A DNA stretch of 64,000 bases from Terfezia claveryi (lineage: Eukaryota > Ascomycota > Pezizomycetes > Pezizales > Pezizaceae). The notes under the pieces are model-generated. The model was given only the letters and a program-made list of their open reading frames with translations. It made no database searches and was not told where the DNA came from. The stretch spans positions 558,001 to 622,000 of the forward strand of contig WHUX01000005.1 of the NCBI GenBank assembly GCA_015179025.1. The letters are read 5' to 3'. Positions 1 to 64,000 of this stretch are shown one piece after another. Positions within the stretch are counted from its first letter, which is position 1, and each line of letters opens with the position of its first letter. Position numbers and translations under genes: made by a program.

Positions 1-3000
1 CATCGCCCTCACTACTCTCCTCCGAACTCTCCTCTTCCAACTCATCGTCGTTCAGGCCTTCGAATCCAGCAGGCTCTCCCATGCTCGAGCTGCAGTCCAC
101 GCACAACATGATTATCTCGCTAGGTGAAGTGTGTTTCTTCCCCTCCGCCTCGCCAAGAGAGTCCAAAGATATACTTCCATCCGCCTTTCGCTGCTGTAGG
201 ATTGGCTCCAGCTGCTGGGTGATCACAGACACGTCCACATCCACTGCTCCGCCACGGGTCGGGCGGAAAATTGTAATGCTGTGCCAGAGGTCATGATTAG
301 CTCCTATTCAACCCGCTAGCTGCGCTTAGCGAAAAAGGGAAATAAAAAGTTTAGAGGCGGGATGCCGTACTCTTTGTCTGGTGGCGCACACGCCGGTCGA
401 CCGACATATACAGCCATCAGTCCCAGTCCATCTAACGAAAGCGCCGGTTCCTGCACCCTAGACCGCAAATTCATCGGTGGCACAACCGCAAATGTCCCGG
501 TAGCTGATTGTTGACAAAGCTCTCTGACATTGTAGTTCAGTAACCGTGGACATGTTGCTGCGGCCTCCAGGGCTGTTGCCGGACGGCTGATGGCATCAGC
601 CACCGGGTTTCTTAAGCCGCGTTCGGCGCTCTGCAAGGTCAGGTGTAGCATATCGCTCTCAAACATCGTAACCCCCGTCATAGTCCCCGCTGTACGCCGG
701 ATAAGCTTGAGCACCTTCATTTCCTCAGCATTAGGGATTGTTCGAATAACAGGTACGGGGGCTAGGCCCTTCAGCATCCCGTGGGTCAATGCTTGGAAAT
801 GTGCGGCCTCGACAATGCCTATATTTGTAGTGACCGGGTCCGCAAGTGGCAGGAATGTCTCGGCGTCTGCAAGGCTAACAAACTTCATAGCATCTAGATA
901 CTCGGTGGCAGCCGCATTTTGCACCCGGAGCCCACCAGCTAGCTCCAATGCGAGGTGGTAAAAGAGGCGTGAGGCCTCGAGGACCCGGTTCTGCTTGTTC
1001 TCGATGAGCCATCGCGCTGGGGCTATCAACTCTCTAGTAAGCTCGTAGATGCACTGCACCAGTACGGCGGCTTCTGGGGGAGGGAGGCTTCTCCCATTCA
1101 TCAGGGTATGTAAAGTACGGAGGATTGGGGGGAAGTGAGTCAGGCGCATGAAGAGCGCGAGCACTGCATTTTGAGTCGGCACATCTGCTTTTGCGATACG
1201 TGAGGCAAATACACGCGTTGAGGAAAGGAATGTCCCAATTCCACGCTCAGTCTGAGTAGAAGAGAGACTCTGTATACCCGTTATGAATGTCAGCGTGCTA
1301 CATGAGATAGTCAAGCCCTCACGATTATGCAAGTGTGGAAATCCAAGCTTACCCAACAATTCCGGTCCATGAACATCGCATCCATACCACTGTCTTCCAA
1401 ATTACCACGGCTACCATCAGTAGCTTCCGCCTGCCGCCGAACTGTAACAAACAAGTTCACCACACCTCCCACCATACACTCATCGAGGCGAAGCGCTCCC
1501 AGTTGCGTCTGCGGGTCGACACAAACTATTGGTGCATCAGCAGTGTGTATGTCGATATCATACATAACCCCAGTGCTGCTCCAACGACTACTTCCAATAC
1601 TAAGACCACTACCTGGCTGTGGCAAATTAGTATCCCACAGGTCGATCAATGCAGCTGGTGGCCTCGACCCCTGCGCAAGTTGGTGCTTTCGTTTAGAGCA
1701 TATAGAGACCACACACGAATATTCGAACAGCATCCGTCTGAACATCGAGCCACCTGGAGGTGACTCAATTTGGGCCCCAAAAACATTAGCTACCTTGTCA
1801 GCCAGATCACACTGCGCACTCAACGCCGTCCGGAGTATTGTTCGAAGGTCGGTGACTGATAACCCATTGATAGAGGAGGGCACCGATGTACTACTCGAAG
1901 ATGCCGATGCACTATTCGAAGACACGCCAACTGTGGGCGGTAGCAGCAACTTTTCAACCTTACTCCGGTCCCAAACCAGCACCAGGAACCGCTGGGTAGT
2001 GTCGACAGGAATGTATTCGCGCTTTGGTGCGCCGAGTGGGTCTGCATTCTGTAGAATTAGTATGGGCTCTTCTCCCATATTTTGTAGCCCCCGGGCAAAG
2101 TGACAGGATAGAAAAAAAGCAAACACTGACGAGCAACGGGACATTTGTCTCCTGTATCCACCCTATCTCCGCAATGCTGATGAAACATGTGCTGGCAGCT
2201 TACATTGCGGACGTACCCGCACTGCACAGATCCTCTACCCTCAATTCCAACACAATCTACGCATGGCCCACTCAGCTCCCTTGTACACAGCCCGCACAGG
2301 AGGCTATGCTGCCCTGTCCCAAGAAAATGCACCTGCTCCGTCGTTCCCCCACGGGCCACCTTCCGTGCCAAAACGCAATTGCACACCTCGTGGTGATGCT
2401 CATGTTCATGACTTCCATAATTGTCACCCAAACTAAAAGCATACTCGGCGATAACTTTCTTGACTTCCAGTATCGTTGTTCCCCACCCAACTCCAAACCG
2501 TGATGGCAGCGTAGGGATATCCTCGATTCTATTTTTGAGCTTTGCCTGCTCTGGACTGACGATGCGGAGTACGAGAGGTGGGGGAGGAAGCCTGGCAGGA
2601 TCAGCCTCGACCAGCACACACCGCTTCTTGTCAATCACTATGTCCCCATTGGCACTACTCTGGCTTGCCGACCGAGAACGTCTAGCTCCGCCAACGCCAG
2701 ATCCTTCGACCTCGGTCTCCGGAAACACCAGCCAAACAGCCTCTACATCGGGATTCAGGACGATATCCTCAAGCAGGTCGTCGTCAGAGAGTAAACCCCC
2801 GTTCACACCGCCAAGTCGCGCGACTGGTGGAGCACTGCTACTCGGTGGGACAAACTTCATCCGTCCCACACGGGTCATGGCGGATTGGCAGAGGGAAAGT
2901 ATAGTAGCGGCCCACGGGTGGGGAATGACAAGGGTAAGTGTTTTGTTCGTAGAGGGGACGTGGACGTGGACGGTGAATCGCCCTTTGGCAGGCTTTGCAC

Positions 3001-3100
3001 AGCGGTGATAAGTTAGTTCAGAGGGCTGTATAATGGAAGAAGTACCTACCCGTCCGCCCTGAAGCTGCCCTTTTGGGGGCCCTTCCCCCGGGCTCTCCAT
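1..3100 (-). CDS. RING-H2 plus von Willebrand A domain protein, 3' end beyond window
   Basis: A multi-exon gene read right to left. The first large exon (to about 2127) encodes a region resembling ubiquitin-like folds, then a Cys/His cluster (CGLC, CVDC, CQHMFHQHC, CP) like the RBX1/APC11 RING-H2. Later exons (about 2071-1353 and 1297-380) encode a long helical region without a recognised domain. The last visible exon (about 290-1) contains IIMLCVDCSSSMGE, whose D-x-S-x-S is a MIDAS metal-binding motif of a vWA domain. Introns I can place are about 2995-3049 (with CTAAC), 2072-2126, 1298-1352 (GTAAGC..GTAG) and roughly 291-379. RING plus vWA suggests an E3 ubiquitin ligase, by analogy with plant RGLG/WAV3 proteins, but the rest is unfamiliar and the function is inferred. 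The C-terminus is missing. Confidence 0.65.
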
Positions 3101-3148
3101 GCCTTCTGTTGTTACAAGAAGGCTACAAAGTGAACCTCAAACTTTCTT

Positions 3149-3180
3149 CAAGCCAAACTAACTTTCTTCAAGCCAGACTA
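3149..3180 (-). repeat. Tandem micro-insertions with AACTTTCTT duplications
   Basis: Three exact copies of the 9-mer AACTTTCTT (3140-3148, 3160-3168, 3181-3189) are separated by CAAGCCAAACT and CAAGCCAGACTA. The second spacer matches the constant end of the dispersed micro-insertion family (reverse complement TAGTCTGGCTTG). It is either two insertions or one insertion followed by tandem duplication. Confidence 0.6.
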
Positions 3181-3760
3181 AACTTTCTTGATAGCTGCTA
3201 TTAGGCCACGCAAAACAAACTAGAGTTTGTGCCAATACCCAAAGTGATGTTGATGATGAAAACCAGTTGGAAAACCAGTTGAAAAACTAGTTGTAATGCT
3301 TGTCGAAGTTGTGTTTGGTGAGATAGATGTATATCAGAATGTGAAATTGCCCTGTACTTTCAGAGAACGTCACCCCGCACATTCGTGAATTTATAGGCAT
3401 TGTATTCTGCGGCTGACTGCCTATACATGTCAACATACCATAGGTAAGCAGCTCATACATAGGGACGAAGGCCCACCGCTTTTTCCATGAAAGCATTGGT
3501 TAGCATTGTGCAGATGTCGACGCACATGACGGGAAAACTTATGCATGGATTCAGAAAGCAAACGAATTCCCAACAGATGCCGTTGCTTTTTAGCGATTGG
3601 TACAACAATTGATAGGCAACAGAACCAGAGGGGTACGCCCCACGAGCAGGAGAGGGTTCCCTTGCAATATACGTGCCAAAACTTGATATATGATTTTTTC
3701 CAGGTGGGTTTGCGCATTGTCTGTTTTGTGATAAGATGGTCAATCGTCGTCTGGAGATAC

Positions 3761-3784
3761 GAGGGGCTTGTGCCAACCAGACTA
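3761..3784 (-). repeat. Micro-insertion, 24 bp, with 12-bp direct repeats
   Basis: The unit starts GAGGGGCTTG and ends GTGCCAACCAGACTA. It is immediately flanked by two exact copies of GTCTGGAGATAC (3749-3760 and 3785-3796), read as a target-site duplication. The exact boundary is ambiguous because the duplication begins with bases resembling the element end. Confidence 0.7.
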
Positions 3785-4407
3785 GTCTGGAGATACCTAG
3801 AAAACTTCAGCAGCACACAACAAGCTCTTCCGCTTTCCCTTGAAATATGTGGGATAAACTGCAATACGCAATACAGTACGCAGCACCATGGCCCTTGGCA
3901 AGTTGGCAGAGTATTGCTGAATTAATATCCATGTCGCTCCGTACCGTACCGAAATACCCACATAAAACACCACCGACTCTCTGCATAATAATATATCCAC
4001 TAATATTTTATCTTTCCTGCTGCCTCGAGCCCCTCCCCACCCCACAGAATGTCTTGTGAGGACGGCTTTGGAAGTCGCAATTCTATTCCCAGGGCTTGAT
4101 TTGATGATGGTGAGTGCCCTTGCACGTGGTAGGAGAGTCTGCTAAAAGACCCTATGCTAGGTTGTTCTGACGAACGCATTCACTCTTGGCGCATGAGACT
4201 AATAAAATAAATGGCGCAGCTAGTGATGATTATGTAATTTGGTTGACGTGAATACGAACATGCCTTCAAGTATACATGACAATACAATACAAATCATTCC
4301 ACAAATCAATAGATCTAGGCGTAAATTTTTCAAGAAGTGGATACTAATAGACATGTCAAATATCCTCAAATCAAATAAGGCAGAATTTTTCCTTGGAAAC
4401 GATATTA

Positions 4408-5777
4408 CAATCCGTGGGCATTAGTCATGGTGAAACCAAAATTTGAGCCTCAAAACCGGCCCTGCGCCACTACGTCAAGATCTCAATTCTGTGCTATATC
4501 TCAACAACTATATGTCGCTCAAGTATGAAATGAAATATGAAAGAAAGTATAGGTAGTGAAGAAACAAAGCTCAAAGGTTCAGCCAAATTAAAGAAAAATT
4601 GCACAAACAGAAAAGGTTGAAAATACAGCTAATAGCGAGTGTACCAGCCCTTAGTGGCAATAACAGCTGTAGGCATACTGCTCCACAATGATTGAAAAAC
4701 AGACTCCGGAATTGATTTCCATGCCTCAGGCAAGACTTCAGCAAGTCAAGCTTGAACTGCATCTGGCCCTCCAGAGGTGTTGGCAATGTCAAGATACTTT
4801 GCATGTAAGAACTGCTTCAGATGAATCCAGACATGTTCGATAGGATTGAGATCAGGGCTATAGAGAGGGTGTCTGTCAACTGAAATATTATGTCGCTTAA
4901 GGAACTCAGTCACTAGCTTAGCTGTGTGAACTGGAGCATTGTCTTGTTGGAATTTGGCATTGCCAATAGTGCGATTGATGTAATCAATGACTGGAAGGAG
5001 GAGGGACTCAAGCAGGCGACAATAAACAGAGGCATTAACAGAACGTACCACCAGAGGTATAAAAGTACCACGCTGTTTCCCCCAGAAGCATCCCCAAACC
5101 ATTATAGATGTTCCTTTTCCTTTTGGGATTGCATTAATACAATCCTTATCCCACTTTTATTCAGGTGTACGAAATACCCATATTTGTCTTGCATGAGCGG
5201 ACCGTTCTACAGTGCACTCATCACTCCAAATCGTACTTTGAAAGTCTTCTATAGTCCAGTCCTTCCTTTCTAGTGCCCATGCTAGCCTCTCCTTAGCTCT
5301 TGCCGCATTTAATTTCAGTCTTTTCTTTGCTAGCCACTTGCGTAGGCCATTCTCTCTTAGGTAGTGGTCCAAGGTATCTAGTGACACATGAGGGCAACAA
5401 TGTTGTCGAATTTGCTCTCTAGTCCATGTCACATTCTTCTTTACACATCGAAGTATTGCCCTTCTATCTTGTTTGCTGAGCTTTTTTGGTCTACTGGGCC
5501 TAGGAGCATTTTCAATATGCCCCCGTTCTGTTACCCGATTTAGGAAATTTTTGATCGTTGACCAAGGGCGGCCAGAAATCACGGAAATCATGGTGATTGT
5601 ATATTGTAAATGGAAGAGAACGAGGATAATACCTCTCTCTACTATAGTCATCTCTCGTCGCACAGTAGAAGTTATGGTTGTTGCGGTATGGGGCTTAATG
5701 TCCGTTGTCGAGTCGGTGATTCTTCGCTTTTTCCCCGCGCCGATCTATGTTTCACCATGACTAATGCCCACGGATTG
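4408..5777 (-). mobile_element. Tc1/mariner transposon, full length with TIRs
   Basis: A 1,370-bp element bounded by 29-bp perfect terminal inverted repeats (4408-4436 and 5749-5777, beginning CAATCCGTGGGCATTAGTCA) and flanked by TA dinucleotides (4406-4407 and 5778-5779), the target duplication expected of Tc1/mariner. It contains one transposase reading frame on the minus strand. Confidence 0.93.
4629..5663 (-). pseudogene. Tc1-type DDE transposase with two in-frame stops
   Basis: The frame of about 345 codons starts at 5663 with an N-terminal helix-turn-helix region, followed by the catalytic landmarks IWSDE, FQQDNAPVHT and YSPDLNPIEH, i.e. a D,D,E triad of the Tc1 (DDE_3) family. The same reading frame runs from end to end but is broken by TAA at 5157-5159, just after FRTPE, and by TGA at 4746-4748, just after DAVQA. 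There is no frameshift. It is therefore a recently inactivated copy. The stops could be C-to-T changes as in RIP, which is inference. The intact TIRs mean it might still be mobilised by a transposase supplied in trans. Confidence 0.9.
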
Positions 5778-6417
5778 TATAAAGTTCCTCAAAAGCAAGG
5801 TGGGTGCCTGACCAAATTTTATGCAAACTTACTAAAAGAAATGCTCCACAAATTATTTGGCAAGCGAGCAGCTACAATTGAGAAACTAGTAAAGCTGATC
5901 AAGCTTCTACGAGGTATGCTACCAAAATACAATTTCTCATACCTACACTTTACACAGCCACAGAAAACCTCTGAGAAGCTGAAGGGATAATGCACCTCAC
6001 GATCCATCATCCATGGAGGAAGCCACAACTATCCACTTGATATATGAAATTCGGATCACATACAAATATTAGTATCACAGACACTACATCTCTGACATTT
6101 GTAACTGGGGGTTGAACGGGATCGGACTCTACGGGCCTAACTAAACCAGCGGACCCCACCAACAAAAGACTGCATCATCCCCGCCTCTGAGGTTGTTTAT
6201 GGTAACTTGGATGTCTTCTTTGAGTATTATTTTTTAGTGGTACGCTCTCTAATTCTTCCGCCATCATTCCCGCTGTGTGCGTGGAGTCTTTTTTCTTCCA
6301 TCAGATTTTCCTCACCGACTCCATGTTGCCACTGTGCCTCTCAGCATCAGTTCCATTTACCCGCATCTGACTAAGTTGTACCACCCTCCTCCTGCCTGTC
6401 ATGGTTCCCTAAGGTCC
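5778..6417. other. Spacer between Tc1 element and MGR3
   Basis: AT-rich spacer holding the 3' side of the MGR3 gene. I see no gene or RNA here. Confidence 0.5.
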
Positions 6418-8047
6418 TTACTTCTGTTCATCTGCCGTTACCAATCCTTCTTCAGCTCTAAGAATACCATCTTCCCATCCTACATTCATTGCCTCCTTGT
6501 GGGCCTGTTGGAAAAGCTTCTTCGCTGTTTCACGATCTCCACGTTGCAGGCGAAGCTCTGCCAGGTTTATCAATGCCGTGACGTGCGCCTGCATACATTC
6601 TTCCAATTTAAGAATCTCCTTTAACTCAGGGCTGGCATCAGGCTTCAGTGAGGTCAACTCTCCTGCCATTTTAGCCCAGTATTCGGCTGCTGTGGAAGGA
6701 TTTATCGCAGGCGGTGGTGATATGACTGTTCCAGGAATGGGTGGAGCGACTGGTAGTTCGGAGATCGCAGCTGAGACCGTATTCATGATAGTTGCTGCAT
6801 GGCATAATCGTGCTGGGTCGTCAAGAGGACCAGGAGTGTTAGGGGGATACAAAGTTTGGATGGCGTGAATAAGGAGGGGGGTAGCAAGCTGTGGGCGGCT
6901 GGTCGTCAAATAATGTGTTGCGAGGGCTGTGTTTTGTCAGCGGTTCTGCTGCTGAAGTGACAGGGAGTAAATAGCCATACTCTCAAATGCTGATGCCATT
7001 TCGACTTGCGTAAGCCACCCGTCCTGCAGGGTATTTTCTGTGACTCCTGAAGGCTCACTTTTATTCTTCCTTCTCTGCTCCTCTGGTATGATCATTGCTA
7101 TGGTCGACTCTAGCACCCTTTCACCTTCCTGCATCCGCTGCTTTTCCCTCAGCTCCCCGGTCTGAGCTTGCTCCTCAGGCCATTCCTCGAGCAATAAACT
7201 CCCGAGCTTCACTCCTGTTCCCACCGCCCTCCGCGCCAACTCAGCCCTCTCTACCTCCAATTCAGCCATTCTCTGCTCCATAGCAATCGTACCAGAAGCC
7301 TTTACCTGAGCTGGTGCCTTCCCCCCCTCTTTTCCACTTGCTGGCTTCATACTCGCATTCTCAGCCCCTTCTTTCATTCTTGTATCCCAGACTTCTAGTC
7401 CTGTACGTAGCGAATTCCAAACATCTCGCAGCACCTCCACTGCCTTGTCTTTTCGCCCACTCTCCTCACACAACCTAGCAATTTCAATCTTTACCCCCGT
7501 TACTTCTTTAGAAAGCGGATGCATTCCCTCCTCTCTTGCTTTTTCCAGGGCTGCAATAAAGTGTCGGGCTGCATCCTTGGGGCTATACGATGATGAACCA
7601 GGATTGCGGGAATAGTAAAGGGCCCGACGCAGCTCCTTAGCTACCGATGGCGGATAATTATGCAGAGCTCGAGCCGCCCATTGTTGGTATTTTGTGTACC
7701 CGTATAAAATGAGAAGCAAGCCCACGGTCGTACTGCTTCAGATGGGGATTGGAGGGTTAGAGTGCATGTAGAGAGTTGCAAGACGGGGACAATTACGTGA
7801 GGATAGCGGCCACAACTGGTACCCGCAAGGAACGCCAATTGCCAGTCTGGCGCTCGTATTGCACACGCCGGCGATACTTGTTGAATAGATTTCGTCGTTG
7901 TTGCTGAGGGTTGGCGCAGAGCACCTGGAGGGGCAATTGCCTCACACTGGACTGCCGCCCCAGCAGGCAGTGGATCTGGCAATTGGCGGAAATGAGATAT
8001 GGCGGGGAATAGCGCCGCAGCGTCCCGGCTATTCGCTGCCGTAGCAT
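6418..8047 (-). CDS. MGR3: Mitochondrial inner-membrane TPR protein, Mgr3-like
   Basis: Three exons (8047-7797, 7732-6981, 6926-6418) give 503 aa. The N-terminus is Arg-rich (MLRQRIAGTLRR), as in a mitochondrial presequence. A transmembrane segment, VGLLLILYGYTKY, spans the first intron. The rest carries tetratricopeptide-type helices (AARHFIAALEKAREEG; ALINLAELRLQRGD). This matches fungal Mgr3, which in yeast acts as an adaptor presenting substrates to the i-AAA protease Yme1 in the inner membrane. The second intron is 54 bp (6927-6980, GTATGG..CTGAC..ACAG). If it is read through, a TGA appears in the same frame, so the gene can be mistaken for two ORFs. Splicing restores FETLATHYLTTSRPQL. 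The gene is divergent from the SRAP gene 246 bp away. Confidence 0.85.
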
Positions 8048-8293
8048 AACGTTACTGTGGGGATATATGATCAATGTAGTTCCTGTTTGTGCATCCAGCC
8101 TGGATTGTCCATGACCACCGTTGCCAAGCCGCGATTTCTTTAAGCACATTATGACGTACGCAAGGTCTTGCATATACAGTCATACCTACCGTAGTCCTTT
8201 ATGTCGCATATCTTGGCAGTGGCATTACGTAGATGCTTGCAGAACTTCACACGCATTTTATAAACCCGGACCCTACATCTCCCAACAGCAAAC
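8048..8293. promoter_or_regulatory. Divergent promoter, MGR3 and HMCES
   Basis: These 246 bp separate the two start codons of divergently transcribed genes and so must hold both promoters and 5' leaders. I see no well-defined TATA box or motif. Confidence 0.55.
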
Positions 8294-9947
8294 ATGTGTG
8301 GCCGATACGCTCTTGTACTGGTACGTAATCCGCCATCAGAGCTTAGTTTGTCATGGTAATTAAATAACATAAACCTCAAACCTCATAGCGCCCACCTACG
8401 CTTCGAAGGCGACTTCGCGAATACGGACTCCCTGTCGCTGGACCGCTAGACACGGATCCTAGCTCTAAACGTCCTCACGACGGTAATGGTAAGGGGAGCA
8501 AAGACAAAGAGCACGCATCCGACCGTAATCGTACAGTTCACGATGGGAAAGCTGTAGAAGAGCTTGATTCATCAAACGAGAAGGACGACCCTGAGGGCAT
8601 CCGACAGAGCTATAACATTGCCCCAGGGTATATTGAGCCAGTTTATCGTGCTATCGTGCCTGGTGATGGTGACAATCCAGGGCCTGAGGATCAGGGAAAA
8701 GATAAAGCACTACAGGGTAATCAAGTGGTCTATATTTTGCAAGGCATGAAGTGGGGTAAGTGCAACCCAGTATCCCCACCTGTCCCAGGGCATGTCACAT
8801 TGACCATCGTTTCTTAGGCCTAGTACCATCGTGGACGAAATATAATCCGGACTACCGTTCGTACGTGTGTTTCCTCCAAAGTCTTTCCTTCTGTGCTCAC
8901 CAAGAAAAGCATAATGAAAACTATAAACTGTCGTGATGACTCCCTCCTCCATAATTCCGGCATGTGGAACTCCATGAAGAAGAAGAAACGATGCGTTGTT
9001 CTCGCGGAAGGGTTCTACGAGTGGCAGAAGAAAGGAAAGGAGAAGGTAGTCCTCCTTCATCATCATTTAACACAAACTTACCCGCCTTGTAGATACCACA
9101 TTACATTAAGCGGAAAGACGGAAACTTAATGTACATGGCTGGTCTATGGGATTGTGTGACCCTCCCCGATTCGGACACGGGCCAGCCAATGCGATCTTAT
9201 ACTTACACAATAATTACCGTCCCTGCATCATCTCAGATGGAATTTCTTCATGACCGTATGCCGGCACTTCTGACCACCCCTGAAGAGATCTTCACCTGGC
9301 TTGACCCAGCCACAACTACCTGGACTCCGGAGCTTCAACGTCTCCTCCATCCTTTCTTAGGGACATTAGAAATTTACCCAGTGCCGAAGGAAGTGGGAAA
9401 GGTGGGAAATAATGATAAAAGTTTTGTCCTGCCCAGAGATTCAGAGGAGAACAAGTCAAATATAAAAAATTGGTTTGGTGAAAAAGGGACAAAGAAGATT
9501 GCAATAAAGACCGAAGGTGTTGAAGTCAATGCTGATCCAAATGAGCATAAGGGTCAAACGGAACCAGACGAGGGGAACGAGAAAAGGCACGAGAAAAACT
9601 CTAAGCAGGAGATAGAGGAATCCAAAACGAAGGACTCTGTGCTATTACCGGGCACTGAAGAAGTCCCGGAGGCTAAAGAGGCAACACTCACGGTATCAAG
9701 GAAGAGGGCACTTGCGAAGACCTCCCTCTCTGAGGATCAAGCGGTCCCACATTCAAAGTGGCAGAGGCGAGCAATATCCCCTATACATTCTTTGAAAACG
9801 GTTGATTCTGCTTCGAAACCGCAACACAAACTCAGATCGCCGACCTCGAATAACAGGCCTGCCGGGAAGGGTGCTCGAAATCAACCAAACAAGAAGAAAG
9901 CTGCTGGGGATGGAAGCATGAAAATCACCAATTTTTTCCCAAAATGA
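8294..9947 (+). CDS. HMCES: SRAP-domain abasic-site DNA-protein crosslinking protein
   Basis: Five exons (8294-8320, 8389-8755, 8818-8860, 8910-9045, 9093-9947) give 475 aa. The protein starts MCGRYALVL; Cys2 is the nucleophile of SRAP proteins (HMCES, YedK), which crosslink to abasic sites in single-stranded DNA and shield them during replication. Other family landmarks are SYNIAPGY, WGLVPSW, TINCR (usually INAR), AEGFYEW with the catalytic Glu, and HDRMPALL with the His. The long charged C-terminal tail is low complexity and ends MKITNFFPK, resembling a PCNA-interacting (PIP) box as in human HMCES. Cys2 lies in a first exon of only nine codons. Identification is strong; the PIP function is inferred. 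Confidence 0.92.
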
Positions 9948-11443
9948 GAACATTTTACCCGACCTCACAACCTCGAGTTGACAGCCATTATTATCAACTA
10001 CTCTTACCTCTTTCCTAGCGCTTAGCGTTTCTTTTATTTCTGTTTTCTTTAGGATTCAGTAGTGACTTCATTTTCCTCTCCAACATCGCCTTGGAGATGC
10101 AGTCGTGCCTCTTCACACTCCGGCTGTGAGTCTATTCTGGGGGCTAGGTGGAGTGATATATATATTATAATCTGCGAACGTGGAAATGGTTAAAGTTAGC
10201 TTGAGTTATCAAGGTTTTACCATTGTTTCCAAATGTGGCGATCTGTAGTCACACGAAACGACATGAATTCTCATTGTCAGTATGTGAAACGAGTTGTGCA
10301 GGAGGTAGAGGGAGATCATCGTTTCGAAAATGTATTAGGTTGGAGAAACAGAAAAAGGAATATGGGAAATCATCCTTGAGATGGCGAGGATTTCAGCCTT
10401 GCACGTCGTCATCCTTCTGGTTCACCAGGGGACCCTGGCATACATGACAGGACGGAGTATATAGTACGTAGGCCGAGATTTATGGTGGGACGCTTGAGGA
10501 TGTCTTCGAGTCATAGCATTTCCGCGTTGATTGAAGTCTCATGCCCAAGCAACAGGCCGCAGTGTTTTGTAGTCCGGATGGCATCAAGGGGGATAGTCCA
10601 AGGGGGTTCAGCTGAGGGAGTGCAAAAGAGCACAAAGCTAAGACAGGTCGGTACTAGCCTACCGGTATCCTTCCAGACGGGGTCCTGAATTTCACATACC
10701 TAGGTAGTACAACTAGAATACAACATTCAAATTCAACGGGAAGCTCAGCGTAGTAGGCGTATATCTGCATCAGCATCCGATCGCAGCGTTTGATTTGCAG
10801 TCGTGAAATAATGGTATGTCCCGGAGGTGAATCTTTGCACAACGTCCAGGTGGAAGATCCAACCACGACATAAAAAGGCGGCCTCCATAACCACCCGCTG
10901 CAACGCCGCCGAAACCAGCATCCCTGCAACTCACCCCTCCTCAGCCAACACCCCACCCCGCCCGCTGCTCGCCTTTCTCCTGCCGTTCCTTTCCCCATCC
11001 CTTTCGGCCCCCTTGACTAGAGCTCGCTTTACTTACACAAGCCTGTATCAACCGATTCATTAACGAGCAAGTGCGACCGCCGGTCCAATCTTTTTCTCAA
11101 TCTTTCGCTCTTGCTTTCAGCTTCTTGTCTTGCTCCGTGCATTCATTGGAGTCGTATGTACCTCCTACAAAACCGCTTTATTTAGTGAGATCCAGAGCTT
11201 AGTTTAGTACGGACGAGCGAGCTTACCTTTGCAGTCGCGTGTTGGCAGGTTCCTAGATCTTGATCTGGAGGAGAGTTTGGCTCAAGAGCCCCTTAATTGA
11301 TATCACAGCGTCACGCTGCTTTGGCTCAGCGCCCGCAACGCTATCGTTATTCACTTCACTGGGAGTACTACGGTCGTTTCGATATAATACCCGGCCCAGC
11401 CCTCGTTAGCCCTGTTTTGAACATCAATACGACAATCTCCACG
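9948..11443. promoter_or_regulatory. Long upstream region of the MAP kinase gene
   Basis: About 1.5 kb without a credible gene. The part nearest the kinase (about 10900-11440) is pyrimidine-rich and holds GTATGT-type sequences (e.g. 11155), consistent with a long and perhaps spliced 5' leader. No defined promoter element is recognised. Confidence 0.4.
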
Positions 11444-13036
<1,593 letters not shown>

Positions 13037-13392
13037 AGTTGCGATGGCATGAGCGCAGAAGCCGAAGGGGTTGAAGATACAGGATATGTGGGGTGTTTAT
13101 ACAAGTTATTATTCTGTTTGCGCCCAAGGTCCTATACCCAGGAGAAAGTATAGCATAGACGAAGGAACGTCGAGTTACTGAGAAGACATCATCATTATTA
13201 GTTTTGTTACGTTATTGTAGCGAGTGGTTGCGTCGGGGGTGCTTGAGTATCTTTTTGTTACAAGTAACGGCTCTAAATATTTACACGAGGGTTGGAAAAT
13301 GTTGAAATTTTGAATCGAATGGAAAAATTGCCTTCCCCGAGTTGCACACGTTACAATATCGCGCATATTAGTGCTGGTACGGAGTACTCCGT

Positions 13393-13401
13393 GCCAACCA
13401 G
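13393..13401 (-). repeat. Possible micro-insertion remnant with ACTCCGT repeats
   Basis: GCCAACCAG lies between two exact copies of ACTCCGT (13386-13392 and 13402-13408). Only part of the family motif is present and the repeat is 7 bp, so membership is weaker than for other copies. Confidence 0.4.
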
Positions 13402-13510
13402 ACTCCGTACCTGAAATATGTTTTACCGACTTGGCGCAGGAGGTAGGAGTGAGAACCCTGCATCGCAGTTGGCACATCGCAGCCCAGGCAACAGGCAGCC
13501 ATCAGCCCAT

Positions 13511-13580
13511 CAGCCATCAGCCATCAGCCATCAGCCATCAGCCATCAGCCATCAGCCATCAGCCATCAGCCATCAGCCAT
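13511..13580 (+). repeat. Ten perfect copies of CAGCCAT
   Basis: A 7-bp unit is repeated ten times without error, with imperfect copies just before it (13496-13510). An open frame through it reads repeated ISHQPSA-type residues, but this follows from the repeat and is not taken as a protein. Confidence 0.95.
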
Positions 13581-13631
13581 CAGCAGTCATCTCCACTCGT
13601 TTTCATACTGGGCAGGGCATCCATCTTAGAT

Positions 13632-13647
13632 TGTGCCAACCAAGACT
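13632..13647 (-). repeat. Micro-insertion, 16 bp, with 9-bp target duplication
   Basis: TGTGCCAACCAAGACT is flanked by exact ATCTTAGAT copies (13623-13631 and 13648-13656). It is a variant of the family core with one extra A, and sits about 80 bp upstream of the next gene's start codon. Confidence 0.75.
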
Positions 13648-13728
13648 ATCTTAGATTCGCATCCTGAATGTCCGCAAGCCGTTGCACGCACCATAGCGGC
13701 TAGCTTCTTCCTGCCGAACTACGAAGTC

Positions 13729-14424
13729 ATGCCGACCCCAAGCTCCACACCGTCCAACTTACAGGCTGGGTCGCAATACATCGCCTCCAATAGCTCTCCT
13801 CACCGGCGATTACATGCCCCCAGCGCCATGTCGTCTAAAAAACCAACGGCTTCATCATCTACACAGCATGCACAAAACCAGTCGCCACCCACAGCTTCCC
13901 CTCGGTCTGCAACAAATATATGGCAGCTCATGGGGTACCCAATTCCACGGGGTCCATGCAGACATAAGCCCGGGATGCTGAGCTCTGCGTGCGCGTGTCT
14001 CCGGTTCATGCTTAATCCTGTAGTCGCCGGCAGTACATTCTGCTGTGATGGGTGTGGGCATCATGCGAGCTTTCATATACTGAAGGGGGAGTATCCTGCT
14101 AGCGAGGTTGGGGAAGGGATGATGGGGTTGGGGGTTGGGGATATAATACAGTCGCAGAATCAAGTGCATGGCAATGGACAGGGGCAGCTTGTCAATGGAA
14201 CCCCGGGAAAGGGAAGGGGGAAGAGAGTAGTAGAATTGGAGTTTGAGGATGATGATGGGGATGATGAGTGGTTAGGTGATGAGGCAGGGGACTTAATTAT
14301 TGTCCCGACGGCGAAGGTATTACCAAAACGAAGGATACCGGGGGCTTTCACAAATGGGACTGCAAGTGGGAGTGGGAATACGAGTGGAAGTGGGACGCCA
14401 TCGGCGAAGAGATCGAGAGTTTGA
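13729..14424 (+). CDS. Small Cys/His-rich conserved fungal-type protein, unknown function
   Basis: A single-exon frame of 231 aa starting at the first ATG (MPTPSSTPSN). The open frame extends further upstream but without an earlier ATG. Residues 1-65 are Ser/Thr/Pro-rich and likely disordered. A compact block at about 70-120 carries C77, H79, C88, C90, C105, C106, C109, H111, H112 and H116 (CRHKP, CACLRF, CCDGCGHHASFH), suggesting bound zinc. An acidic stretch (ELEFEDDDGDDEW) follows, and the protein ends with a basic nuclear-localisation-like tail, AKRSRV. I do not recognise the family and give no function. Confidence 0.6.
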   Translation: MPTPSSTPSNLQAGSQYIASNSSPHRRLHAPSAMSSKKPTASSSTQHAQNQSPPTASPRSATNIWQLMGYPIPRGPCRHKPGMLSSACACLRFMLNPVVAGSTFCCDGCGHHASFHILKGEYPASEVGEGMMGLGVGDIIQSQNQVHGNGQGQLVNGTPGKGRGKRVVELEFEDDDGDDEWLGDEAGDLIIVPTAKVLPKRRIPGAFTNGTASGSGNTSGSGTPSAKRSRV

Positions 14425-15106
14425 TGTTATAAGAACTCAGACGCAACAGAAGTCGCATTGTCAGGTGGCGGATGGTCATTCGGTTGGAAAAATAGGTACC
14501 CTCAGGCAACCAGTCTACATGTTTCTTTGCAACTGTTTCCATAAACTCTTTCATACCCTTCCTTTCTGGCACGGTCTCTGGTACTATTTGTTTTGTTGCG
14601 TTCTCACGCATGCTTGTATATCAGATGTATTTTGCTTGATCCCGTTAATGTTTTTTTTCTACAATGGTCTTTATGTTGTGGCATGATTGCTAGACTGTAA
14701 CATTATTGTATTGTCTGTTTGGGATTATATAGTATCTGGGTGTTATTAACACTATACTCTTGCTATATGAGCGTTGCTCTATCTGCAACCAGATCAATCT
14801 ATAGTCTGGTTGGCACATCAATCTAGTTTTGCCTGCGTACCACATTCAGCCTAGCCCAGCCCGTCTTGGCGAAGAGGTTCCACGAATCGCAGCAGGCCCG
14901 ATTAGTCCATCGTCGACTGATATTCACTACATCTCCACTCACTTCCGTTCTATTTCTGTCTAAAGCGAATACTATCTGGTACGAGCATTTCCGACTCCTC
15001 CGCTGTCTTCATCCTCCCCATCCTCTGCAACGTTGTTGGCATGAAGTAGCTTGGCTAATATTTACCATTCCAGAAACCTACGCTTTAAAATCACTGCGCC
15101 GCGAAA
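14425..15106. other. Spacer upstream of COX9
   Basis: Contains the micro-insertion at 14802-14816 and the COX9 promoter side. No other gene seen. Confidence 0.5.
14802..14816 (+). repeat. Micro-insertion TAGTCTGGTTGGCAC with 9-bp duplication
   Basis: The 15-bp unit is flanked by exact ATCAATCTA copies (14793-14801 and 14817-14825). It is identical to the insertion at 55046-55060, and this pair defines the 15-bp class of the family. Confidence 0.8.
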
Positions 15107-15448
15107 ATGATTCAACCGATTGTTGGGCGTTTGAGAAGGGGATTGATCATGGATCTGTCCGTTTCTATGGGTACGGGCTTCCCTCCTTTTCCCTTTTTCT
15201 GGGTCGGCGATTGTGGGTAAAAGGGACAAAAATTGAAAGATATGATACGGTTTTAAGCTATAGCAGGCGGCTGGGGCGTCGGAGCGGACTGAACATATAC
15301 TGATGAGCTACCATCTGGTACTCGTATAGGCCTCGGTATGGGCTTTGGCTACTACTTCTGGTACGGATACCATGTACCCAGCATTAGGCGCCGAGACGCC
15401 TTCTACGCCAAGTTGGAGAGGGAGAGGGCTGCTGCTCTCCAGGGTTAA
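15107..15448 (+). CDS. COX9: Cytochrome c oxidase subunit VIIa (Cox9)
   Basis: Two exons (15107-15170, 15330-15448) give 60 aa, the family length (yeast Cox9 is 59). The protein begins MIQPIVGRLRRGLIMDLSVS and continues across the splice site with GLGMGFGYYFWYGYHVP, a single transmembrane helix, then SIRRRDAFYAKLERERAAA, the conserved basic and charged tail. Cox9 is a nuclear-encoded, single-span subunit of mitochondrial complex IV. The intron is 159 bp, GTACGG..GTATAG. Each exon is short, so the gene is easily missed by ORF calling. Confidence 0.92.
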
Positions 15449-16599
15449 CCATTCTTGTGCCATGGTTCTTGGGAATGGAGTAGGTCTGGAGGGAGTGAAG
15501 GCGGGCAGCTGGGCAGAAACTGTAGACTGGAGGACTGGCGTGGGGGGAGTGCAGTGTACATTTTGCGAAATTGCGAGTGGAGTTATAGGTATCAAGGGTG
15601 GAATATACATTACATATAGCTGCGACACATTCAGATGGTTCTGATTCTTGAGTCTAATGTTGATGTTGATGTTGTGGATGTGCCGATGCGCTGTGGATTG
15701 ATGATGATGAGTGATGTCGTGCATAAAACGTAAGCAAAGAATCAACTCCCCGCATCCAATCGAGCAGGGCCTTTGGATGGCCACTGCATAGTACGGTACT
15801 TCCACACCGTGGAACCAACCTTCACACAGTATATGCCAGTCGACGGAACCACAGAGGGGGGGCGGTTACATCGTTTATATTTAAGGTAGCTCATCTTAGG
15901 TTTGACATCGTTGGTTGAAGTCGTATGCAAGATCTGCGTCACTACTTGCTGCAATAATGAAGTTCGGGTACTAATTATTACCCCTCTGTCCACAGAAACA
16001 GTTGACGGTTAGTTTTTGATCCCGACTCGCTTCCCGGTGGCCATCGCCATTTGCAAGACGTTGCTTGCTATAAGTTTCTGTCTTATACATAATCGGGTAT
16101 ATAGTACATAAGGCCCTCCATCTGTTAACAGTCCGTCCGTTTTGGGGTCGTCCGTTCCTGAGGCTGCGCATAATAATATCACATCTGCAATACGCTGGGT
16201 TTACGTTATGTGGAAACAAATAGCAAGCAGAAAACGAGAGTAAAAGGAAAAGTGGATTAAACCCCCGGTCCTTAGCCGACTCCTGTTCTCGTTGCCAGCC
16301 GACTCCGCAATTTTTCTCGCTCTTCAATCCAACGGTACCGTACTCAAACTAACCCATCTTCTGAACCGCGCTGTAGCAAGCCACAGGAACAAGTAATTGT
16401 ACCCTTCCTAACTATCGCTTGCTTACATTCCTATTTCCTACTCCCCGCCACCGCCGACGCATTAAACCTCACCCCCCCCACACACTCTTACTACCCCCCC
16501 CACCGTAGTCTCGGAAACCCCCACCGCCCTGGTAGCCTCTCACACGCACTCTTACACACAACATTATCTCTCTCTCACGGTTCGCCTGGTAGCGCAGAC
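15449..16599. promoter_or_regulatory. COX9-TOM70 spacer with C-rich tract
   Basis: No gene recognised. The last 150 bp before TOM70 (about 16440-16570) is strongly pyrimidine-rich with C runs and CACAC/CTCTT repeats, a common core-promoter feature of highly expressed fungal genes. The promoter role is inferred. Confidence 0.45.
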
Positions 16600-18869
<2,270 letters not shown>

Positions 18870-19769
18870 AGCGCCCACATGGCCTGCACGGATACGGAAA
18901 GGACTTGAGGGTAACTATCCCCATTTGAGTTATCACATTGGATGATGTAGTAAAATACGGTATGGTGCACGGTCACGGAAGGGCATCATAAGGACGGTAA
19001 GGATGGGATTGGAATTTATGGTTGGTTTTTCAGGTTGCAGGATTGTTTTGCTACAAACTTATGGCAAGTTGGGGTACAAAAAAATAGAATTAATTGAAAT
19101 TCACCTCTTTGTACCTGTAGGATAGTTTATTGTCTTGAGCTTACCACCTTATTTTATTTCTTGTACACATCTTTTTTGTCAACACACCCATTATCTATTA
19201 CTTATCATTTGTACTCCCAGGACCTCTATGTCTTTGTCTGACTTCAAGTACTTGATTTTAGGCATTGTACTTTCAATCTCCCCTCTTGGTTTCCTACGGA
19301 TTCTTGTGTCGTCTCATCTTCTCTCGCTTCTCCACATTGTACAACTTATTTTAACTGTAATGTATAAGATACATTTGAATCCTCCCTCCAAACATAATTT
19401 CCACAAGTGGTGCACGGCGGCGTACGCAGGAAGAATCTTGTCTACATTTGTCTAACAAGAGCGGGCTCCCTGATCTTATGCATAGACTCATAGGTGTATA
19501 AGTAATGCCCAGGCGATAAGTGCTGTACGCGATATCAATTATTTTCTTCAGCCTATAGATCTCCTCATCTGCCAAGATTAACAACTTTAGTACGACTCCC
19601 TGTAGCGCTAAGTGACATGCAGCGCGAAGCGAAAAGTTGCACACAATTGACGACCGGATTATTCGAACTGCGATTGCAATTGTGCCTACCTCAGTTTGTG
19701 GTTTATGGTCGGGCCGTTATATTGGATACCCTTAACTACGAGTTCGGAGCGAAGCAACATACAGACATA
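18870..19769. other. TOM70-NOP13 spacer
   Basis: About 900 bp, AT- and pyrimidine-rich, with no credible gene or RNA. Confidence 0.45.
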
Positions 19770-21311
19770 ATGGCTCCGGTGGGAAAAGGTGGGAGGGTTG
19801 TGAAGAAGGAGAAAGATGGGAAGGAGAAGAAAGTGAAGGAGAAGAAGGAGAAGAAGGAGAAGAAGGAGAATAAACATCAGAAAGAGAAGATAGACAAGGT
19901 GGAGGAGGTGGTTGGACAGGTGAAGGAGGTTCAAGGTGAGACGAATGGGGTGGAGGTAGTGGAGAAGAAAAAAGACAAGAAGGGGAAAAAGGACAAGAAG
20001 GCACAGAAGCAAGCAGGTGAACAGGAGGAACAGAATGAGGACAACAAGGGGCCCAAAAACGACGAGGGCATTATCCCTTCAAAAAAGCGGAAACGCACAC
20101 TCCCAGAAGGCGAGCTTGCCATCGATATCACCCTCCCTGAACCCCCCTCAAAAAAAGCCCTTCGTAAGCTTAAAAGAACGGCACCCACCGCTGACCCCAA
20201 CGCCCCCACTCCTAATACTACCTCCACCACGACAAGCATCCCACAAACTCACGGCATCGGTGCTACCCAGAACCGCTCCAAACACGGAGTCTGGATCGGT
20301 AACCTCACATTTACTACGACTGAGTTGCAAGTGCGTGAGTTTTTCACCTCGCCAGGATCAACCGGTGAAGCAGGCTCGAAGCGTGAAGTCCCTCCCCCAC
20401 CAGGACTGGAAGTCGGGAGAATCAACCTCCCAACCAAGAAAGCCTGGAATAAGACTTCTCGCAAAGAGGAACTCCAGAATCAGGGGTTTGCATACGTGGA
20501 TTTTAGTATCCCAGAGGGGGTTACTTGGGCGGTGAAGTACAAGTCGGAAATGTATTTGGGGAGTAGGAAGGTTTTGATCAAGGATGCGAATAACTTTGAA
20601 GGGCGGCCTGCGAAAGCAGAAACTGCTAATGCGGATGCAGGATCTGATAGAGCTATGGGTGGTGGCGGAGGAGGAGCAGCAGTGGCAACAAGGAACCCGC
20701 CGAGTAAAATTTTATTCGTTGGAAATCTCCCGTTTGAAAGTACAGATGAGGAGATTCGAGAGCATTTCTCCTTTGCAGGAACCATTCAAAACGTCCGTCT
20801 TGCGCGCTTCGAAGACTCAGGTAAATGCAAGGGATTTGGATTCCTCGATTTCAATTCTATCGAGGAAGTTGAGCGTGCAATGGAGGGAGCTAGTCTTGAC
20901 GACCCACCCATGCCAGGGGACGACGGAGTATCAGTTGAAGGGAAGGAGGAAGTTAGGTTGCACAGAGAACGGAAGAAGCTGAGGGGAGATAGGAGGTACT
21001 TCAAGGGTCGTTTAATCCGAATGGAGTTTGGTGAAGATGCTGAGGTGAGGTATAAGAAAAGATGGGAAGGCAAGGGGAAGAAGGGCGGTGAAGGGGATGG
21101 CGAGGAGAGAGGTGGGGATAGGAAGAGAAGGAGGGTGGATGGGGAAGATGGCGGAGAGAGGACGTCGAGGAGGGGGGGCAAACAGAAAACACCAAGGAAG
21201 AAGGAGGAGGAACAGGAGAAGGTGTATGGGAAAGGAAAGGATAAAGCTATGGTGGATAGAATGACGGGGACGGCGGTGCAAGCGACGGGGAAGAAAGTTA
21301 TGTTTGATTAG
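19770..21311 (+). CDS. NOP13: Nucleolar RNA-binding protein Nop13-like, two RRMs
   Basis: An uninterrupted frame of 513 aa from the ATG at 19770. The open frame extends upstream, but MAPVGKGGRVVKKEKDGK is the expected Lys-rich nucleolar start. Residues 1-150 are Lys/Glu-rich. RRM1 has WIGNLTF (RNP2) and QGFAYVDF (RNP1); RRM2 has LFVGNLPF and CKGFGFLDF. The C-terminus is basic (KRWEGKGKKGG; KRRRV). The layout matches yeast Nop13, a nucleolar protein associated with pre-ribosomes. Being intronless is unusual among its neighbours. Nop12 or RBM34 are the nearest alternatives. Confidence 0.85.
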   Translation: MAPVGKGGRVVKKEKDGKEKKVKEKKEKKEKKENKHQKEKIDKVEEVVGQVKEVQGETNGVEVVEKKKDKKGKKDKKAQKQAGEQEEQNEDNKGPKNDEGIIPSKKRKRTLPEGELAIDITLPEPPSKKALRKLKRTAPTADPNAPTPNTTSTTTSIPQTHGIGATQNRSKHGVWIGNLTFTTTELQVREFFTSPGSTGEAGSKREVPPPPGLEVGRINLPTKKAWNKTSRKEELQNQGFAYVDFSIPEGVTWAVKYKSEMYLGSRKVLIKDANNFEGRPAKAETANADAGSDRAMGGGGGGAAVATRNPPSKILFVGNLPFESTDEEIREHFSFAGTIQNVRLARFEDSGKCKGFGFLDFNSIEEVERAMEGASLDDPPMPGDDGVSVEGKEEVRLHRERKKLRGDRRYFKGRLIRMEFGEDAEVRYKKRWEGKGKKGGEGDGEERGGDRKRRRVDGEDGGERTSRRGGKQKTPRKKEEEQEKVYGKGKDKAMVDRMTGTAVQATGKKVMFD

Positions 21312-21794
21312 TTACATGTCGTTAATTTTATACATTATAATACCCTCTGCCTAAAGACCGGTATAGTCCCGAAATATTGGGACAGGAAGATTGTATTTTA
21401 TGCTAGTTGTTAGGTTGCAATATTTGCCATAAAAAAAAACAGTTGCACAAGTATAACTCTATAGACTAGATGAATATTTTGCAGCGCACCTAACAGGTAA
21501 CAATTTTCCATTTCAATTCCCAGGCAGAGTAGCTAAAATTACAGAATTTCAGAAAGACAAGCAGAGAAGTAACTATGAGGGGATGATTGACGTAATAGAC
21601 AACAGATGAACATTATGAATCTTATAACCTCACCATATCATAAATGGGGTATAATAAGACATTGTTGGTTGATGCCCCTGAGCCCATGTAGAATCAATCA
21701 TTACCCTGATATAGAGAAACTCAGACAGCTATCACTTTCAAGAACCTTCATGAAACGCCATTGCAACCACATCACACACTCTTCTTGACATCTA
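21312..21794. other. Convergent 3' region, NOP13 and U1C
   Basis: An AT-rich intergenic stretch between two genes ending toward each other; it should hold both polyadenylation regions. No gene seen. Confidence 0.5.
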
Positions 21795-22802
21795 TCAGCG
21801 TTTCTCCCCCTCACCCGGTCCTCCATTACCCCCCTGTGAACCCTGTCCAGGCGGGAATCCCCCAAACTGTGCAGGATGCGGTGGCATCCCAGGCATTCCC
21901 GGCGGTGGAACGGCACCGAATTGTCCCGGCGGTGGAACGGCACCGAATTGTCCCGGTGGTGGGGGGCTACCTAGTCCTCCCGGCGGAGGAACGAACCCTG
22001 GGGGAGGAATTGGGAACCCTGGCATACCCGGCATTGGCGGAGGGAACGCACCAGGTCGTGGTGGGCCACCAGGTCCTCCTGGGGCTCCGGCAGCGAAATT
22101 TGTGGGTGGGATTGGTGGTGGGAACGGCATGCCTGAACGTGCTATCCCCAACGTTAGCAGCCTATCCCCAAACTCATAATGCGTGTGTACGTACGTGGGA
22201 AGCCAAAAGGCGGTGGTGGGAACCCTCCAGCTCCTCCTGGTGGTGGAATCATCCCCGGCATCGGCAGTGGCATCCCGGGCATTCCGGGCAACCCTGGAAT
22301 TGGCATCCCCGGAGGTGGAATAGGAGGCATCCCGGGCATCCCCGTCATCGGCATTCCTGGCATAGGTGGCATTCCCATCGGACCTCCAGGCGGTGGGACT
22401 CCAGCACCAGGGAACCCCATAGACATGCCTGGAGTTTGCCCTTCTGCGCCATATGCGTTGGTGATAGAATCGATTACCGACTGTGCTTTCTCATGACCGA
22501 TTTCTACATTTCCCCATTGTCAATTCAAATCGTTCCCCCGGGCTTTGAAAGTGGACTTTAGGGGCCAACATACGTTGGTAATATTCAACAACATTCCTCA
22601 AATGATTCCTCCCGCTATTGTGCGCCCGTCGCACACTTATGGAGTCGTGGGTGAGGTATACATCGCAGTAATCACCTAATCGCGAATCAGTTCATCGGGT
22701 CCTCTATCGCGTACTATGCTGGGGAAAAACCTACAGAAGAGTAGACACGGAGTTAGCTGAGCTATCACATGAAATGGAGAGAGGGGACTTATATTTCGGC
22801 AT
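21795..22802 (-). CDS. U1 small nuclear ribonucleoprotein C
   Basis: Four exons (22802-22769, 22675-22574, 22503-22195, 22141-21795) give 263 aa. The N-terminal zinc finger has [12 protein letters not shown] and [13 protein letters not shown] (Cys2His2), followed by [18 protein letters not shown], diagnostic of U1-C, which stabilises U1 snRNP on the 5' splice site. The remainder is a long Pro/Gly/Met-rich tail (PPPGMPG-type repeats), larger than in animals but common in fungi. With canonical splicing, the first exon adds KSPLSIS between MPKY and the first zinc Cys, where other family members have a single residue. The antisense strand gives collagen-like shadow frames. Confidence 0.9.
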
Positions 22803-23372
22803 TGTGTGGATAGAATGGACGTGGCGACTTGCTTGAGCTGGAAGCTTTTCAAGCTGGCAACAAAAGAAGACGACGTGAGAGTTAGAATCTGGACTGCGGC
22901 TCCGTGTTGGGCCTAGTTTTTGAGCCACTCATCTAATCCGAATCTGCAAGCTTCCAGCTGAGTAATACACACTCACAGGAAAGCGCCAAGTAGATACTAA
23001 TTCAGGGTAACTTTAAAATTGTTAATATTGTTGGACGAGCGCTTCGTTCCTTTCATATTTTGTATTTTCATTCGGACCCCATGGACCATCCATCACCCCG
23101 ACACCCAAACAATGAGAGAGAAAGCCAGCTAGAGACATGAAAAGGAACAGAATAAACAGAGAAGAAGAGGATGAACACAAGAAAAAGTAAACCCTAGAAT
23201 GCCGATACAGAGAAAAACTATCTTAATCGAATTTTTCTCTACGCCGTCACTACACTCAACATACCCTATCCCAATGACTATAGTGTTGCCCCCAAACAAG
23301 AAATTGCCACTTCCATTTTGCCGAGTAATTGAGGTGATATTCAGATTTGTAGAGAAAATACTTCTGTTGCAC
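22803..23372. other. Spacer U1C start to RACK1 stop
   Basis: AT-rich; it contains the U1C promoter and RACK1 3' flank. No gene seen. Confidence 0.45.
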
Positions 23373-24879
23373 TCAAAGGCTTGACATTACGACACCCCAT
23401 GCCCTGATGATATTATCGGTGTAACCAGCAAAAAGAGTAGAACCGTCGGCAGACCAGGCCAAAGAAATACACTCTGGCTCCCTGCTCTTCTTGCCGACAG
23501 CTGGGAACTCCGGCTTGAGCTCATCGATCTTGCCCTTCTTCTCAAGGTCGAAGATGATGATCTTGGAGGCGGTGGCGGCGCAAAGCCAGTACCTGTTGGG
23601 GGAGAATACGAGGGCGTAGATCTCGTCGCCGGCGTTAAGGGAATAAAGGTGCTTTGACTCATTGAGATCCCAAAGCATGGTAGTGCCGTCCTTGCCACCA
23701 GAGGCACAAAGGGATCCGTCGGGGGAGATAGTGACAGTGTTGATATATCCGGTGTGTCCGATGTGGTCAGTTTGAATTCGGCAGGAAACGAGCTCCCACA
23801 CCTGATATTTCAGTTAAGTTAGTTTCAAGGACTACTGCCAAAATGTTTTTTTTTTGAATATCGCAAGAATGAGCGTAAAGAGTGATGATCAGAAGTTTTG
23901 GTGAAAGATTGTCTCATAGGGATAGATGGTCCCTCTGAAGTAGCAAATACATAGAAAACAAAACATCATATAGCGTCTTTTCGCTCGGCGATCAGTTTTA
24001 GGGGAAATCAGAGACAATCCCTTACCTTGACCAACTTGTCCCAGCCAGCGGAAACGATGACTGGGTTCTGTGGGTTGGGGGAGAACCTCACACAAGAGAC
24101 CCACTCAGTATGCCCCTTCTCGGTGATGGTGAACTTGCAGTCGCCGAGGGTGTTCCAGAGCTTGATGGTCTTGTCACGGGAACCAGAGACAATTTGCCTG
24201 TTATCGGCGGAGAAGGAGACAGAGAGGACGTCTCCAGTGTGTCCAACAAATCTTCGAGTGGTGACACCAGTGGAGAGCTCCCACAGTCGGAGGGTCTTGT
24301 CCCAAGAGGCCGAGAGAGCGTAGGCACCGTCAGACGAGATAACACAGTCAGAGACAATGTGAGCGTGGCCATGGAGCGACCTCTTTGGGACACCGTAGCT
24401 CTGCTCATCGCGAGTGCTGTCAAAGGGGAAACCTTGGTCAATATCAAAAACTGACCATGCTACCATATACCAGGCCGGAGGGGATCATACAGGTCCCAGA
24501 TGATGAGAGACTGGTCACGAGAACCAGACAAGAGCATGTTGGGGTTCTCGAGAGAGGTAGCAAGACACTGTACACGGCCCTCCTAGTCAGCTCTGTACCC
24601 CTTATGACCCTTGCCTAAAATTGAATCTCAGGTGAACATACGGTGACCCATCCGCTGTGACCCTCCAAAGTTCCGCGCAAAACCTATCATTCCACACTCC
24701 ATCAGCCTCCAATTCCTATCCTACTCCAGCTAATATCCCTTATAGCCCCAGCCGTCCCAAGCTTTTCCCAAACTCAGCATAGTGTCGTTACTCCCGAGAG
24801 AGATGGAAAAGCTGGGATCCTCCAATTCGTAGAAGATAGCAGCAAGAATGCGGAAATTTCGTACCATGTGTTCCCCCAT
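23373..24879 (-). CDS. RACK1/Asc1/CpcB, WD40 ribosomal scaffold
   Basis: Five exons (24879-24865, 24683-24642, 24567-24491, 24416-24026, 23801-23373) give 317 aa, exactly the usual RACK1 length. Seven WD repeats are visible, with signatures such as [88 protein letters not shown] and [17 protein letters not shown]1 sits on the 40S head near the mRNA exit and is a signalling scaffold (CpcB in Aspergillus, Asc1 in yeast). The first exon is five codons (MGEHM). The last intron (23802-24025, 224 bp) hosts a U24-like snoRNA, as the yeast ASC1 intron does. Confidence 0.97.
23871..23986 (-). ncRNA. Intron-encoded box C/D snoRNA, U24/snR24-like
   Basis: It lies in the last RACK1 intron, sense strand. 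Visible features are a C box ATGATGT (23963-23969), the block ATTTGCTA (23941-23948) followed by CTTCAGA, a D box CTGA (23889-23892) preceded by CACCAAAACTT, and a flanking stem GAGCGAAAAGA / TCTTTACGCTC (23976-23986 with 23871-23881, one mismatch). From memory, ATTTGCTA and CACCAA are shared with U24, and the yeast homologue snR24 lies in the ASC1 intron, so host gene and sequence agree. U24 guides 2'-O-methylation of large-subunit rRNA. The mature RNA is probably about 23885-23972. Confidence 0.82.
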
Positions 24880-25176
24880 GATTGTTGTTGGTGGAGTTTG
24901 ACTGAGTGGGTTTTGAAGGGTAATACCGGTGTACGTGCGAGGATATACGGAGCGGCTTTTAACGATCGATTCAATTTTTTGGTGTTGAGAATATCTTTGG
25001 CGACCAGTGGTGGGGCGGGTTAAGCCCTCGCCTGGCCGAGACAATGAACATCTGCCAGGAGCCAGTCACAAGCACTAGTTCTACAGCGAAAAATTTTGTG
25101 TGTCATGACTAATTTATTATGTAATTCATGTCAAGGACCCAAATTGGGTGCACGCCATTCCTGTCTAGGTAGTACA

Positions 25177-25190
25177 TAGTCTGGTTGGCT
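25177..25190 (+). repeat. Micro-insertion motif, no clear duplication
   Basis: TAGTCTGGTTGGCT matches the family core. Only TACA repeats on both sides, so the insertion boundaries are not established. Confidence 0.45.
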
Positions 25191-25877
25191 TACAATTAAC
25201 AATCAACAGTTAACACCAAGTACTTTATCGAGTATTCGGTGCAGAAGACACCCCAACTCTCATATCCTACTGTAACTTTTACGTGCTCCGACTGTTTGCC
25301 ACCACCATTACAATCCTATCAAGAAAGCGTATATCTGACTCCGCTAGAGTTCGTATGCTGCCAAGGTGTAGCTGTACTATTTCTAGGTTATCCATGCAGC
25401 ACTTCAGGGTAATGCCGACTTGTAAGAAGGAGTTCCGCCTGGGCAATCGAAGACTCGAGTAGTCCTTCCATTAAAATTGGTGAAATTACACAACCACAAT
25501 ACACAACTCCTGATTCAACTGTCCTCTGGTCTAATTTAGTGTCAATTACCATGCTATGCTGAAAGGCCTATGTAACCCCTGATAAACTTTCGCCAACGCT
25601 CACAGGGAAATACACGATGGAGCTCCTGGATTATCCAAGCCCGGGACCTGGCCATGTGAGACCTGCAGCTACCTCCGTGGTATCCTAAATTCCCTACGGA
25701 TCCAGTGCCAGGGTGGTCGAGCTGCATGGAAAAGTAATGACCCGTTTTGAGCAAGTTAGTACCTCAAGACATATTAGTGGTGCCCCGCCTAATTAGCTCT
25801 TCGTCCCCAGGGGGTAGAGCTATACGGTTGCTTTTAATTTCATGCTTTGTCCCCTGCATTTCGTCTTGCGGCGGACT

Positions 25878-25894
25878 TTGTGCCAACCAGACTA
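25878..25894 (-). repeat. Micro-insertion motif TTGTGCCAACCAGACTA
   Basis: An exact match to the core of the 24-bp class; no direct repeat is seen at its edges. Confidence 0.5.
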
Positions 25895-26241
25895 CATCCG
25901 CAATATGTATCCGTTATATGAATCAGGCCTAGCAGGTTGAGCAGATATGGATAGCTGAGGCCATCGAACATCATTAATCACCCATAGTTCGGGTCACTTC
26001 CCCGCATAAGTGTAAAATAAGAATTACTAAGGTATGCTTTGTGAAGGGTGGGAACTAAGTTCTGACAGTGTAAGGAGGTCGCTAATAATAGAGGGATTTT
26101 GTACACCCTGGGCAGTCAGTTACGCACACGTTATGCACGACAGGGCTGGCCTGTCTAGCTAACCAGCTTAGACGTAGTCCAATCTTGCATAATATAATAA
26201 AAAAATACTTGCAACAAAAACATCAAAATACCGGTATCAGT

Positions 26242-27519
26242 ATGGACAACCACAAGCGACAGCTCCTTTTGGTATTGTTACTGGTGATAATGCTTCAGAG
26301 GAGGCTTCAGCGGCGCCGCGCATTATTGCTTGCCAGTGTCTCCAACAGCGCAGCCTATCCCCGGTACCGTTACCGCCCACCTTTGGCTTATGAACAAGCT
26401 ACATGGACACTTTGGTGGGGCGATATAGAGTGTCGTGAATACCTACGGTTTACGAGGGCCGAGTTAGCACAGCTGCTGGTATGTTTTGATCTAGATGGAC
26501 AGGAGTTCAAAACAACCATGAAGCGTCTTGGATATCCTACAAGTGGCGAGCGAGCGCTATGTTTAATGCTCTATCGACTAGCATGGCCAACACGGTTGAA
26601 GGATATGTTGCAGATTTTTAACTGCTCACGAAGTGCGATCTCGATTACAGTCAATTGTGTAATTGATTATCTATACAAGCGATATCATAAGAAGCTTGAA
26701 TGGGATTTCCAGCGATTGACACTTGCTGAGTTAAAGAGATACAAAGCTACTATTGCAGATGCTTGCCCTGGGATACATGGGATATGGGGCTTTATTGATG
26801 GGACTGTTCGCCCAATTGCACGCCCTACAGCTAATCAAGAAGACTTCTATTCCGAGCATAAAGGATATCATAGAATCAAGTATCAAGGAATTGTAACTCC
26901 AGATGGTCTTATAAGCAGTTTATATGGACCGGAGTTTGGGCCAGTTGGGGATTGGAAGCTCTGGAAGGAGTGCGGGATTGAGCAAAATTTACGAGCTCTA
27001 TTTGAGGCTGTCGAGAATGAGGGGGATAGTAGAGGGGATTCAATACTCTATTTATATGGTGATCCAGCTTATTCTTTGAGCTATGGTATAATTGGACCCT
27101 TCCGAAGCCGCCATAGTGTTGGTGGTCTTACTCCTCAGCAGCTAGCAACAAATGTGCAGATGTCGAGTGCACGTATTGTTATTGAGTGGGCATTTGGGAT
27201 TGTGATTAGTCAATTTAGCTATGGAGATAAAAAAAGATCACAACAAATTGGTCTATCTCCTATAGGGGCCTATTATGTGGTTGCCGTGCTTCTAACCAAT
27301 TGTCAAACCTGCCTACGCCGCCACAACCAAATCAGTGATCGATTCAAAAACCTCTTAAAACCACCAACATTATCACAATATCTGGTAAGCAGATACCTTC
27401 CACATTATCCTTTACGCATTTCTGATAAGATATGTAGGATCTCTAGTTGTGTTCCCCGAATCTCTGATATCTCTGCTTCAAGTGTTGCAACTCGACCTTC
27501 TGTACTGCTTGAAGACTGA
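26242..27519 (+). CDS. Harbinger DDE transposase (DDE_Tnp_4 type)
   Basis: 425 aa from the ATG at 26242 (MDNHKRQLLL). The catalytic triad is visible as GFIDGTVRPIARP (first Asp), LYGDPAYSL (second Asp) and ARIVIEWAFGIV (Glu), the plant-transposon-protein-like superfamily of nucleases that cut at the element ends. The N-terminal half has a helix-turn-helix-like region (MLQIFNCSRSAISITVNCVI). A GTAAGC after LSQYL (near 27385) could be a splice donor removing the last part of the frame, which overlaps the 3' end of the opposing gene by 115 bp. No stop or frameshift is present in the core. Confidence 0.92.
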   Translation: MDNHKRQLLLVLLLVIMLQRRLQRRRALLLASVSNSAAYPRYRYRPPLAYEQATWTLWWGDIECREYLRFTRAELAQLLVCFDLDGQEFKTTMKRLGYPTSGERALCLMLYRLAWPTRLKDMLQIFNCSRSAISITVNCVIDYLYKRYHKKLEWDFQRLTLAELKRYKATIADACPGIHGIWGFIDGTVRPIARPTANQEDFYSEHKGYHRIKYQGIVTPDGLISSLYGPEFGPVGDWKLWKECGIEQNLRALFEAVENEGDSRGDSILYLYGDPAYSLSYGIIGPFRSRHSVGGLTPQQLATNVQMSSARIVIEWAFGIVISQFSYGDKKRSQQIGLSPIGAYYVVAVLLTNCQTCLRRHNQISDRFKNLLKPPTLSQYLVSRYLPHYPLRISDKICRISSCVPRISDISASSVATRPSVLLED

Positions 27520-28436
27520 AAGGAGTTGTCAGATGGGGAGTTTATAGGGGGTGCGGTACTGGAGGAAGCATGGCTGGAGGAAGCATGGCTGGAGGAAGCA
27601 TGGCTGGAGGAAGCATGGCTGGAGGAAGCATGGCTGGAGGAAGCATGGCTGGAGGAAGCATGGCTGGAGGAAGCATGGCTGGAGGAAGCATGGCTGGAGG
27701 AAGCATGGCTGGAGGAAGCATGGCTGGCAGAGGGTATGTTGGCGGGGGAGTTATTGGTAGGGGGAGTTGATATAGTAGGAGATGATATAGTATTCAATAT
27801 ATCCCTTATCAATCCTAATGTTTCTTCATCTCGTCGGTCCATACGATCCCAGTGCTCCTGCATTTCTTTATCCTTGCTACTGGCCCAAGCTTGCCCAGTC
27901 TTTCGTCGTTTATCTCTTACAGAATTAGAATCTGTTAAATTAACCATCGCAACCTCTTGAAAGGTCCGTTTTTCAGATAGTGTCTTTGTCAGATTCAGTC
28001 TTTTGATTGCTGCCTTCTCCTTTTCCTGCTTAATCTGTGTAGATTGTGTATTCTTGGCTTGTTTTTCCTCTCCACGACGATCCATCCATTCAATCCAGGT
28101 ATCAGTTACTTGCTCTAGGTCCGTAGGTGGAGCAACAGCTACACCCGACTGTACTCGTCGTACAGCAATCGTAGCCTTTCGCTCACTTACTATATCAACA
28201 ACTTTACGGCGTATAGTGCTTCCATTTCCGACAATGCATTCCGTAAAAGAGATGAATAAAGTTCGTATATATGACCAGAAATCATCCTCAGGTGTGGTCT
28301 CAATATAGTGATCACCATTTTCGATGCAGAGTTGTATAAGCTTTAATTTCAACTCAGGAGTATAACGTATTCGTTTTCGGTCAGATTGACTCTGTTCTTG
28401 TGATTCTTCGGAGGTTTGGTGGTGTTGTTCTGGCAT
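27405..28436 (-). CDS. Harbinger Myb/SANT-like DNA-binding partner
   Basis: 343 aa. The N-terminal part (RIRYTPELKLKLIQLCIENG, then FWSYIRTLF and GNGSTIRRKVV) fits the trihelix/Myb-like accessory protein that Harbinger transposases need for nuclear import and end recognition. A charged coiled region follows (IKQEKEKAAIKRLN). A Ser/His/Ala tract then arises from eleven copies of a 15-bp repeat, and the C-terminus VATLEAEISEIRGTQLEIL is probably a coiled coil. The function is inferred from the family and from its place within the TIRs. Confidence 0.8.
   Translation of the reverse strand: MPEQHHQTSEESQEQSQSDRKRIRYTPELKLKLIQLCIENGDHYIETTPEDDFWSYIRTLFISFTECIVGNGSTIRRKVVDIVSERKATIAVRRVQSGVAVAPPTDLEQVTDTWIEWMDRRGEEKQAKNTQSTQIKQEKEKAAIKRLNLTKTLSEKRTFQEVAMVNLTDSNSVRDKRRKTGQAWASSKDKEMQEHWDRMDRRDEETLGLIRDILNTISSPTISTPPTNNSPANIPSASHASSSHASSSHASSSHASSSHASSSHASSSHASSSHASSSHASSSHASSSHASSSTAPPINSPSDNSFQSSSSTEGRVATLEAEISEIRGTQLEILHILSEMRKG
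27561..27725 (-). repeat. Eleven copies of a 15-bp in-frame coding repeat
   Basis: The unit GGAGGAAGCATGGCT (+ strand) is repeated eleven times with no visible variation. It encodes repeated Ala-Ser-Ser-Ser-His in the Myb-like protein. Such perfect identity suggests recent expansion and likely copy-number variation between element copies. Confidence 0.95.
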
Positions 28437-28690
28437 TTTGGTATGTGTTGTTATAGTGTTGTTGTAGTTTTTTTGGTTTGTTTACATCTAATTGACAGTG
28501 TGTTTGACAGAGATTTTTTCCGTCAGTTAAACTGACAGACTAGAGGACTGTCAAAATGCATAAGCATGGGTTGTGCAGACAGTCTAGCCTACTTAGTAAT
28601 GTTGCTGTAGAAACAACACTAATATCTGACAGATGAACTGACTGACCAGGGTGTACAAAATCCCTCTAATATTATAGGATGGGTGTTAAG

Positions 28691-28738
28691 TAGTCTGGCT
28701 TGCACTAGCCCCTCTAGGGGCTAGTGCAAGCCAGACTA
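28691..28738. repeat. 48-bp palindromic micro-insertion with 10-bp duplication
   Basis: Two 23-bp perfect inverted arms (starting TAGTCTGGCTTGCAC) meet at a 2-bp centre, CT. The palindrome is flanked by exact GGGTGTTAAG copies (28681-28690 and 28739-28748). It looks like two family ends joined head to head and is the longest member seen. It lies 24 bp outside the Harbinger right end. Confidence 0.9.
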
Positions 28739-29086
28739 GGGTGTTAAGCAGGCTTTCTCTCTGAGAAAGGAATATGAGATCTGTCAACCGCTTTTTCCAA
28801 AGCATGTATGTTTATGCTCTTGCTTTTCCGCACACTCCAACTCAACTCTCCATTTTCAAGACTTGGTTGATACTATCAGTCAGGCACAAGAAGGACTTAA
28901 ATATTATCAGCAGAAGCATAAGGTTCAAGCATCACTTAAGGACTTCTGGGTTCCAACTTCCTCTTCCTCAGGTACCCCGTCCAGTTCTGCTAATTAATTT
29001 TCTATGCATATATTTTTTTTATTCTTGAGATTGCTTGTCCGGTCTGGTTTACTATTTGTCCAGTATAGCTGTACAGTCACAGCTTG

Positions 29087-30129
29087 CTAAACTGGAACGC
29101 CTTTAACCAGAAAACTTGCTATTACGGACAGGCTTTGGTGATTTTGGAACTGTGCTGTTGGTATCCACACATTATGTTCATTACGAACAAGAAATGAAAA
29201 CATATTGTGACCCCATCGATTAAGCTTATGTGTAGCATCAAATTGTGTAAACCAGCCACGCTTTTGCAATATCAGTAACCTTGTAGGATGAGCAAAAATG
29301 AATCCCCATCTTTGCTCCTTCTTACTATCAACTATTTGTAGCTCTGCAAATAACCACTCTCGTTCTATTAAGAGATTCCGTGCCTGTAGAACATCATCCT
29401 CAAATAGCTTGCCATGTGGTAGCATTCGGAGGTCTGGTTTCATGCCTCGCTTTAAATTGACAATATCTTGCCTAGTATACTTTATTAGTTAACTGATTTA
29501 AATTTTATAAGTCATAATTTTATTACCTACCTTTTTAAAGATGAGCCACCAAGCTTTCTCAACTGTTCTGAGCCTTCATGTGTACCTGCACCATACAGCA
29601 TGGTATATTTGAGCCGGAGAGTAATTTTGGCTGCTTCAGATTTAAGATACCCTAGTAATATACTCGGTTTTCTAATACGAAAGCTCTCCTCAATATCATG
29701 AGAATGGATATGCTCATCAAGACGCTCAATTGTAACTGCTGTACCATCCACAGGCCGAGAAACTTTGATTCGAACATGGCATAAATTTTTATCACGAATA
29801 CTGCTATTCCGCCGTTTAATAATCTTGCCTTCTGCCGCAACTCTGGCAGTAGCTGATTTGGATGATTTTCGTAGCCGACACTCATATTTCTGAACTTGCA
29901 CTGTACCATTACATTGAAGTAGCGCTTGTTGAAGTGTTGTATAAACAGAATCAACATATGGCCATATTTCATTAAACTTGTCTGCAGATATAACAATCGG
30001 ATTATTGAGCTCAAACAAAAGGGTACGGTAGTGTAGAGCGTCCGCAGAAATTGGCATCATAGCTTCAGACATCCTGAATTCGTTCGATGAATGATTCGTA
30101 GTATAGTGATAAGTCCGGTACTGTAACAT
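29087..30129 (-). pseudogene. Truncated Mutator-like (MULE) transposase
   Basis: Two ORFs join across an intron (donor GTAGGT near 29528, acceptor TACTAG near 29480) with frame kept, giving SSLKR-QDIVNLKRGMKPD. The second part contains WFTQFDATHKLNRWGHNMFS, resembling the first-Asp block of MULE transposases (D-A-T-x-K-x-N). The product stops after FLVKGVPV, so the rest of the DDE core and any SWIM zinc finger are missing. A family motif, CAACCAGACTA, lies at 30140-30150, just upstream of the reading frame. Assignment to MULE is moderate; KDZ- or FAR1-like elements are alternatives. Confidence 0.6.
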
Positions 30130-31234
30130 CTACTTCCGACAACCAGACTACATACGACTCCTACTCTCTCTATTTGAATTTGGTTTAGCTACGTAAAATA
30201 TGCTTACCTATGTTGAGCGTAGGAATGTCTGATACTCGTGCTGCTACGATACTGTAATAAGTAAAGTGGTATACCCCTGCTGTTGGGTCTGAAGCGCTCC
30301 CGTATCAATGACTGACTCCTCTTAGGTTGGATAAGTACTTGGTAGGCACAAAGGTTGCCACTGGTCACAAGCCTAGGACTAAACCAAACTTTTTTTGGAA
30401 CATCTCACACACTTAATAGTCACATAATTTTGTACCCCTGTGGTGGATCCAGAGTGGGATAATACAAAGCGCAATATGAGGATAGCGGCAAGAGTTTCAA
30501 TAGGCACATGGGAGGATCCTACTAGGACACCGGATAGTAGAGTGTAACAGTTTCGGCTTTGATGTGGAGCGGTGCGACGCTGCTCCTCTCCTGCTTCCAG
30601 AATATTTTGCCGAAGTTATATGCATACCTTCATTGAATGTCTTGGCGTCCCTGTCAACAACAACACAGCCCTATTGCTGTTGTCCATCGCCATCCCCAGC
30701 TCAAAGATTTTCCATTCTCTCTTTACTAGATAGTGCTGGTGGCTTCAATTCAGAGCTCCCAGTTAACTCCAGTATTACTACCAATACTGTAAGTAACCTG
30801 TCTTGCGCTATCCTACCGCCCACCTCCAGAGCTACCCTGGAGATGATGGAGCCAATATTATGGGCCCTTGTCCCCCAACCCATTGCCATGAATCCTTCCG
30901 ATAAACACCGGTTGAGCTCCAATGACCATACTTCTATATTAAAAAACGTTGTCCAGATACCCGCTTATATTTACTTCTATGCCTTATTAACCCTTCTGTA
31001 TCGTGACGGTAGACTCTCCATTCTTAATTTCATTTTTGTTACTTTAATTTCTTTTACTGGATATCGTAATTAGCGGATAGTCTGGTGACTTCATTCCCGA
31101 ATTTTCCGCTGTTCAGAGTTTGGTATACTAACTTCTCTTGCTTCGGAGATACAACCTCCTAAGTTTGACGATCCTTCGATTTCCCAGAGACAGGATTTTG
31201 CAGGCTGGACGATCAAGGAGTTTTGTAAACAAGT
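30130..31234. other. Spacer with MULE upstream end
   Basis: Holds the micro-insertion motif at 30140-30150. ORFs in both directions at 30564-31073 have no recognisable domain. A partial match, TAGTCTGGTGAC, lies at about 31077-31088. Confidence 0.45.
30140..30150 (-). repeat. Family motif CAACCAGACTA next to MULE ORF
   Basis: Read inward it begins TAGTCTGGTTG and runs directly into the region upstream of the MULE-like reading frame, so it could be the element's own terminus. No matching 9-bp duplication was found across a MULE-sized interval. Confidence 0.5.
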
Positions 31235-33100
31235 ATGCGGTTACAAGCCATTGCCGTTTTTGGCATCCTCCAGACTATGTCATATGTCTTCCTGGCTGCA
31301 CCACTGGTAGAACGCCAGGCAGGCCCAATGATCGCACAAAACCCCAGTGACAAACCGTCCTCCCCCACATCAACGCCGGGAAGCAATCTGGTCTCTCCCC
31401 CAGACCCAAGCTCTCCAATGGTTCGTCTACCTGTTCCAGAAGCCCCAAAAGATGGCGTGTATCCTATATCATTGATAGGCAACATGGAAGATGAGTGGAG
31501 CTATCCTGTCATGCAAGTGATGATTGGTGCAGCAAAGGTCCCCATCAGGCTGGGCGTTTCAATTCATTCCAACGAGACGTGGCTTCGCCATTCATCGACA
31601 GGCGTGTGCCCGCAGGAGAATCAGTGTCCTATACTGGAGTCAGACAAGTTGGTGCAAGAAAATGGGATAGAGAAAAACTGGGATTACACCGGTCAAAACG
31701 GCGTAATGGTTTCAGGAAATCAATATAAATTCAGCTCGTTTGAACCATCCTCCATGACTACAGTAAGATGGAAACTCGAAAACTTTACTGTCGGAGTAGC
31801 ATGGATGGAGAATGGTATAGAGGGTTTAGGAAACGTGGATGGCGTACTTGGTTTAGGGCCAGGATCAACATTTCTCAAGGAACTAACACGATCCAGCCAG
31901 GATATTTATGGGCAAAGATAACGGGACTTTGGTCATTGGAGGGTATCTGCCAGCGCATGCCAGTGGGGATTTTACAGATATTTCCACGGGGGGGAATGGT
32001 GTGATCCAATTCAACCTGCAAAGTTTAACCATCAAAGGCGACAGAGCCAATCTTCTTAAAAATATCATGGCTACTATTGATCCAGGTTTGCCTGACATAA
32101 TTATTCCAAAGTCGGTGCAGGAATCTCTCATTTCGAACGAAAACACTAAATGGGCAACAATTGGGGACAAGTTTCAATTTGGTACTAGTGGGCCTAATGA
32201 GGGGAGCAGGCCATCTTTTGTATTTGATTTGGGTGATGGCGTTCAAGTGGAAATGAGTGAAGAGTCTTACACATTGGCCAAAGAACCGCGTTTCGCGTAG
32301 GTGCTGACGACCAGATTATCCTGGGCCGTTCATTCCTACGTTCAACCTACCTTGTGATGGACAACACCCATAGAACTTACCATCTGGCTCAAGCAAATGT
32401 TGGGAACACTGATATTAACAACCCTACTGCAATTACCGCCTTAAATAGTGGGCAAGGGGAAGCACTTCCTCCTAAAACTAACAATGATTTTAACGATCCC
32501 AATACCAATAGTGATAAGACTTCCAGTTCCAGTGGGGCGAATAATAGTGCATCAGGGAAGCGGAACACGGGCATCATAATTGGTGGTGTTGTTGCTGGAC
32601 TGGTCATTCTGGCTCTTATTTTTGGGGTGATACTGTGTCGTCATCGCCGTTCGCAGCGCCAAATCAATGAAATCGGGGGCTTTATGGGTTCGGGGAAACA
32701 CTTGCCGGAAGTATCTGACTCTGAAATGCCACCCGCAGCAGTCCATAGGTCGACTTCACCTCCTAACTTCAACCAGGAGGATACACATCTTATGGAAGGG
32801 TACCCCGTGCAACGGCAGCATCCACCAGGCTCCCGGGGATCTATATTCCGCGAAGAAATGAACACGCCTGGCCCAACGCTTCTACCACCGACGGTGCAGT
32901 ACCACTACGAAGATTATGATCATTTGGGTGGTTTGCATGGACCAAGCTCCAGAAGATCTCGTAGGAGGGACCAAGACCTAGTCAGAACTGAGAGTATTAT
33001 AAGTACAACAGACGTGGATGTTCCTACGGTAGAACGGAGTACTCCATGTGTCCCGCGTCTACCGATGTATTGCACTAGGCCAGGAGGGTCAGCATTGTAA
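31235..33100 (+). pseudogene. Membrane-anchored aspartic protease-like gene with three frameshifts
   Basis: A signal peptide (MRLQAIAVFGILQTMSYVFLA) opens a pepsin-fold protein with GVLGLGPGSTFLKEL, DNGTLVIGGYLPA, ILGRSFLRSTYLVMD, a Ser/Asn-rich stalk, a transmembrane helix (IIIGGVVAGLVILALIFGVI), and a basic cytoplasmic tail. The frame changes three times, near 31885, 31910 and 32290. Each change is explained by one missing base, two of them in A or T runs, and no introns fit. The first active-site motif, normally D-T/S-G, reads VSIHS, so the catalytic Asp is absent; the second reads DPG. It is either a decayed gene or a pseudoprotease with homopolymer sequencing errors. Confidence 0.7.
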
Positions 33101-34452
33101 GGGAGTGGTAATTATGACATGAGTATCAGGGAACTTTAGATTTAAAGCACGAGTCGTTCGTTCTTTATCTAGTTACAAAAAGCCCCATTGTACCATTACC
33201 CCCTTTTTTTTTTTCATGGGATTTTTGCACTTGTATGACTTATTCGTTTCCATTGACAACTAGGAGACTGAGCCTTTGATTCACCTGTATAATTTGTTTC
33301 GGATGGCTTCTCTGCTTCATCTATAACATCACCGTAGTACATAGGAGTTATCTTGTTATTAATTAATGGTATGCTATTTGGGGAAAGGAATATCTTGTGG
33401 CCTCACAGGAGGTGTAAATATACGTCTGTATAACAGTTTCTATTCCTTTCTGTGCGGAGACTAGTATTGGTTTATATTCATGGTTTCGTACCATTATCGT
33501 CAGTTTCACACGCCTATTGATAATTGACAACCTCGTGAATTGCCTGGCGCTTTTTCAATTATGGAAAACAATACCTGGCTTACCACAAACTCAAGCTGCC
33601 TCATCAGGCAACAAGAAGTTGGTTGAATGAAACGCGAATACAGGCCATTGCCATACAGATTTGTATGAGAGTACTCAACCCAAATTTCGAAATATCTATA
33701 TTGTTTTACGTCTGAATGTTCAAGATGCAGGTATTCTTAGAAGAATTACATTGCTCCATCCATGCTTGATTTTCCATGAACTCCCCAATACTTAGTGACT
33801 GTGGCGCGTCAGGCTACTATCTAGTTGGGTATACAGGTCACGTGTGTCAGTCATTTTTCCGACATGTACATATTTTCATGATCGCCATGATTGAATATAC
33901 AAAATAGAATTGTGCATGCTGAGATAATCTTACCGGTACCTAACCTAACTTACTGTTACATGGCTGACATTGCAATGTATTCAGCTGTAAGCTTAACAAA
34001 AGGCCCCTTGCAATATCGTTCCTTCCAATGGGAATAAAAATAAATTCTTTGCCACAGGGAACTAGCTGAGGTTATCATCAGCATTGCATGAGCCCTTGGC
34101 CATATGGTTATGCAAACCTGAATCTCTAAAGTGAAATGTCAGGCAACCTTGTCTGGTATGTCCTCAATAAACAACCAATTTGTCTCAATGCAGTCAAGTC
34201 ACAACCCTATTTGACGACTTGAGATTTTTCTCCTACCTAATCCTGTTAAATTAAATGCATACAATTTAGCCTTGTATTATATTATTGCAATAGGTCCTAA
34301 TACATATTGGAGGATATTACATGCAAGTGCAAGGGTTGTTGTTGATAGAAGCATTCAGAGTGTTTTTTTTTTTGGGGGGGCGGGTGTTGAGAATTTTATG
34401 AAGCCCCGTTTTTGTAAACAGATTGAAAACTTTAACGAACAACAAACCTAAT

Positions 34453-34491
<39 letters not shown>

Positions 34492-35866
34492 GTTAAATAA
34501 AGCTAGCGAGCGTCACAGGTATCGTTATCACGTGTGTTGTGCGCCATTGCCTAAAGTAACATAAGTAAATAATATATATAAAGAAACCAAACTTAAGCTC
34601 TCGTGTTGGCCCGGTTTATTTTGAATCTCAAGTGTCGTTATTACTAAAGTCCGGGATCTTGGGGGGATCTGGGATAGAACCAGGCAAAACCCTTATCCCC
34701 ACAGATAAGGGATATATATACAACATTGCAATAGGAAGCATTATCTGGAAATTTAAAATAAAAAAAGGGAAGGATGCTTTAGTTGTCGTTCAACATTCAT
34801 TCCTAGCCTCCAACATTGCAGGCATTACTGGCTCGCCCTGGGAACATAGACTAATAATGCATATGGATATGATGAACTCCGCTAGGCCCTGTCTTCGGTT
34901 CCGAGTTGGATATCCCCCCTCCCCTATTATTTACCGTCTTCTCTCCTTTGCTCGTTTAAACCCCCCCCTCCCCCCCTTCTTTGTTTGCCACTCCGGTGCC
35001 AGCTCCGAGTTTTCATGTTCCGTTTTTTCCGGGGATCTTCTTGGTAAGAGTTTGTGAATCTCGTTCCTTCCTGGTCCATTTTAGTGGACTTGCAATCCAG
35101 TCGAAGGTAGTATCAATTCAATTATTTTCAAGGGCTGTCCTATATTAATATAACAGGGGGACAAAGTTATATTAAAGCTATGAACTATGCAGGTGACAGT
35201 TGAGGGTAACTCTTGTTAAAACGCTGCAAATGGCGGAAAGAATGAGTTTATTACCATCTCAAATAGTAAATAGTGATTACAATGTCTCAGAAACATTGTG
35301 AGGTCTTCTCCCATACCTGAATGTGGAGGACCCGGAATAACGGGGAGGGAGCCAAAACATATAGGTGTATATGCAAGGCATGAACTGCAGGGTCTCTAGG
35401 GTGAAAAGATGAAGCTGATTTGTATGTCAGGGTTTTTTTTTATATTCGCGATGGACAACCATGAAATAGAATGTAGAAAGGCAAAAGGTAATAAACAATG
35501 CGCCAGGAATTATTTTGAAGTTATACCAACAACTTCGCGAATCAACCGAGAAAATACAACTCTCACAAATGTATGAGAAGAAAACTAGGGAAATAAAAAT
35601 TGTACAAAGAATAGTCAGGATTATCTATGAAATAAAAACACAGTATAGACCGTTTGGTACTCAAATGTTTTTGTCACAAAATTTATGACATCAAAGCGAA
35701 GATGAGAACAGAAACCCACAAACTCAAAAAAGAAACCCTGTAACATAGTAGCAATCAAGGATGACATGAACAAGAAACTATTCAACCCAACCAAAGAAAA
35801 ACAAGAACCTGGTATATCCTGTATTATTTTCCCCCCATATTTGTATAGCGCCATACAATCATCTAT
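33101..35866. other. Gene-poor spacer with poly(A) tract
   Basis: About 2.8 kb, AT-rich. No credible gene is seen; the 141-aa frame at 34632 has no recognisable features. It contains a 44-bp A run at 34454-34497. Confidence 0.5.
34454..34497 (+). repeat. Run of 44 adenines
   Basis: An uninterrupted A tract preceded by ordinary sequence; it could be the 3' tail of an old retroposed copy, but no retroelement ORF or duplication is visible. Confidence 0.9.
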
Positions 35867-38800
35867 TTAGACCATCCCAGCAACTTCCTTCCTCTTCCCC
35901 TTCGATCGAAACGTCATGCTCCTAAACCTGTTCATGCCACTACTCTCCTCTTTGTCTTTCTCTCTGGATCCTACCCTCCTTTCTGGGGCGGGCCCCATAC
36001 TCAGTGGCGCAGAGTCCCTCAAGAATGCAGCCAGCTCATCCATCCCGCTTGACTGTGTGATCCTGGCGCCCCTTGCCTCTCCTACTGGTTTTGGCTGAGA
36101 CTTTGGTGGTCGCTGACTAGTCCCATTCACACCCGCCAAACTATGTATTGGATTGAGATCCACTGGCCTGCTAAAACTTTCTGCGGTCTGAAGCATTGGC
36201 TTAGCCCCAATTCCTTCTCGAGTTGGTTGTGCCGGAGTTACAGTGGGAGGCCTACTACCATCGAATGCATCCGATCGCTGAATCGGTTGTAAAGGCCTAT
36301 GAGTCTGTGGCTTCTCGAATGCTGGTAATGAGATAGAGCTCTTGCGGCTCGGGCCTCGACTAAGTCGAGCCATGAGGTTCACTGCCGAGCTCTTTTTTGG
36401 GACTTTCTTGTTTATATTGACTTCTTCCAATTTAGGATAGTTCGATGGTGGCGGGGTGGCATTGCGGAGGAAGTCTGCTAGAGACTCTTCTTTCCTTGCG
36501 GGTTTCGAAGGTGCGGTGATGACGAGGTCTATGTCGCTCTCTATATCAGAGTCATCGTCATCTATGGCATATGCATCCCCCACACGTCTCTGTGTGCGAA
36601 CTGGTCCATCACGCATTGGAGCTCGCTTTGGGATATATAGTTTTGCAGACACTAGATCCTCATTTCTCTTCACAGCGCTGTTTAGAAGGCCTGTGGAGGA
36701 AGTCATAGATGACCGATATGAATCAGTGGCTGTGGAGCCAGATTCCGTGGTCGGCTCACGTATCGGCTTCTGTGTGGCTCCACTCGCCATGTCAAACTGT
36801 GCGGAGTCCATTGTTGTCCTGAATGGTGCAACACTGCGAGATATCCGATGGTGCACAACGTCCCCTCTTTCAATTGGTGGAAGAGTATTTCGGAAGAAGT
36901 CAGCAAGAGCGGAAGTGCTATCCCCAGTGGACCCTCTAGCTTCTCGAGCGATAAAGCGTCTCTTGTTATTTGACTGTATCGTAGATAGTCCAGTATCTAT
37001 TCTTTGTAAGGTCATAACAGAAGGCACTGTAAGAGTAGGAGAGGCAGGTTGGATGCCGGAACTCGGTGAGGATTCTGTAGAGGATCCAGACCCGGCTATC
37101 TTCGACGCCTTCGAAGGATTGCTCATTATTGAATATGAAGCTGTTGCTCTAAGGGAACCGACTGTGCCTTCTGGAGGCCCAGTACTGCGCAGGAATAACG
37201 CAAGGTCCCTTGACGTTGTTACCTCTTCCACCCGAGCATCTCTTGCAAGATTAGCAGGTACTTTCGCAGCCACGGATTTCGCTCTAGATGCGGGCCGAGG
37301 AGTTTCACCCCCCTGAACATACTCCAAGTCTCCGGCTTTATAAGAAGGGGATGGCTCCGGCAACTTGACTATAGTTAGCTTATTTCCCCATTGATGAGAG
37401 TCTCGATACATACCTCAATGCCCCTGATCTCATCTGGTGTGAGTGTGCATACGATAGTGCCACCACTTTGAATGAGCTCTTCAAAGCTTCTTTCCTTCTC
37501 ATCCCTCGTCTTACTTCGATGTAACAGCCTCTCGCTCCTCAAGCTACTAGCATCATCTACATCAGATCTTTTACCACTATTGCCGGGCCAAGTCATGAAA
37601 GACCTGAGGCCATGAGAAATCTGCGAGGCAATAGAGCTGGAACTGTGGATAGGACGTGGTATAATCCTGCTCATGCTAGATGATGGACGTAAATCATCAG
37701 CCCCCCCCGAAGATGTCCGCACGCGAACCCTACCAGAATGGTCCGAAAACGTTGATGGAGTGCTCGGGGAATTCTGAATAGATGATGAGTAGGAATTTTT
37801 TCGACCCTCAGTGCAATTCGGTCTTGTTGAAATACTAGATGACGGATTCTTAGAGTGCGATGATGGAGGCCGAGGTGATGAAGGAGCAGAAGAGAGTCCA
37901 TCGGATGGAATTTTCCTGAAGATTTTTGATTTGCCCACAGGGGTAGGCGATGTTTCATCGCCAGATGATCCCATTGCAGTGTCGATTGCCTCTCGAAAAT
38001 CTGAGATGGGAGGCTCCCCATTTAGCTTTTGGAACTCAGAAACCGGGGTAAGAGGCCCATTTAAGGTCTTAACACTGCCACCTCCGTTGGACTCCGTAAG
38101 GCTGCTTTTACCTGTTTTCCCCTTTACTCTCCTCTTAAATCGCCCCGCGCTTGGGGTAAGTGTGATGCACTGAATCTCTTTTGGAGATACCGCTTTCACG
38201 TAGTTTGAAGCTCGTACAAAACGAACCACCTCCTCGATCTCCGCTGGGGCATCACTTTCAAAGTCTGTGTCGTCCTCAATGGAGGTATTTACCGTAAGAC
38301 TACGCTCCAATGCTCCAGTGATATTGGTTTCTGGTCGAGAATGTAAATCCTCATTAGCAGCCAATTGCTTCCGTAGTTCTGCTTGTTCCAATGTGATCAA
38401 TTTGATTCTATCCATGAGTTTATCTATCTTGGATTGGGCATCTTGCGGTTGATGAACATCCAGCGATAAATCAGTACTACTGCCCACAAGGACGTGTTCA
38501 GGTACGATCAGTTCAGCGATTTCAACGATTTCAAGGGGTGTGTCGAGTGGTGGCAGTGAGCGAGGCCTTTGGATAAGCATTGGGTCTACAGGCAAGTCGA
38601 ATTGTGATACTGTCCAAGGGAACAATATCATGCTACGAGGCCTACGACCGTCGTCATATTCTGCAAGCTAGAATTTCGGTCAGCTAAACGAACACCATTT
38701 GATTTATGACGCAGTTTGAAAGCAAAAAACGCAAGTGGAAGACAATCGATACATACCCCCCATGACTCGATGTCAGTGGTATCATCATCAAATTCTGTGA

Positions 38801-40046
38801 CCTCTGACCTCGCGGGCCCATCCAGGTTAGACTCAGTTTCCCATAGTGGAGTGCGTGGATTATTTGTGTCAATATCTTCCTCCATCTTCCCTTCACCTAG
38901 TTTATCTTCCATGAGATCCGGTAGACTCTTCCCTAACGAAGCAGTGGCTTCACCGCCCAAGCCAGGGCTAGCTCTTAAATGCTCAGGGTAAGCTGGCATT
39001 GGCAAAGGGAGGGCTATCGCTCCGGCGGCGTCTGTCCACTCAATTCCACTTAAACTTCTTGAGGTGCTTGGGCGGCTAGACCAATGATAACTCGTATTAT
39101 CAGAAGGTGAACATATGGATAAACCAGTCCCTCGTAAATGTTTTCGCCATTGTCTCCAGATTCGCCCAAGCGAAGGGTTAAGAGCCACCTTTTCTGTATC
39201 CAATTCTTCTACCATGGGGCATTCTGGGACCGGTGATCTCCCAAATTTTTCTTCCACTGCGCTCGATGCAGCACGTAATGCAGAGTACCGAGCGATGGTT
39301 GCATTGCCGGCAATAAGTAGTGTTTGTTCACCAATGAATTCCAGAATTGCAGTGAGCCATATTGCTACCGCAGGTGATACAACGCCATGGACGCCGCTAT
39401 TCAGATTGTACTGTTGGCTGCCAACCGCGCCTTCCAAATTGTAATCTGGAGCGTAAATTGCCTCGTCGTCCTCCTCTAAATCCCCCAACGAGGAGTATAC
39501 CATGCATCTCACCCGCGTCCTTCTCCAGGCCCGTTCGAGATCCCAATCGCCAGACTCACTCTTATATTGCCCGTTCCCGTCAGCCTCGTCCCCTTCAGTT
39601 CCACCAAGATATGAGTGCAATTCCTCGTCGGCTCCTAGTATTGTATCTCTTGCTACCTTCTTATTCAAGACTGCGGTAACTGCTGTTCTGAGGATAGGAA
39701 GTGATGTTGATTTTGCAGTTGCTAGAAATGAGTATAACAGGTAGTCAAGGAATTGATTAAGAAGGCGTAGTGCGGGTCCAGTCACGGGAATTGTGGGTGT
39801 ACCAGCACTGATAACAGTCTCATTATCGAAAAAGCCACCATGATTGTTTGTGACAATCTGGGTTGCCGCTGCTGGGGCTATAAATGCTGGGTCCGGAGAT
39901 GCCTCCAGCAGAGAACTAAGAATACCAGCAGAATATGCGGATCCACTGGTGCTCTGGCCGTAGTCGAAGGAGCTGGTGGAGCTGCGGCTTCGAATGTTTC
40001 GAGTAGAGCTTAGGTCCAGAACATGTGGTCTCGATTCCCGGTTCAT
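35867..40046 (-). CDS. Large disordered conserved fungal-type protein with LAxFLR repeats
   Basis: Three long exons in order 40046 to about 38760, about 38660-37430 and about 37375-35867, joined by short introns (donor GTATGT after ESWG; donor GTATGT after RGIE, with CTAAC). Total is about 1,350 aa. The N-terminal part has a helical block (LLNQFLDYLLYSFLATAKST, then LPILRTAVTAVLNKK). The middle has a short coiled coil (KIDKLMDRIKLITLEQAELR). Most of the rest is Ser/Pro-rich and probably unstructured. The last exon holds four copies of a short motif, L-A-x-F-hydrophobic-R-x-x-x-P. The C-terminus is basic (FRSKGKRKE). I do not recognise a named homologue. A cortical or cytoskeletal scaffold is possible but not supported by sequence alone. 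Confidence 0.75.
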
Positions 40047-40720
40047 GGTGCAGCAACCCTCTCGTATGGCCGAAGATCGATCTCTCGTTGTTGTTGCTCG
40101 CTCCCGTAACCAACCCTTCCGTTAGTTGAGATTCCTCTAGACTCGGTGGAGCACAGTATCTGGTGAGCGTTGTTCCGAGAACTTCCAATTCCTGTGGACT
40201 TGTTCCAGAACACCGTTCAAGCACATCAAGCCTTGGGCTATATTAATTAAATTGCACTCTGCGGCAGTGGCTTCAAATAGAGAATGATGACCTTCTCTCC
40301 TCTCAGCGCCCACGCACGACGATAATTAACGAGTGAGGGATGCGCACAACTGCAAGCTCCTAACGAAAAGTGCTCCGATGGAGAATCGGACAACTGCAGA
40401 GATGGGACAGAGGCCAGCAAACTCTATCAAATGTAGCTGCCGGGGCTCATTGGGTTTTAAGGGAAAGGTAATTGTTTGTCGGCCTGGGACCTGCAGCCAC
40501 GGGGGGTTCTCGCAGAAGGATAAGGATATGAACGGCAAGTACCCCCTGGCCCACCTCTTGCCTTGCGAAAATGCCATTTAATGAGACGGCAAGCACTTCA
40601 GGGCAAATTCTTACAAAACAGTCCAAGCACGGCGAGCATACTTAAACCGCTGTGGGGTGTTTGGCGTTCGAAGATTCCAAAGGCGGGAAAGGTAGCTACA
40701 AGGCCTGTCAAGCGAGCTCT

Positions 40721-40731
40721 CTAGTCTGGTT
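40721..40731 (+). repeat. Micro-insertion CTAGTCTGGTT with 9-bp duplication
   Basis: The 11-bp unit is flanked by exact GCGAGCTCT copies (40712-40720 and 40732-40740). Confidence 0.8.
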
Positions 40732-42306
40732 GCGAGCTCTCCACAATTCGGATGTCTTAAAATAAGTTGGCTACTTTACGGTTAGGCAAATGAGATGGCA
40801 GGCGATTGGTGTCCGGTGATCAAGAATTCGGGGGGTTACATGATCCCTCACAACACGCAATTACAAAGGAACTACCTCTGCACAAGGAATACAATGCTTT
40901 GGTCACGTCCATCGCAGACAACGCCACCTCTACATAATGCCACAGCTCCAGGGTAAACAAAAAGTAGGTGGCGGTGGGGTGATGCAACCGGCATATACAG
41001 TGCTCAGTATCATGCTTAGGTGTGCCGCATTCTGCAATGCAAGTAAGCTTGCTTGTGCAGGGTGCATTGATGTAGGGTCTCTTCACACGCTTACTAGACG
41101 ACAGCTGATAATCTTGATGAAACCGACAAGAGAGGAAGAACGAAATAATGATGGAGACTGGTCACCACAATCCTTTCACCTGAGGCTGATGTTCCGGCTG
41201 TTGGTCGGCATATTTCCACAGCGAGTTCGCAAGACATGCTACATGTATATAACTAGCTAAGGATCGCCAAAAGCAAGCACTTGCGCGGCCCTGGTTGGCT
41301 AGCACAAATGTTTACAACAGCTAGACATGTCTCTTCACGGTCAATTTCTACAGTTACAGTATAACAAAATGGATCACAAGTGTTATTTGATCTGAGTTTG
41401 ACCTGTTGCCCATTGGAACTACATACCTCTACGCATCGCGAACTACGACACATGAGCACGTGGGTGAAGCTTCTGCCCCTTACGAATGCCCTACATATCG
41501 GATCATCCTAGTTCATTTTGACTGCCTTTGGGCAAGTTATTTGACAAGGTTATGTGTAGCACAGTTCGTAGTCTCCAGAAGTTCGAGGCCGGGCGAAAAG
41601 GACATGTCCTTACCCTTAAAGAACCTTGCTTCCGAAAAATCCGCAACCAGATTAAATTGCCTATAGAGTACTTCTTGCAGAAGTTTATTCTGTCCACGTA
41701 TACCCACCCACCGGTTATTGATTGATTCCTAAAGTGACCTGTGCTGGGCTCCAATGAATCTCCTCCGCGCCCACCAGCTATCAAGGTCACACCGTTGAAT
41801 TGGAAGGTCAAATGGAAGACCCTGGATCGAGACTATTGACCCTGGTTCAGGGGACATGAGCACTCGTAATCTTTCCCATTGGTTGCAGCTACCTTTACGT
41901 CCACCAGAGAGTAAAATTGCATGACAACATGGCTCAAGCTCCTGAGCAGACCCACGTAGTGAAACCAAATCATCTGCCCGGCTAAACATACATAACACAG
42001 CCAGAATTTCCTCAGGACCAGACGATCTACCTAGGTACACTCCCCGTCCACCAGCCGCAAGTTCAATCACGGTAGAGGGATTCTACATCTGCTGAAATTC
42101 AGGGTCGACTTGCATAACAGATACTTCTACCTCTAAGGTGCAGCCTGTACCGGTATTTTCTCATTGACCCAGGCGGCAGGAAGATATGCGGGAACTTTCT
42201 GTCGGTAGGATCAGACATGGTGGAAGAAATATGATAAAGAAATATGATACCGATTAGCCATCGGAAGTCGTTTGTAAGCTTCTCTGGGGATCTTCATCGC
42301 ACTGAC

Positions 42307-42535
42307 TACCGCGGTAATTCGAACTAAAGAACCGGTTCTTTTGTTCGAGTGGTAGGCTGGGGTGCATGAACTGACATCTATCAGTACCAGCGCTGCTGAT
42401 AGTTCCGACATTTTCAATGTTGATCCTAGTCTCAATATCACCTAGAGTATATCTGAACCCCGCCTAGCCTATAATACATGCATAAAACATTAAACCTATT
42501 CTAGGGGGGGTTCTTTTATTCGAATTACCGCGGTA
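42307..42535. repeat. MITE-like element with 26-bp inverted ends
   Basis: Ends at 42307-42332 and 42510-42535 read TACCGCGGTAATTCGAA followed by a near-identical CTAAAGAAC/TAAAAGAAC. The element is 229 bp and non-coding. The outer TACCGCGGTA is itself palindromic. An internal AAAGAACCGGTTCTTT is also self-complementary. The superfamily is unknown. Confidence 0.7.
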
Positions 42536-42747
42536 TATGATGTAAGGTAGATCTACAGGCAGTTTCACTTTAGTCTCGACCACAACGAAGCATTCTTTGC
42601 GAAAAGCTCATCAGGAACACCTCACTAAACCCCGACACAAACATCCTGTACAAAACGAAGTACTACTTATTTAGGCATCTTCCCCAAAATATAGGGGGCT
42701 CGCATACTACTAGTCCTTAAGTACTAGGCCCTAGAGCGGCTGAAATG

Positions 42748-42757
42748 AACCAGACTA
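42748..42757 (-). repeat. Micro-insertion AACCAGACTA with degenerate duplication
   Basis: Flanked by GCTGAAATG (42739-42747) and GCTGAATGT (42758-42766), which align if one A is dropped; an older member of the family. Confidence 0.5.
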
Positions 42758-43573
42758 GCTGAATGTTCATTCGAGATTGCGAGTGGTCCATTATTTGGTT
42801 CTTACTTAGCATGTGATGTCAAGGGATCTGGGGCACATCTTCAACTGACCGCCCTGGTCCCATGGGGTTCGATAACGAACAATTCTTGATATTAATCTGT
42901 TCAATTCAACGGAGCAGTTATCACTCACTGGGATTCTACTGGTCTCTGAGAAAAGTACAATATACATATCTGAATTCATCTAGGCACTGAATCTGCTGTA
43001 TAAATAGATCAGTTTCGTTGATGCATCTGTGCTCAGTGCCAACATTGTCACTCTTGCTGAAATTTCCAATGGTGAGGTAACTTTCCTGAGTGATCAAACA
43101 CTCAGATGCTTCATACTCAAATTGCGGGATACCAGTTATGGTGGAGTGTGGTTACATGTTTACTTTTTATATGTAAAATCTGAAGTTTTTGTTTGTTGTA
43201 GTGTTTATCAATTCTTGATCAGAGCATTGATGTGCCACAATCATAACCTCCACAGACAACCCTGTGGTATACGTGTTTCTCCATGTGTGCCATATCGCCC
43301 CTGCTGCATCAGAATAGGGACTGTTACTGTATTTACAGGGCGCCTAGGCGCACCACTTGTGCTTTGGTGTTGGCTCTGATGTTCACTCACAGAATTGTTT
43401 TGCCCCGCTGCCCAGGAGCCTTGTCCTGGTTGCTGGTCAAAGGCAATCTAGTTGTGTGTTTGGTAAAGGAATACCAGATATCCCGAGTGCACCCCCTCCA
43501 CTGAATGCCCCGCCACCAAGAATCTTATACCTAGGCTAAGTTCCTCTGGGAATCATTGTCCGGGGATACTTTC

Positions 43574-43583
43574 TAGTCTGGTT
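43574..43583 (+). repeat. Micro-insertion TAGTCTGGTT with 9-bp duplication (8/9)
   Basis: The 10-bp unit is flanked by GATACTTTC (43565-43573) and GATACTTTT (43584-43592). Confidence 0.75.
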
Positions 43584-45455
43584 GATACTTTTCGGAAGGG
43601 ATTCTCTCTTACGAGGTCCCTATATTTAGGCGCCACAGTTCAAGCACCACACTTTGACACGGAATGGAATGAGACGATCATGACCCAGATTCATCCTTTG
43701 CTGCTACCGCAGTTACTCACAAAGTTTCTCTTCAGGTAACTTTTCATTTTACAAGGTGGAGCGGCATTGCTTATCTTCAGCAGCCACCCACCAATACATC
43801 TACGGAACGTACATCATGTTTCACCGAACACTACCTTCGTTTTCTCTGGAGAGTAGCCATAAAGACCCCCTCAGGGTAGGTATACCTATACCAGCCAGCA
43901 CCAGGTGCGCCCTGCTCGTGCGCCCATTTTTATATTCGAATTATTATTGGTTCCTGCTCCACAAGTGCGGGAGTGCGCATGAAGCTATCATGCTAGTATT
44001 GACATATTGGGAAAGTTCAACAGTAGTGGTGGCGTTTGCCTTTTATCGTTTCCGCTGGAGAAGGAGGTCCTCTATCACCATAAATTGCATGATGAACGTG
44101 CCATCTTAGGGTTTTAGTATTGACATATGGGAAGGTGCGGATATTTTGCCCAAAGTGCCTAATATTCCCCCCAATATGATGCCTAAGCTAATAAGTACTC
44201 GGCTGTAGTTGCAGAAGAAGGGGTGGGCGAGGTAAAGTGCCCGGGTCGCGGAAAATGCAAGCGTCATGTGGATTGTTGACAGTGGACATCCTGTCACTAA
44301 CTTAGAAAAAGTTAGCAATCAGCTACCTTAGAGATGTATGTTCTTAACCATGTTTGTGCCCCCAAGATGCAAAATTAGAAACGATGAGGGTGGGAAGGGA
44401 TATAGATTTATTTTTCCAATTTTGCATAGCTCGAGATGGTAAACAAGTAGTCCTTTGGCTCTATACATTCTGTCACTTATCAGTCATTTAGAAGACTCAC
44501 TCATATACCCCACTCATCAAGGAAATTCGCCTACTAAAGTCGCAATAGTCGCGCGAGAAGGTGACGCCTAGGCCTTGCGTCTTAATATCATAGATGTTCC
44601 ACTGCCCATACCAATTACATCCATCCTATTCTGACCCGTTCTTTTTAAAAACATGACAGTCGTATGCCCATGATGATAGCTATTCCACAGCCAAAGTTAC
44701 CCTCAACTTCCGCTTTTCCATTTCTATCCCTTTCCCCCTTCTAATTTCTCCTCCGTCTCCCCTCTTTTCTTCATAATATGTTATACATTACTCTTGCCCC
44801 CTCCCCCCCTGCCATTCGCTCTCCCATACGTACTGTCCCACACTAGTCTCTCATTGTCACACCTCACTATCGCTGCTGCTTTATTGGAACACTGGAAACC
44901 CCACATAACTACATAGCCCAGCCGTAGGGACTCAGGAAGACGTAGTAGAATTGATTTAATACCATATTCACCAGGGAGGGAGTAGGAGTTCAATGTCACC
45001 AGGGAGGGAGTAGAGTTCAATGTTTTCGAAGACGAGGGAGCTCTCCATGCGTAAATGGGATGTAGATAGCCAGGGACTTTTTTGTAGGTAGCTGTGTTTG
45101 CGGTGTTTTCTGTACTCAGGCTTTTATGTGTAATGGAATGTGTAGAGAGTTAAAATGGATATCTTGTTTAAGAACTGATGCAGTCACACAACGAGTTAGG
45201 GTAGTTTATGTGGCAGGTATTATACAGGATATTGGTTTGACAGAGGAAGGAAGAGAGTGGATTTGCGTATTGACGGGTAATGGACTTCGCAGTGACGGCT
45301 TTTATCATGTTTCTTTTACCCCGATTGGCATTTCATATTCCAATACAGTTCATACAGTATTTTCGGGTCTTGTACAGTTGTATTAGGATAGTTGATTTCT
45401 GCCCGTTGGTCCGTGGGGGGGTGTACCGAGTCCTTCAAGATGAGGGAATGCGGCC

Positions 45456-45583
45456 GTCTCATAGCCTTAAGGCTCCATAGGCGTATAGACATAATTAAAA
45501 AAAAAGGGGGGGCAGTTTATGTGTTTTTTCTTTTTTTCTTTTTTTTTGAGTCTATACGTCTGTGGAGCCTAAGGCTATGAGAC
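45456..45583. repeat. Foldback element, about 35-bp arms
   Basis: Arms at 45456-45490 and 45550-45583 are inverted copies (beginning GTCTCATAGCCTTA, ending GTATAGAC) with a few differences. The 59-bp loop contains long A, G and T runs. There is no coding potential. GGCAGTTTATG occurs in the loop and again just outside the right arm. Confidence 0.8.
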
Positions 45584-45932
45584 AGGCAGTTTATGCGTGA
45601 CACGGGCATACGGTTTCGGAAACTGTATTCTTGGTATGTCAGCCCCAGTATAGCAGACACTGGTCTAAAAATGTTGGAGGCATCCTATAGAATATGGCAG
45701 AAGCCTACTGCAATGCATATTGAATCTATCATTCCCGTCTATGGCTAGAACCTGCCACATGATACCAGGCAATCAACTATGAAATAGGACCACCATGCTT
45801 AGTTAGGTTCGCACAAATGTATGTCATCTCTTGTTGATACGTCAGATTGTTCTTGCCAAAAGTTCCCCTCATATCAAGACACGTGCTTGAGTCTAGAGTT
45901 ACCCTGAGTCATTAACTAACCTGTGTACTATA

Positions 45933-47215
45933 CACTCAAACCTTGCTATACCGGAGCTCGCTATAGCAGATCCCTTGGTATACCAGACGGCTCAAGCCAA
46001 AATTTGCCAGTTCTAGCAATTTAGGTGAGGCATCTACTTGATATACCGGATACCGTACCGGATGGGCTGGGAAGGGGTTACAGGGATTATCACAGGGATT
46101 ACAGTATCACAGGTAAATGTAATTGCTATAACGAAAATAGCAGTACTTAGTACTCTGTACTCATCAAGCATTCAAATTCAAATATTCTTCTAGACTACTC
46201 ACAATCTCCCCCATTTCCATAGCCAGTTACAATAACCCGCTACACCGCAACTACCATTTCTCCATTTTCCCAATTTCTCCTTCAATGTACCTTATGGCCA
46301 TACCCGTACTTTCCACAAGAGCCTCCAAAGCCTTAATCACATCTGCAGTATCTTTATTATGTTCTAAGAGATATTTGAGCTCTCTCAGCTCCCGCTCTCC
46401 TCGTTGCTGGATATCAGGTAGTTTCTCCATTAGTGTGATAGTTACATTTTTTCTTTGGTTAATGAGAACTTCTTTTTCAAGTTCTTTGATAATGAAGGCT
46501 GCGTACCCTAGCTCGGTTGCCAGTGTAGTTAAACGGGTTATAATGTCCATATTATCGGACGATATAGTTTGTGCTTGTGGTGGTGCTTGTGGTGGTGCTA
46601 GCGGTGATGCTTGCGGTGGCGCTTGCGGTGGATCTAGTTTCAATAGATGTAGTGTTTAGGAGGCTGGAAGCAGGGTGAGGGTGATGCTTCAGGCAACTTA
46701 TATATTTTCAGATGTTGAGGGTCATACAACCTACACAGGAGTCATGCTCAACACCTCTGGAACTGTTTAAAGACCTCATGACCACATACTCTGGACAAAA
46801 TACTATCAAGAATTAATAATAAAAAGTAATATTCCAGGCCCAAAAAATTTCCAACAAACTAGCTAATACACCGACCATCGAAATGGCACAGCTTCGACTT
46901 CAGAGTGATCCGAAGGGCCATTCCACCGTTTAGCTGGTGGCAACGCAAAAGTACTGAGGGAAATATGCTCACTAATAGCCAAACCTAACTACCCGTAGGG
47001 CGGGGGAACGGGGTTCACCACCAGACTTGGATTGAGAAACAGAAGGGCAGGATTAATGCGTATACTGATAGGGCATGATGGTACTGACTGATGCACGTGT
47101 GCACCTCGTATGACCGAGCAACTTCACGTCCCCGCGCTGTTTGCTATACCGGATATTAGCTATACCGGACAGATTGCAGCAGATATATGCAATCCGGTAT
47201 AGCAAGGTTTGAGTG
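45933..47215. mobile_element. Non-autonomous pogo/Fot1-type element with its own ORF
   Basis: 23-bp perfect inverted ends (45933-45955 and 47193-47215, beginning CACTCAAACCTTGCTATACC) with TA on both outer sides, 1,283 bp. Extra GGTATAGC-type subterminal copies lie near each end. No transposase is present, but a 130-aa frame lies inside. The TIR style (TTGCTATA) and TA target are those of Tc1/pogo elements. Confidence 0.8.
46251..46643 (-). CDS. Predicted small coiled-coil protein inside the pogo-type element
   Basis: 130 aa, intact. Residues 1-25 are a Pro/Gln/Ala repeat (PPQAPPQASPLAPPQA). The rest is almost wholly helical with heptad-like spacing (IIKELEKEVLINQRK; LREL KYLLEHNKD split by charged residues; VIKALEALVE). 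No catalytic motif is seen and it does not look like a transposase. Its position within terminal inverted repeats suggests a cargo or accessory gene of the element; expression is unknown. Confidence 0.5.
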   Translation of the reverse strand: MKLDPPQAPPQASPLAPPQAPPQAQTISSDNMDIITRLTTLATELGYAAFIIKELEKEVLINQRKNVTITLMEKLPDIQQRGERELRELKYLLEHNKDTADVIKALEALVESTGMAIRYIEGEIGKMEKW

Positions 47216-47271
47216 TACTTGATATACGCGGTTATATTAAGTATTATAAGAAAAGGCTCCACGTCGAGATC

Positions 47272-47297
47272 CACGGAGGGATCATGCAACCAGACTA
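47272..47297 (-). repeat. Micro-insertion, 26 bp, with 9-bp duplication
   Basis: The unit begins CACGGAGGGATCAT and ends GCAACCAGACTA. It is flanked by exact GTCGAGATC copies (47263-47271 and 47298-47306), 48 bp outside the pogo-type element's right end. Confidence 0.8.
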
Positions 47298-47420
47298 GTC
47301 GAGATCTAATTAATGTATTGCCCATGTAATATTCTGTGTGGACGGGCTGGCCAAGACTACCTCATAAGGTCATATGAACAAGCGTTAAAGACTAGGTAGT
47401 CTCGATCAGACCATCGTAAG

Positions 47421-47430
47421 TAGTCTGGTT
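47421..47430 (+). repeat. Micro-insertion TAGTCTGGTT with 9-bp duplication (8/9)
   Basis: Flanked by CATCGTAAG (47412-47420) and CCTCGTAAG (47431-47439). Confidence 0.75.
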
Positions 47431-47585
47431 CCTCGTAAGTTAAAGACCGGTAGTTGAGAAGAGGATCAACCTTCATCACATGGTCATAGAAATAATAGAT
47501 TAGCCAGTCTGTTTTCTATGGGGGGAGTTGCGAGGTCACGAACGCTACAAAAATATTAACCTGGGTACGAGGCTAGGAATAGATT

Positions 47586-47601
47586 AGGTCTGGTTGCACG
47601 A
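47586..47601 (+). repeat. Micro-insertion AGGTCTGGTTGCACGA with 9-bp duplication (8/9)
   Basis: Flanked by GAATAGATT (47577-47585) and GAATAGATA (47602-47610). Confidence 0.65.
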
Positions 47602-47779
47602 GAATAGATACTGTCTCTCTCCCACAGCAGCTTACTGAAAACATCACTTAGAAATAAGTCTAGCCTCCCCCACTACGGGAATCGTCGGTAAAATTTACTG
47701 CATGCACACATCTCCCGCGGATGGCGTCCTGCTCCCACCCGGATCCGAAGATAATTTTCACTCGGTTCATAAAAAATAT

Positions 47780-47783
47780 AAAA
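47780..47783 (-). terminator. Pol III terminator of tRNA gene
   Basis: A TTTT run starting four bases after the discriminator base on the minus strand, followed by further T-rich sequence. Confidence 0.65.
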
Positions 47784-47786
47784 GAG

Positions 47787-47883
47787 TGGATAAGCTGGGA
47801 ATTGAACCCAGGACCTTCTCAAGGTTTACATTGTCCCCGAGACAACATGCGAATGAGAAATCATACCCCTAGACCACTTACCC
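47787..47883 (-). tRNA. tRNA-Ala(CGC) with a 25-nt intron
   Basis: Folds as a full cloverleaf: acceptor GGGTAAG/CTTATCC with a G3-U70 wobble (the alanine identity pair), D-arm GTC..GAT, anticodon stem TCTCA/TGAGA with loop TTCGCA-T, variable loop AGGTC, T-arm CTGGG-TTCAATT-CCCAG, discriminator A73. Anticodon CGC reads Ala codon GCG. The 25-nt intron lies after position 37, the canonical site, and contains a small hairpin, TTGTC..GACAA. The mature length is 72 nt. It may be a true gene or a tRNA-derived repeat; the intact stems and terminator favour a gene. Confidence 0.75.
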
Positions 47884-49071
47884 CCTTGGTTACATACAAA
47901 ATTATCTTTTAAATAAAGAGTGATATAAGCCTAAGGTGAAAGAAAAAGTAAAGAAGTCAGTGGGGCTGCTGGCCATGTCGTGTCGACGTTTGTTGATCAT
48001 GCTGCTGAGCGTTATCACAACTTTCAATGGTGAGCTTCTGATTTCCTATATGTAAGCTAGCAGGTAGCAACTTGCAGCGTTAAAAATCCCTTACTCAGAA
48101 TATCTATCTCCATATCCAGTTAATGCCAACCCTGTGGACACACTCCCGACACTTTCAAAAGCGACCCTGGTGGATCGTGAAAAGGTTTCTCGAAGCCAAC
48201 AAGAAGAAAAGAACTCATCTACAAGAACAAAGTCGGTGGATGTCATTTTCTACAGCCTACCAAAGAAGAGCTTTTAAATCATCCTTACAAACCTATCTAG
48301 GGTGTGGTATGCCAGCGGTGACGAAAACACCATGTAGGACTTATTGATTATCTGTCTTATAATATTAATATTTCCTTATCTCGCAGCTCCTCAGAAAACC
48401 ACTTGTATAACTCAACTGCGATGAATGGGCTGATTAAGGAGTTGAATCCCCCTGACAGGAGGACGCACCGTGATCTCTGCAATTGACTACCGCGTCATAT
48501 ACTCATCCACTTGTGAGTCACGAAATAGATAACTTATTATCCACGCCACTTGAGGTATTTCCGCCTTACGCATATGACATTCCTAAAGATATCCTTCTAC
48601 ATCTCTCCTTTATATCCGGCTACAGATGCTCTTAATTCAGTATCCGCCCATGTTTTCAATGGCAGTGGAGGATAGACCAATCATTCATGCTAATATGTCT
48701 GAGGATACCCATCATTCCCTCTGGGATAACTTGAGCTATACAGACGTGTTCCCATTCTTAAGGGGTATAAGCGGTCCCTCATTGTGCTTCGAATACCAAC
48801 GAAATACTGTTGACGACTATTCGTCGGCGACTACGGTACTGCGGAGAAGGCCCGCCAAGATTTTTGTGGGGTAGTCTCGAACCCGACCGCTCCTAGGTGT
48901 CTGGGGAGGAAAAAGCAGAACCAAAAGACATAGGAACCGCATTTTCAGGTTCATGCAGCCCAATTTTTTAATGGAGAACTTCCGTTCCTATTATTTGGGT
49001 GTGAACAGGCGGGACTAGGGCTGTGTTCTGTCTGATAATTCATACTACTCAATGTCTCCGTCCCGATAATC

Positions 49072-49400
49072 ATTGCTATGATGCAACAAGCTCTTCCAAC
49101 CGAATCTCGATAATGAGGACAGTGATCAACATCCTTCAATGTATGAGAACGTTTCAGCACTAGTTGCCAAAGACCCGGTACAGTTAATGCACCTCTACTC
49201 TTGTCCGAAGGGAGTGAAGTTTATGATACCGCGAGGGGTAGTGCAACCAGACTAGATATACCCTACGATAGTGTTAAACATATTCCCTTAAGTGAGGATC
49301 TTAAGGAGCTATATGATCTAACCTCGAAAGAGTAATCAGCTCACGTAATCGATTTACAGAGAGCCCCTCCGTATAGGTTCGCTCATGTATATGCACCTTA
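49072..49400 (+). repeat. Diverged duplicated segment, copy A
   Basis: Aligns with 50390-50700: shared blocks include ATGATGCAACAAGC, ATGAGGACAGT, TGCCAAAGA and GAAAGAG, in the same order. The reading frame is destroyed. It contains a micro-insertion (49231-49254) absent from the corresponding place in copy B. Confidence 0.75.
49231..49254 (-). repeat. Micro-insertion, 24 bp, in duplicated segment A
   Basis: The unit begins GCGAGGGGTAG and ends TGCAACCAGACTA, and is identical over 24 bp to the copy at 55063-55086. Flanks ATGATACC and GATATACC are a degenerate duplication. Copy B of the segment lacks it. Confidence 0.7.
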
Positions 49401-49695
49401 TGTTATCCACATTGAACCCCATAGACCTAAAGGGATCTTTTGAAAGGCCTGCAATAGATGTACAATTATGGAATTGTATACCGGGACTTATGATGGCCTA
49501 ACATTATCAGGGAAACCAATGGACTTGACTGATATGGAGAATTCAAGTCCTAAATTTAGAGGAAGGTTTTTATTGCAAGAAGACCGACATCTACCTGGTG
49601 GCTAAGATTGTGACCATCTATTTGATCTACAGTCCACACTAGACTGTGGGGATGCAGCACAGGGACAAAAGTTCTGGAGGCCAGTTCTTCAACTA

Positions 49696-49784
49696 CAGTC
49701 AACTCTTGCTATCGCTATAGTGGTTTTGCTATACCGAACAGAAAGCTCTGGGTTACTGCCGTCCGTAATAGCAAGAGTTGACTA
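49696..49784. repeat. 89-bp MITE of pogo/Fot1 type
   Basis: Inverted ends (49697-49712 and 49768-49783, AGTCAACTCTTGCTAT) with TA at both outer flanks. The tip sequence resembles that of the larger element at 45933, suggesting the same superfamily. Non-coding. Confidence 0.8.
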
Positions 49785-50389
49785 TAGAGATGCATTGAAT
49801 GATCCCTGGCTGCAAGGTACAGACCTTGCAGCGATCTTTTGCTTTCTTTGCTGTTTGCTTTTTTTGCTTCTCTCCACTTTGCCTTTTCCGGTTTGCTGAG
49901 TATCTAGCACACAACAAGCTCTTCTAACTGGTACCCCCTAAGGCCAGGTACGTGTATTCCTTTCTTGTGGCCGCACCTCCCCTATATAAAGACAACATCG
50001 TTAATTAACCCCGTAACTTTCATCTGTTGTATGTTCTCATCTACGCTAGAATGATCTTCCTTGTTTCTTACTTTGACGTTTCTTATACACGTTTGCTATT
50101 CTAATATGGGTACTTTCTTATACTCAGGTATTGGGTCAGCCTAAATATGCCTTAATATATAATATTGTATATTTTGGGGGTGAAATTTCCGGTCCTTCTA
50201 CATGCCCCCCATAGTGATGGAATTGATATATCATATATACTACCCGACTCCGGTTCACAAAATCATTCCAAGCTTGGAAGTATATACAGAAAGCTGATCT
50301 TGACAGACTGTATGGCCTTAACCATCAACGTATGTGGGACACCAAGCTAGGCCGCCATTTCTCCTATCTCCCGCTGAACTCTTGATAGT

Positions 50390-50700
50390 CTTGCTATGAT
50401 GCAACAAGCCGAACATAATCTCGATTATGAGGACAGTAATGAATATTTTTCGATGTTTGAGAACTGTTTATCCCTTGCTGCCAAAGAGCTACGAGAGGCT
50501 TGTGCCAACCAGACTACATTTAGTGCACATCTACTCTCGTCCAAAAGGAGTCAAGGTTTTAAATACCATACGAAGGTGTTAAAACAGAAGGAGATCTCAA
50601 AAAGCTATTGATCTAATCATGAAAGAGCAATTGACTCAATATAATCAATTTAGGAGGGAGCCCATCGTAGAGGTCCGCACTACACTTGCACCCCATGGGG
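50390..50700 (+). repeat. Diverged duplicated segment, copy B
   Basis: A partner of 49072-49400. It keeps a 71-aa open frame (50396-50611) beginning MMQQAEHNLDYEDSNEYF, but part of that frame is created by the micro-insertion at 50493-50516, so it is not called a gene. The ancestral function is unknown. Confidence 0.7.
50493..50516 (-). repeat. Micro-insertion, 24 bp, in duplicated segment B
   Basis: The unit begins GAGAGGCTTG and ends GTGCCAACCAGACTA, one base different from the copy at 3761. It is absent from the aligned position of segment A. No clean duplication remains. Confidence 0.65.
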
Positions 50701-51786
50701 TATATTATAGTACTTGTGCAAAATAGCTTGAGCACGCGAGGGCTCGGACAAACAACTGCAACGCGGTACAAATAAGGTTTGTATCATAAATGGACCAAGG
50801 AATTGTGGAGTGGAGGCAATAGCTGCACTGTTGAAATTGTTGAACTGACGTATTGCCCGGGCCTGCTCGGCTTTGTCATCGGAGTTGCTACAAACTATCC
50901 TTGAGTGAATTTTTTATCGTAGCTTTGATGATTGTATTGAAAGAGAATATACTTCACTCATTATAAGTGAACAACTGGACCAAAGGTGGCTTGCCGAGAT
51001 ATGCACTCTAGGTTAGTAACTTGTTCTTTTTCCCTCACTTTACTATTTGGCCGGATTGAGTCAGCACCTTCCTTGAATTTTCCAATCAGCGTCAGACTCT
51101 ATGTTTTTTTTGCTAATGCTCCATTATGACCAGACCTAATAATATGTAGTGGCCAAACGAAGTGAAGATTTGCTGATGCAGCCTGTTTTAACCACTTTGT
51201 CAGCTTGGGTTTACTGTACCAAGGTCAGGGTAGCCCGCTACATCAAAAATCTAGATTTCTCATTGGCTGAGGATGATGCAGAATTACCCGGTCCTGCATC
51301 GCATCCAACCTCGCAGTCTACGTATCCAAATAAAAACGTTTTGATTTTTTTTTTCTCATATAGGTGATGTCGTTGATATGCGGGAATTCCGACGTCGTGG
51401 TCAACGCCAATTGCACAGGTTCGCAATTTTTATCGTGTATTCTTCGTATACCCCGGGATTTAAGATAACCTCGTCATACAACTGAATGCGGTAGTATCAT
51501 GTGAATGATTTTTGTTGTCTAACGTATGTCTTGTGTGACATGGAAGCAACAAATAATACATCAATTTAATGAACTTATAATCTTACATCAATGAACAGCT
51601 AGCACCGCGCAGCGTGGACAAAATTAGTAGAAATATTTCAATTCGATCTTACAAGTTGCTTAATACATTATACCTGCGGTTCCCTTAGGGTTGGATGTGG
51701 GGTAGGTGATTCGTAGATGCGATAACCGCGTGCTAATCAAACTGCAACCATTACATAACTCGAATACAATAACTCGCACTGCTAGG

Positions 51787-51801
51787 TAGTCTGGTTGGCA
51801 C
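51787..51801 (+). repeat. Micro-insertion TAGTCTGGTTGGCAC, duplication uncertain
   Basis: An exact 15-bp match to the copies at 14802 and 55046. Candidate flanks AACTCGCAC and CACTCGGCC match only partly. A further weak motif, GGTCTGGTT, lies near 51839. Confidence 0.6.
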
Positions 51802-52568
51802 CCACTCGGCCAAGGGGCACGCCCGTGCCATGCTAACTGGTCTGGTTCCCGAAATAGATCCCTAGTGTCTTAACACCCCCAGCCGGGGGAGTTTTCTTAA
51901 TCCGGGGTAGACGTGAGAAACATAACTCCTGCATAGTACGTCAGATCTCATGGCCCTGCCTAAAGGGGCTACCAATTAGCTTGCGTTATACGGTACATAG
52001 GCTCCAGAACCAGATTTTCACGGTCCCTGAGTGCCGGTACCTAAATGTTCTATTATTCTCTCAGCAAGGAATATCCCGCACGAATGAAGCACTGCCCCAG
52101 CTGGCTCTCATACGGGTAAGATCCAGGATTAACCCGGACAATGCAAAAGGACGCGGATGCAGGTGCCTGAATTGAACAACGCCTCCGGGAGCAACGGTCT
52201 ATCTCATCATCGTTGTGGCAACCTGAGCTCGGTTAGTGGTAAATACGGTAACTTGACCTGAAGCTAGGTCCGCCTCTCCGCCTCAGACTCCGGAAGGCGG
52301 AGGAGTGCCGTACTTGAAGGAGGAGCACTCTCCATAGCAATTTTTTTGTAGATAAGGAATTTCCATAACTTCGGGTTTATGGAGTTCATTTCCTCGGAAA
52401 CTGGTCTGTGCATATCTGTGACGTAACAGAAATCACATGATTCATAGCCCATTCTGGAAGGTCCTTCCCCATTTCAACCGACTGTGTGGGTGCTCTAACT
52501 GTTAGCAGTGCGATAGAATCCACTGAAATCCGAGCGAGCTGTTATCCAAAACGACTGATATTATCCTT

Positions 52569-52871
52569 CTTTTGGAGGCTGATATATATATATATATATG
52601 CGAGACACTCGAGATATATATATATATATAAGCGAGAAACTCATGCTTTTGAGGCTTATTAGTATATATGCGAGAAACTCATGCTTTTGGAGGCTGATAT
52701 ATATATATGCAAGACACTCGCACTTTGGAGATATATATATATATATAAGCGAGAAACTCATGCTTTTGGAGATATACATATATATATACAAGAAACTCAT
52801 GCTTTTGAGGCTTATTAGTATATATGCGAGAAAATCATGCTTTTGGAGGCTTATATATATATATGCAAGAA
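52569..52871. repeat. AT dinucleotide and AAACTCATGCTTTTG complex minisatellite
   Basis: Alternating (AT)n tracts and a recurring block GCGAGAAACTCATGCTTTTG (with GAGGCTTATTAG or GGAGGCTGATAT) repeat several times with variations. Frames across it read Tyr/Ile repeats on both strands and are not genes. Confidence 0.9.
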
Positions 52872-53518
52872 TCTGCAGTACTCCTGCCGTCGTATGGGTA
52901 TTCCTGTATAACGTGTCCTTTTTTACATAATCTGAGACGGAGTCTGGCATTTTGATTTGGCACTTGGTACGGCCTCGTACATGAAATGCGGTGTAGCAGA
53001 GGGATATTGTTTCTAAGTGAAGTTTTGAAGCTTTCCGAGATTGTTGGAGGTTTGGTTGATATTACATCGGCCTCTGAAGTTGACGTCGTCCTAAAACAGA
53101 ATGTTGAACCCCCTCTCGCATATTGAGATGAAATTTCCCTTTTGGAGATAACAATGAGCAACTCCAAATTGCACATGCTCATCGCTCCCAGTCCTTATAT
53201 AATTATAAACGGAGAGCAACTTACGCTGCACGATATCTATCCGACCTTGCGATAAGCTACCCCCACTGCTTACTGGTCAAGTGCGACATGCAACCCTCAC
53301 CTTCAGGCTATATGTAGCATTTAAATCTCCGTCTTGTGAGATGCAGGTTCAAGACACCGATATCTGCATCTACTGTACTGGTCAGAAATGTACCTGACAC
53401 TTTGGGTGAGTTCTGCCTTTCCAGCCCACCAACTGAGCTGCAGGTTAATACTAAAATAAGGTATGTATTCTCTATCAACTCACTCGAGTCTCGTGATGCA
53501 TTATGGGAACAAGGGATG

Positions 53519-53533
53519 GTGCACGCCAGACTA
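53519..53533 (-). repeat. Degenerate micro-insertion motif
   Basis: GTGCACGCCAGACTA differs from the core at several positions and has no clear duplication. Confidence 0.35.
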
Positions 53534-55045
53534 GATACCAGTTGAGGACAGTTCTACCCACATGAGCCATGTGGTGCATGCTCGGAGCCTCAGACCACAC
53601 CATGATAATGCATCAGCTTCAATATCTAGAAGGGTCTGAGGTGCTCAAACTCACTTGTACTTACGCATTACGAAGATACTTCAGTAAAGCTTCTTACCTG
53701 TGGGGTCTCAGCCCATAGTGACTTTGTTATTATGGAAAGGGGGGCTACAGAAAGGGGCTGGAGCAAGCTTCGTATAATATAGATGAGAGAAACGTATACA
53801 CGAGCGCCTTCTTGTGTTTATAAAATAGTCAATTAGCCAGCTGAATGAACTTAAATACCCAACACATAGTATTGGCTTTTGACGTCGGCTACCAAAGTTA
53901 ACTGCCGCGATGTAGGAGGGCGTGTCCTACCTTGCCAGTGGGGTTGCCGCCTATCGGCGACTTGCGGCAACTAGCAACAGCGAAAGTGAATGGCCTGGAT
54001 GCCGAAAGAATGGACATCTGATATGTATATCACTATATGAGTAAGAAGGGAAACATATAATGGGGCGCATGGGGGTCCCGTTTTCAAGACAGCAAAGCAC
54101 CATACGATGTGTGGTTTGAAAGGTTAGAGAATGCGACAAATGAGTGCTCTTTTACGTTTGCTGTTTATGTATTGCATCTGAAATTTTGAAGGCTTATGCA
54201 TCCTTATCGGTGAATCCATGTCTGTGTGCCAGCGATAAGGACAGTGACAACAGCGTGGCTGTGCTAGCATGGGTTTTGGGGAGTCAGGTTTGATTTCGCA
54301 TTGTTAAAAGAGGTGTCGAACATTTTTTCATGATCCCCTAAGCCCTTGCTTTTTCGTAGGATCTCAAATTATAAATGGGACCGTTTTTGCATCGCACTGC
54401 ATAGTGGGGTTATCCCATGTACGGCAGCGGGGGGAAGGTGGGGAAACGGCGAACAAAAAAGGGAAGAAACTCGACATCAACTTCTGTTTGTTTTGGATAT
54501 TCGCGCTAAAGGATTAATTTATACCAGTGACAGTAATGAGACAATCCTCAGAACGGTAAGTAGGTAGGGGTTGGTATATTGAATTACTTGGGTTAAAAAT
54601 ATGATAGCTGTGTTGAAAATGACGTCGGTTGTTCTAGCTGGTGGGGGGAATGTTATTTCTCCACTCTGTGCAAATAATCGATCTTACAAATTGTTCAAAA
54701 ATGTAAGAACTTGTGTCGTAACGGCGAAAAAAATCTTAAGGCCGCATAGCAACAGTCTGGAAACAATAGTGTATAGGTAATTGCCACTCTTGGTGGTATC
54801 AAAACTTAGTCACTGCCATTTCTGTTAAAGAGTATATCTAGATGTGTATCCACATCCGCCACCTGGACGTTTCAAACCTCAGCCTTAAGACGTTTTAAGG
54901 TACTGCCACTTGGGCTATGAAACTCTGCGTATTTTGTGTGCATAACCAAAACGAAATTTAGGCACCCCACTTGCTTAAGACTAGCTCAACAGCTGAGGCC
55001 GAAACATCTATTTCAAGATCTGACCGATCACTTCCTCTGCGAGGG

Positions 55046-55060
55046 TAGTCTGGTTGGCAC
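55046..55060 (+). repeat. Micro-insertion TAGTCTGGTTGGCAC nested in another copy
   Basis: Flanked by exact CTGCGAGGG copies (55037-55045 and 55061-55069). The right copy is also the start of the 24-bp unit at 55063-55086, so this insertion landed in or next to an existing member. Confidence 0.85.
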
Positions 55061-55062
55061 CT

Positions 55063-55086
55063 GCGAGGGGTAGTGCAACCAGACTA
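55063..55086 (-). repeat. Micro-insertion, 24 bp, host of the nested copy
   Basis: Identical to the copy at 49231-49254. Opposite in orientation to its nested partner, so together they form an imperfect hairpin. Confidence 0.75.
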
Positions 55087-56387
55087 CCAATCGGTGACCT
55101 CAATTACCCAACTTCTCTGCCTCCAAGAAACTTAGGAAAGTTGCAACAATTCCTTTTGAATGCACAGCAGCAAAAAAGTTACAACAGATTGGTCACAAAA
55201 AAGTTTTAGAAACGGGGGAATCGTAAATACCTCAAAACAATCACAAGGATTGATCTGCTCAAGACGGCGAAAGCTGGCAGAGCAAACGAGGGGGAATGTA
55301 AGATCCCAGCAAAGTCCTGATTCGGTACTAGGTGTTACCTATCGCTGGAAAATATCTCTCCCCGGGGAAACACTATGGCGGTGTCATTTGGTTTTCAGCC
55401 AGTTGGAAGCCTCTTGTGGCCATGATGATCATCCAAATGCATCTGTTCTTCCGTCTGAATTACGCATCGTTGAGCTCGAGATACACCAATGATTTTCCGT
55501 ATTCATATTACTTTGCGGCTAGTGATGCCGAGATTTAAACCAGGGCAGAAATAAAGTTAAAGGATCCGAATGTACCGTAATATACTAGGTATATGTATGT
55601 ACTGTATATATATGAGTTCCCTAACAAGATGAGATGTATGTCAAAGAAAATTTAGACGGTGTCGAGTGGGAGTGGGTTTCCTTAGAGGTACCTCATTCTT
55701 GAAGGTGTTTCTTTCGGACTTGCTGTAAGGTACCTACCCCTTGAGCTATGGTAAGATGTTTTCTTCTTTCGATCGACGATATCGACAGCTCCCCCACACA
55801 CGGCAACGGAGGGTACCATGTTTGAAGAGCGTGGGGATCTGATATGCCTACCGGTAGTTGCTTTTGGCGGGGGCTCATGCCAACCGATGACTGGCGGGGG
55901 CGTACGGCAGTGTATGTATCGGGGGTGAGAGCCAGCAAAGGTTGCCGAAAGCCCCTTGGAGGCCGGGTAGCGAGGATGATGGTGTTGTCTTGCGTCCGAT
56001 ATCTGTTGTATCAGTGGGCAGGCCACTTCTGAATCGTCGGCGTTCTTGGGGAGCCGGGGGCAATCACACACCTGGGGCCTGGCCCACAGCCACCCCACCC
56101 TCCTTGGGAGTTTACAACTCCAACCTTTGCAACAGCCAGTAGCCCACACACCTCCCGACTTATCTCGCAAATTTTGTGCTCGCACTAGTCGCGCTAAACT
56201 ACGCTTCCAACTCACTGCCCTGACTCAAAAGATTCCTTATAACTCTCGCGCTTGCCCCTCCATTTTCTCTCCCAGAACCCCAGAGCAGTGCTTGGTGACT
56301 TCCACAGGACTCTTCCTTCATACAACTTCGAACTGCTTGTCGTTTCCTGCATTTCTTCCAGTTTCGCCCATTTAATCCTCAGACAAA

Positions 56388-57831
56388 ATGGTACGTTGTC
56401 CTCACTACCGACGAGCATTCACCAGGCGAGCTGCGTATGGCATGGAGTTCCTCCTCTTGCCCACTCTCTCCTCGCTTCCTTGCCCTGTTCAATTGACAGA
56501 TTCGCTAACAGTGTCGAAAAATATAGCCAGAACAGCACTCTGTGTCCAACTCGGCAGCAGTGAGTTACCCACATCATTCTTAATAGTTTGCACTGTTGCT
56601 AACATTCTGAGTTTCAGTTGGCCAAATATGCTTCCCTCGACCAGAAGGGATCCATTCAGGCTGAGTACATCTGGATTGACTCCGTCAGTGGTGTTCGATC
56701 AAAGACCAAGGTTTGTCACCAATGTGTCCCGGAATAATACCATCACAAACATACTAAGACCTCGATTACTCTAGACTCTCACCAAAAAGCCAACTTCCGT
56801 TGATGACCTCCCAGAATGGAATTTCGACGGTTCCTCCACCGGACAAGCTCCCGGCGAGGATTCCGATATCTACTTGCGACCAGTTGCCACTTACCCAGAT
56901 CCCTTCCGTGGAGGTGACAATATCCTGGTTCTCAACGAGTGCTGGAACTCTGATGGTGCCCCAAACAAGTTCAATTACCGACACGACTGTGCTAAGCTCA
57001 TGGAGGCCCACAAGGACCAGAAGCCATGGTTCGGTCTTGAGCAAGAATATACCCTCTTCGACGAGTATGGACACCCATACGGATGGCCAAAGGGAGGTTT
57101 CCCCGGTCCCCAGGGACCATACTACTGCGGTGTTGGTACCGGCAAGGTCTACTGCCGTGACATTGTTGAGGCCCACTACAAGGCTTGCTTGTACGCCGGC
57201 ATCAAGATCTCTGGTATCAACGCTGAGGTTCTTCCATCCCAGTGGGAGTTCCAGGTCGGACCTTGCGAGGGAATCTCTATGGGTGACGAGCTTTGGATGG
57301 CTCGTTATCTCCTCCACAGAGTCGCTGAGGACTTCGGTGTCAAGATTTCCTTCCATCCCAAGCCAATCCCGTGAGTCAACATTTTTGCACTTGTCTGAAC
57401 AAAGGCGGCTAACATTGTACAGAGGTGACTGGAATGGATCTGGTCTCCACACCAACGTCTCTACTGAGGCTATGCGAAAAGAGGGTGGTATGAAGCACAT
57501 TGAGGCTGCCATTGAGAAGCTCTCCAAGCGTCACAAGGAGCACATCGCTGTTTACGGTGACGACAATACTCTTCGTCTTACTGGAAGGCACGAGACCGGT
57601 TCCATTGATCAATTCTCCTATGGTGTTGCCGATCGTGGGTCTTCCATTCGTATTCCACGATCTTGCGCCAAGGAGGGCTATGGTTACTTCGAGGACCGTC
57701 GCCCAGCTTCCAACGCTTGCCCCTACCAGATTACTGGTATTATGATTGAGACGTGAGTGTTCTTTGCCTTAGTAACTTCCTCTATCAATTACTAATTTTC
57801 ATCTAGTATTTGCGGTGGTTTGGACGAGTAA
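56388..57831 (+). CDS. Glutamine synthetase
   Basis: Six exons (56388-56390, 56527-56559, 56618-56710, 56775-57370, 57423-57752, 57807-57831) give 359 aa, typical of eukaryotic type II GS. Landmarks are [43 protein letters not shown] (metal/ATP region), [11 protein letters not shown] and [12 protein letters not shown]. The enzyme condenses glutamate and ammonia with ATP, the main route of ammonium assimilation in fungi. The first exon is just the ATG, immediately followed by a GTACGT donor. The second has eleven codons ([11 protein letters not shown]), and its acceptor follows GCTAAC. This start arrangement is my best model and would be missed by ORF callers. Confidence 0.95.
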
Positions 57832-58426
57832 ACAGGTGTTTTTTTTGGGTTTTTGGGTTTCATTTATTATCTTGTAGACTTTGTACTTACTCATATACAG
57901 TGAATGGCTTGTTCTGAAGGAGTAGCAGCGGAACTTGGGTTTCCATAATTCCCTTTATTTTATTTTATTTTTTTTGTGGTTTCAGTTCAACGATACAACG
58001 GCACGGCTTCAACCAATGGGAGGAATGGGACACTAGTCAATCAATACAGATTGGGAATTTTGATATCCGATTCGCGTTTACAGTACAGTTGGGACATGCA
58101 CAATCGTCTTGCTTTTACATGGGTGTTAAATTTTTTTGTCTTGTTTGTGTCTTGCTTCTGGTATCGATAACATGCAACCGGGTGCCTCCGGCCATATTGT
58201 AATAACAAGCTGAAACTTCTTGACGAGAAGTGAAGTCTGTCGAACGTTAGTCTGGTTGGTAAACGGTACTGCACTGCTAGAGCGCAGGCGTGGCAACACT
58301 CCTGACCAGTGATGTTCACATGAGCTGCGGTGCCTCGGCTGTCAAGGACGTTACGAATTCCCACCATCCAACTCGGGGCAATATCATCAATACATCCAAT
58401 TCCTATTTTCCCCCAAAGCCCACAGA
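57832..58426. other. Spacer GS to dienoyl-CoA isomerase
   Basis: Holds the GS 3' flank and a micro-insertion motif at 58248. No gene. Confidence 0.5.
58248..58259 (+). repeat. Micro-insertion motif TAGTCTGGTTGG
   Basis: An exact core match. Flanks TCGAACGT and TAAACGGT are only weakly similar, so the duplication is uncertain. Confidence 0.45.
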
Positions 58427-59537
58427 ATGTCCACCACTGCCGCTAACTATCCCCCCTACCCACACTTCCTCATCACACACCCCTCCTCCCAGCCCTGCAC
58501 TCTCCACGTCGAAATCAACCGTCCGCAAAAGCTCAATGCCTTCTCGGGCCCCATGTTCTCCGAGCTGCAAGACATCTTTGAGCGAGTCCGGCTGGATAGC
58601 GCGATTCGTGTTGTTATCCTTTCTGGCGTGGGGGAACGGGCGTTCACGGCAGGGTTGGATTTACAGGGAGCGTTGGGGATATCGAAATCAAATTTGAAGG
58701 AGGGGGAGGGGCAGATTGGGGGCGATAGTTATAGAGAGGCTCGAAAGGTCAGGGAAACGATTCTACAGTGGCAAAAGGCGGTGAATGCAGTAGAGGGGTG
58801 TGGGAAACGTATGACGACTCCACGACCCCAATTATAGTTTACTCTTTTTTTTAATTTTATTTTTTATTATATGTATGATTTTTGCTGACAAAGGCCCCCA
58901 ATTATTTTTCAATTTTTTGGGGTTAGCGGTCATAGCCATCCTCCACGGCGTGTCCTACGGCCTCGCCCTGGACCTCACTTCCGCCTGTGACATCCGCATC
59001 TGCACGCGCAGCACCCGCTTCTCCCTCAAAGAAGTCGATATCGGGCTCGCTGCGGACCTAGGCACGCTTACTCGCCTGCCGAAAATTGTAGGAAGTATGT
59101 CCTGGGTCAAGGAGATTGCGTATACGTGTCGGGAGTTTGGTGGGGAGGAGGCGCTGAGGATGGGGTTTGTGAGTTGGTGTGAGGAGGAGAAAGAGGACGC
59201 GTGTAAGAGGGCACTAGAGGTGGCGGGTGCCGTGGGGGGAAAGAGTCCAGTCGCTGTGGAGGGAACGAAGGAGTTGCTTGATTGGGGAGTGGGGAGGCCA
59301 GTGCAGGATGGTGAGTTGTTGTGCCTTGTGTGCCTCCGTTTTTTTTTTTTTTGCGGGATGACGCAGAACTAGAAAGATATATGTTGCGGAAAATAGAGGC
59401 TAAATATGGGAACGTATGCTGATTTAGGTCTACGGTATACACAAATCTGGAACGCCCCAGCAATCCTCGCTGCGGACGTAAAAGAAGCTGTAACCGCCAC
59501 TCTACAGAAACGAAAACCAAACTTCTCGAAGCTCTGA
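58427..59537 (+). CDS. Delta3,5-delta2,4-dienoyl-CoA isomerase, peroxisomal
   Basis: Three exons (58427-58808, 58927-59310, 59428-59537) give 291 aa. A crotonase fold is shown by NRPQKLNAFSG, GERAFTAGLDL, VIAILHGVSYGLALDL and ACDIRICTRSTRFSLKEVDIG. The acidic residues D (ACDIRI), E (KEVD) and D (AADLGTL) correspond to the catalytic set of mammalian ECH1. It isomerises odd-position double bonds so that unsaturated fatty acids can enter beta-oxidation. The last three residues are SKL, a PTS1 signal, so it acts in peroxisomes. An ordinary enoyl-CoA hydratase is less likely because of the ADLGTL block. Confidence 0.92.
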
Positions 59538-60737
59538 GGGCAGCGGCCTTTCCAAAATTTGGGGTTGGAGTTGGGGGGAAGGGAACGGGGGTGTCGGCAT
59601 GGGAGTTGAGGGTAATTAAGCTGTCCAGAAACTGTTGAAAAAACCCAACATACACATACATATATTATATTTTTTCCAGCCCAGCTATACGAGATTACTA
59701 TTTAATAGTTTTATCTACCATTTTATATACTGCCTGTACATACCTATATATTCCTTACTACTTTTTTAAGGTACTTCGTTGTGATGAAATCTGCATATGT
59801 ACAAGTTATATGTGTTCTGGTTCGCTCGCTATATAATTACTACATTCAGTATATAACGTACTTGAATCAATACTATTATACCTAACTAGAGCTATATTAA
59901 ATACATATTAGTTGCCCTCTGGGTCGATTGAGTCATCCTCCACATAATTAGGCTATTATCCAGTAGACCAATTTGTGTCCGTTCAGCTAGAGCTGAGAGG
60001 TTATGGTCTGCTAACACTTTGGTATGAAAAAAAGAGTGAGCGTTTCAACTCATGTTATAAAGCATCGGCAGCGCGACTTTTTTCGTAAATACATGAGACA
60101 GAAAAACCCGAGTTGCTGTAGATGCCTGGCGAGAAGCATTAAAGTGATTATGGATTGTCGTGTAGCTATACGTTTATCTAACGATTTTCATTTTCAAGCC
60201 CATAAGATCAGTTGCTGGGCTTGAAATATTTGGTCCGATAAAGGTGGTATTTTCAGGCTTATGATTTTTTTACAATAACTTTTGCATATTACTTTATTGG
60301 TATCTCTATTGGCTCGCTCAACGTCCAGCCCTTATTTTCCATGTTTAATTTAAATGCTCAACTTCTCCCTTTAAAAATCCTCCACCATTATCAGACTATA
60401 AAATTTTAGATGACCTATAAAGCTGAATACCATAGATGTAACAGACTCCGACTGATAATATTACTATCATATTACTTATACTACTAATGAGTTTAACTTA
60501 CCACTTTATCTTCTAAGATAACACCATGTGCCATAATAATCTTTCATATAGTAACAATCCATTTATATTATCCCTCAGGATATCAATTAGATCAACTCTA
60601 ACCCCCATTGAATATGTCTATATTGTTATAAATTCAAGTGCGTTATGTACCAAATGCAGTAATTAAATAAATTGCCTGCGGGGGGCATAGTAGGTATGTA
60701 GGTTGCCGCCCGTGCTGCCCGCGACCGGCCCAGAACA

Positions 60738-60769
<32 letters not shown>

Positions 60770-61279
60770 CTTATAAAAAAAAAATACAAACTTTTTTTTT
60801 ACACTCCCCATATACGTATGCATTCTATATTCTAGAATAGCTAAATAAAATTCCCCACCCAAATTGGGCTTTTGGGTAGCAGTAAATACAAATCCAGGAT
60901 TAATCATCGCTTTGAATTACGGGGCACCCCTCCTTCTCCTCTTCCTCCTTCTTTTTTTTACCCTAAGCCTATATAAAACCCCCTCCCCATCTAAAAGAAA
61001 AAATCCCATCATCATTCTTATCAAGTTACTAAAAAAAAACCGGACTATTTTCAATACCAGATTCCGCCAAGAAATTTATACCCCCCGGAAGGTTATCCGG
61101 GTAAACATAATCGAAGCAACTCCAACTCTGGTGATATTCACCAGTAGAAGATTTGCTACAAACGAGAGACCATTCAAAGGGCAAGCTATACTCACAACTG
61201 GTACTAGTGGAATAATCACATGATATATTAGATAAAATAATCCCTCTCCGCTTCTCTCCTCTCCCACTATTCTACAAGG
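59538..61279. other. Spacer with homopolymer tract
   Basis: About 1.7 kb, very AT-rich, no credible gene. It contains a 26-bp T run (60744-60769) next to a GC-rich segment (about 60670-60740). Confidence 0.5.
60744..60769. repeat. Run of 26 thymines beside GC-rich segment
   Basis: On the minus strand this reads as a poly(A) tract lying 5' of a short GC-rich segment. Retroposition is possible but unproven. Confidence 0.85.
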
Positions 61280-63027
61280 CTACCTCCTAACCTTTTTTCC
61301 AACTGGCGTCCCCTCCTCTGGCGACCCCTGCAGAACCTCCTTCTTCTTCCTTCCCCTCCCCCCACTTCCTCCCTTCCCACTACTACCCCCCGCCCCTGTC
61401 CCTGCTGTACCTCCAGTCCCCGGCATCTTTACTGGAGTTGGAGCAATCACCCCCATCCCCACTCCCTCCTGATCATCCCCCTTCCTCTTCCTCTTCATCC
61501 CTTGTCCCTTCGCGTGAATCTCTTCCTCCTCCCCCTCCACATTAACCCTCCTCTTCGGCCCACTCTTCCCCCTACCGCCTTTCCTCCCCGGCCCCCCAGC
61601 CCCACCTACACCCGCTCCAGGGCCCCCTCCTCCACCACCAGGTTCCTCTACTTCCTGCAGGAATATCTGGGGCTGATTCCGTTTCAGCCAGGAGTATACA
61701 CTCATTGGGTTTCTTTGATCCTCTGCGGCATCAGGTACAGGTATAGCGTCGTCATTATGCTGTGTTAATTCAAAAATCGAGGGCCTACTTGGGTGGAAGG
61801 ACATATGCTGGTCTATGCTTGCATAATATTCTTCTTCTTCCTCGACAGTGAGGAGGAACGGGGAGGGGTCACGGAGGTAAGGGGGTGTAGAGCCTGGGTG
61901 GTAGAGGTCGTCAGGGGGAAGGAGGATGCGTGGCTTATCTTTATCTTTGTCTATATGGGTTTCAGCTCCACCCACACCTACACTTCCAGGTGCGGCTGGG
62001 TTGGTTGCTGAGGTTGCGATTGTGTTGGGCCCGATAGTGATGACAGGGGTTGATGATTCAGGTTTAATAGTAACTCCGTTGTTGTTCTTCTTAGCCAATT
62101 TCCTGGTGCGCCTCCTCGCTTCCCTTTTGCGCTGTACGCGGCGGCGGGATATCGCTTCGAGCCCCTTTCGGACGTAGAGTGGTGGAGTAGTCGGTTCCCC
62201 GCGTTTATATCTCTCAACCCGAATCTCCTCCAACTCAAGTTCACTCACGCTGAGGTCGTCGTATTCGGGGATGTCTCGAGGGAAATCTTCCTCTTCCTCT
62301 TCCTCATCTTCGGATTCATCATCATCCTCCTCAGAGCCGTCTGACGACTCTGATTCCGAGGAATCACTGTCCCGGACCGCGCCAGCAATGGAGTGAAGTT
62401 TCTTATCCACTACTGCGGCAGTGGTTGTGGTGGTGCTAGTGGCTGGGTCAAGATCCATAGGTTCCACATCCTCCTCATTAGAATTCTGGTACTTTGCGAG
62501 ATGTTCTGGGGAGAGGAAGCCCACTGGGGTTGAGCACGATGGGGAGCCGACGTTGTATCGTTTATGGCGGGGGAGGTGATAGGAGGAGTTGAGATCTAGG
62601 AGGAGATCTAATAGCCGCCTATTTGGTAGGTTAGTAGAGTGAATTTGAGGGAGGGGAGGGGGAAGTGGGGGACGAACACGTTCTCCTCAGTAATCCGCTT
62701 GACTTGCGCAGTAGCAATGATGTCTTTGCGGAAGAGGTCGTCGGATTGCTTCATGACAGCATCGAAGCGGAGTTTTAGTTTGCGGTATTTCCGTCTGTGG
62801 GTAGTTTAGTTAGTTCAAGCGTATACTTTCACCCATATATCTCTCTCTCGTTGATTCTCGAGACAGAAGGGTGATGTGTATAAAAGTATATGTACGTACT
62901 TGAACGACTTGTGACTATGATGCGCCCCCCCACCACTGCTGCTGGCATCGGCCTTCCCCCCACTGCCAAATACTGCACTGTGTCCGTATCCATGGTGTTG
63001 ATGTTGATGATGATGTTCTGTCGCCAT
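61280..63027 (-). CDS. IEC3: INO80 chromatin remodelling subunit IEC3-like
   Basis: Three exons (63027-62900, 62794-62678, 62618-61280) give 527 aa. The N-terminus is His-rich (HHHQHQHHG). The core spans the splice sites: KRKYRKLKLRFDAVMKQSDD, then KRITEENVRLLDLLLDLN, the signature helix pair of the Iec3 family, a fungal INO80-complex subunit involved in nucleosome remodelling. The remaining two thirds are low-complexity: acidic (SEEDDDESEDEEEEEE), basic (RKREARRRTRKLAKK), and Gly-rich. One donor is GTTCGT. Fission yeast Iec3 is much shorter; long tails are common in filamentous fungi. The assignment rests on the core helices. Confidence 0.82.
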
Positions 63028-63665
63028 CTCGATCCTCCTCTGACCCAAACGTCCCAGGCAGCTAGAACAGGAATAGGAGCAAGGTGCTGGTATGATGGCA
63101 ATAATGTAGCAGTTGTGTACCCAAGTCGTGCTTGACAATGGTGCCGTGAGGCTGCGTGTTGTGTATGTTGGTTGAATTCTATTCCGTCAGCTCCTCGGCC
63201 AGCTGCAGTGCTGCAAAGGTCGAAGGCTAAAGCGTGCCAAGAAGTCGTGATAGTGCGCGTCGATGTTCAATCAATCACAAAGAGCTCGAGCTGGAAGTTG
63301 TGATGGATCTGGTATATATATTCACGAGAGAGAGATGGATCGGATTGTGCTCTGCTGTGCTCCATGTTTAAACATTACAGCGCCCATTCAACATTCATAT
63401 GCTCAGTGTCTAAACATCTACTCCATAGCAACACAAAAAAGCAGATATGCCCAGTCCAAACCATACAAACAACTCCGAGAGGTACAATACAGGAAGAACG
63501 AAATACCCACCCAGCCCGAATATTCGCCAGTGAAACCTTCACCATATAAAGCGCAGAAATACAAATCAACGTTTTCCGGCGTGAAACTGAATGCCCACAT
63601 ATTTAGATGCAATGAATGTACCCCCCGTCTAAACGTCCCGCACCCTAAAACTGGAATGAATATCG
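63028..63665. promoter_or_regulatory. IEC3 upstream region
   Basis: About 640 bp between the IEC3 start and the stop codon of the next minus-strand gene. Must contain the IEC3 promoter. No gene recognised; short frames on both strands are not convincing. Confidence 0.4.
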
Positions 63666-64000
63666 CTATGGCCTCTCCATTGGCGGCAGCGCCGTAATAT
63701 GCATAGCCGGTAGCACCGTCCCCACTGCTGGAGGTGTACTCACCACCTCGCCTGCCCCATTACCACTACCACTACCACGGCCATTTTCACTCGCACGGGG
63801 TATATCAACAACATCATCATACCTAGGCAACCCACCTCCCACCGCCTCTTCCCCCCTCCCAGACCCGCTTGGCCTTGTAGTAGTCGCAGCTCTCTCAGGT
63901 ATTCGCGGCAGTGGATATCCTTCCTCCTCACTACCCCCCCCAGCACTTCCACCACGCCCTGGCGGGGCATAATACGGCGGCGGCGCCTCCCCCCTCTCAT
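63666..64000 (-). CDS. C-terminal end of a Pro/Gly-rich protein, partial
   Basis: The minus-strand frame ending TAG at 63666-63668 is open to the window edge and gives about 111 residues. It contains APPPYYAPPGRGG (a PPxY-type motif), YPLPRIPERA, GLPRYDDVVDIPRASENG and a Gly/Ser/Asn stretch. PPxY motifs recruit WW-domain ubiquitin ligases such as Rsp5, so an arrestin-related adaptor or membrane protein tail is possible. Too little is visible to name it. The alternative frame with an ATG at 64000 is Arg/Val-rich and less protein-like. Confidence 0.55.
   Translation of the reverse strand, partial: ERGEAPPPYYAPPGRGGSAGGGSEEEGYPLPRIPERAATTTRPSGSGRGEEAVGGGLPRYDDVVDIPRASENGRGSGSGNGAGEVVSTPPAVGTVLPAMHITALPPMERP

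Follow-up and report, generated by a model that had tools for sequence, protein, structure and literature searches.

The nuclear genome of the desert truffle Terfezia claveryi carries thousands of tiny repeats, often inserts of only 10 to 36 bases, and a number of them lie in the 64-kb stretch of contig WHUX01000005.1 analyzed here (positions 558,001 to 622,000, hereafter the window; Table 1). The 10-mer TAGTCTGGTT occurs in the window, both strands counted, as 16 exact copies, against a mean of 0.08 and a maximum of 1 in 100 dinucleotide shuffles. The figure of at least 22 copies given in the initial annotation is reached only with mismatches (28 copies at up to one mismatch, part of these due to chance). 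A genome-wide search, also proposed there, recovered 2,885 exact copies of the 15-mer TAGTCTGGTTGGCAC in 72.6 Mb and none of the reversed control. A chance repeat as the origin of the motif was ruled out by the shuffles, the reversed sequence and the random-position and near-hexamer controls given below. Exact searches with the 24-mer against genome_contigs and with the 17-mer against viral_contigs gave no match, and the plasmid search was empty. Within the window there was no match to a structured RNA or tRNA, and literature searches (titles and abstracts) met no description of a TAGTCT micro-insert family.

Table 1. Inserts and motif copies in the window, numbered from its first base.
Positions	Strand	Insert	Target duplication
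3140..3189	-	Two consecutive inserts, TAGTCTGGCTTG and diverged AGTTTGGCTTG	One 9-bp target, AAGAAAGTT, in three copies
3749..3793	-	27-bp single arm TAGTCTGGTTGGCACAAGCCCCTCGTA (3758-3784)	9 bp, TCTCCAGAC (- strand)
13624..13657	-	16-bp variant arm TAGTCTTGGTTGGCAC (13633-13648)	9 bp, AATCTAAGA
14793..14825	+	15-bp single arm TAGTCTGGTTGGCAC (14802-14816)	ATCAATCTA
16497..16526	+	Candidate 12-bp insert TAGTCTCGGAAA, C-rich stretch	CCCCCACCG
25177..25186	+	TAGTCTGGTT copy	None recognized
28681..28748	.	Two-armed 48-bp palindrome (28691-28738), 23-bp arms TAGTCTGGCTTGCACTAGCCCCT around CT	Flanking repeat GGGTGTTAAG
40713..40741	+	11-bp single arm TAGTCTGGTTG (40722-40732)	CGAGCTCTC
43565..43592	+	10-bp single arm TAGTCTGGTT (43574-43583)	GATACTTTC/T
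47263..47306	-	26-bp single arm TAGTCTGGTTGCATGATCCCTCCGTG (47272-47297)	GATCTCGAC
47412..47439	+	10-bp single arm (47421-47430)	CATCGTAAG/CCTCGTAAG
47577..47610	+	Diverged 16-bp arm AGGTCTGGTTGCACGA	GAATAGATT/A
49231..49254	-	24-bp family-B arm TAGTCTGGTTGCACTACCCCTCGC	Doubtful, GGTATATC/GGTATC
55037..55086	.	15-bp arm (55046-55060, +) at inner end of 26-bp family-B arm (55061-55086, -)	CTGCGAGGG (15-bp arm)
25885, 30141, 42748, 50507	-	Further TAGTCTGGTT copies	None recognized
51787, 58248	+	Further TAGTCTGGTT copies	None recognized

The constant end of the inserts is TAGTCT, behind which several arm sequences are found (other arm families with this common end are TAGTCTCGATCAGAC..., TAGTCTCGTGCCC... 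and TAGTCTGGTTGCACTACC...). It had been noticed from the start that one end is constant and the other varies, and this is indeed the case, the far end falling into discrete classes. Most copies are single arms that are genuine at one end only; among 103 of them, 19 measured 10 to 12 bp, 32 measured 13 to 18 bp, only 5 measured 19 to 24 bp and 47 measured 25 to 36 bp. Some stop close to the hairpin dyad (CCCTC-GTA-GAGGG ends), and in a few inserts, L113 and L014 among them, the far side carries 4 to 5 bases of the opposite end. Two-armed inverted-repeat copies, of 22 to 54 bp, are the minority. Of the lengths listed earlier (10 to 48 bp), the 48 bp at 28691 are those of a two-armed palindrome. 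Terminal inverted repeats on both ends are present in this minority and absent from single arms, and the whole set of MITE features (short non-coding sequence, terminal inverted repeats, target duplication and many copies) applies to the two-armed copies and not to the single-arm majority.

A 9-bp target duplication (up to one mismatch) was found in 166 of the 288 rows of DNA read, against 2.3% of 20,000 random window positions. Within the window, 7 of the 16 exact 10-mers are flanked by such a repeat (up to one mismatch, insert of 6 to 60 bp), 5 of them exactly, so that the comparison with controls suggested in the initial annotation came out in favor of real duplications. The effect depends on the hexamer (TAGTCT, 12/45; TAGTCA, 0/26; TAGTGT, 1/26) and is locked to the motif, with exact 9-bp repeats in 31 of 91 cases at the motif and in 5 to 7 of 91 when the anchor was shifted by one base. 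The claim of a fixed 9-bp duplication was thereby upheld, the exceptions being a few two-armed copies with 8 bp (L070, L079, L088 and L164). All ten direct-repeat pairs listed earlier lie where they had been placed, but the 10- and 12-bp flanking matches fit a chance extension of the 9-bp duplication; that at 3749/3785, present but described as 12 bp, is the 9-bp TCTCCAGAC plus a matching GTA. The 166 duplication-bearing rows were divided into 107 single arms, 53 two-armed copies and 6 spans with multiple inserts. In a sample of 71 rows, drawn from 60 regions picked by 15-mer position and 8 further regions, 37 had the duplication and 34 lacked a clean one; two-armed copies enter this count once per end, and picking by the 15-mer inflates the share of inserts of at least 14 bp. 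Of the rows without a clean duplication, part are old and others may be imprecise joins. The least biased set holds 41 single-arm rows and 7 two-armed rows, the latter from 4 places, one of which was chosen as a pair.

The units are insertions, as proven by empty paralogous sites in two repeats, and the initial annotation was right on this point. In an alignment of a Mutator-like terminal repeat (21 rows), L064 has AGCAACACT-TAGTCTGGTTGGCAC-AGCAACACT and the others have no insert (in L060 the position is a gap); in addition, AACGCGGGT-TAGTCTAGTTGGCAC-AACGCGGGT is common to two of the rows. In another repeat, with 8 copies, 5 have an extra TAGTCTCGTGCCCAGACCCTCTGTTA plus a target copy and 3 an unfilled site. 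No full-length allele was found at the single-arm sites shared among 8 paralogs of one repeat, and these sites have kept the same form. Used targets can also be found in series. At one locus (L027), inserts of 28, about 30 and 15 bp are interspersed with three exact copies of AACAAAAAT and a fourth, shortened copy; further runs of target copy and insert occur in L069, L085, L103 and L011 and at the E4/E5 site of L167.

The sequence of the target itself is dyad-symmetric at most weakly, and significantly so in some tests only. With repeated targets removed, 84 single arms gave a correlation of 0.50 over a 7-position half-window (column-permutation P 0.043, multinomial P 0.0005), and before this removal 87 sites gave 0.54 (P 0.017). 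When restricted to the 9 target bases, the test gave P values of 0.29 (permutation) and 0.057 (multinomial); a 10-position half-window gave 0.069 and 0.012, respectively. No strong nick-site motif was found at the targets. At truncated joins, the family base due next was identical to the first base of the target in 19 of 57 cases, with about a quarter expected, i.e., there was no significant excess of microhomology.

Exact two-armed copies number 47 and 52 in two length ranges, compared with the 2,885 exact 15-mers. Among the two-armed inserts read, 25 different ones occupy 26 places; their flanking repeats measure 9 bp, except for four with 8 bp. The same 40-bp form was met at both AAACAACCC and ACCAAGCTA, two distinct targets, which shows that two-armed copies move. 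Most of the 25 have both arms from the same family, some with common variants (CCCTAC in both arms of L014), while arm lengths can differ (15+15, 15+10 and 24+10 bp in L104, L122 and L004) and one copy (L068) unites the arms of two families within an exact duplication. Identical 23-bp and 27-bp forms were each met 7 times among 50 listed places of 52, where a 10+10 form was absent. At a spacing of 41 to 101 bp there are 24 two-armed pairs, and those listed mostly resemble separate neighboring inserts. Longer elements with the motif at their borders and a corresponding 9-bp duplication were absent from the loci examined.

Established features are thus insertion with a 9-bp duplication, one constant end, a discretely variable other end and an excess of single arms. 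We favor, tentatively and at slightly less than an even chance, a reading in which a putative transposase inserts pieces of a palindromic micro-MITE by one end only (one-ended or half-site insertion); the enzyme, its superfamily and the insertion of single arms as such (not later shortening) are what we infer. The ancestor would be a palindrome of about 40 to 54 bp with both arms ending in TAGTCT. The transposase would recognize this end, cut the target with a 9-bp stagger and usually transfer one true end together with a non-terminal second end, left when the arm is trimmed or the hairpin is opened close to the dyad, at roughly 10, 15 or 25 to 34 bp. Repair would then fill the 9-bp gaps to give TARGET9 - TAGTCT-arm - TARGET9. 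The few two-armed copies would be the mobile form, and single arms, lacking a second end, would be dead on arrival and for that reason accumulate as fossils. The empty sites, the mobile two-armed copies, the motif-locked repeat, the lack of significant microhomology, the discrete lengths and the stable form in paralogs count for this reading, as does the target symmetry, thin as it is across windows; the 34 of 71 rows without a clean duplication, the failure to find a TAGTCT-tipped coding element and the different tips of three Mutator-like families count against it.

The main rival, which we consider rather unlikely, is abortive gap repair or one-end cleavage, in which full palindromic micro-MITEs were inserted normally and repair, following excision or a cut at one end, restored an arm up to the hairpin before joining the far target copy. 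Interrupted gap repair after excision has been described for Mutator and P elements. The rival explains the intact end, the precise far boundary and the stops near the dyad (lengths of 25 to 34 bp and the CCCTC-GTA-GAGGG ends). The few bases of the other end retained in some inserts (L113 and L014) also fit two-sided repair better than one-ended insertion. However, nearly all insertions would have to be processed in this way, given the rarity of two-armed copies relative to the 15-mer, microhomology at the joins is not significant, and the 8 paralogs offer no full-length allele at their shared single-arm sites, although reduction before the copies diverged is possible. Footprints or abortive repair, put forward in the initial annotation, are therefore a possible reading and not the favored one, with 41 single-arm rows to 7 two-armed ones.

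It is also conceivable, if doubtful, that an integration system pastes pre-cut end fragments of 10 to 36 bp with a 9-bp duplication and revisits used targets, generating the runs of target and insert; in form this would resemble a naturally occurring tagmentation or a spacer-like mode of acquisition, with a fungal transposase doing the work. It seems improbable that a small hairpin RNA ending ...CCAGACTA-3' was copied by target-primed reverse transcription, with truncation at the 5' end as in LINEs and SINEs. The constant end, variable truncation, dead-on-arrival arms and hairpin stops do resemble 5'-truncated SINEs, and the weak target symmetry leaves room for an unsymmetric reaction, but the duplication has a constant length of 9 bp, locked to the motif, instead of varying as in SINE/LINE retroposition, it is shared by the two-ended palindromic copies, a strong nick-site motif is absent and no long copies appeared among the loci examined. 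Least probable of all is the tagmentation-like joining of two independent end fragments to the two sides of one staggered cut, with the hairpin MITE as a by-product. The copies with 15+15, 15+10 and 24+10 arms and the two-family L068 suit it, whereas the same-family arms of most listed copies, some sharing variants, the missing 10+10 form and the recurrent 23-bp and 27-bp forms, as expected of palindromes moving whole or of duplicated contexts, speak against it.

As to the source, the genome has 21 PF10551 matches to Mutator-like transposases, and the three families among them that were read to their ends have duplications of 9 to 10 bp. Their tips are GAGATAACATTTG, CGGACTGACTC and GAGAAAACCTTTG, none of which is TAGTCT. 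By duplication length the inserts are Mutator-like; because the tips of these three families differ, membership in Mutator-like elements is unproven. The Mutator-like origin proposed initially is thus borne out in the 9-bp insertions and the presence of such transposases, and not in the termini. Of full-length elements with the TAGTCT terminus, which the initial annotation had suggested looking for, no transposase-encoding one was found among the loci examined. The Mutator-like element L040, with TAGTCTGGTTGG in both its terminal repeats, was discarded as a source since its tip differs, as was the window's PIF/Harbinger-type gene (26185-27519), which is flanked by different inverted repeats (26083-26121 and 28636-28674).

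The truffle inserts resemble lone ends of a hairpin-shaped element, as if a transposase had pasted scraps of transposon ends. If the single arms arose by direct insertion, a transposase of a eukaryote would routinely integrate one true end of 10 to 36 bp, a single-end reaction known from bacteria and from in vitro oligonucleotide work, and would provide a steady supply of insertions that measure 19 to 45 bp with the target copy included. Programs built to find repeats with paired ends or longer units would probably miss them. With thousands of inert copies, about half with a recognizable target, target preference and joining chemistry become directly measurable.

One-ended transposition of bacterial Tn3-family elements likewise combines one true end, a second end that is not an inverted repeat and a retained target duplication; in the truffle there are also empty paralogous sites, and the transposase acting on a single end is putative. 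Tn3-family elements are bacterial and long, whereas these inserts are eukaryotic and very numerous, with second ends at discrete positions 10 to 36 bp away. SINEs truncated at the 5' end also have one constant end and dead-on-arrival copies, but the truffle inserts have a fixed 9-bp duplication, no tail was seen, they measure 10 to 36 bp and two-ended copies are present. The GC clusters and mobile hairpins of yeast mitochondria, tiny palindromic elements in large numbers, are alike in size, palindromy and spread, although they are organellar with 2-bp duplications and the truffle inserts nuclear with 9 bp. Fungal introner-like elements are also many near-identical short inserts, but they are spliceosomal introns (GT...AG); introns were discarded here, as the inserts open with TAGTCT, not GT, at the target join. 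Mutator-like (MULE) MITEs share the short non-coding sequence, the terminal inverted repeats (in two-armed copies), the 9-bp duplication and the high copy number. They differ in that the truffle two-armed inserts, of 22 to 54 bp, are little but arms, most inserts are one-ended, and the TAGTCT tip is absent from the three MULE families read. Plant MULEs have been screened by their 9- to 11-bp duplications, and the same authors describe solo terminal inverted repeats, unpaired and subject to "death on birth" (PMC3310237). The plant solo repeat is an extra repeat in or beside a paired element (PMC3310237), whereas the truffle single arm is a whole insertion with its own duplication.

The micro-inserts, short copies with the constant end TAGTCT, are true insertions, as proven by the existence of empty paralogous sites. 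An alignment of a Mutator-like terminal repeat over 21 rows shows a 15-bp arm, with the 9-bp duplication AGCAACACT, in L064 and in no other row; a 15-bp arm on a second target, AACGCGGGT, is common to two of the remaining rows. In another repeat, with eight copies 83 to 100% identical, a further arm and its target copy are present in five and missing from three; arms of 15 and 31 bp occur in all eight and differ only by point changes and single-base gaps. Compared with L167, two of these eight paralogs (L170 and L171, on contigs C649 and C25) have an unrelated insertion of ca. 53 bp within a micro-insert.

The exact 10-mer TAGTCTGGTT occurs 16 times in the window versus 0.08 expected. Nine of these copies lie at 41000-55500, where no open frame of 150 codons is listed. 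The 911,925-base contig holding the window belongs to a genome of 72.6 Mb and 794 contigs, in which the 15-mer extension TAGTCTGGTTGGCAC has 1,432 plus 1,453 exact copies (2,885, versus none for the reversed control). A second arm family, TAGTCTCGATCAGAC, has 379 copies versus 2 for its control. Six of the 15-mers fall within the 64-kb window, i.e., its density is above the genome average, so the genomic total of exact 10-mers is estimated at the order of 10^4. In the window, the 7-bp unit CAGCCAT is repeated in tandem at 13496-13585, and there is an INO80-subunit gene that matches, at 100% identity, a protein from a species read as Terfezia claveryi, with T. boudieri at 92%.

When inserts of 1 to 60 bp between exact 9-bp direct repeats were scanned for without use of the motif, inserts starting with TAGTCT and continuing into several arm sequences were recovered (see the table), along with many tandem or low-complexity repeats of another kind. 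A small hairpin (CCTC-loop-GAGG) closes many of the long forms; single-strand folding finds it in three of four long arms, with modest z-scores (-0.6 to -2.0). The longest copies run on through it into a palindrome of ca. 50 bp (e.g., L090). The 9-bp target duplication described in the initial annotation was borne out by the joins of 57 single arms (one TAGTCT end abutting the target copy, the other end inside the arm) with perfect duplications and a recognized family, one target being counted twice. In 19 of them the next family base was identical to the first base of the target, and in 18 the last insert base equalled the flanking base, where about a quarter is expected; thus, there is no significant excess of microhomology at these joins, and the duplication is 9 bp. 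The reconstructed targets are weakly dyad-symmetric in a seven-position half-window (87 sites, correlation 0.54, column-permutation P = 0.017; 84 sites with repeated targets removed, 0.50, P = 0.043), which is suggestive only, because the 9 target bases alone give P = 0.29 at 84 sites (0.057 with multinomial draws).

Features of the micro-inserts and of Mutator-like and PIF/Harbinger-type elements (coordinates are window positions unless a locus or contig is named)
Feature	Location	Structure	Duplication
Arm form, motif-free scan		TAGTCTGGTTGGCAC-AAGCCCCTCGTA	
Arm form, motif-free scan		TAGTCTGGTTGGCAC-AACACCCTCC	
Arm form, motif-free scan		TAGTCTGGTTGCACTACCCC	
Arm form, motif-free scan		TAGTCTCGATCAGACCCTCGTAGAGGG	
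Arm form, motif-free scan		TAGTCTCGTGCCCAGACCCTCTGTTAAGAGG	
Arm form, motif-free scan		TAGTCTGGCTTGCACTAGCCCCT	
Mutator-like element L040	G000:C773:253033-260787	terminal repeats ca. 2.8 kb, of tandem sub-repeats; 575-codon open frame with transposase domain	TTTGAGAAAT
Second Mutator-like family	L030 103-2738, also L031	ca. 2.6 kb; 105-bp terminal repeats; tip CGGACTGACTC	TTGTTGAGG (L030 copy)
PIF/Harbinger-type transposase gene (DDE_Tnp_4)	26185-27519; with its repeats, 26083-28674	bounded on each side by a 39-bp inverted repeat; C28 and C124 carry copies with 99% identity	

Single arms predominate. Of the 288 rows in the DNA read through L164, 166 show a 9-bp duplication, exact in 120 and with one mismatch in the others. 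They comprise 107 single-arm, 53 two-armed (inverted repeats with TAGTCT at both ends) and 6 multi-insert rows, in a set enriched for two-armed copies, which were fetched deliberately. The window plus a 15-mer-chosen sample gave duplications in 49 of 97 rows: single arms account for 41, two-armed copies at four places (one of them selected as a pair) for 7, and a multi-insert for 1. Single-arm lengths at distinct targets (n = 103) fall into 10 to 12 bp (19), 13 to 18 bp (32), 19 to 24 bp (5) and 25 to 36 bp (47); 15-mer sampling inflates the counts at 14 bp or more and cannot create the 19- to 24-bp gap.

Genome-wide, 47 units have two exact 15-mers 10 to 40 bp apart, and 52 have two exact 10-mers 0 to 14 bp apart. 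An identical 9-bp repeat surrounds 17 of the 47 (with one mismatch, 2 more), including L085, which is two stacked single arms, L075, whose flanks are themselves motif DNA, and L080, with the same flanks as L015. Three have 8-bp repeats (L070, L079 and L088), and the remainder includes independent inserts lying next to each other, as well as units in which no clear duplication is seen. One 40-bp form lies on two different targets (L087 and L092). Among 50 listed of the 52 places, TAGTCTGGTTGGCAACCAGACTA (23 bp) and TAGTCTGGTTGGCATGCAACCAGACTA (27 bp), both two-armed, occur seven times each and may be mobile units or parts of duplicated DNA. At several sites, one 9-bp target has two or three inserts differing in length or orientation, and target copies and inserts follow one another in an array-like manner (L027 6315-6423, L069, L085, L103 and L167 1668-1739). 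Given about one insert per few kilobases, chance double use should be rare. These counts are small, and L069 and L085 belong to loci chosen as close pairs; in less selected material, reuse is seen at L103 and at window 3140-3189, where tandem slippage may be the source.

The micro-inserts could represent end fragments of a palindromic micro-MITE inserted one-ended, a tentative reading to which we give slightly less than an even chance. We prefer it to the abortive repair proposed initially, by which full copies would have inserted and then been cut down to single arms. Single arms are in excess, their second ends fall in discrete classes, the joins are clean, and no full-length allele occurs at the shared single-arm sites of eight paralogs, all of which points to arms integrated as such. 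As to the agent, a DDE-type transposase is favored over reverse transcription, since the 9-bp stagger is fixed, the target lacks a strong motif, and two-ended copies bear the same duplication.

Mutator-like transposases account for 21 matches in the genome, and the three families read to their ends have duplications of 9 to 10 bp (CATCTGCAAC in the third). The Mutator-like origin first suggested thus fits in duplication length, but not in the tips of these three families, none of which ends in TAGTCT. Therefore, by its duplication the micro-insert resembles a Mutator-type MITE, whereas its tip sets it apart from the three Mutator-like families read.
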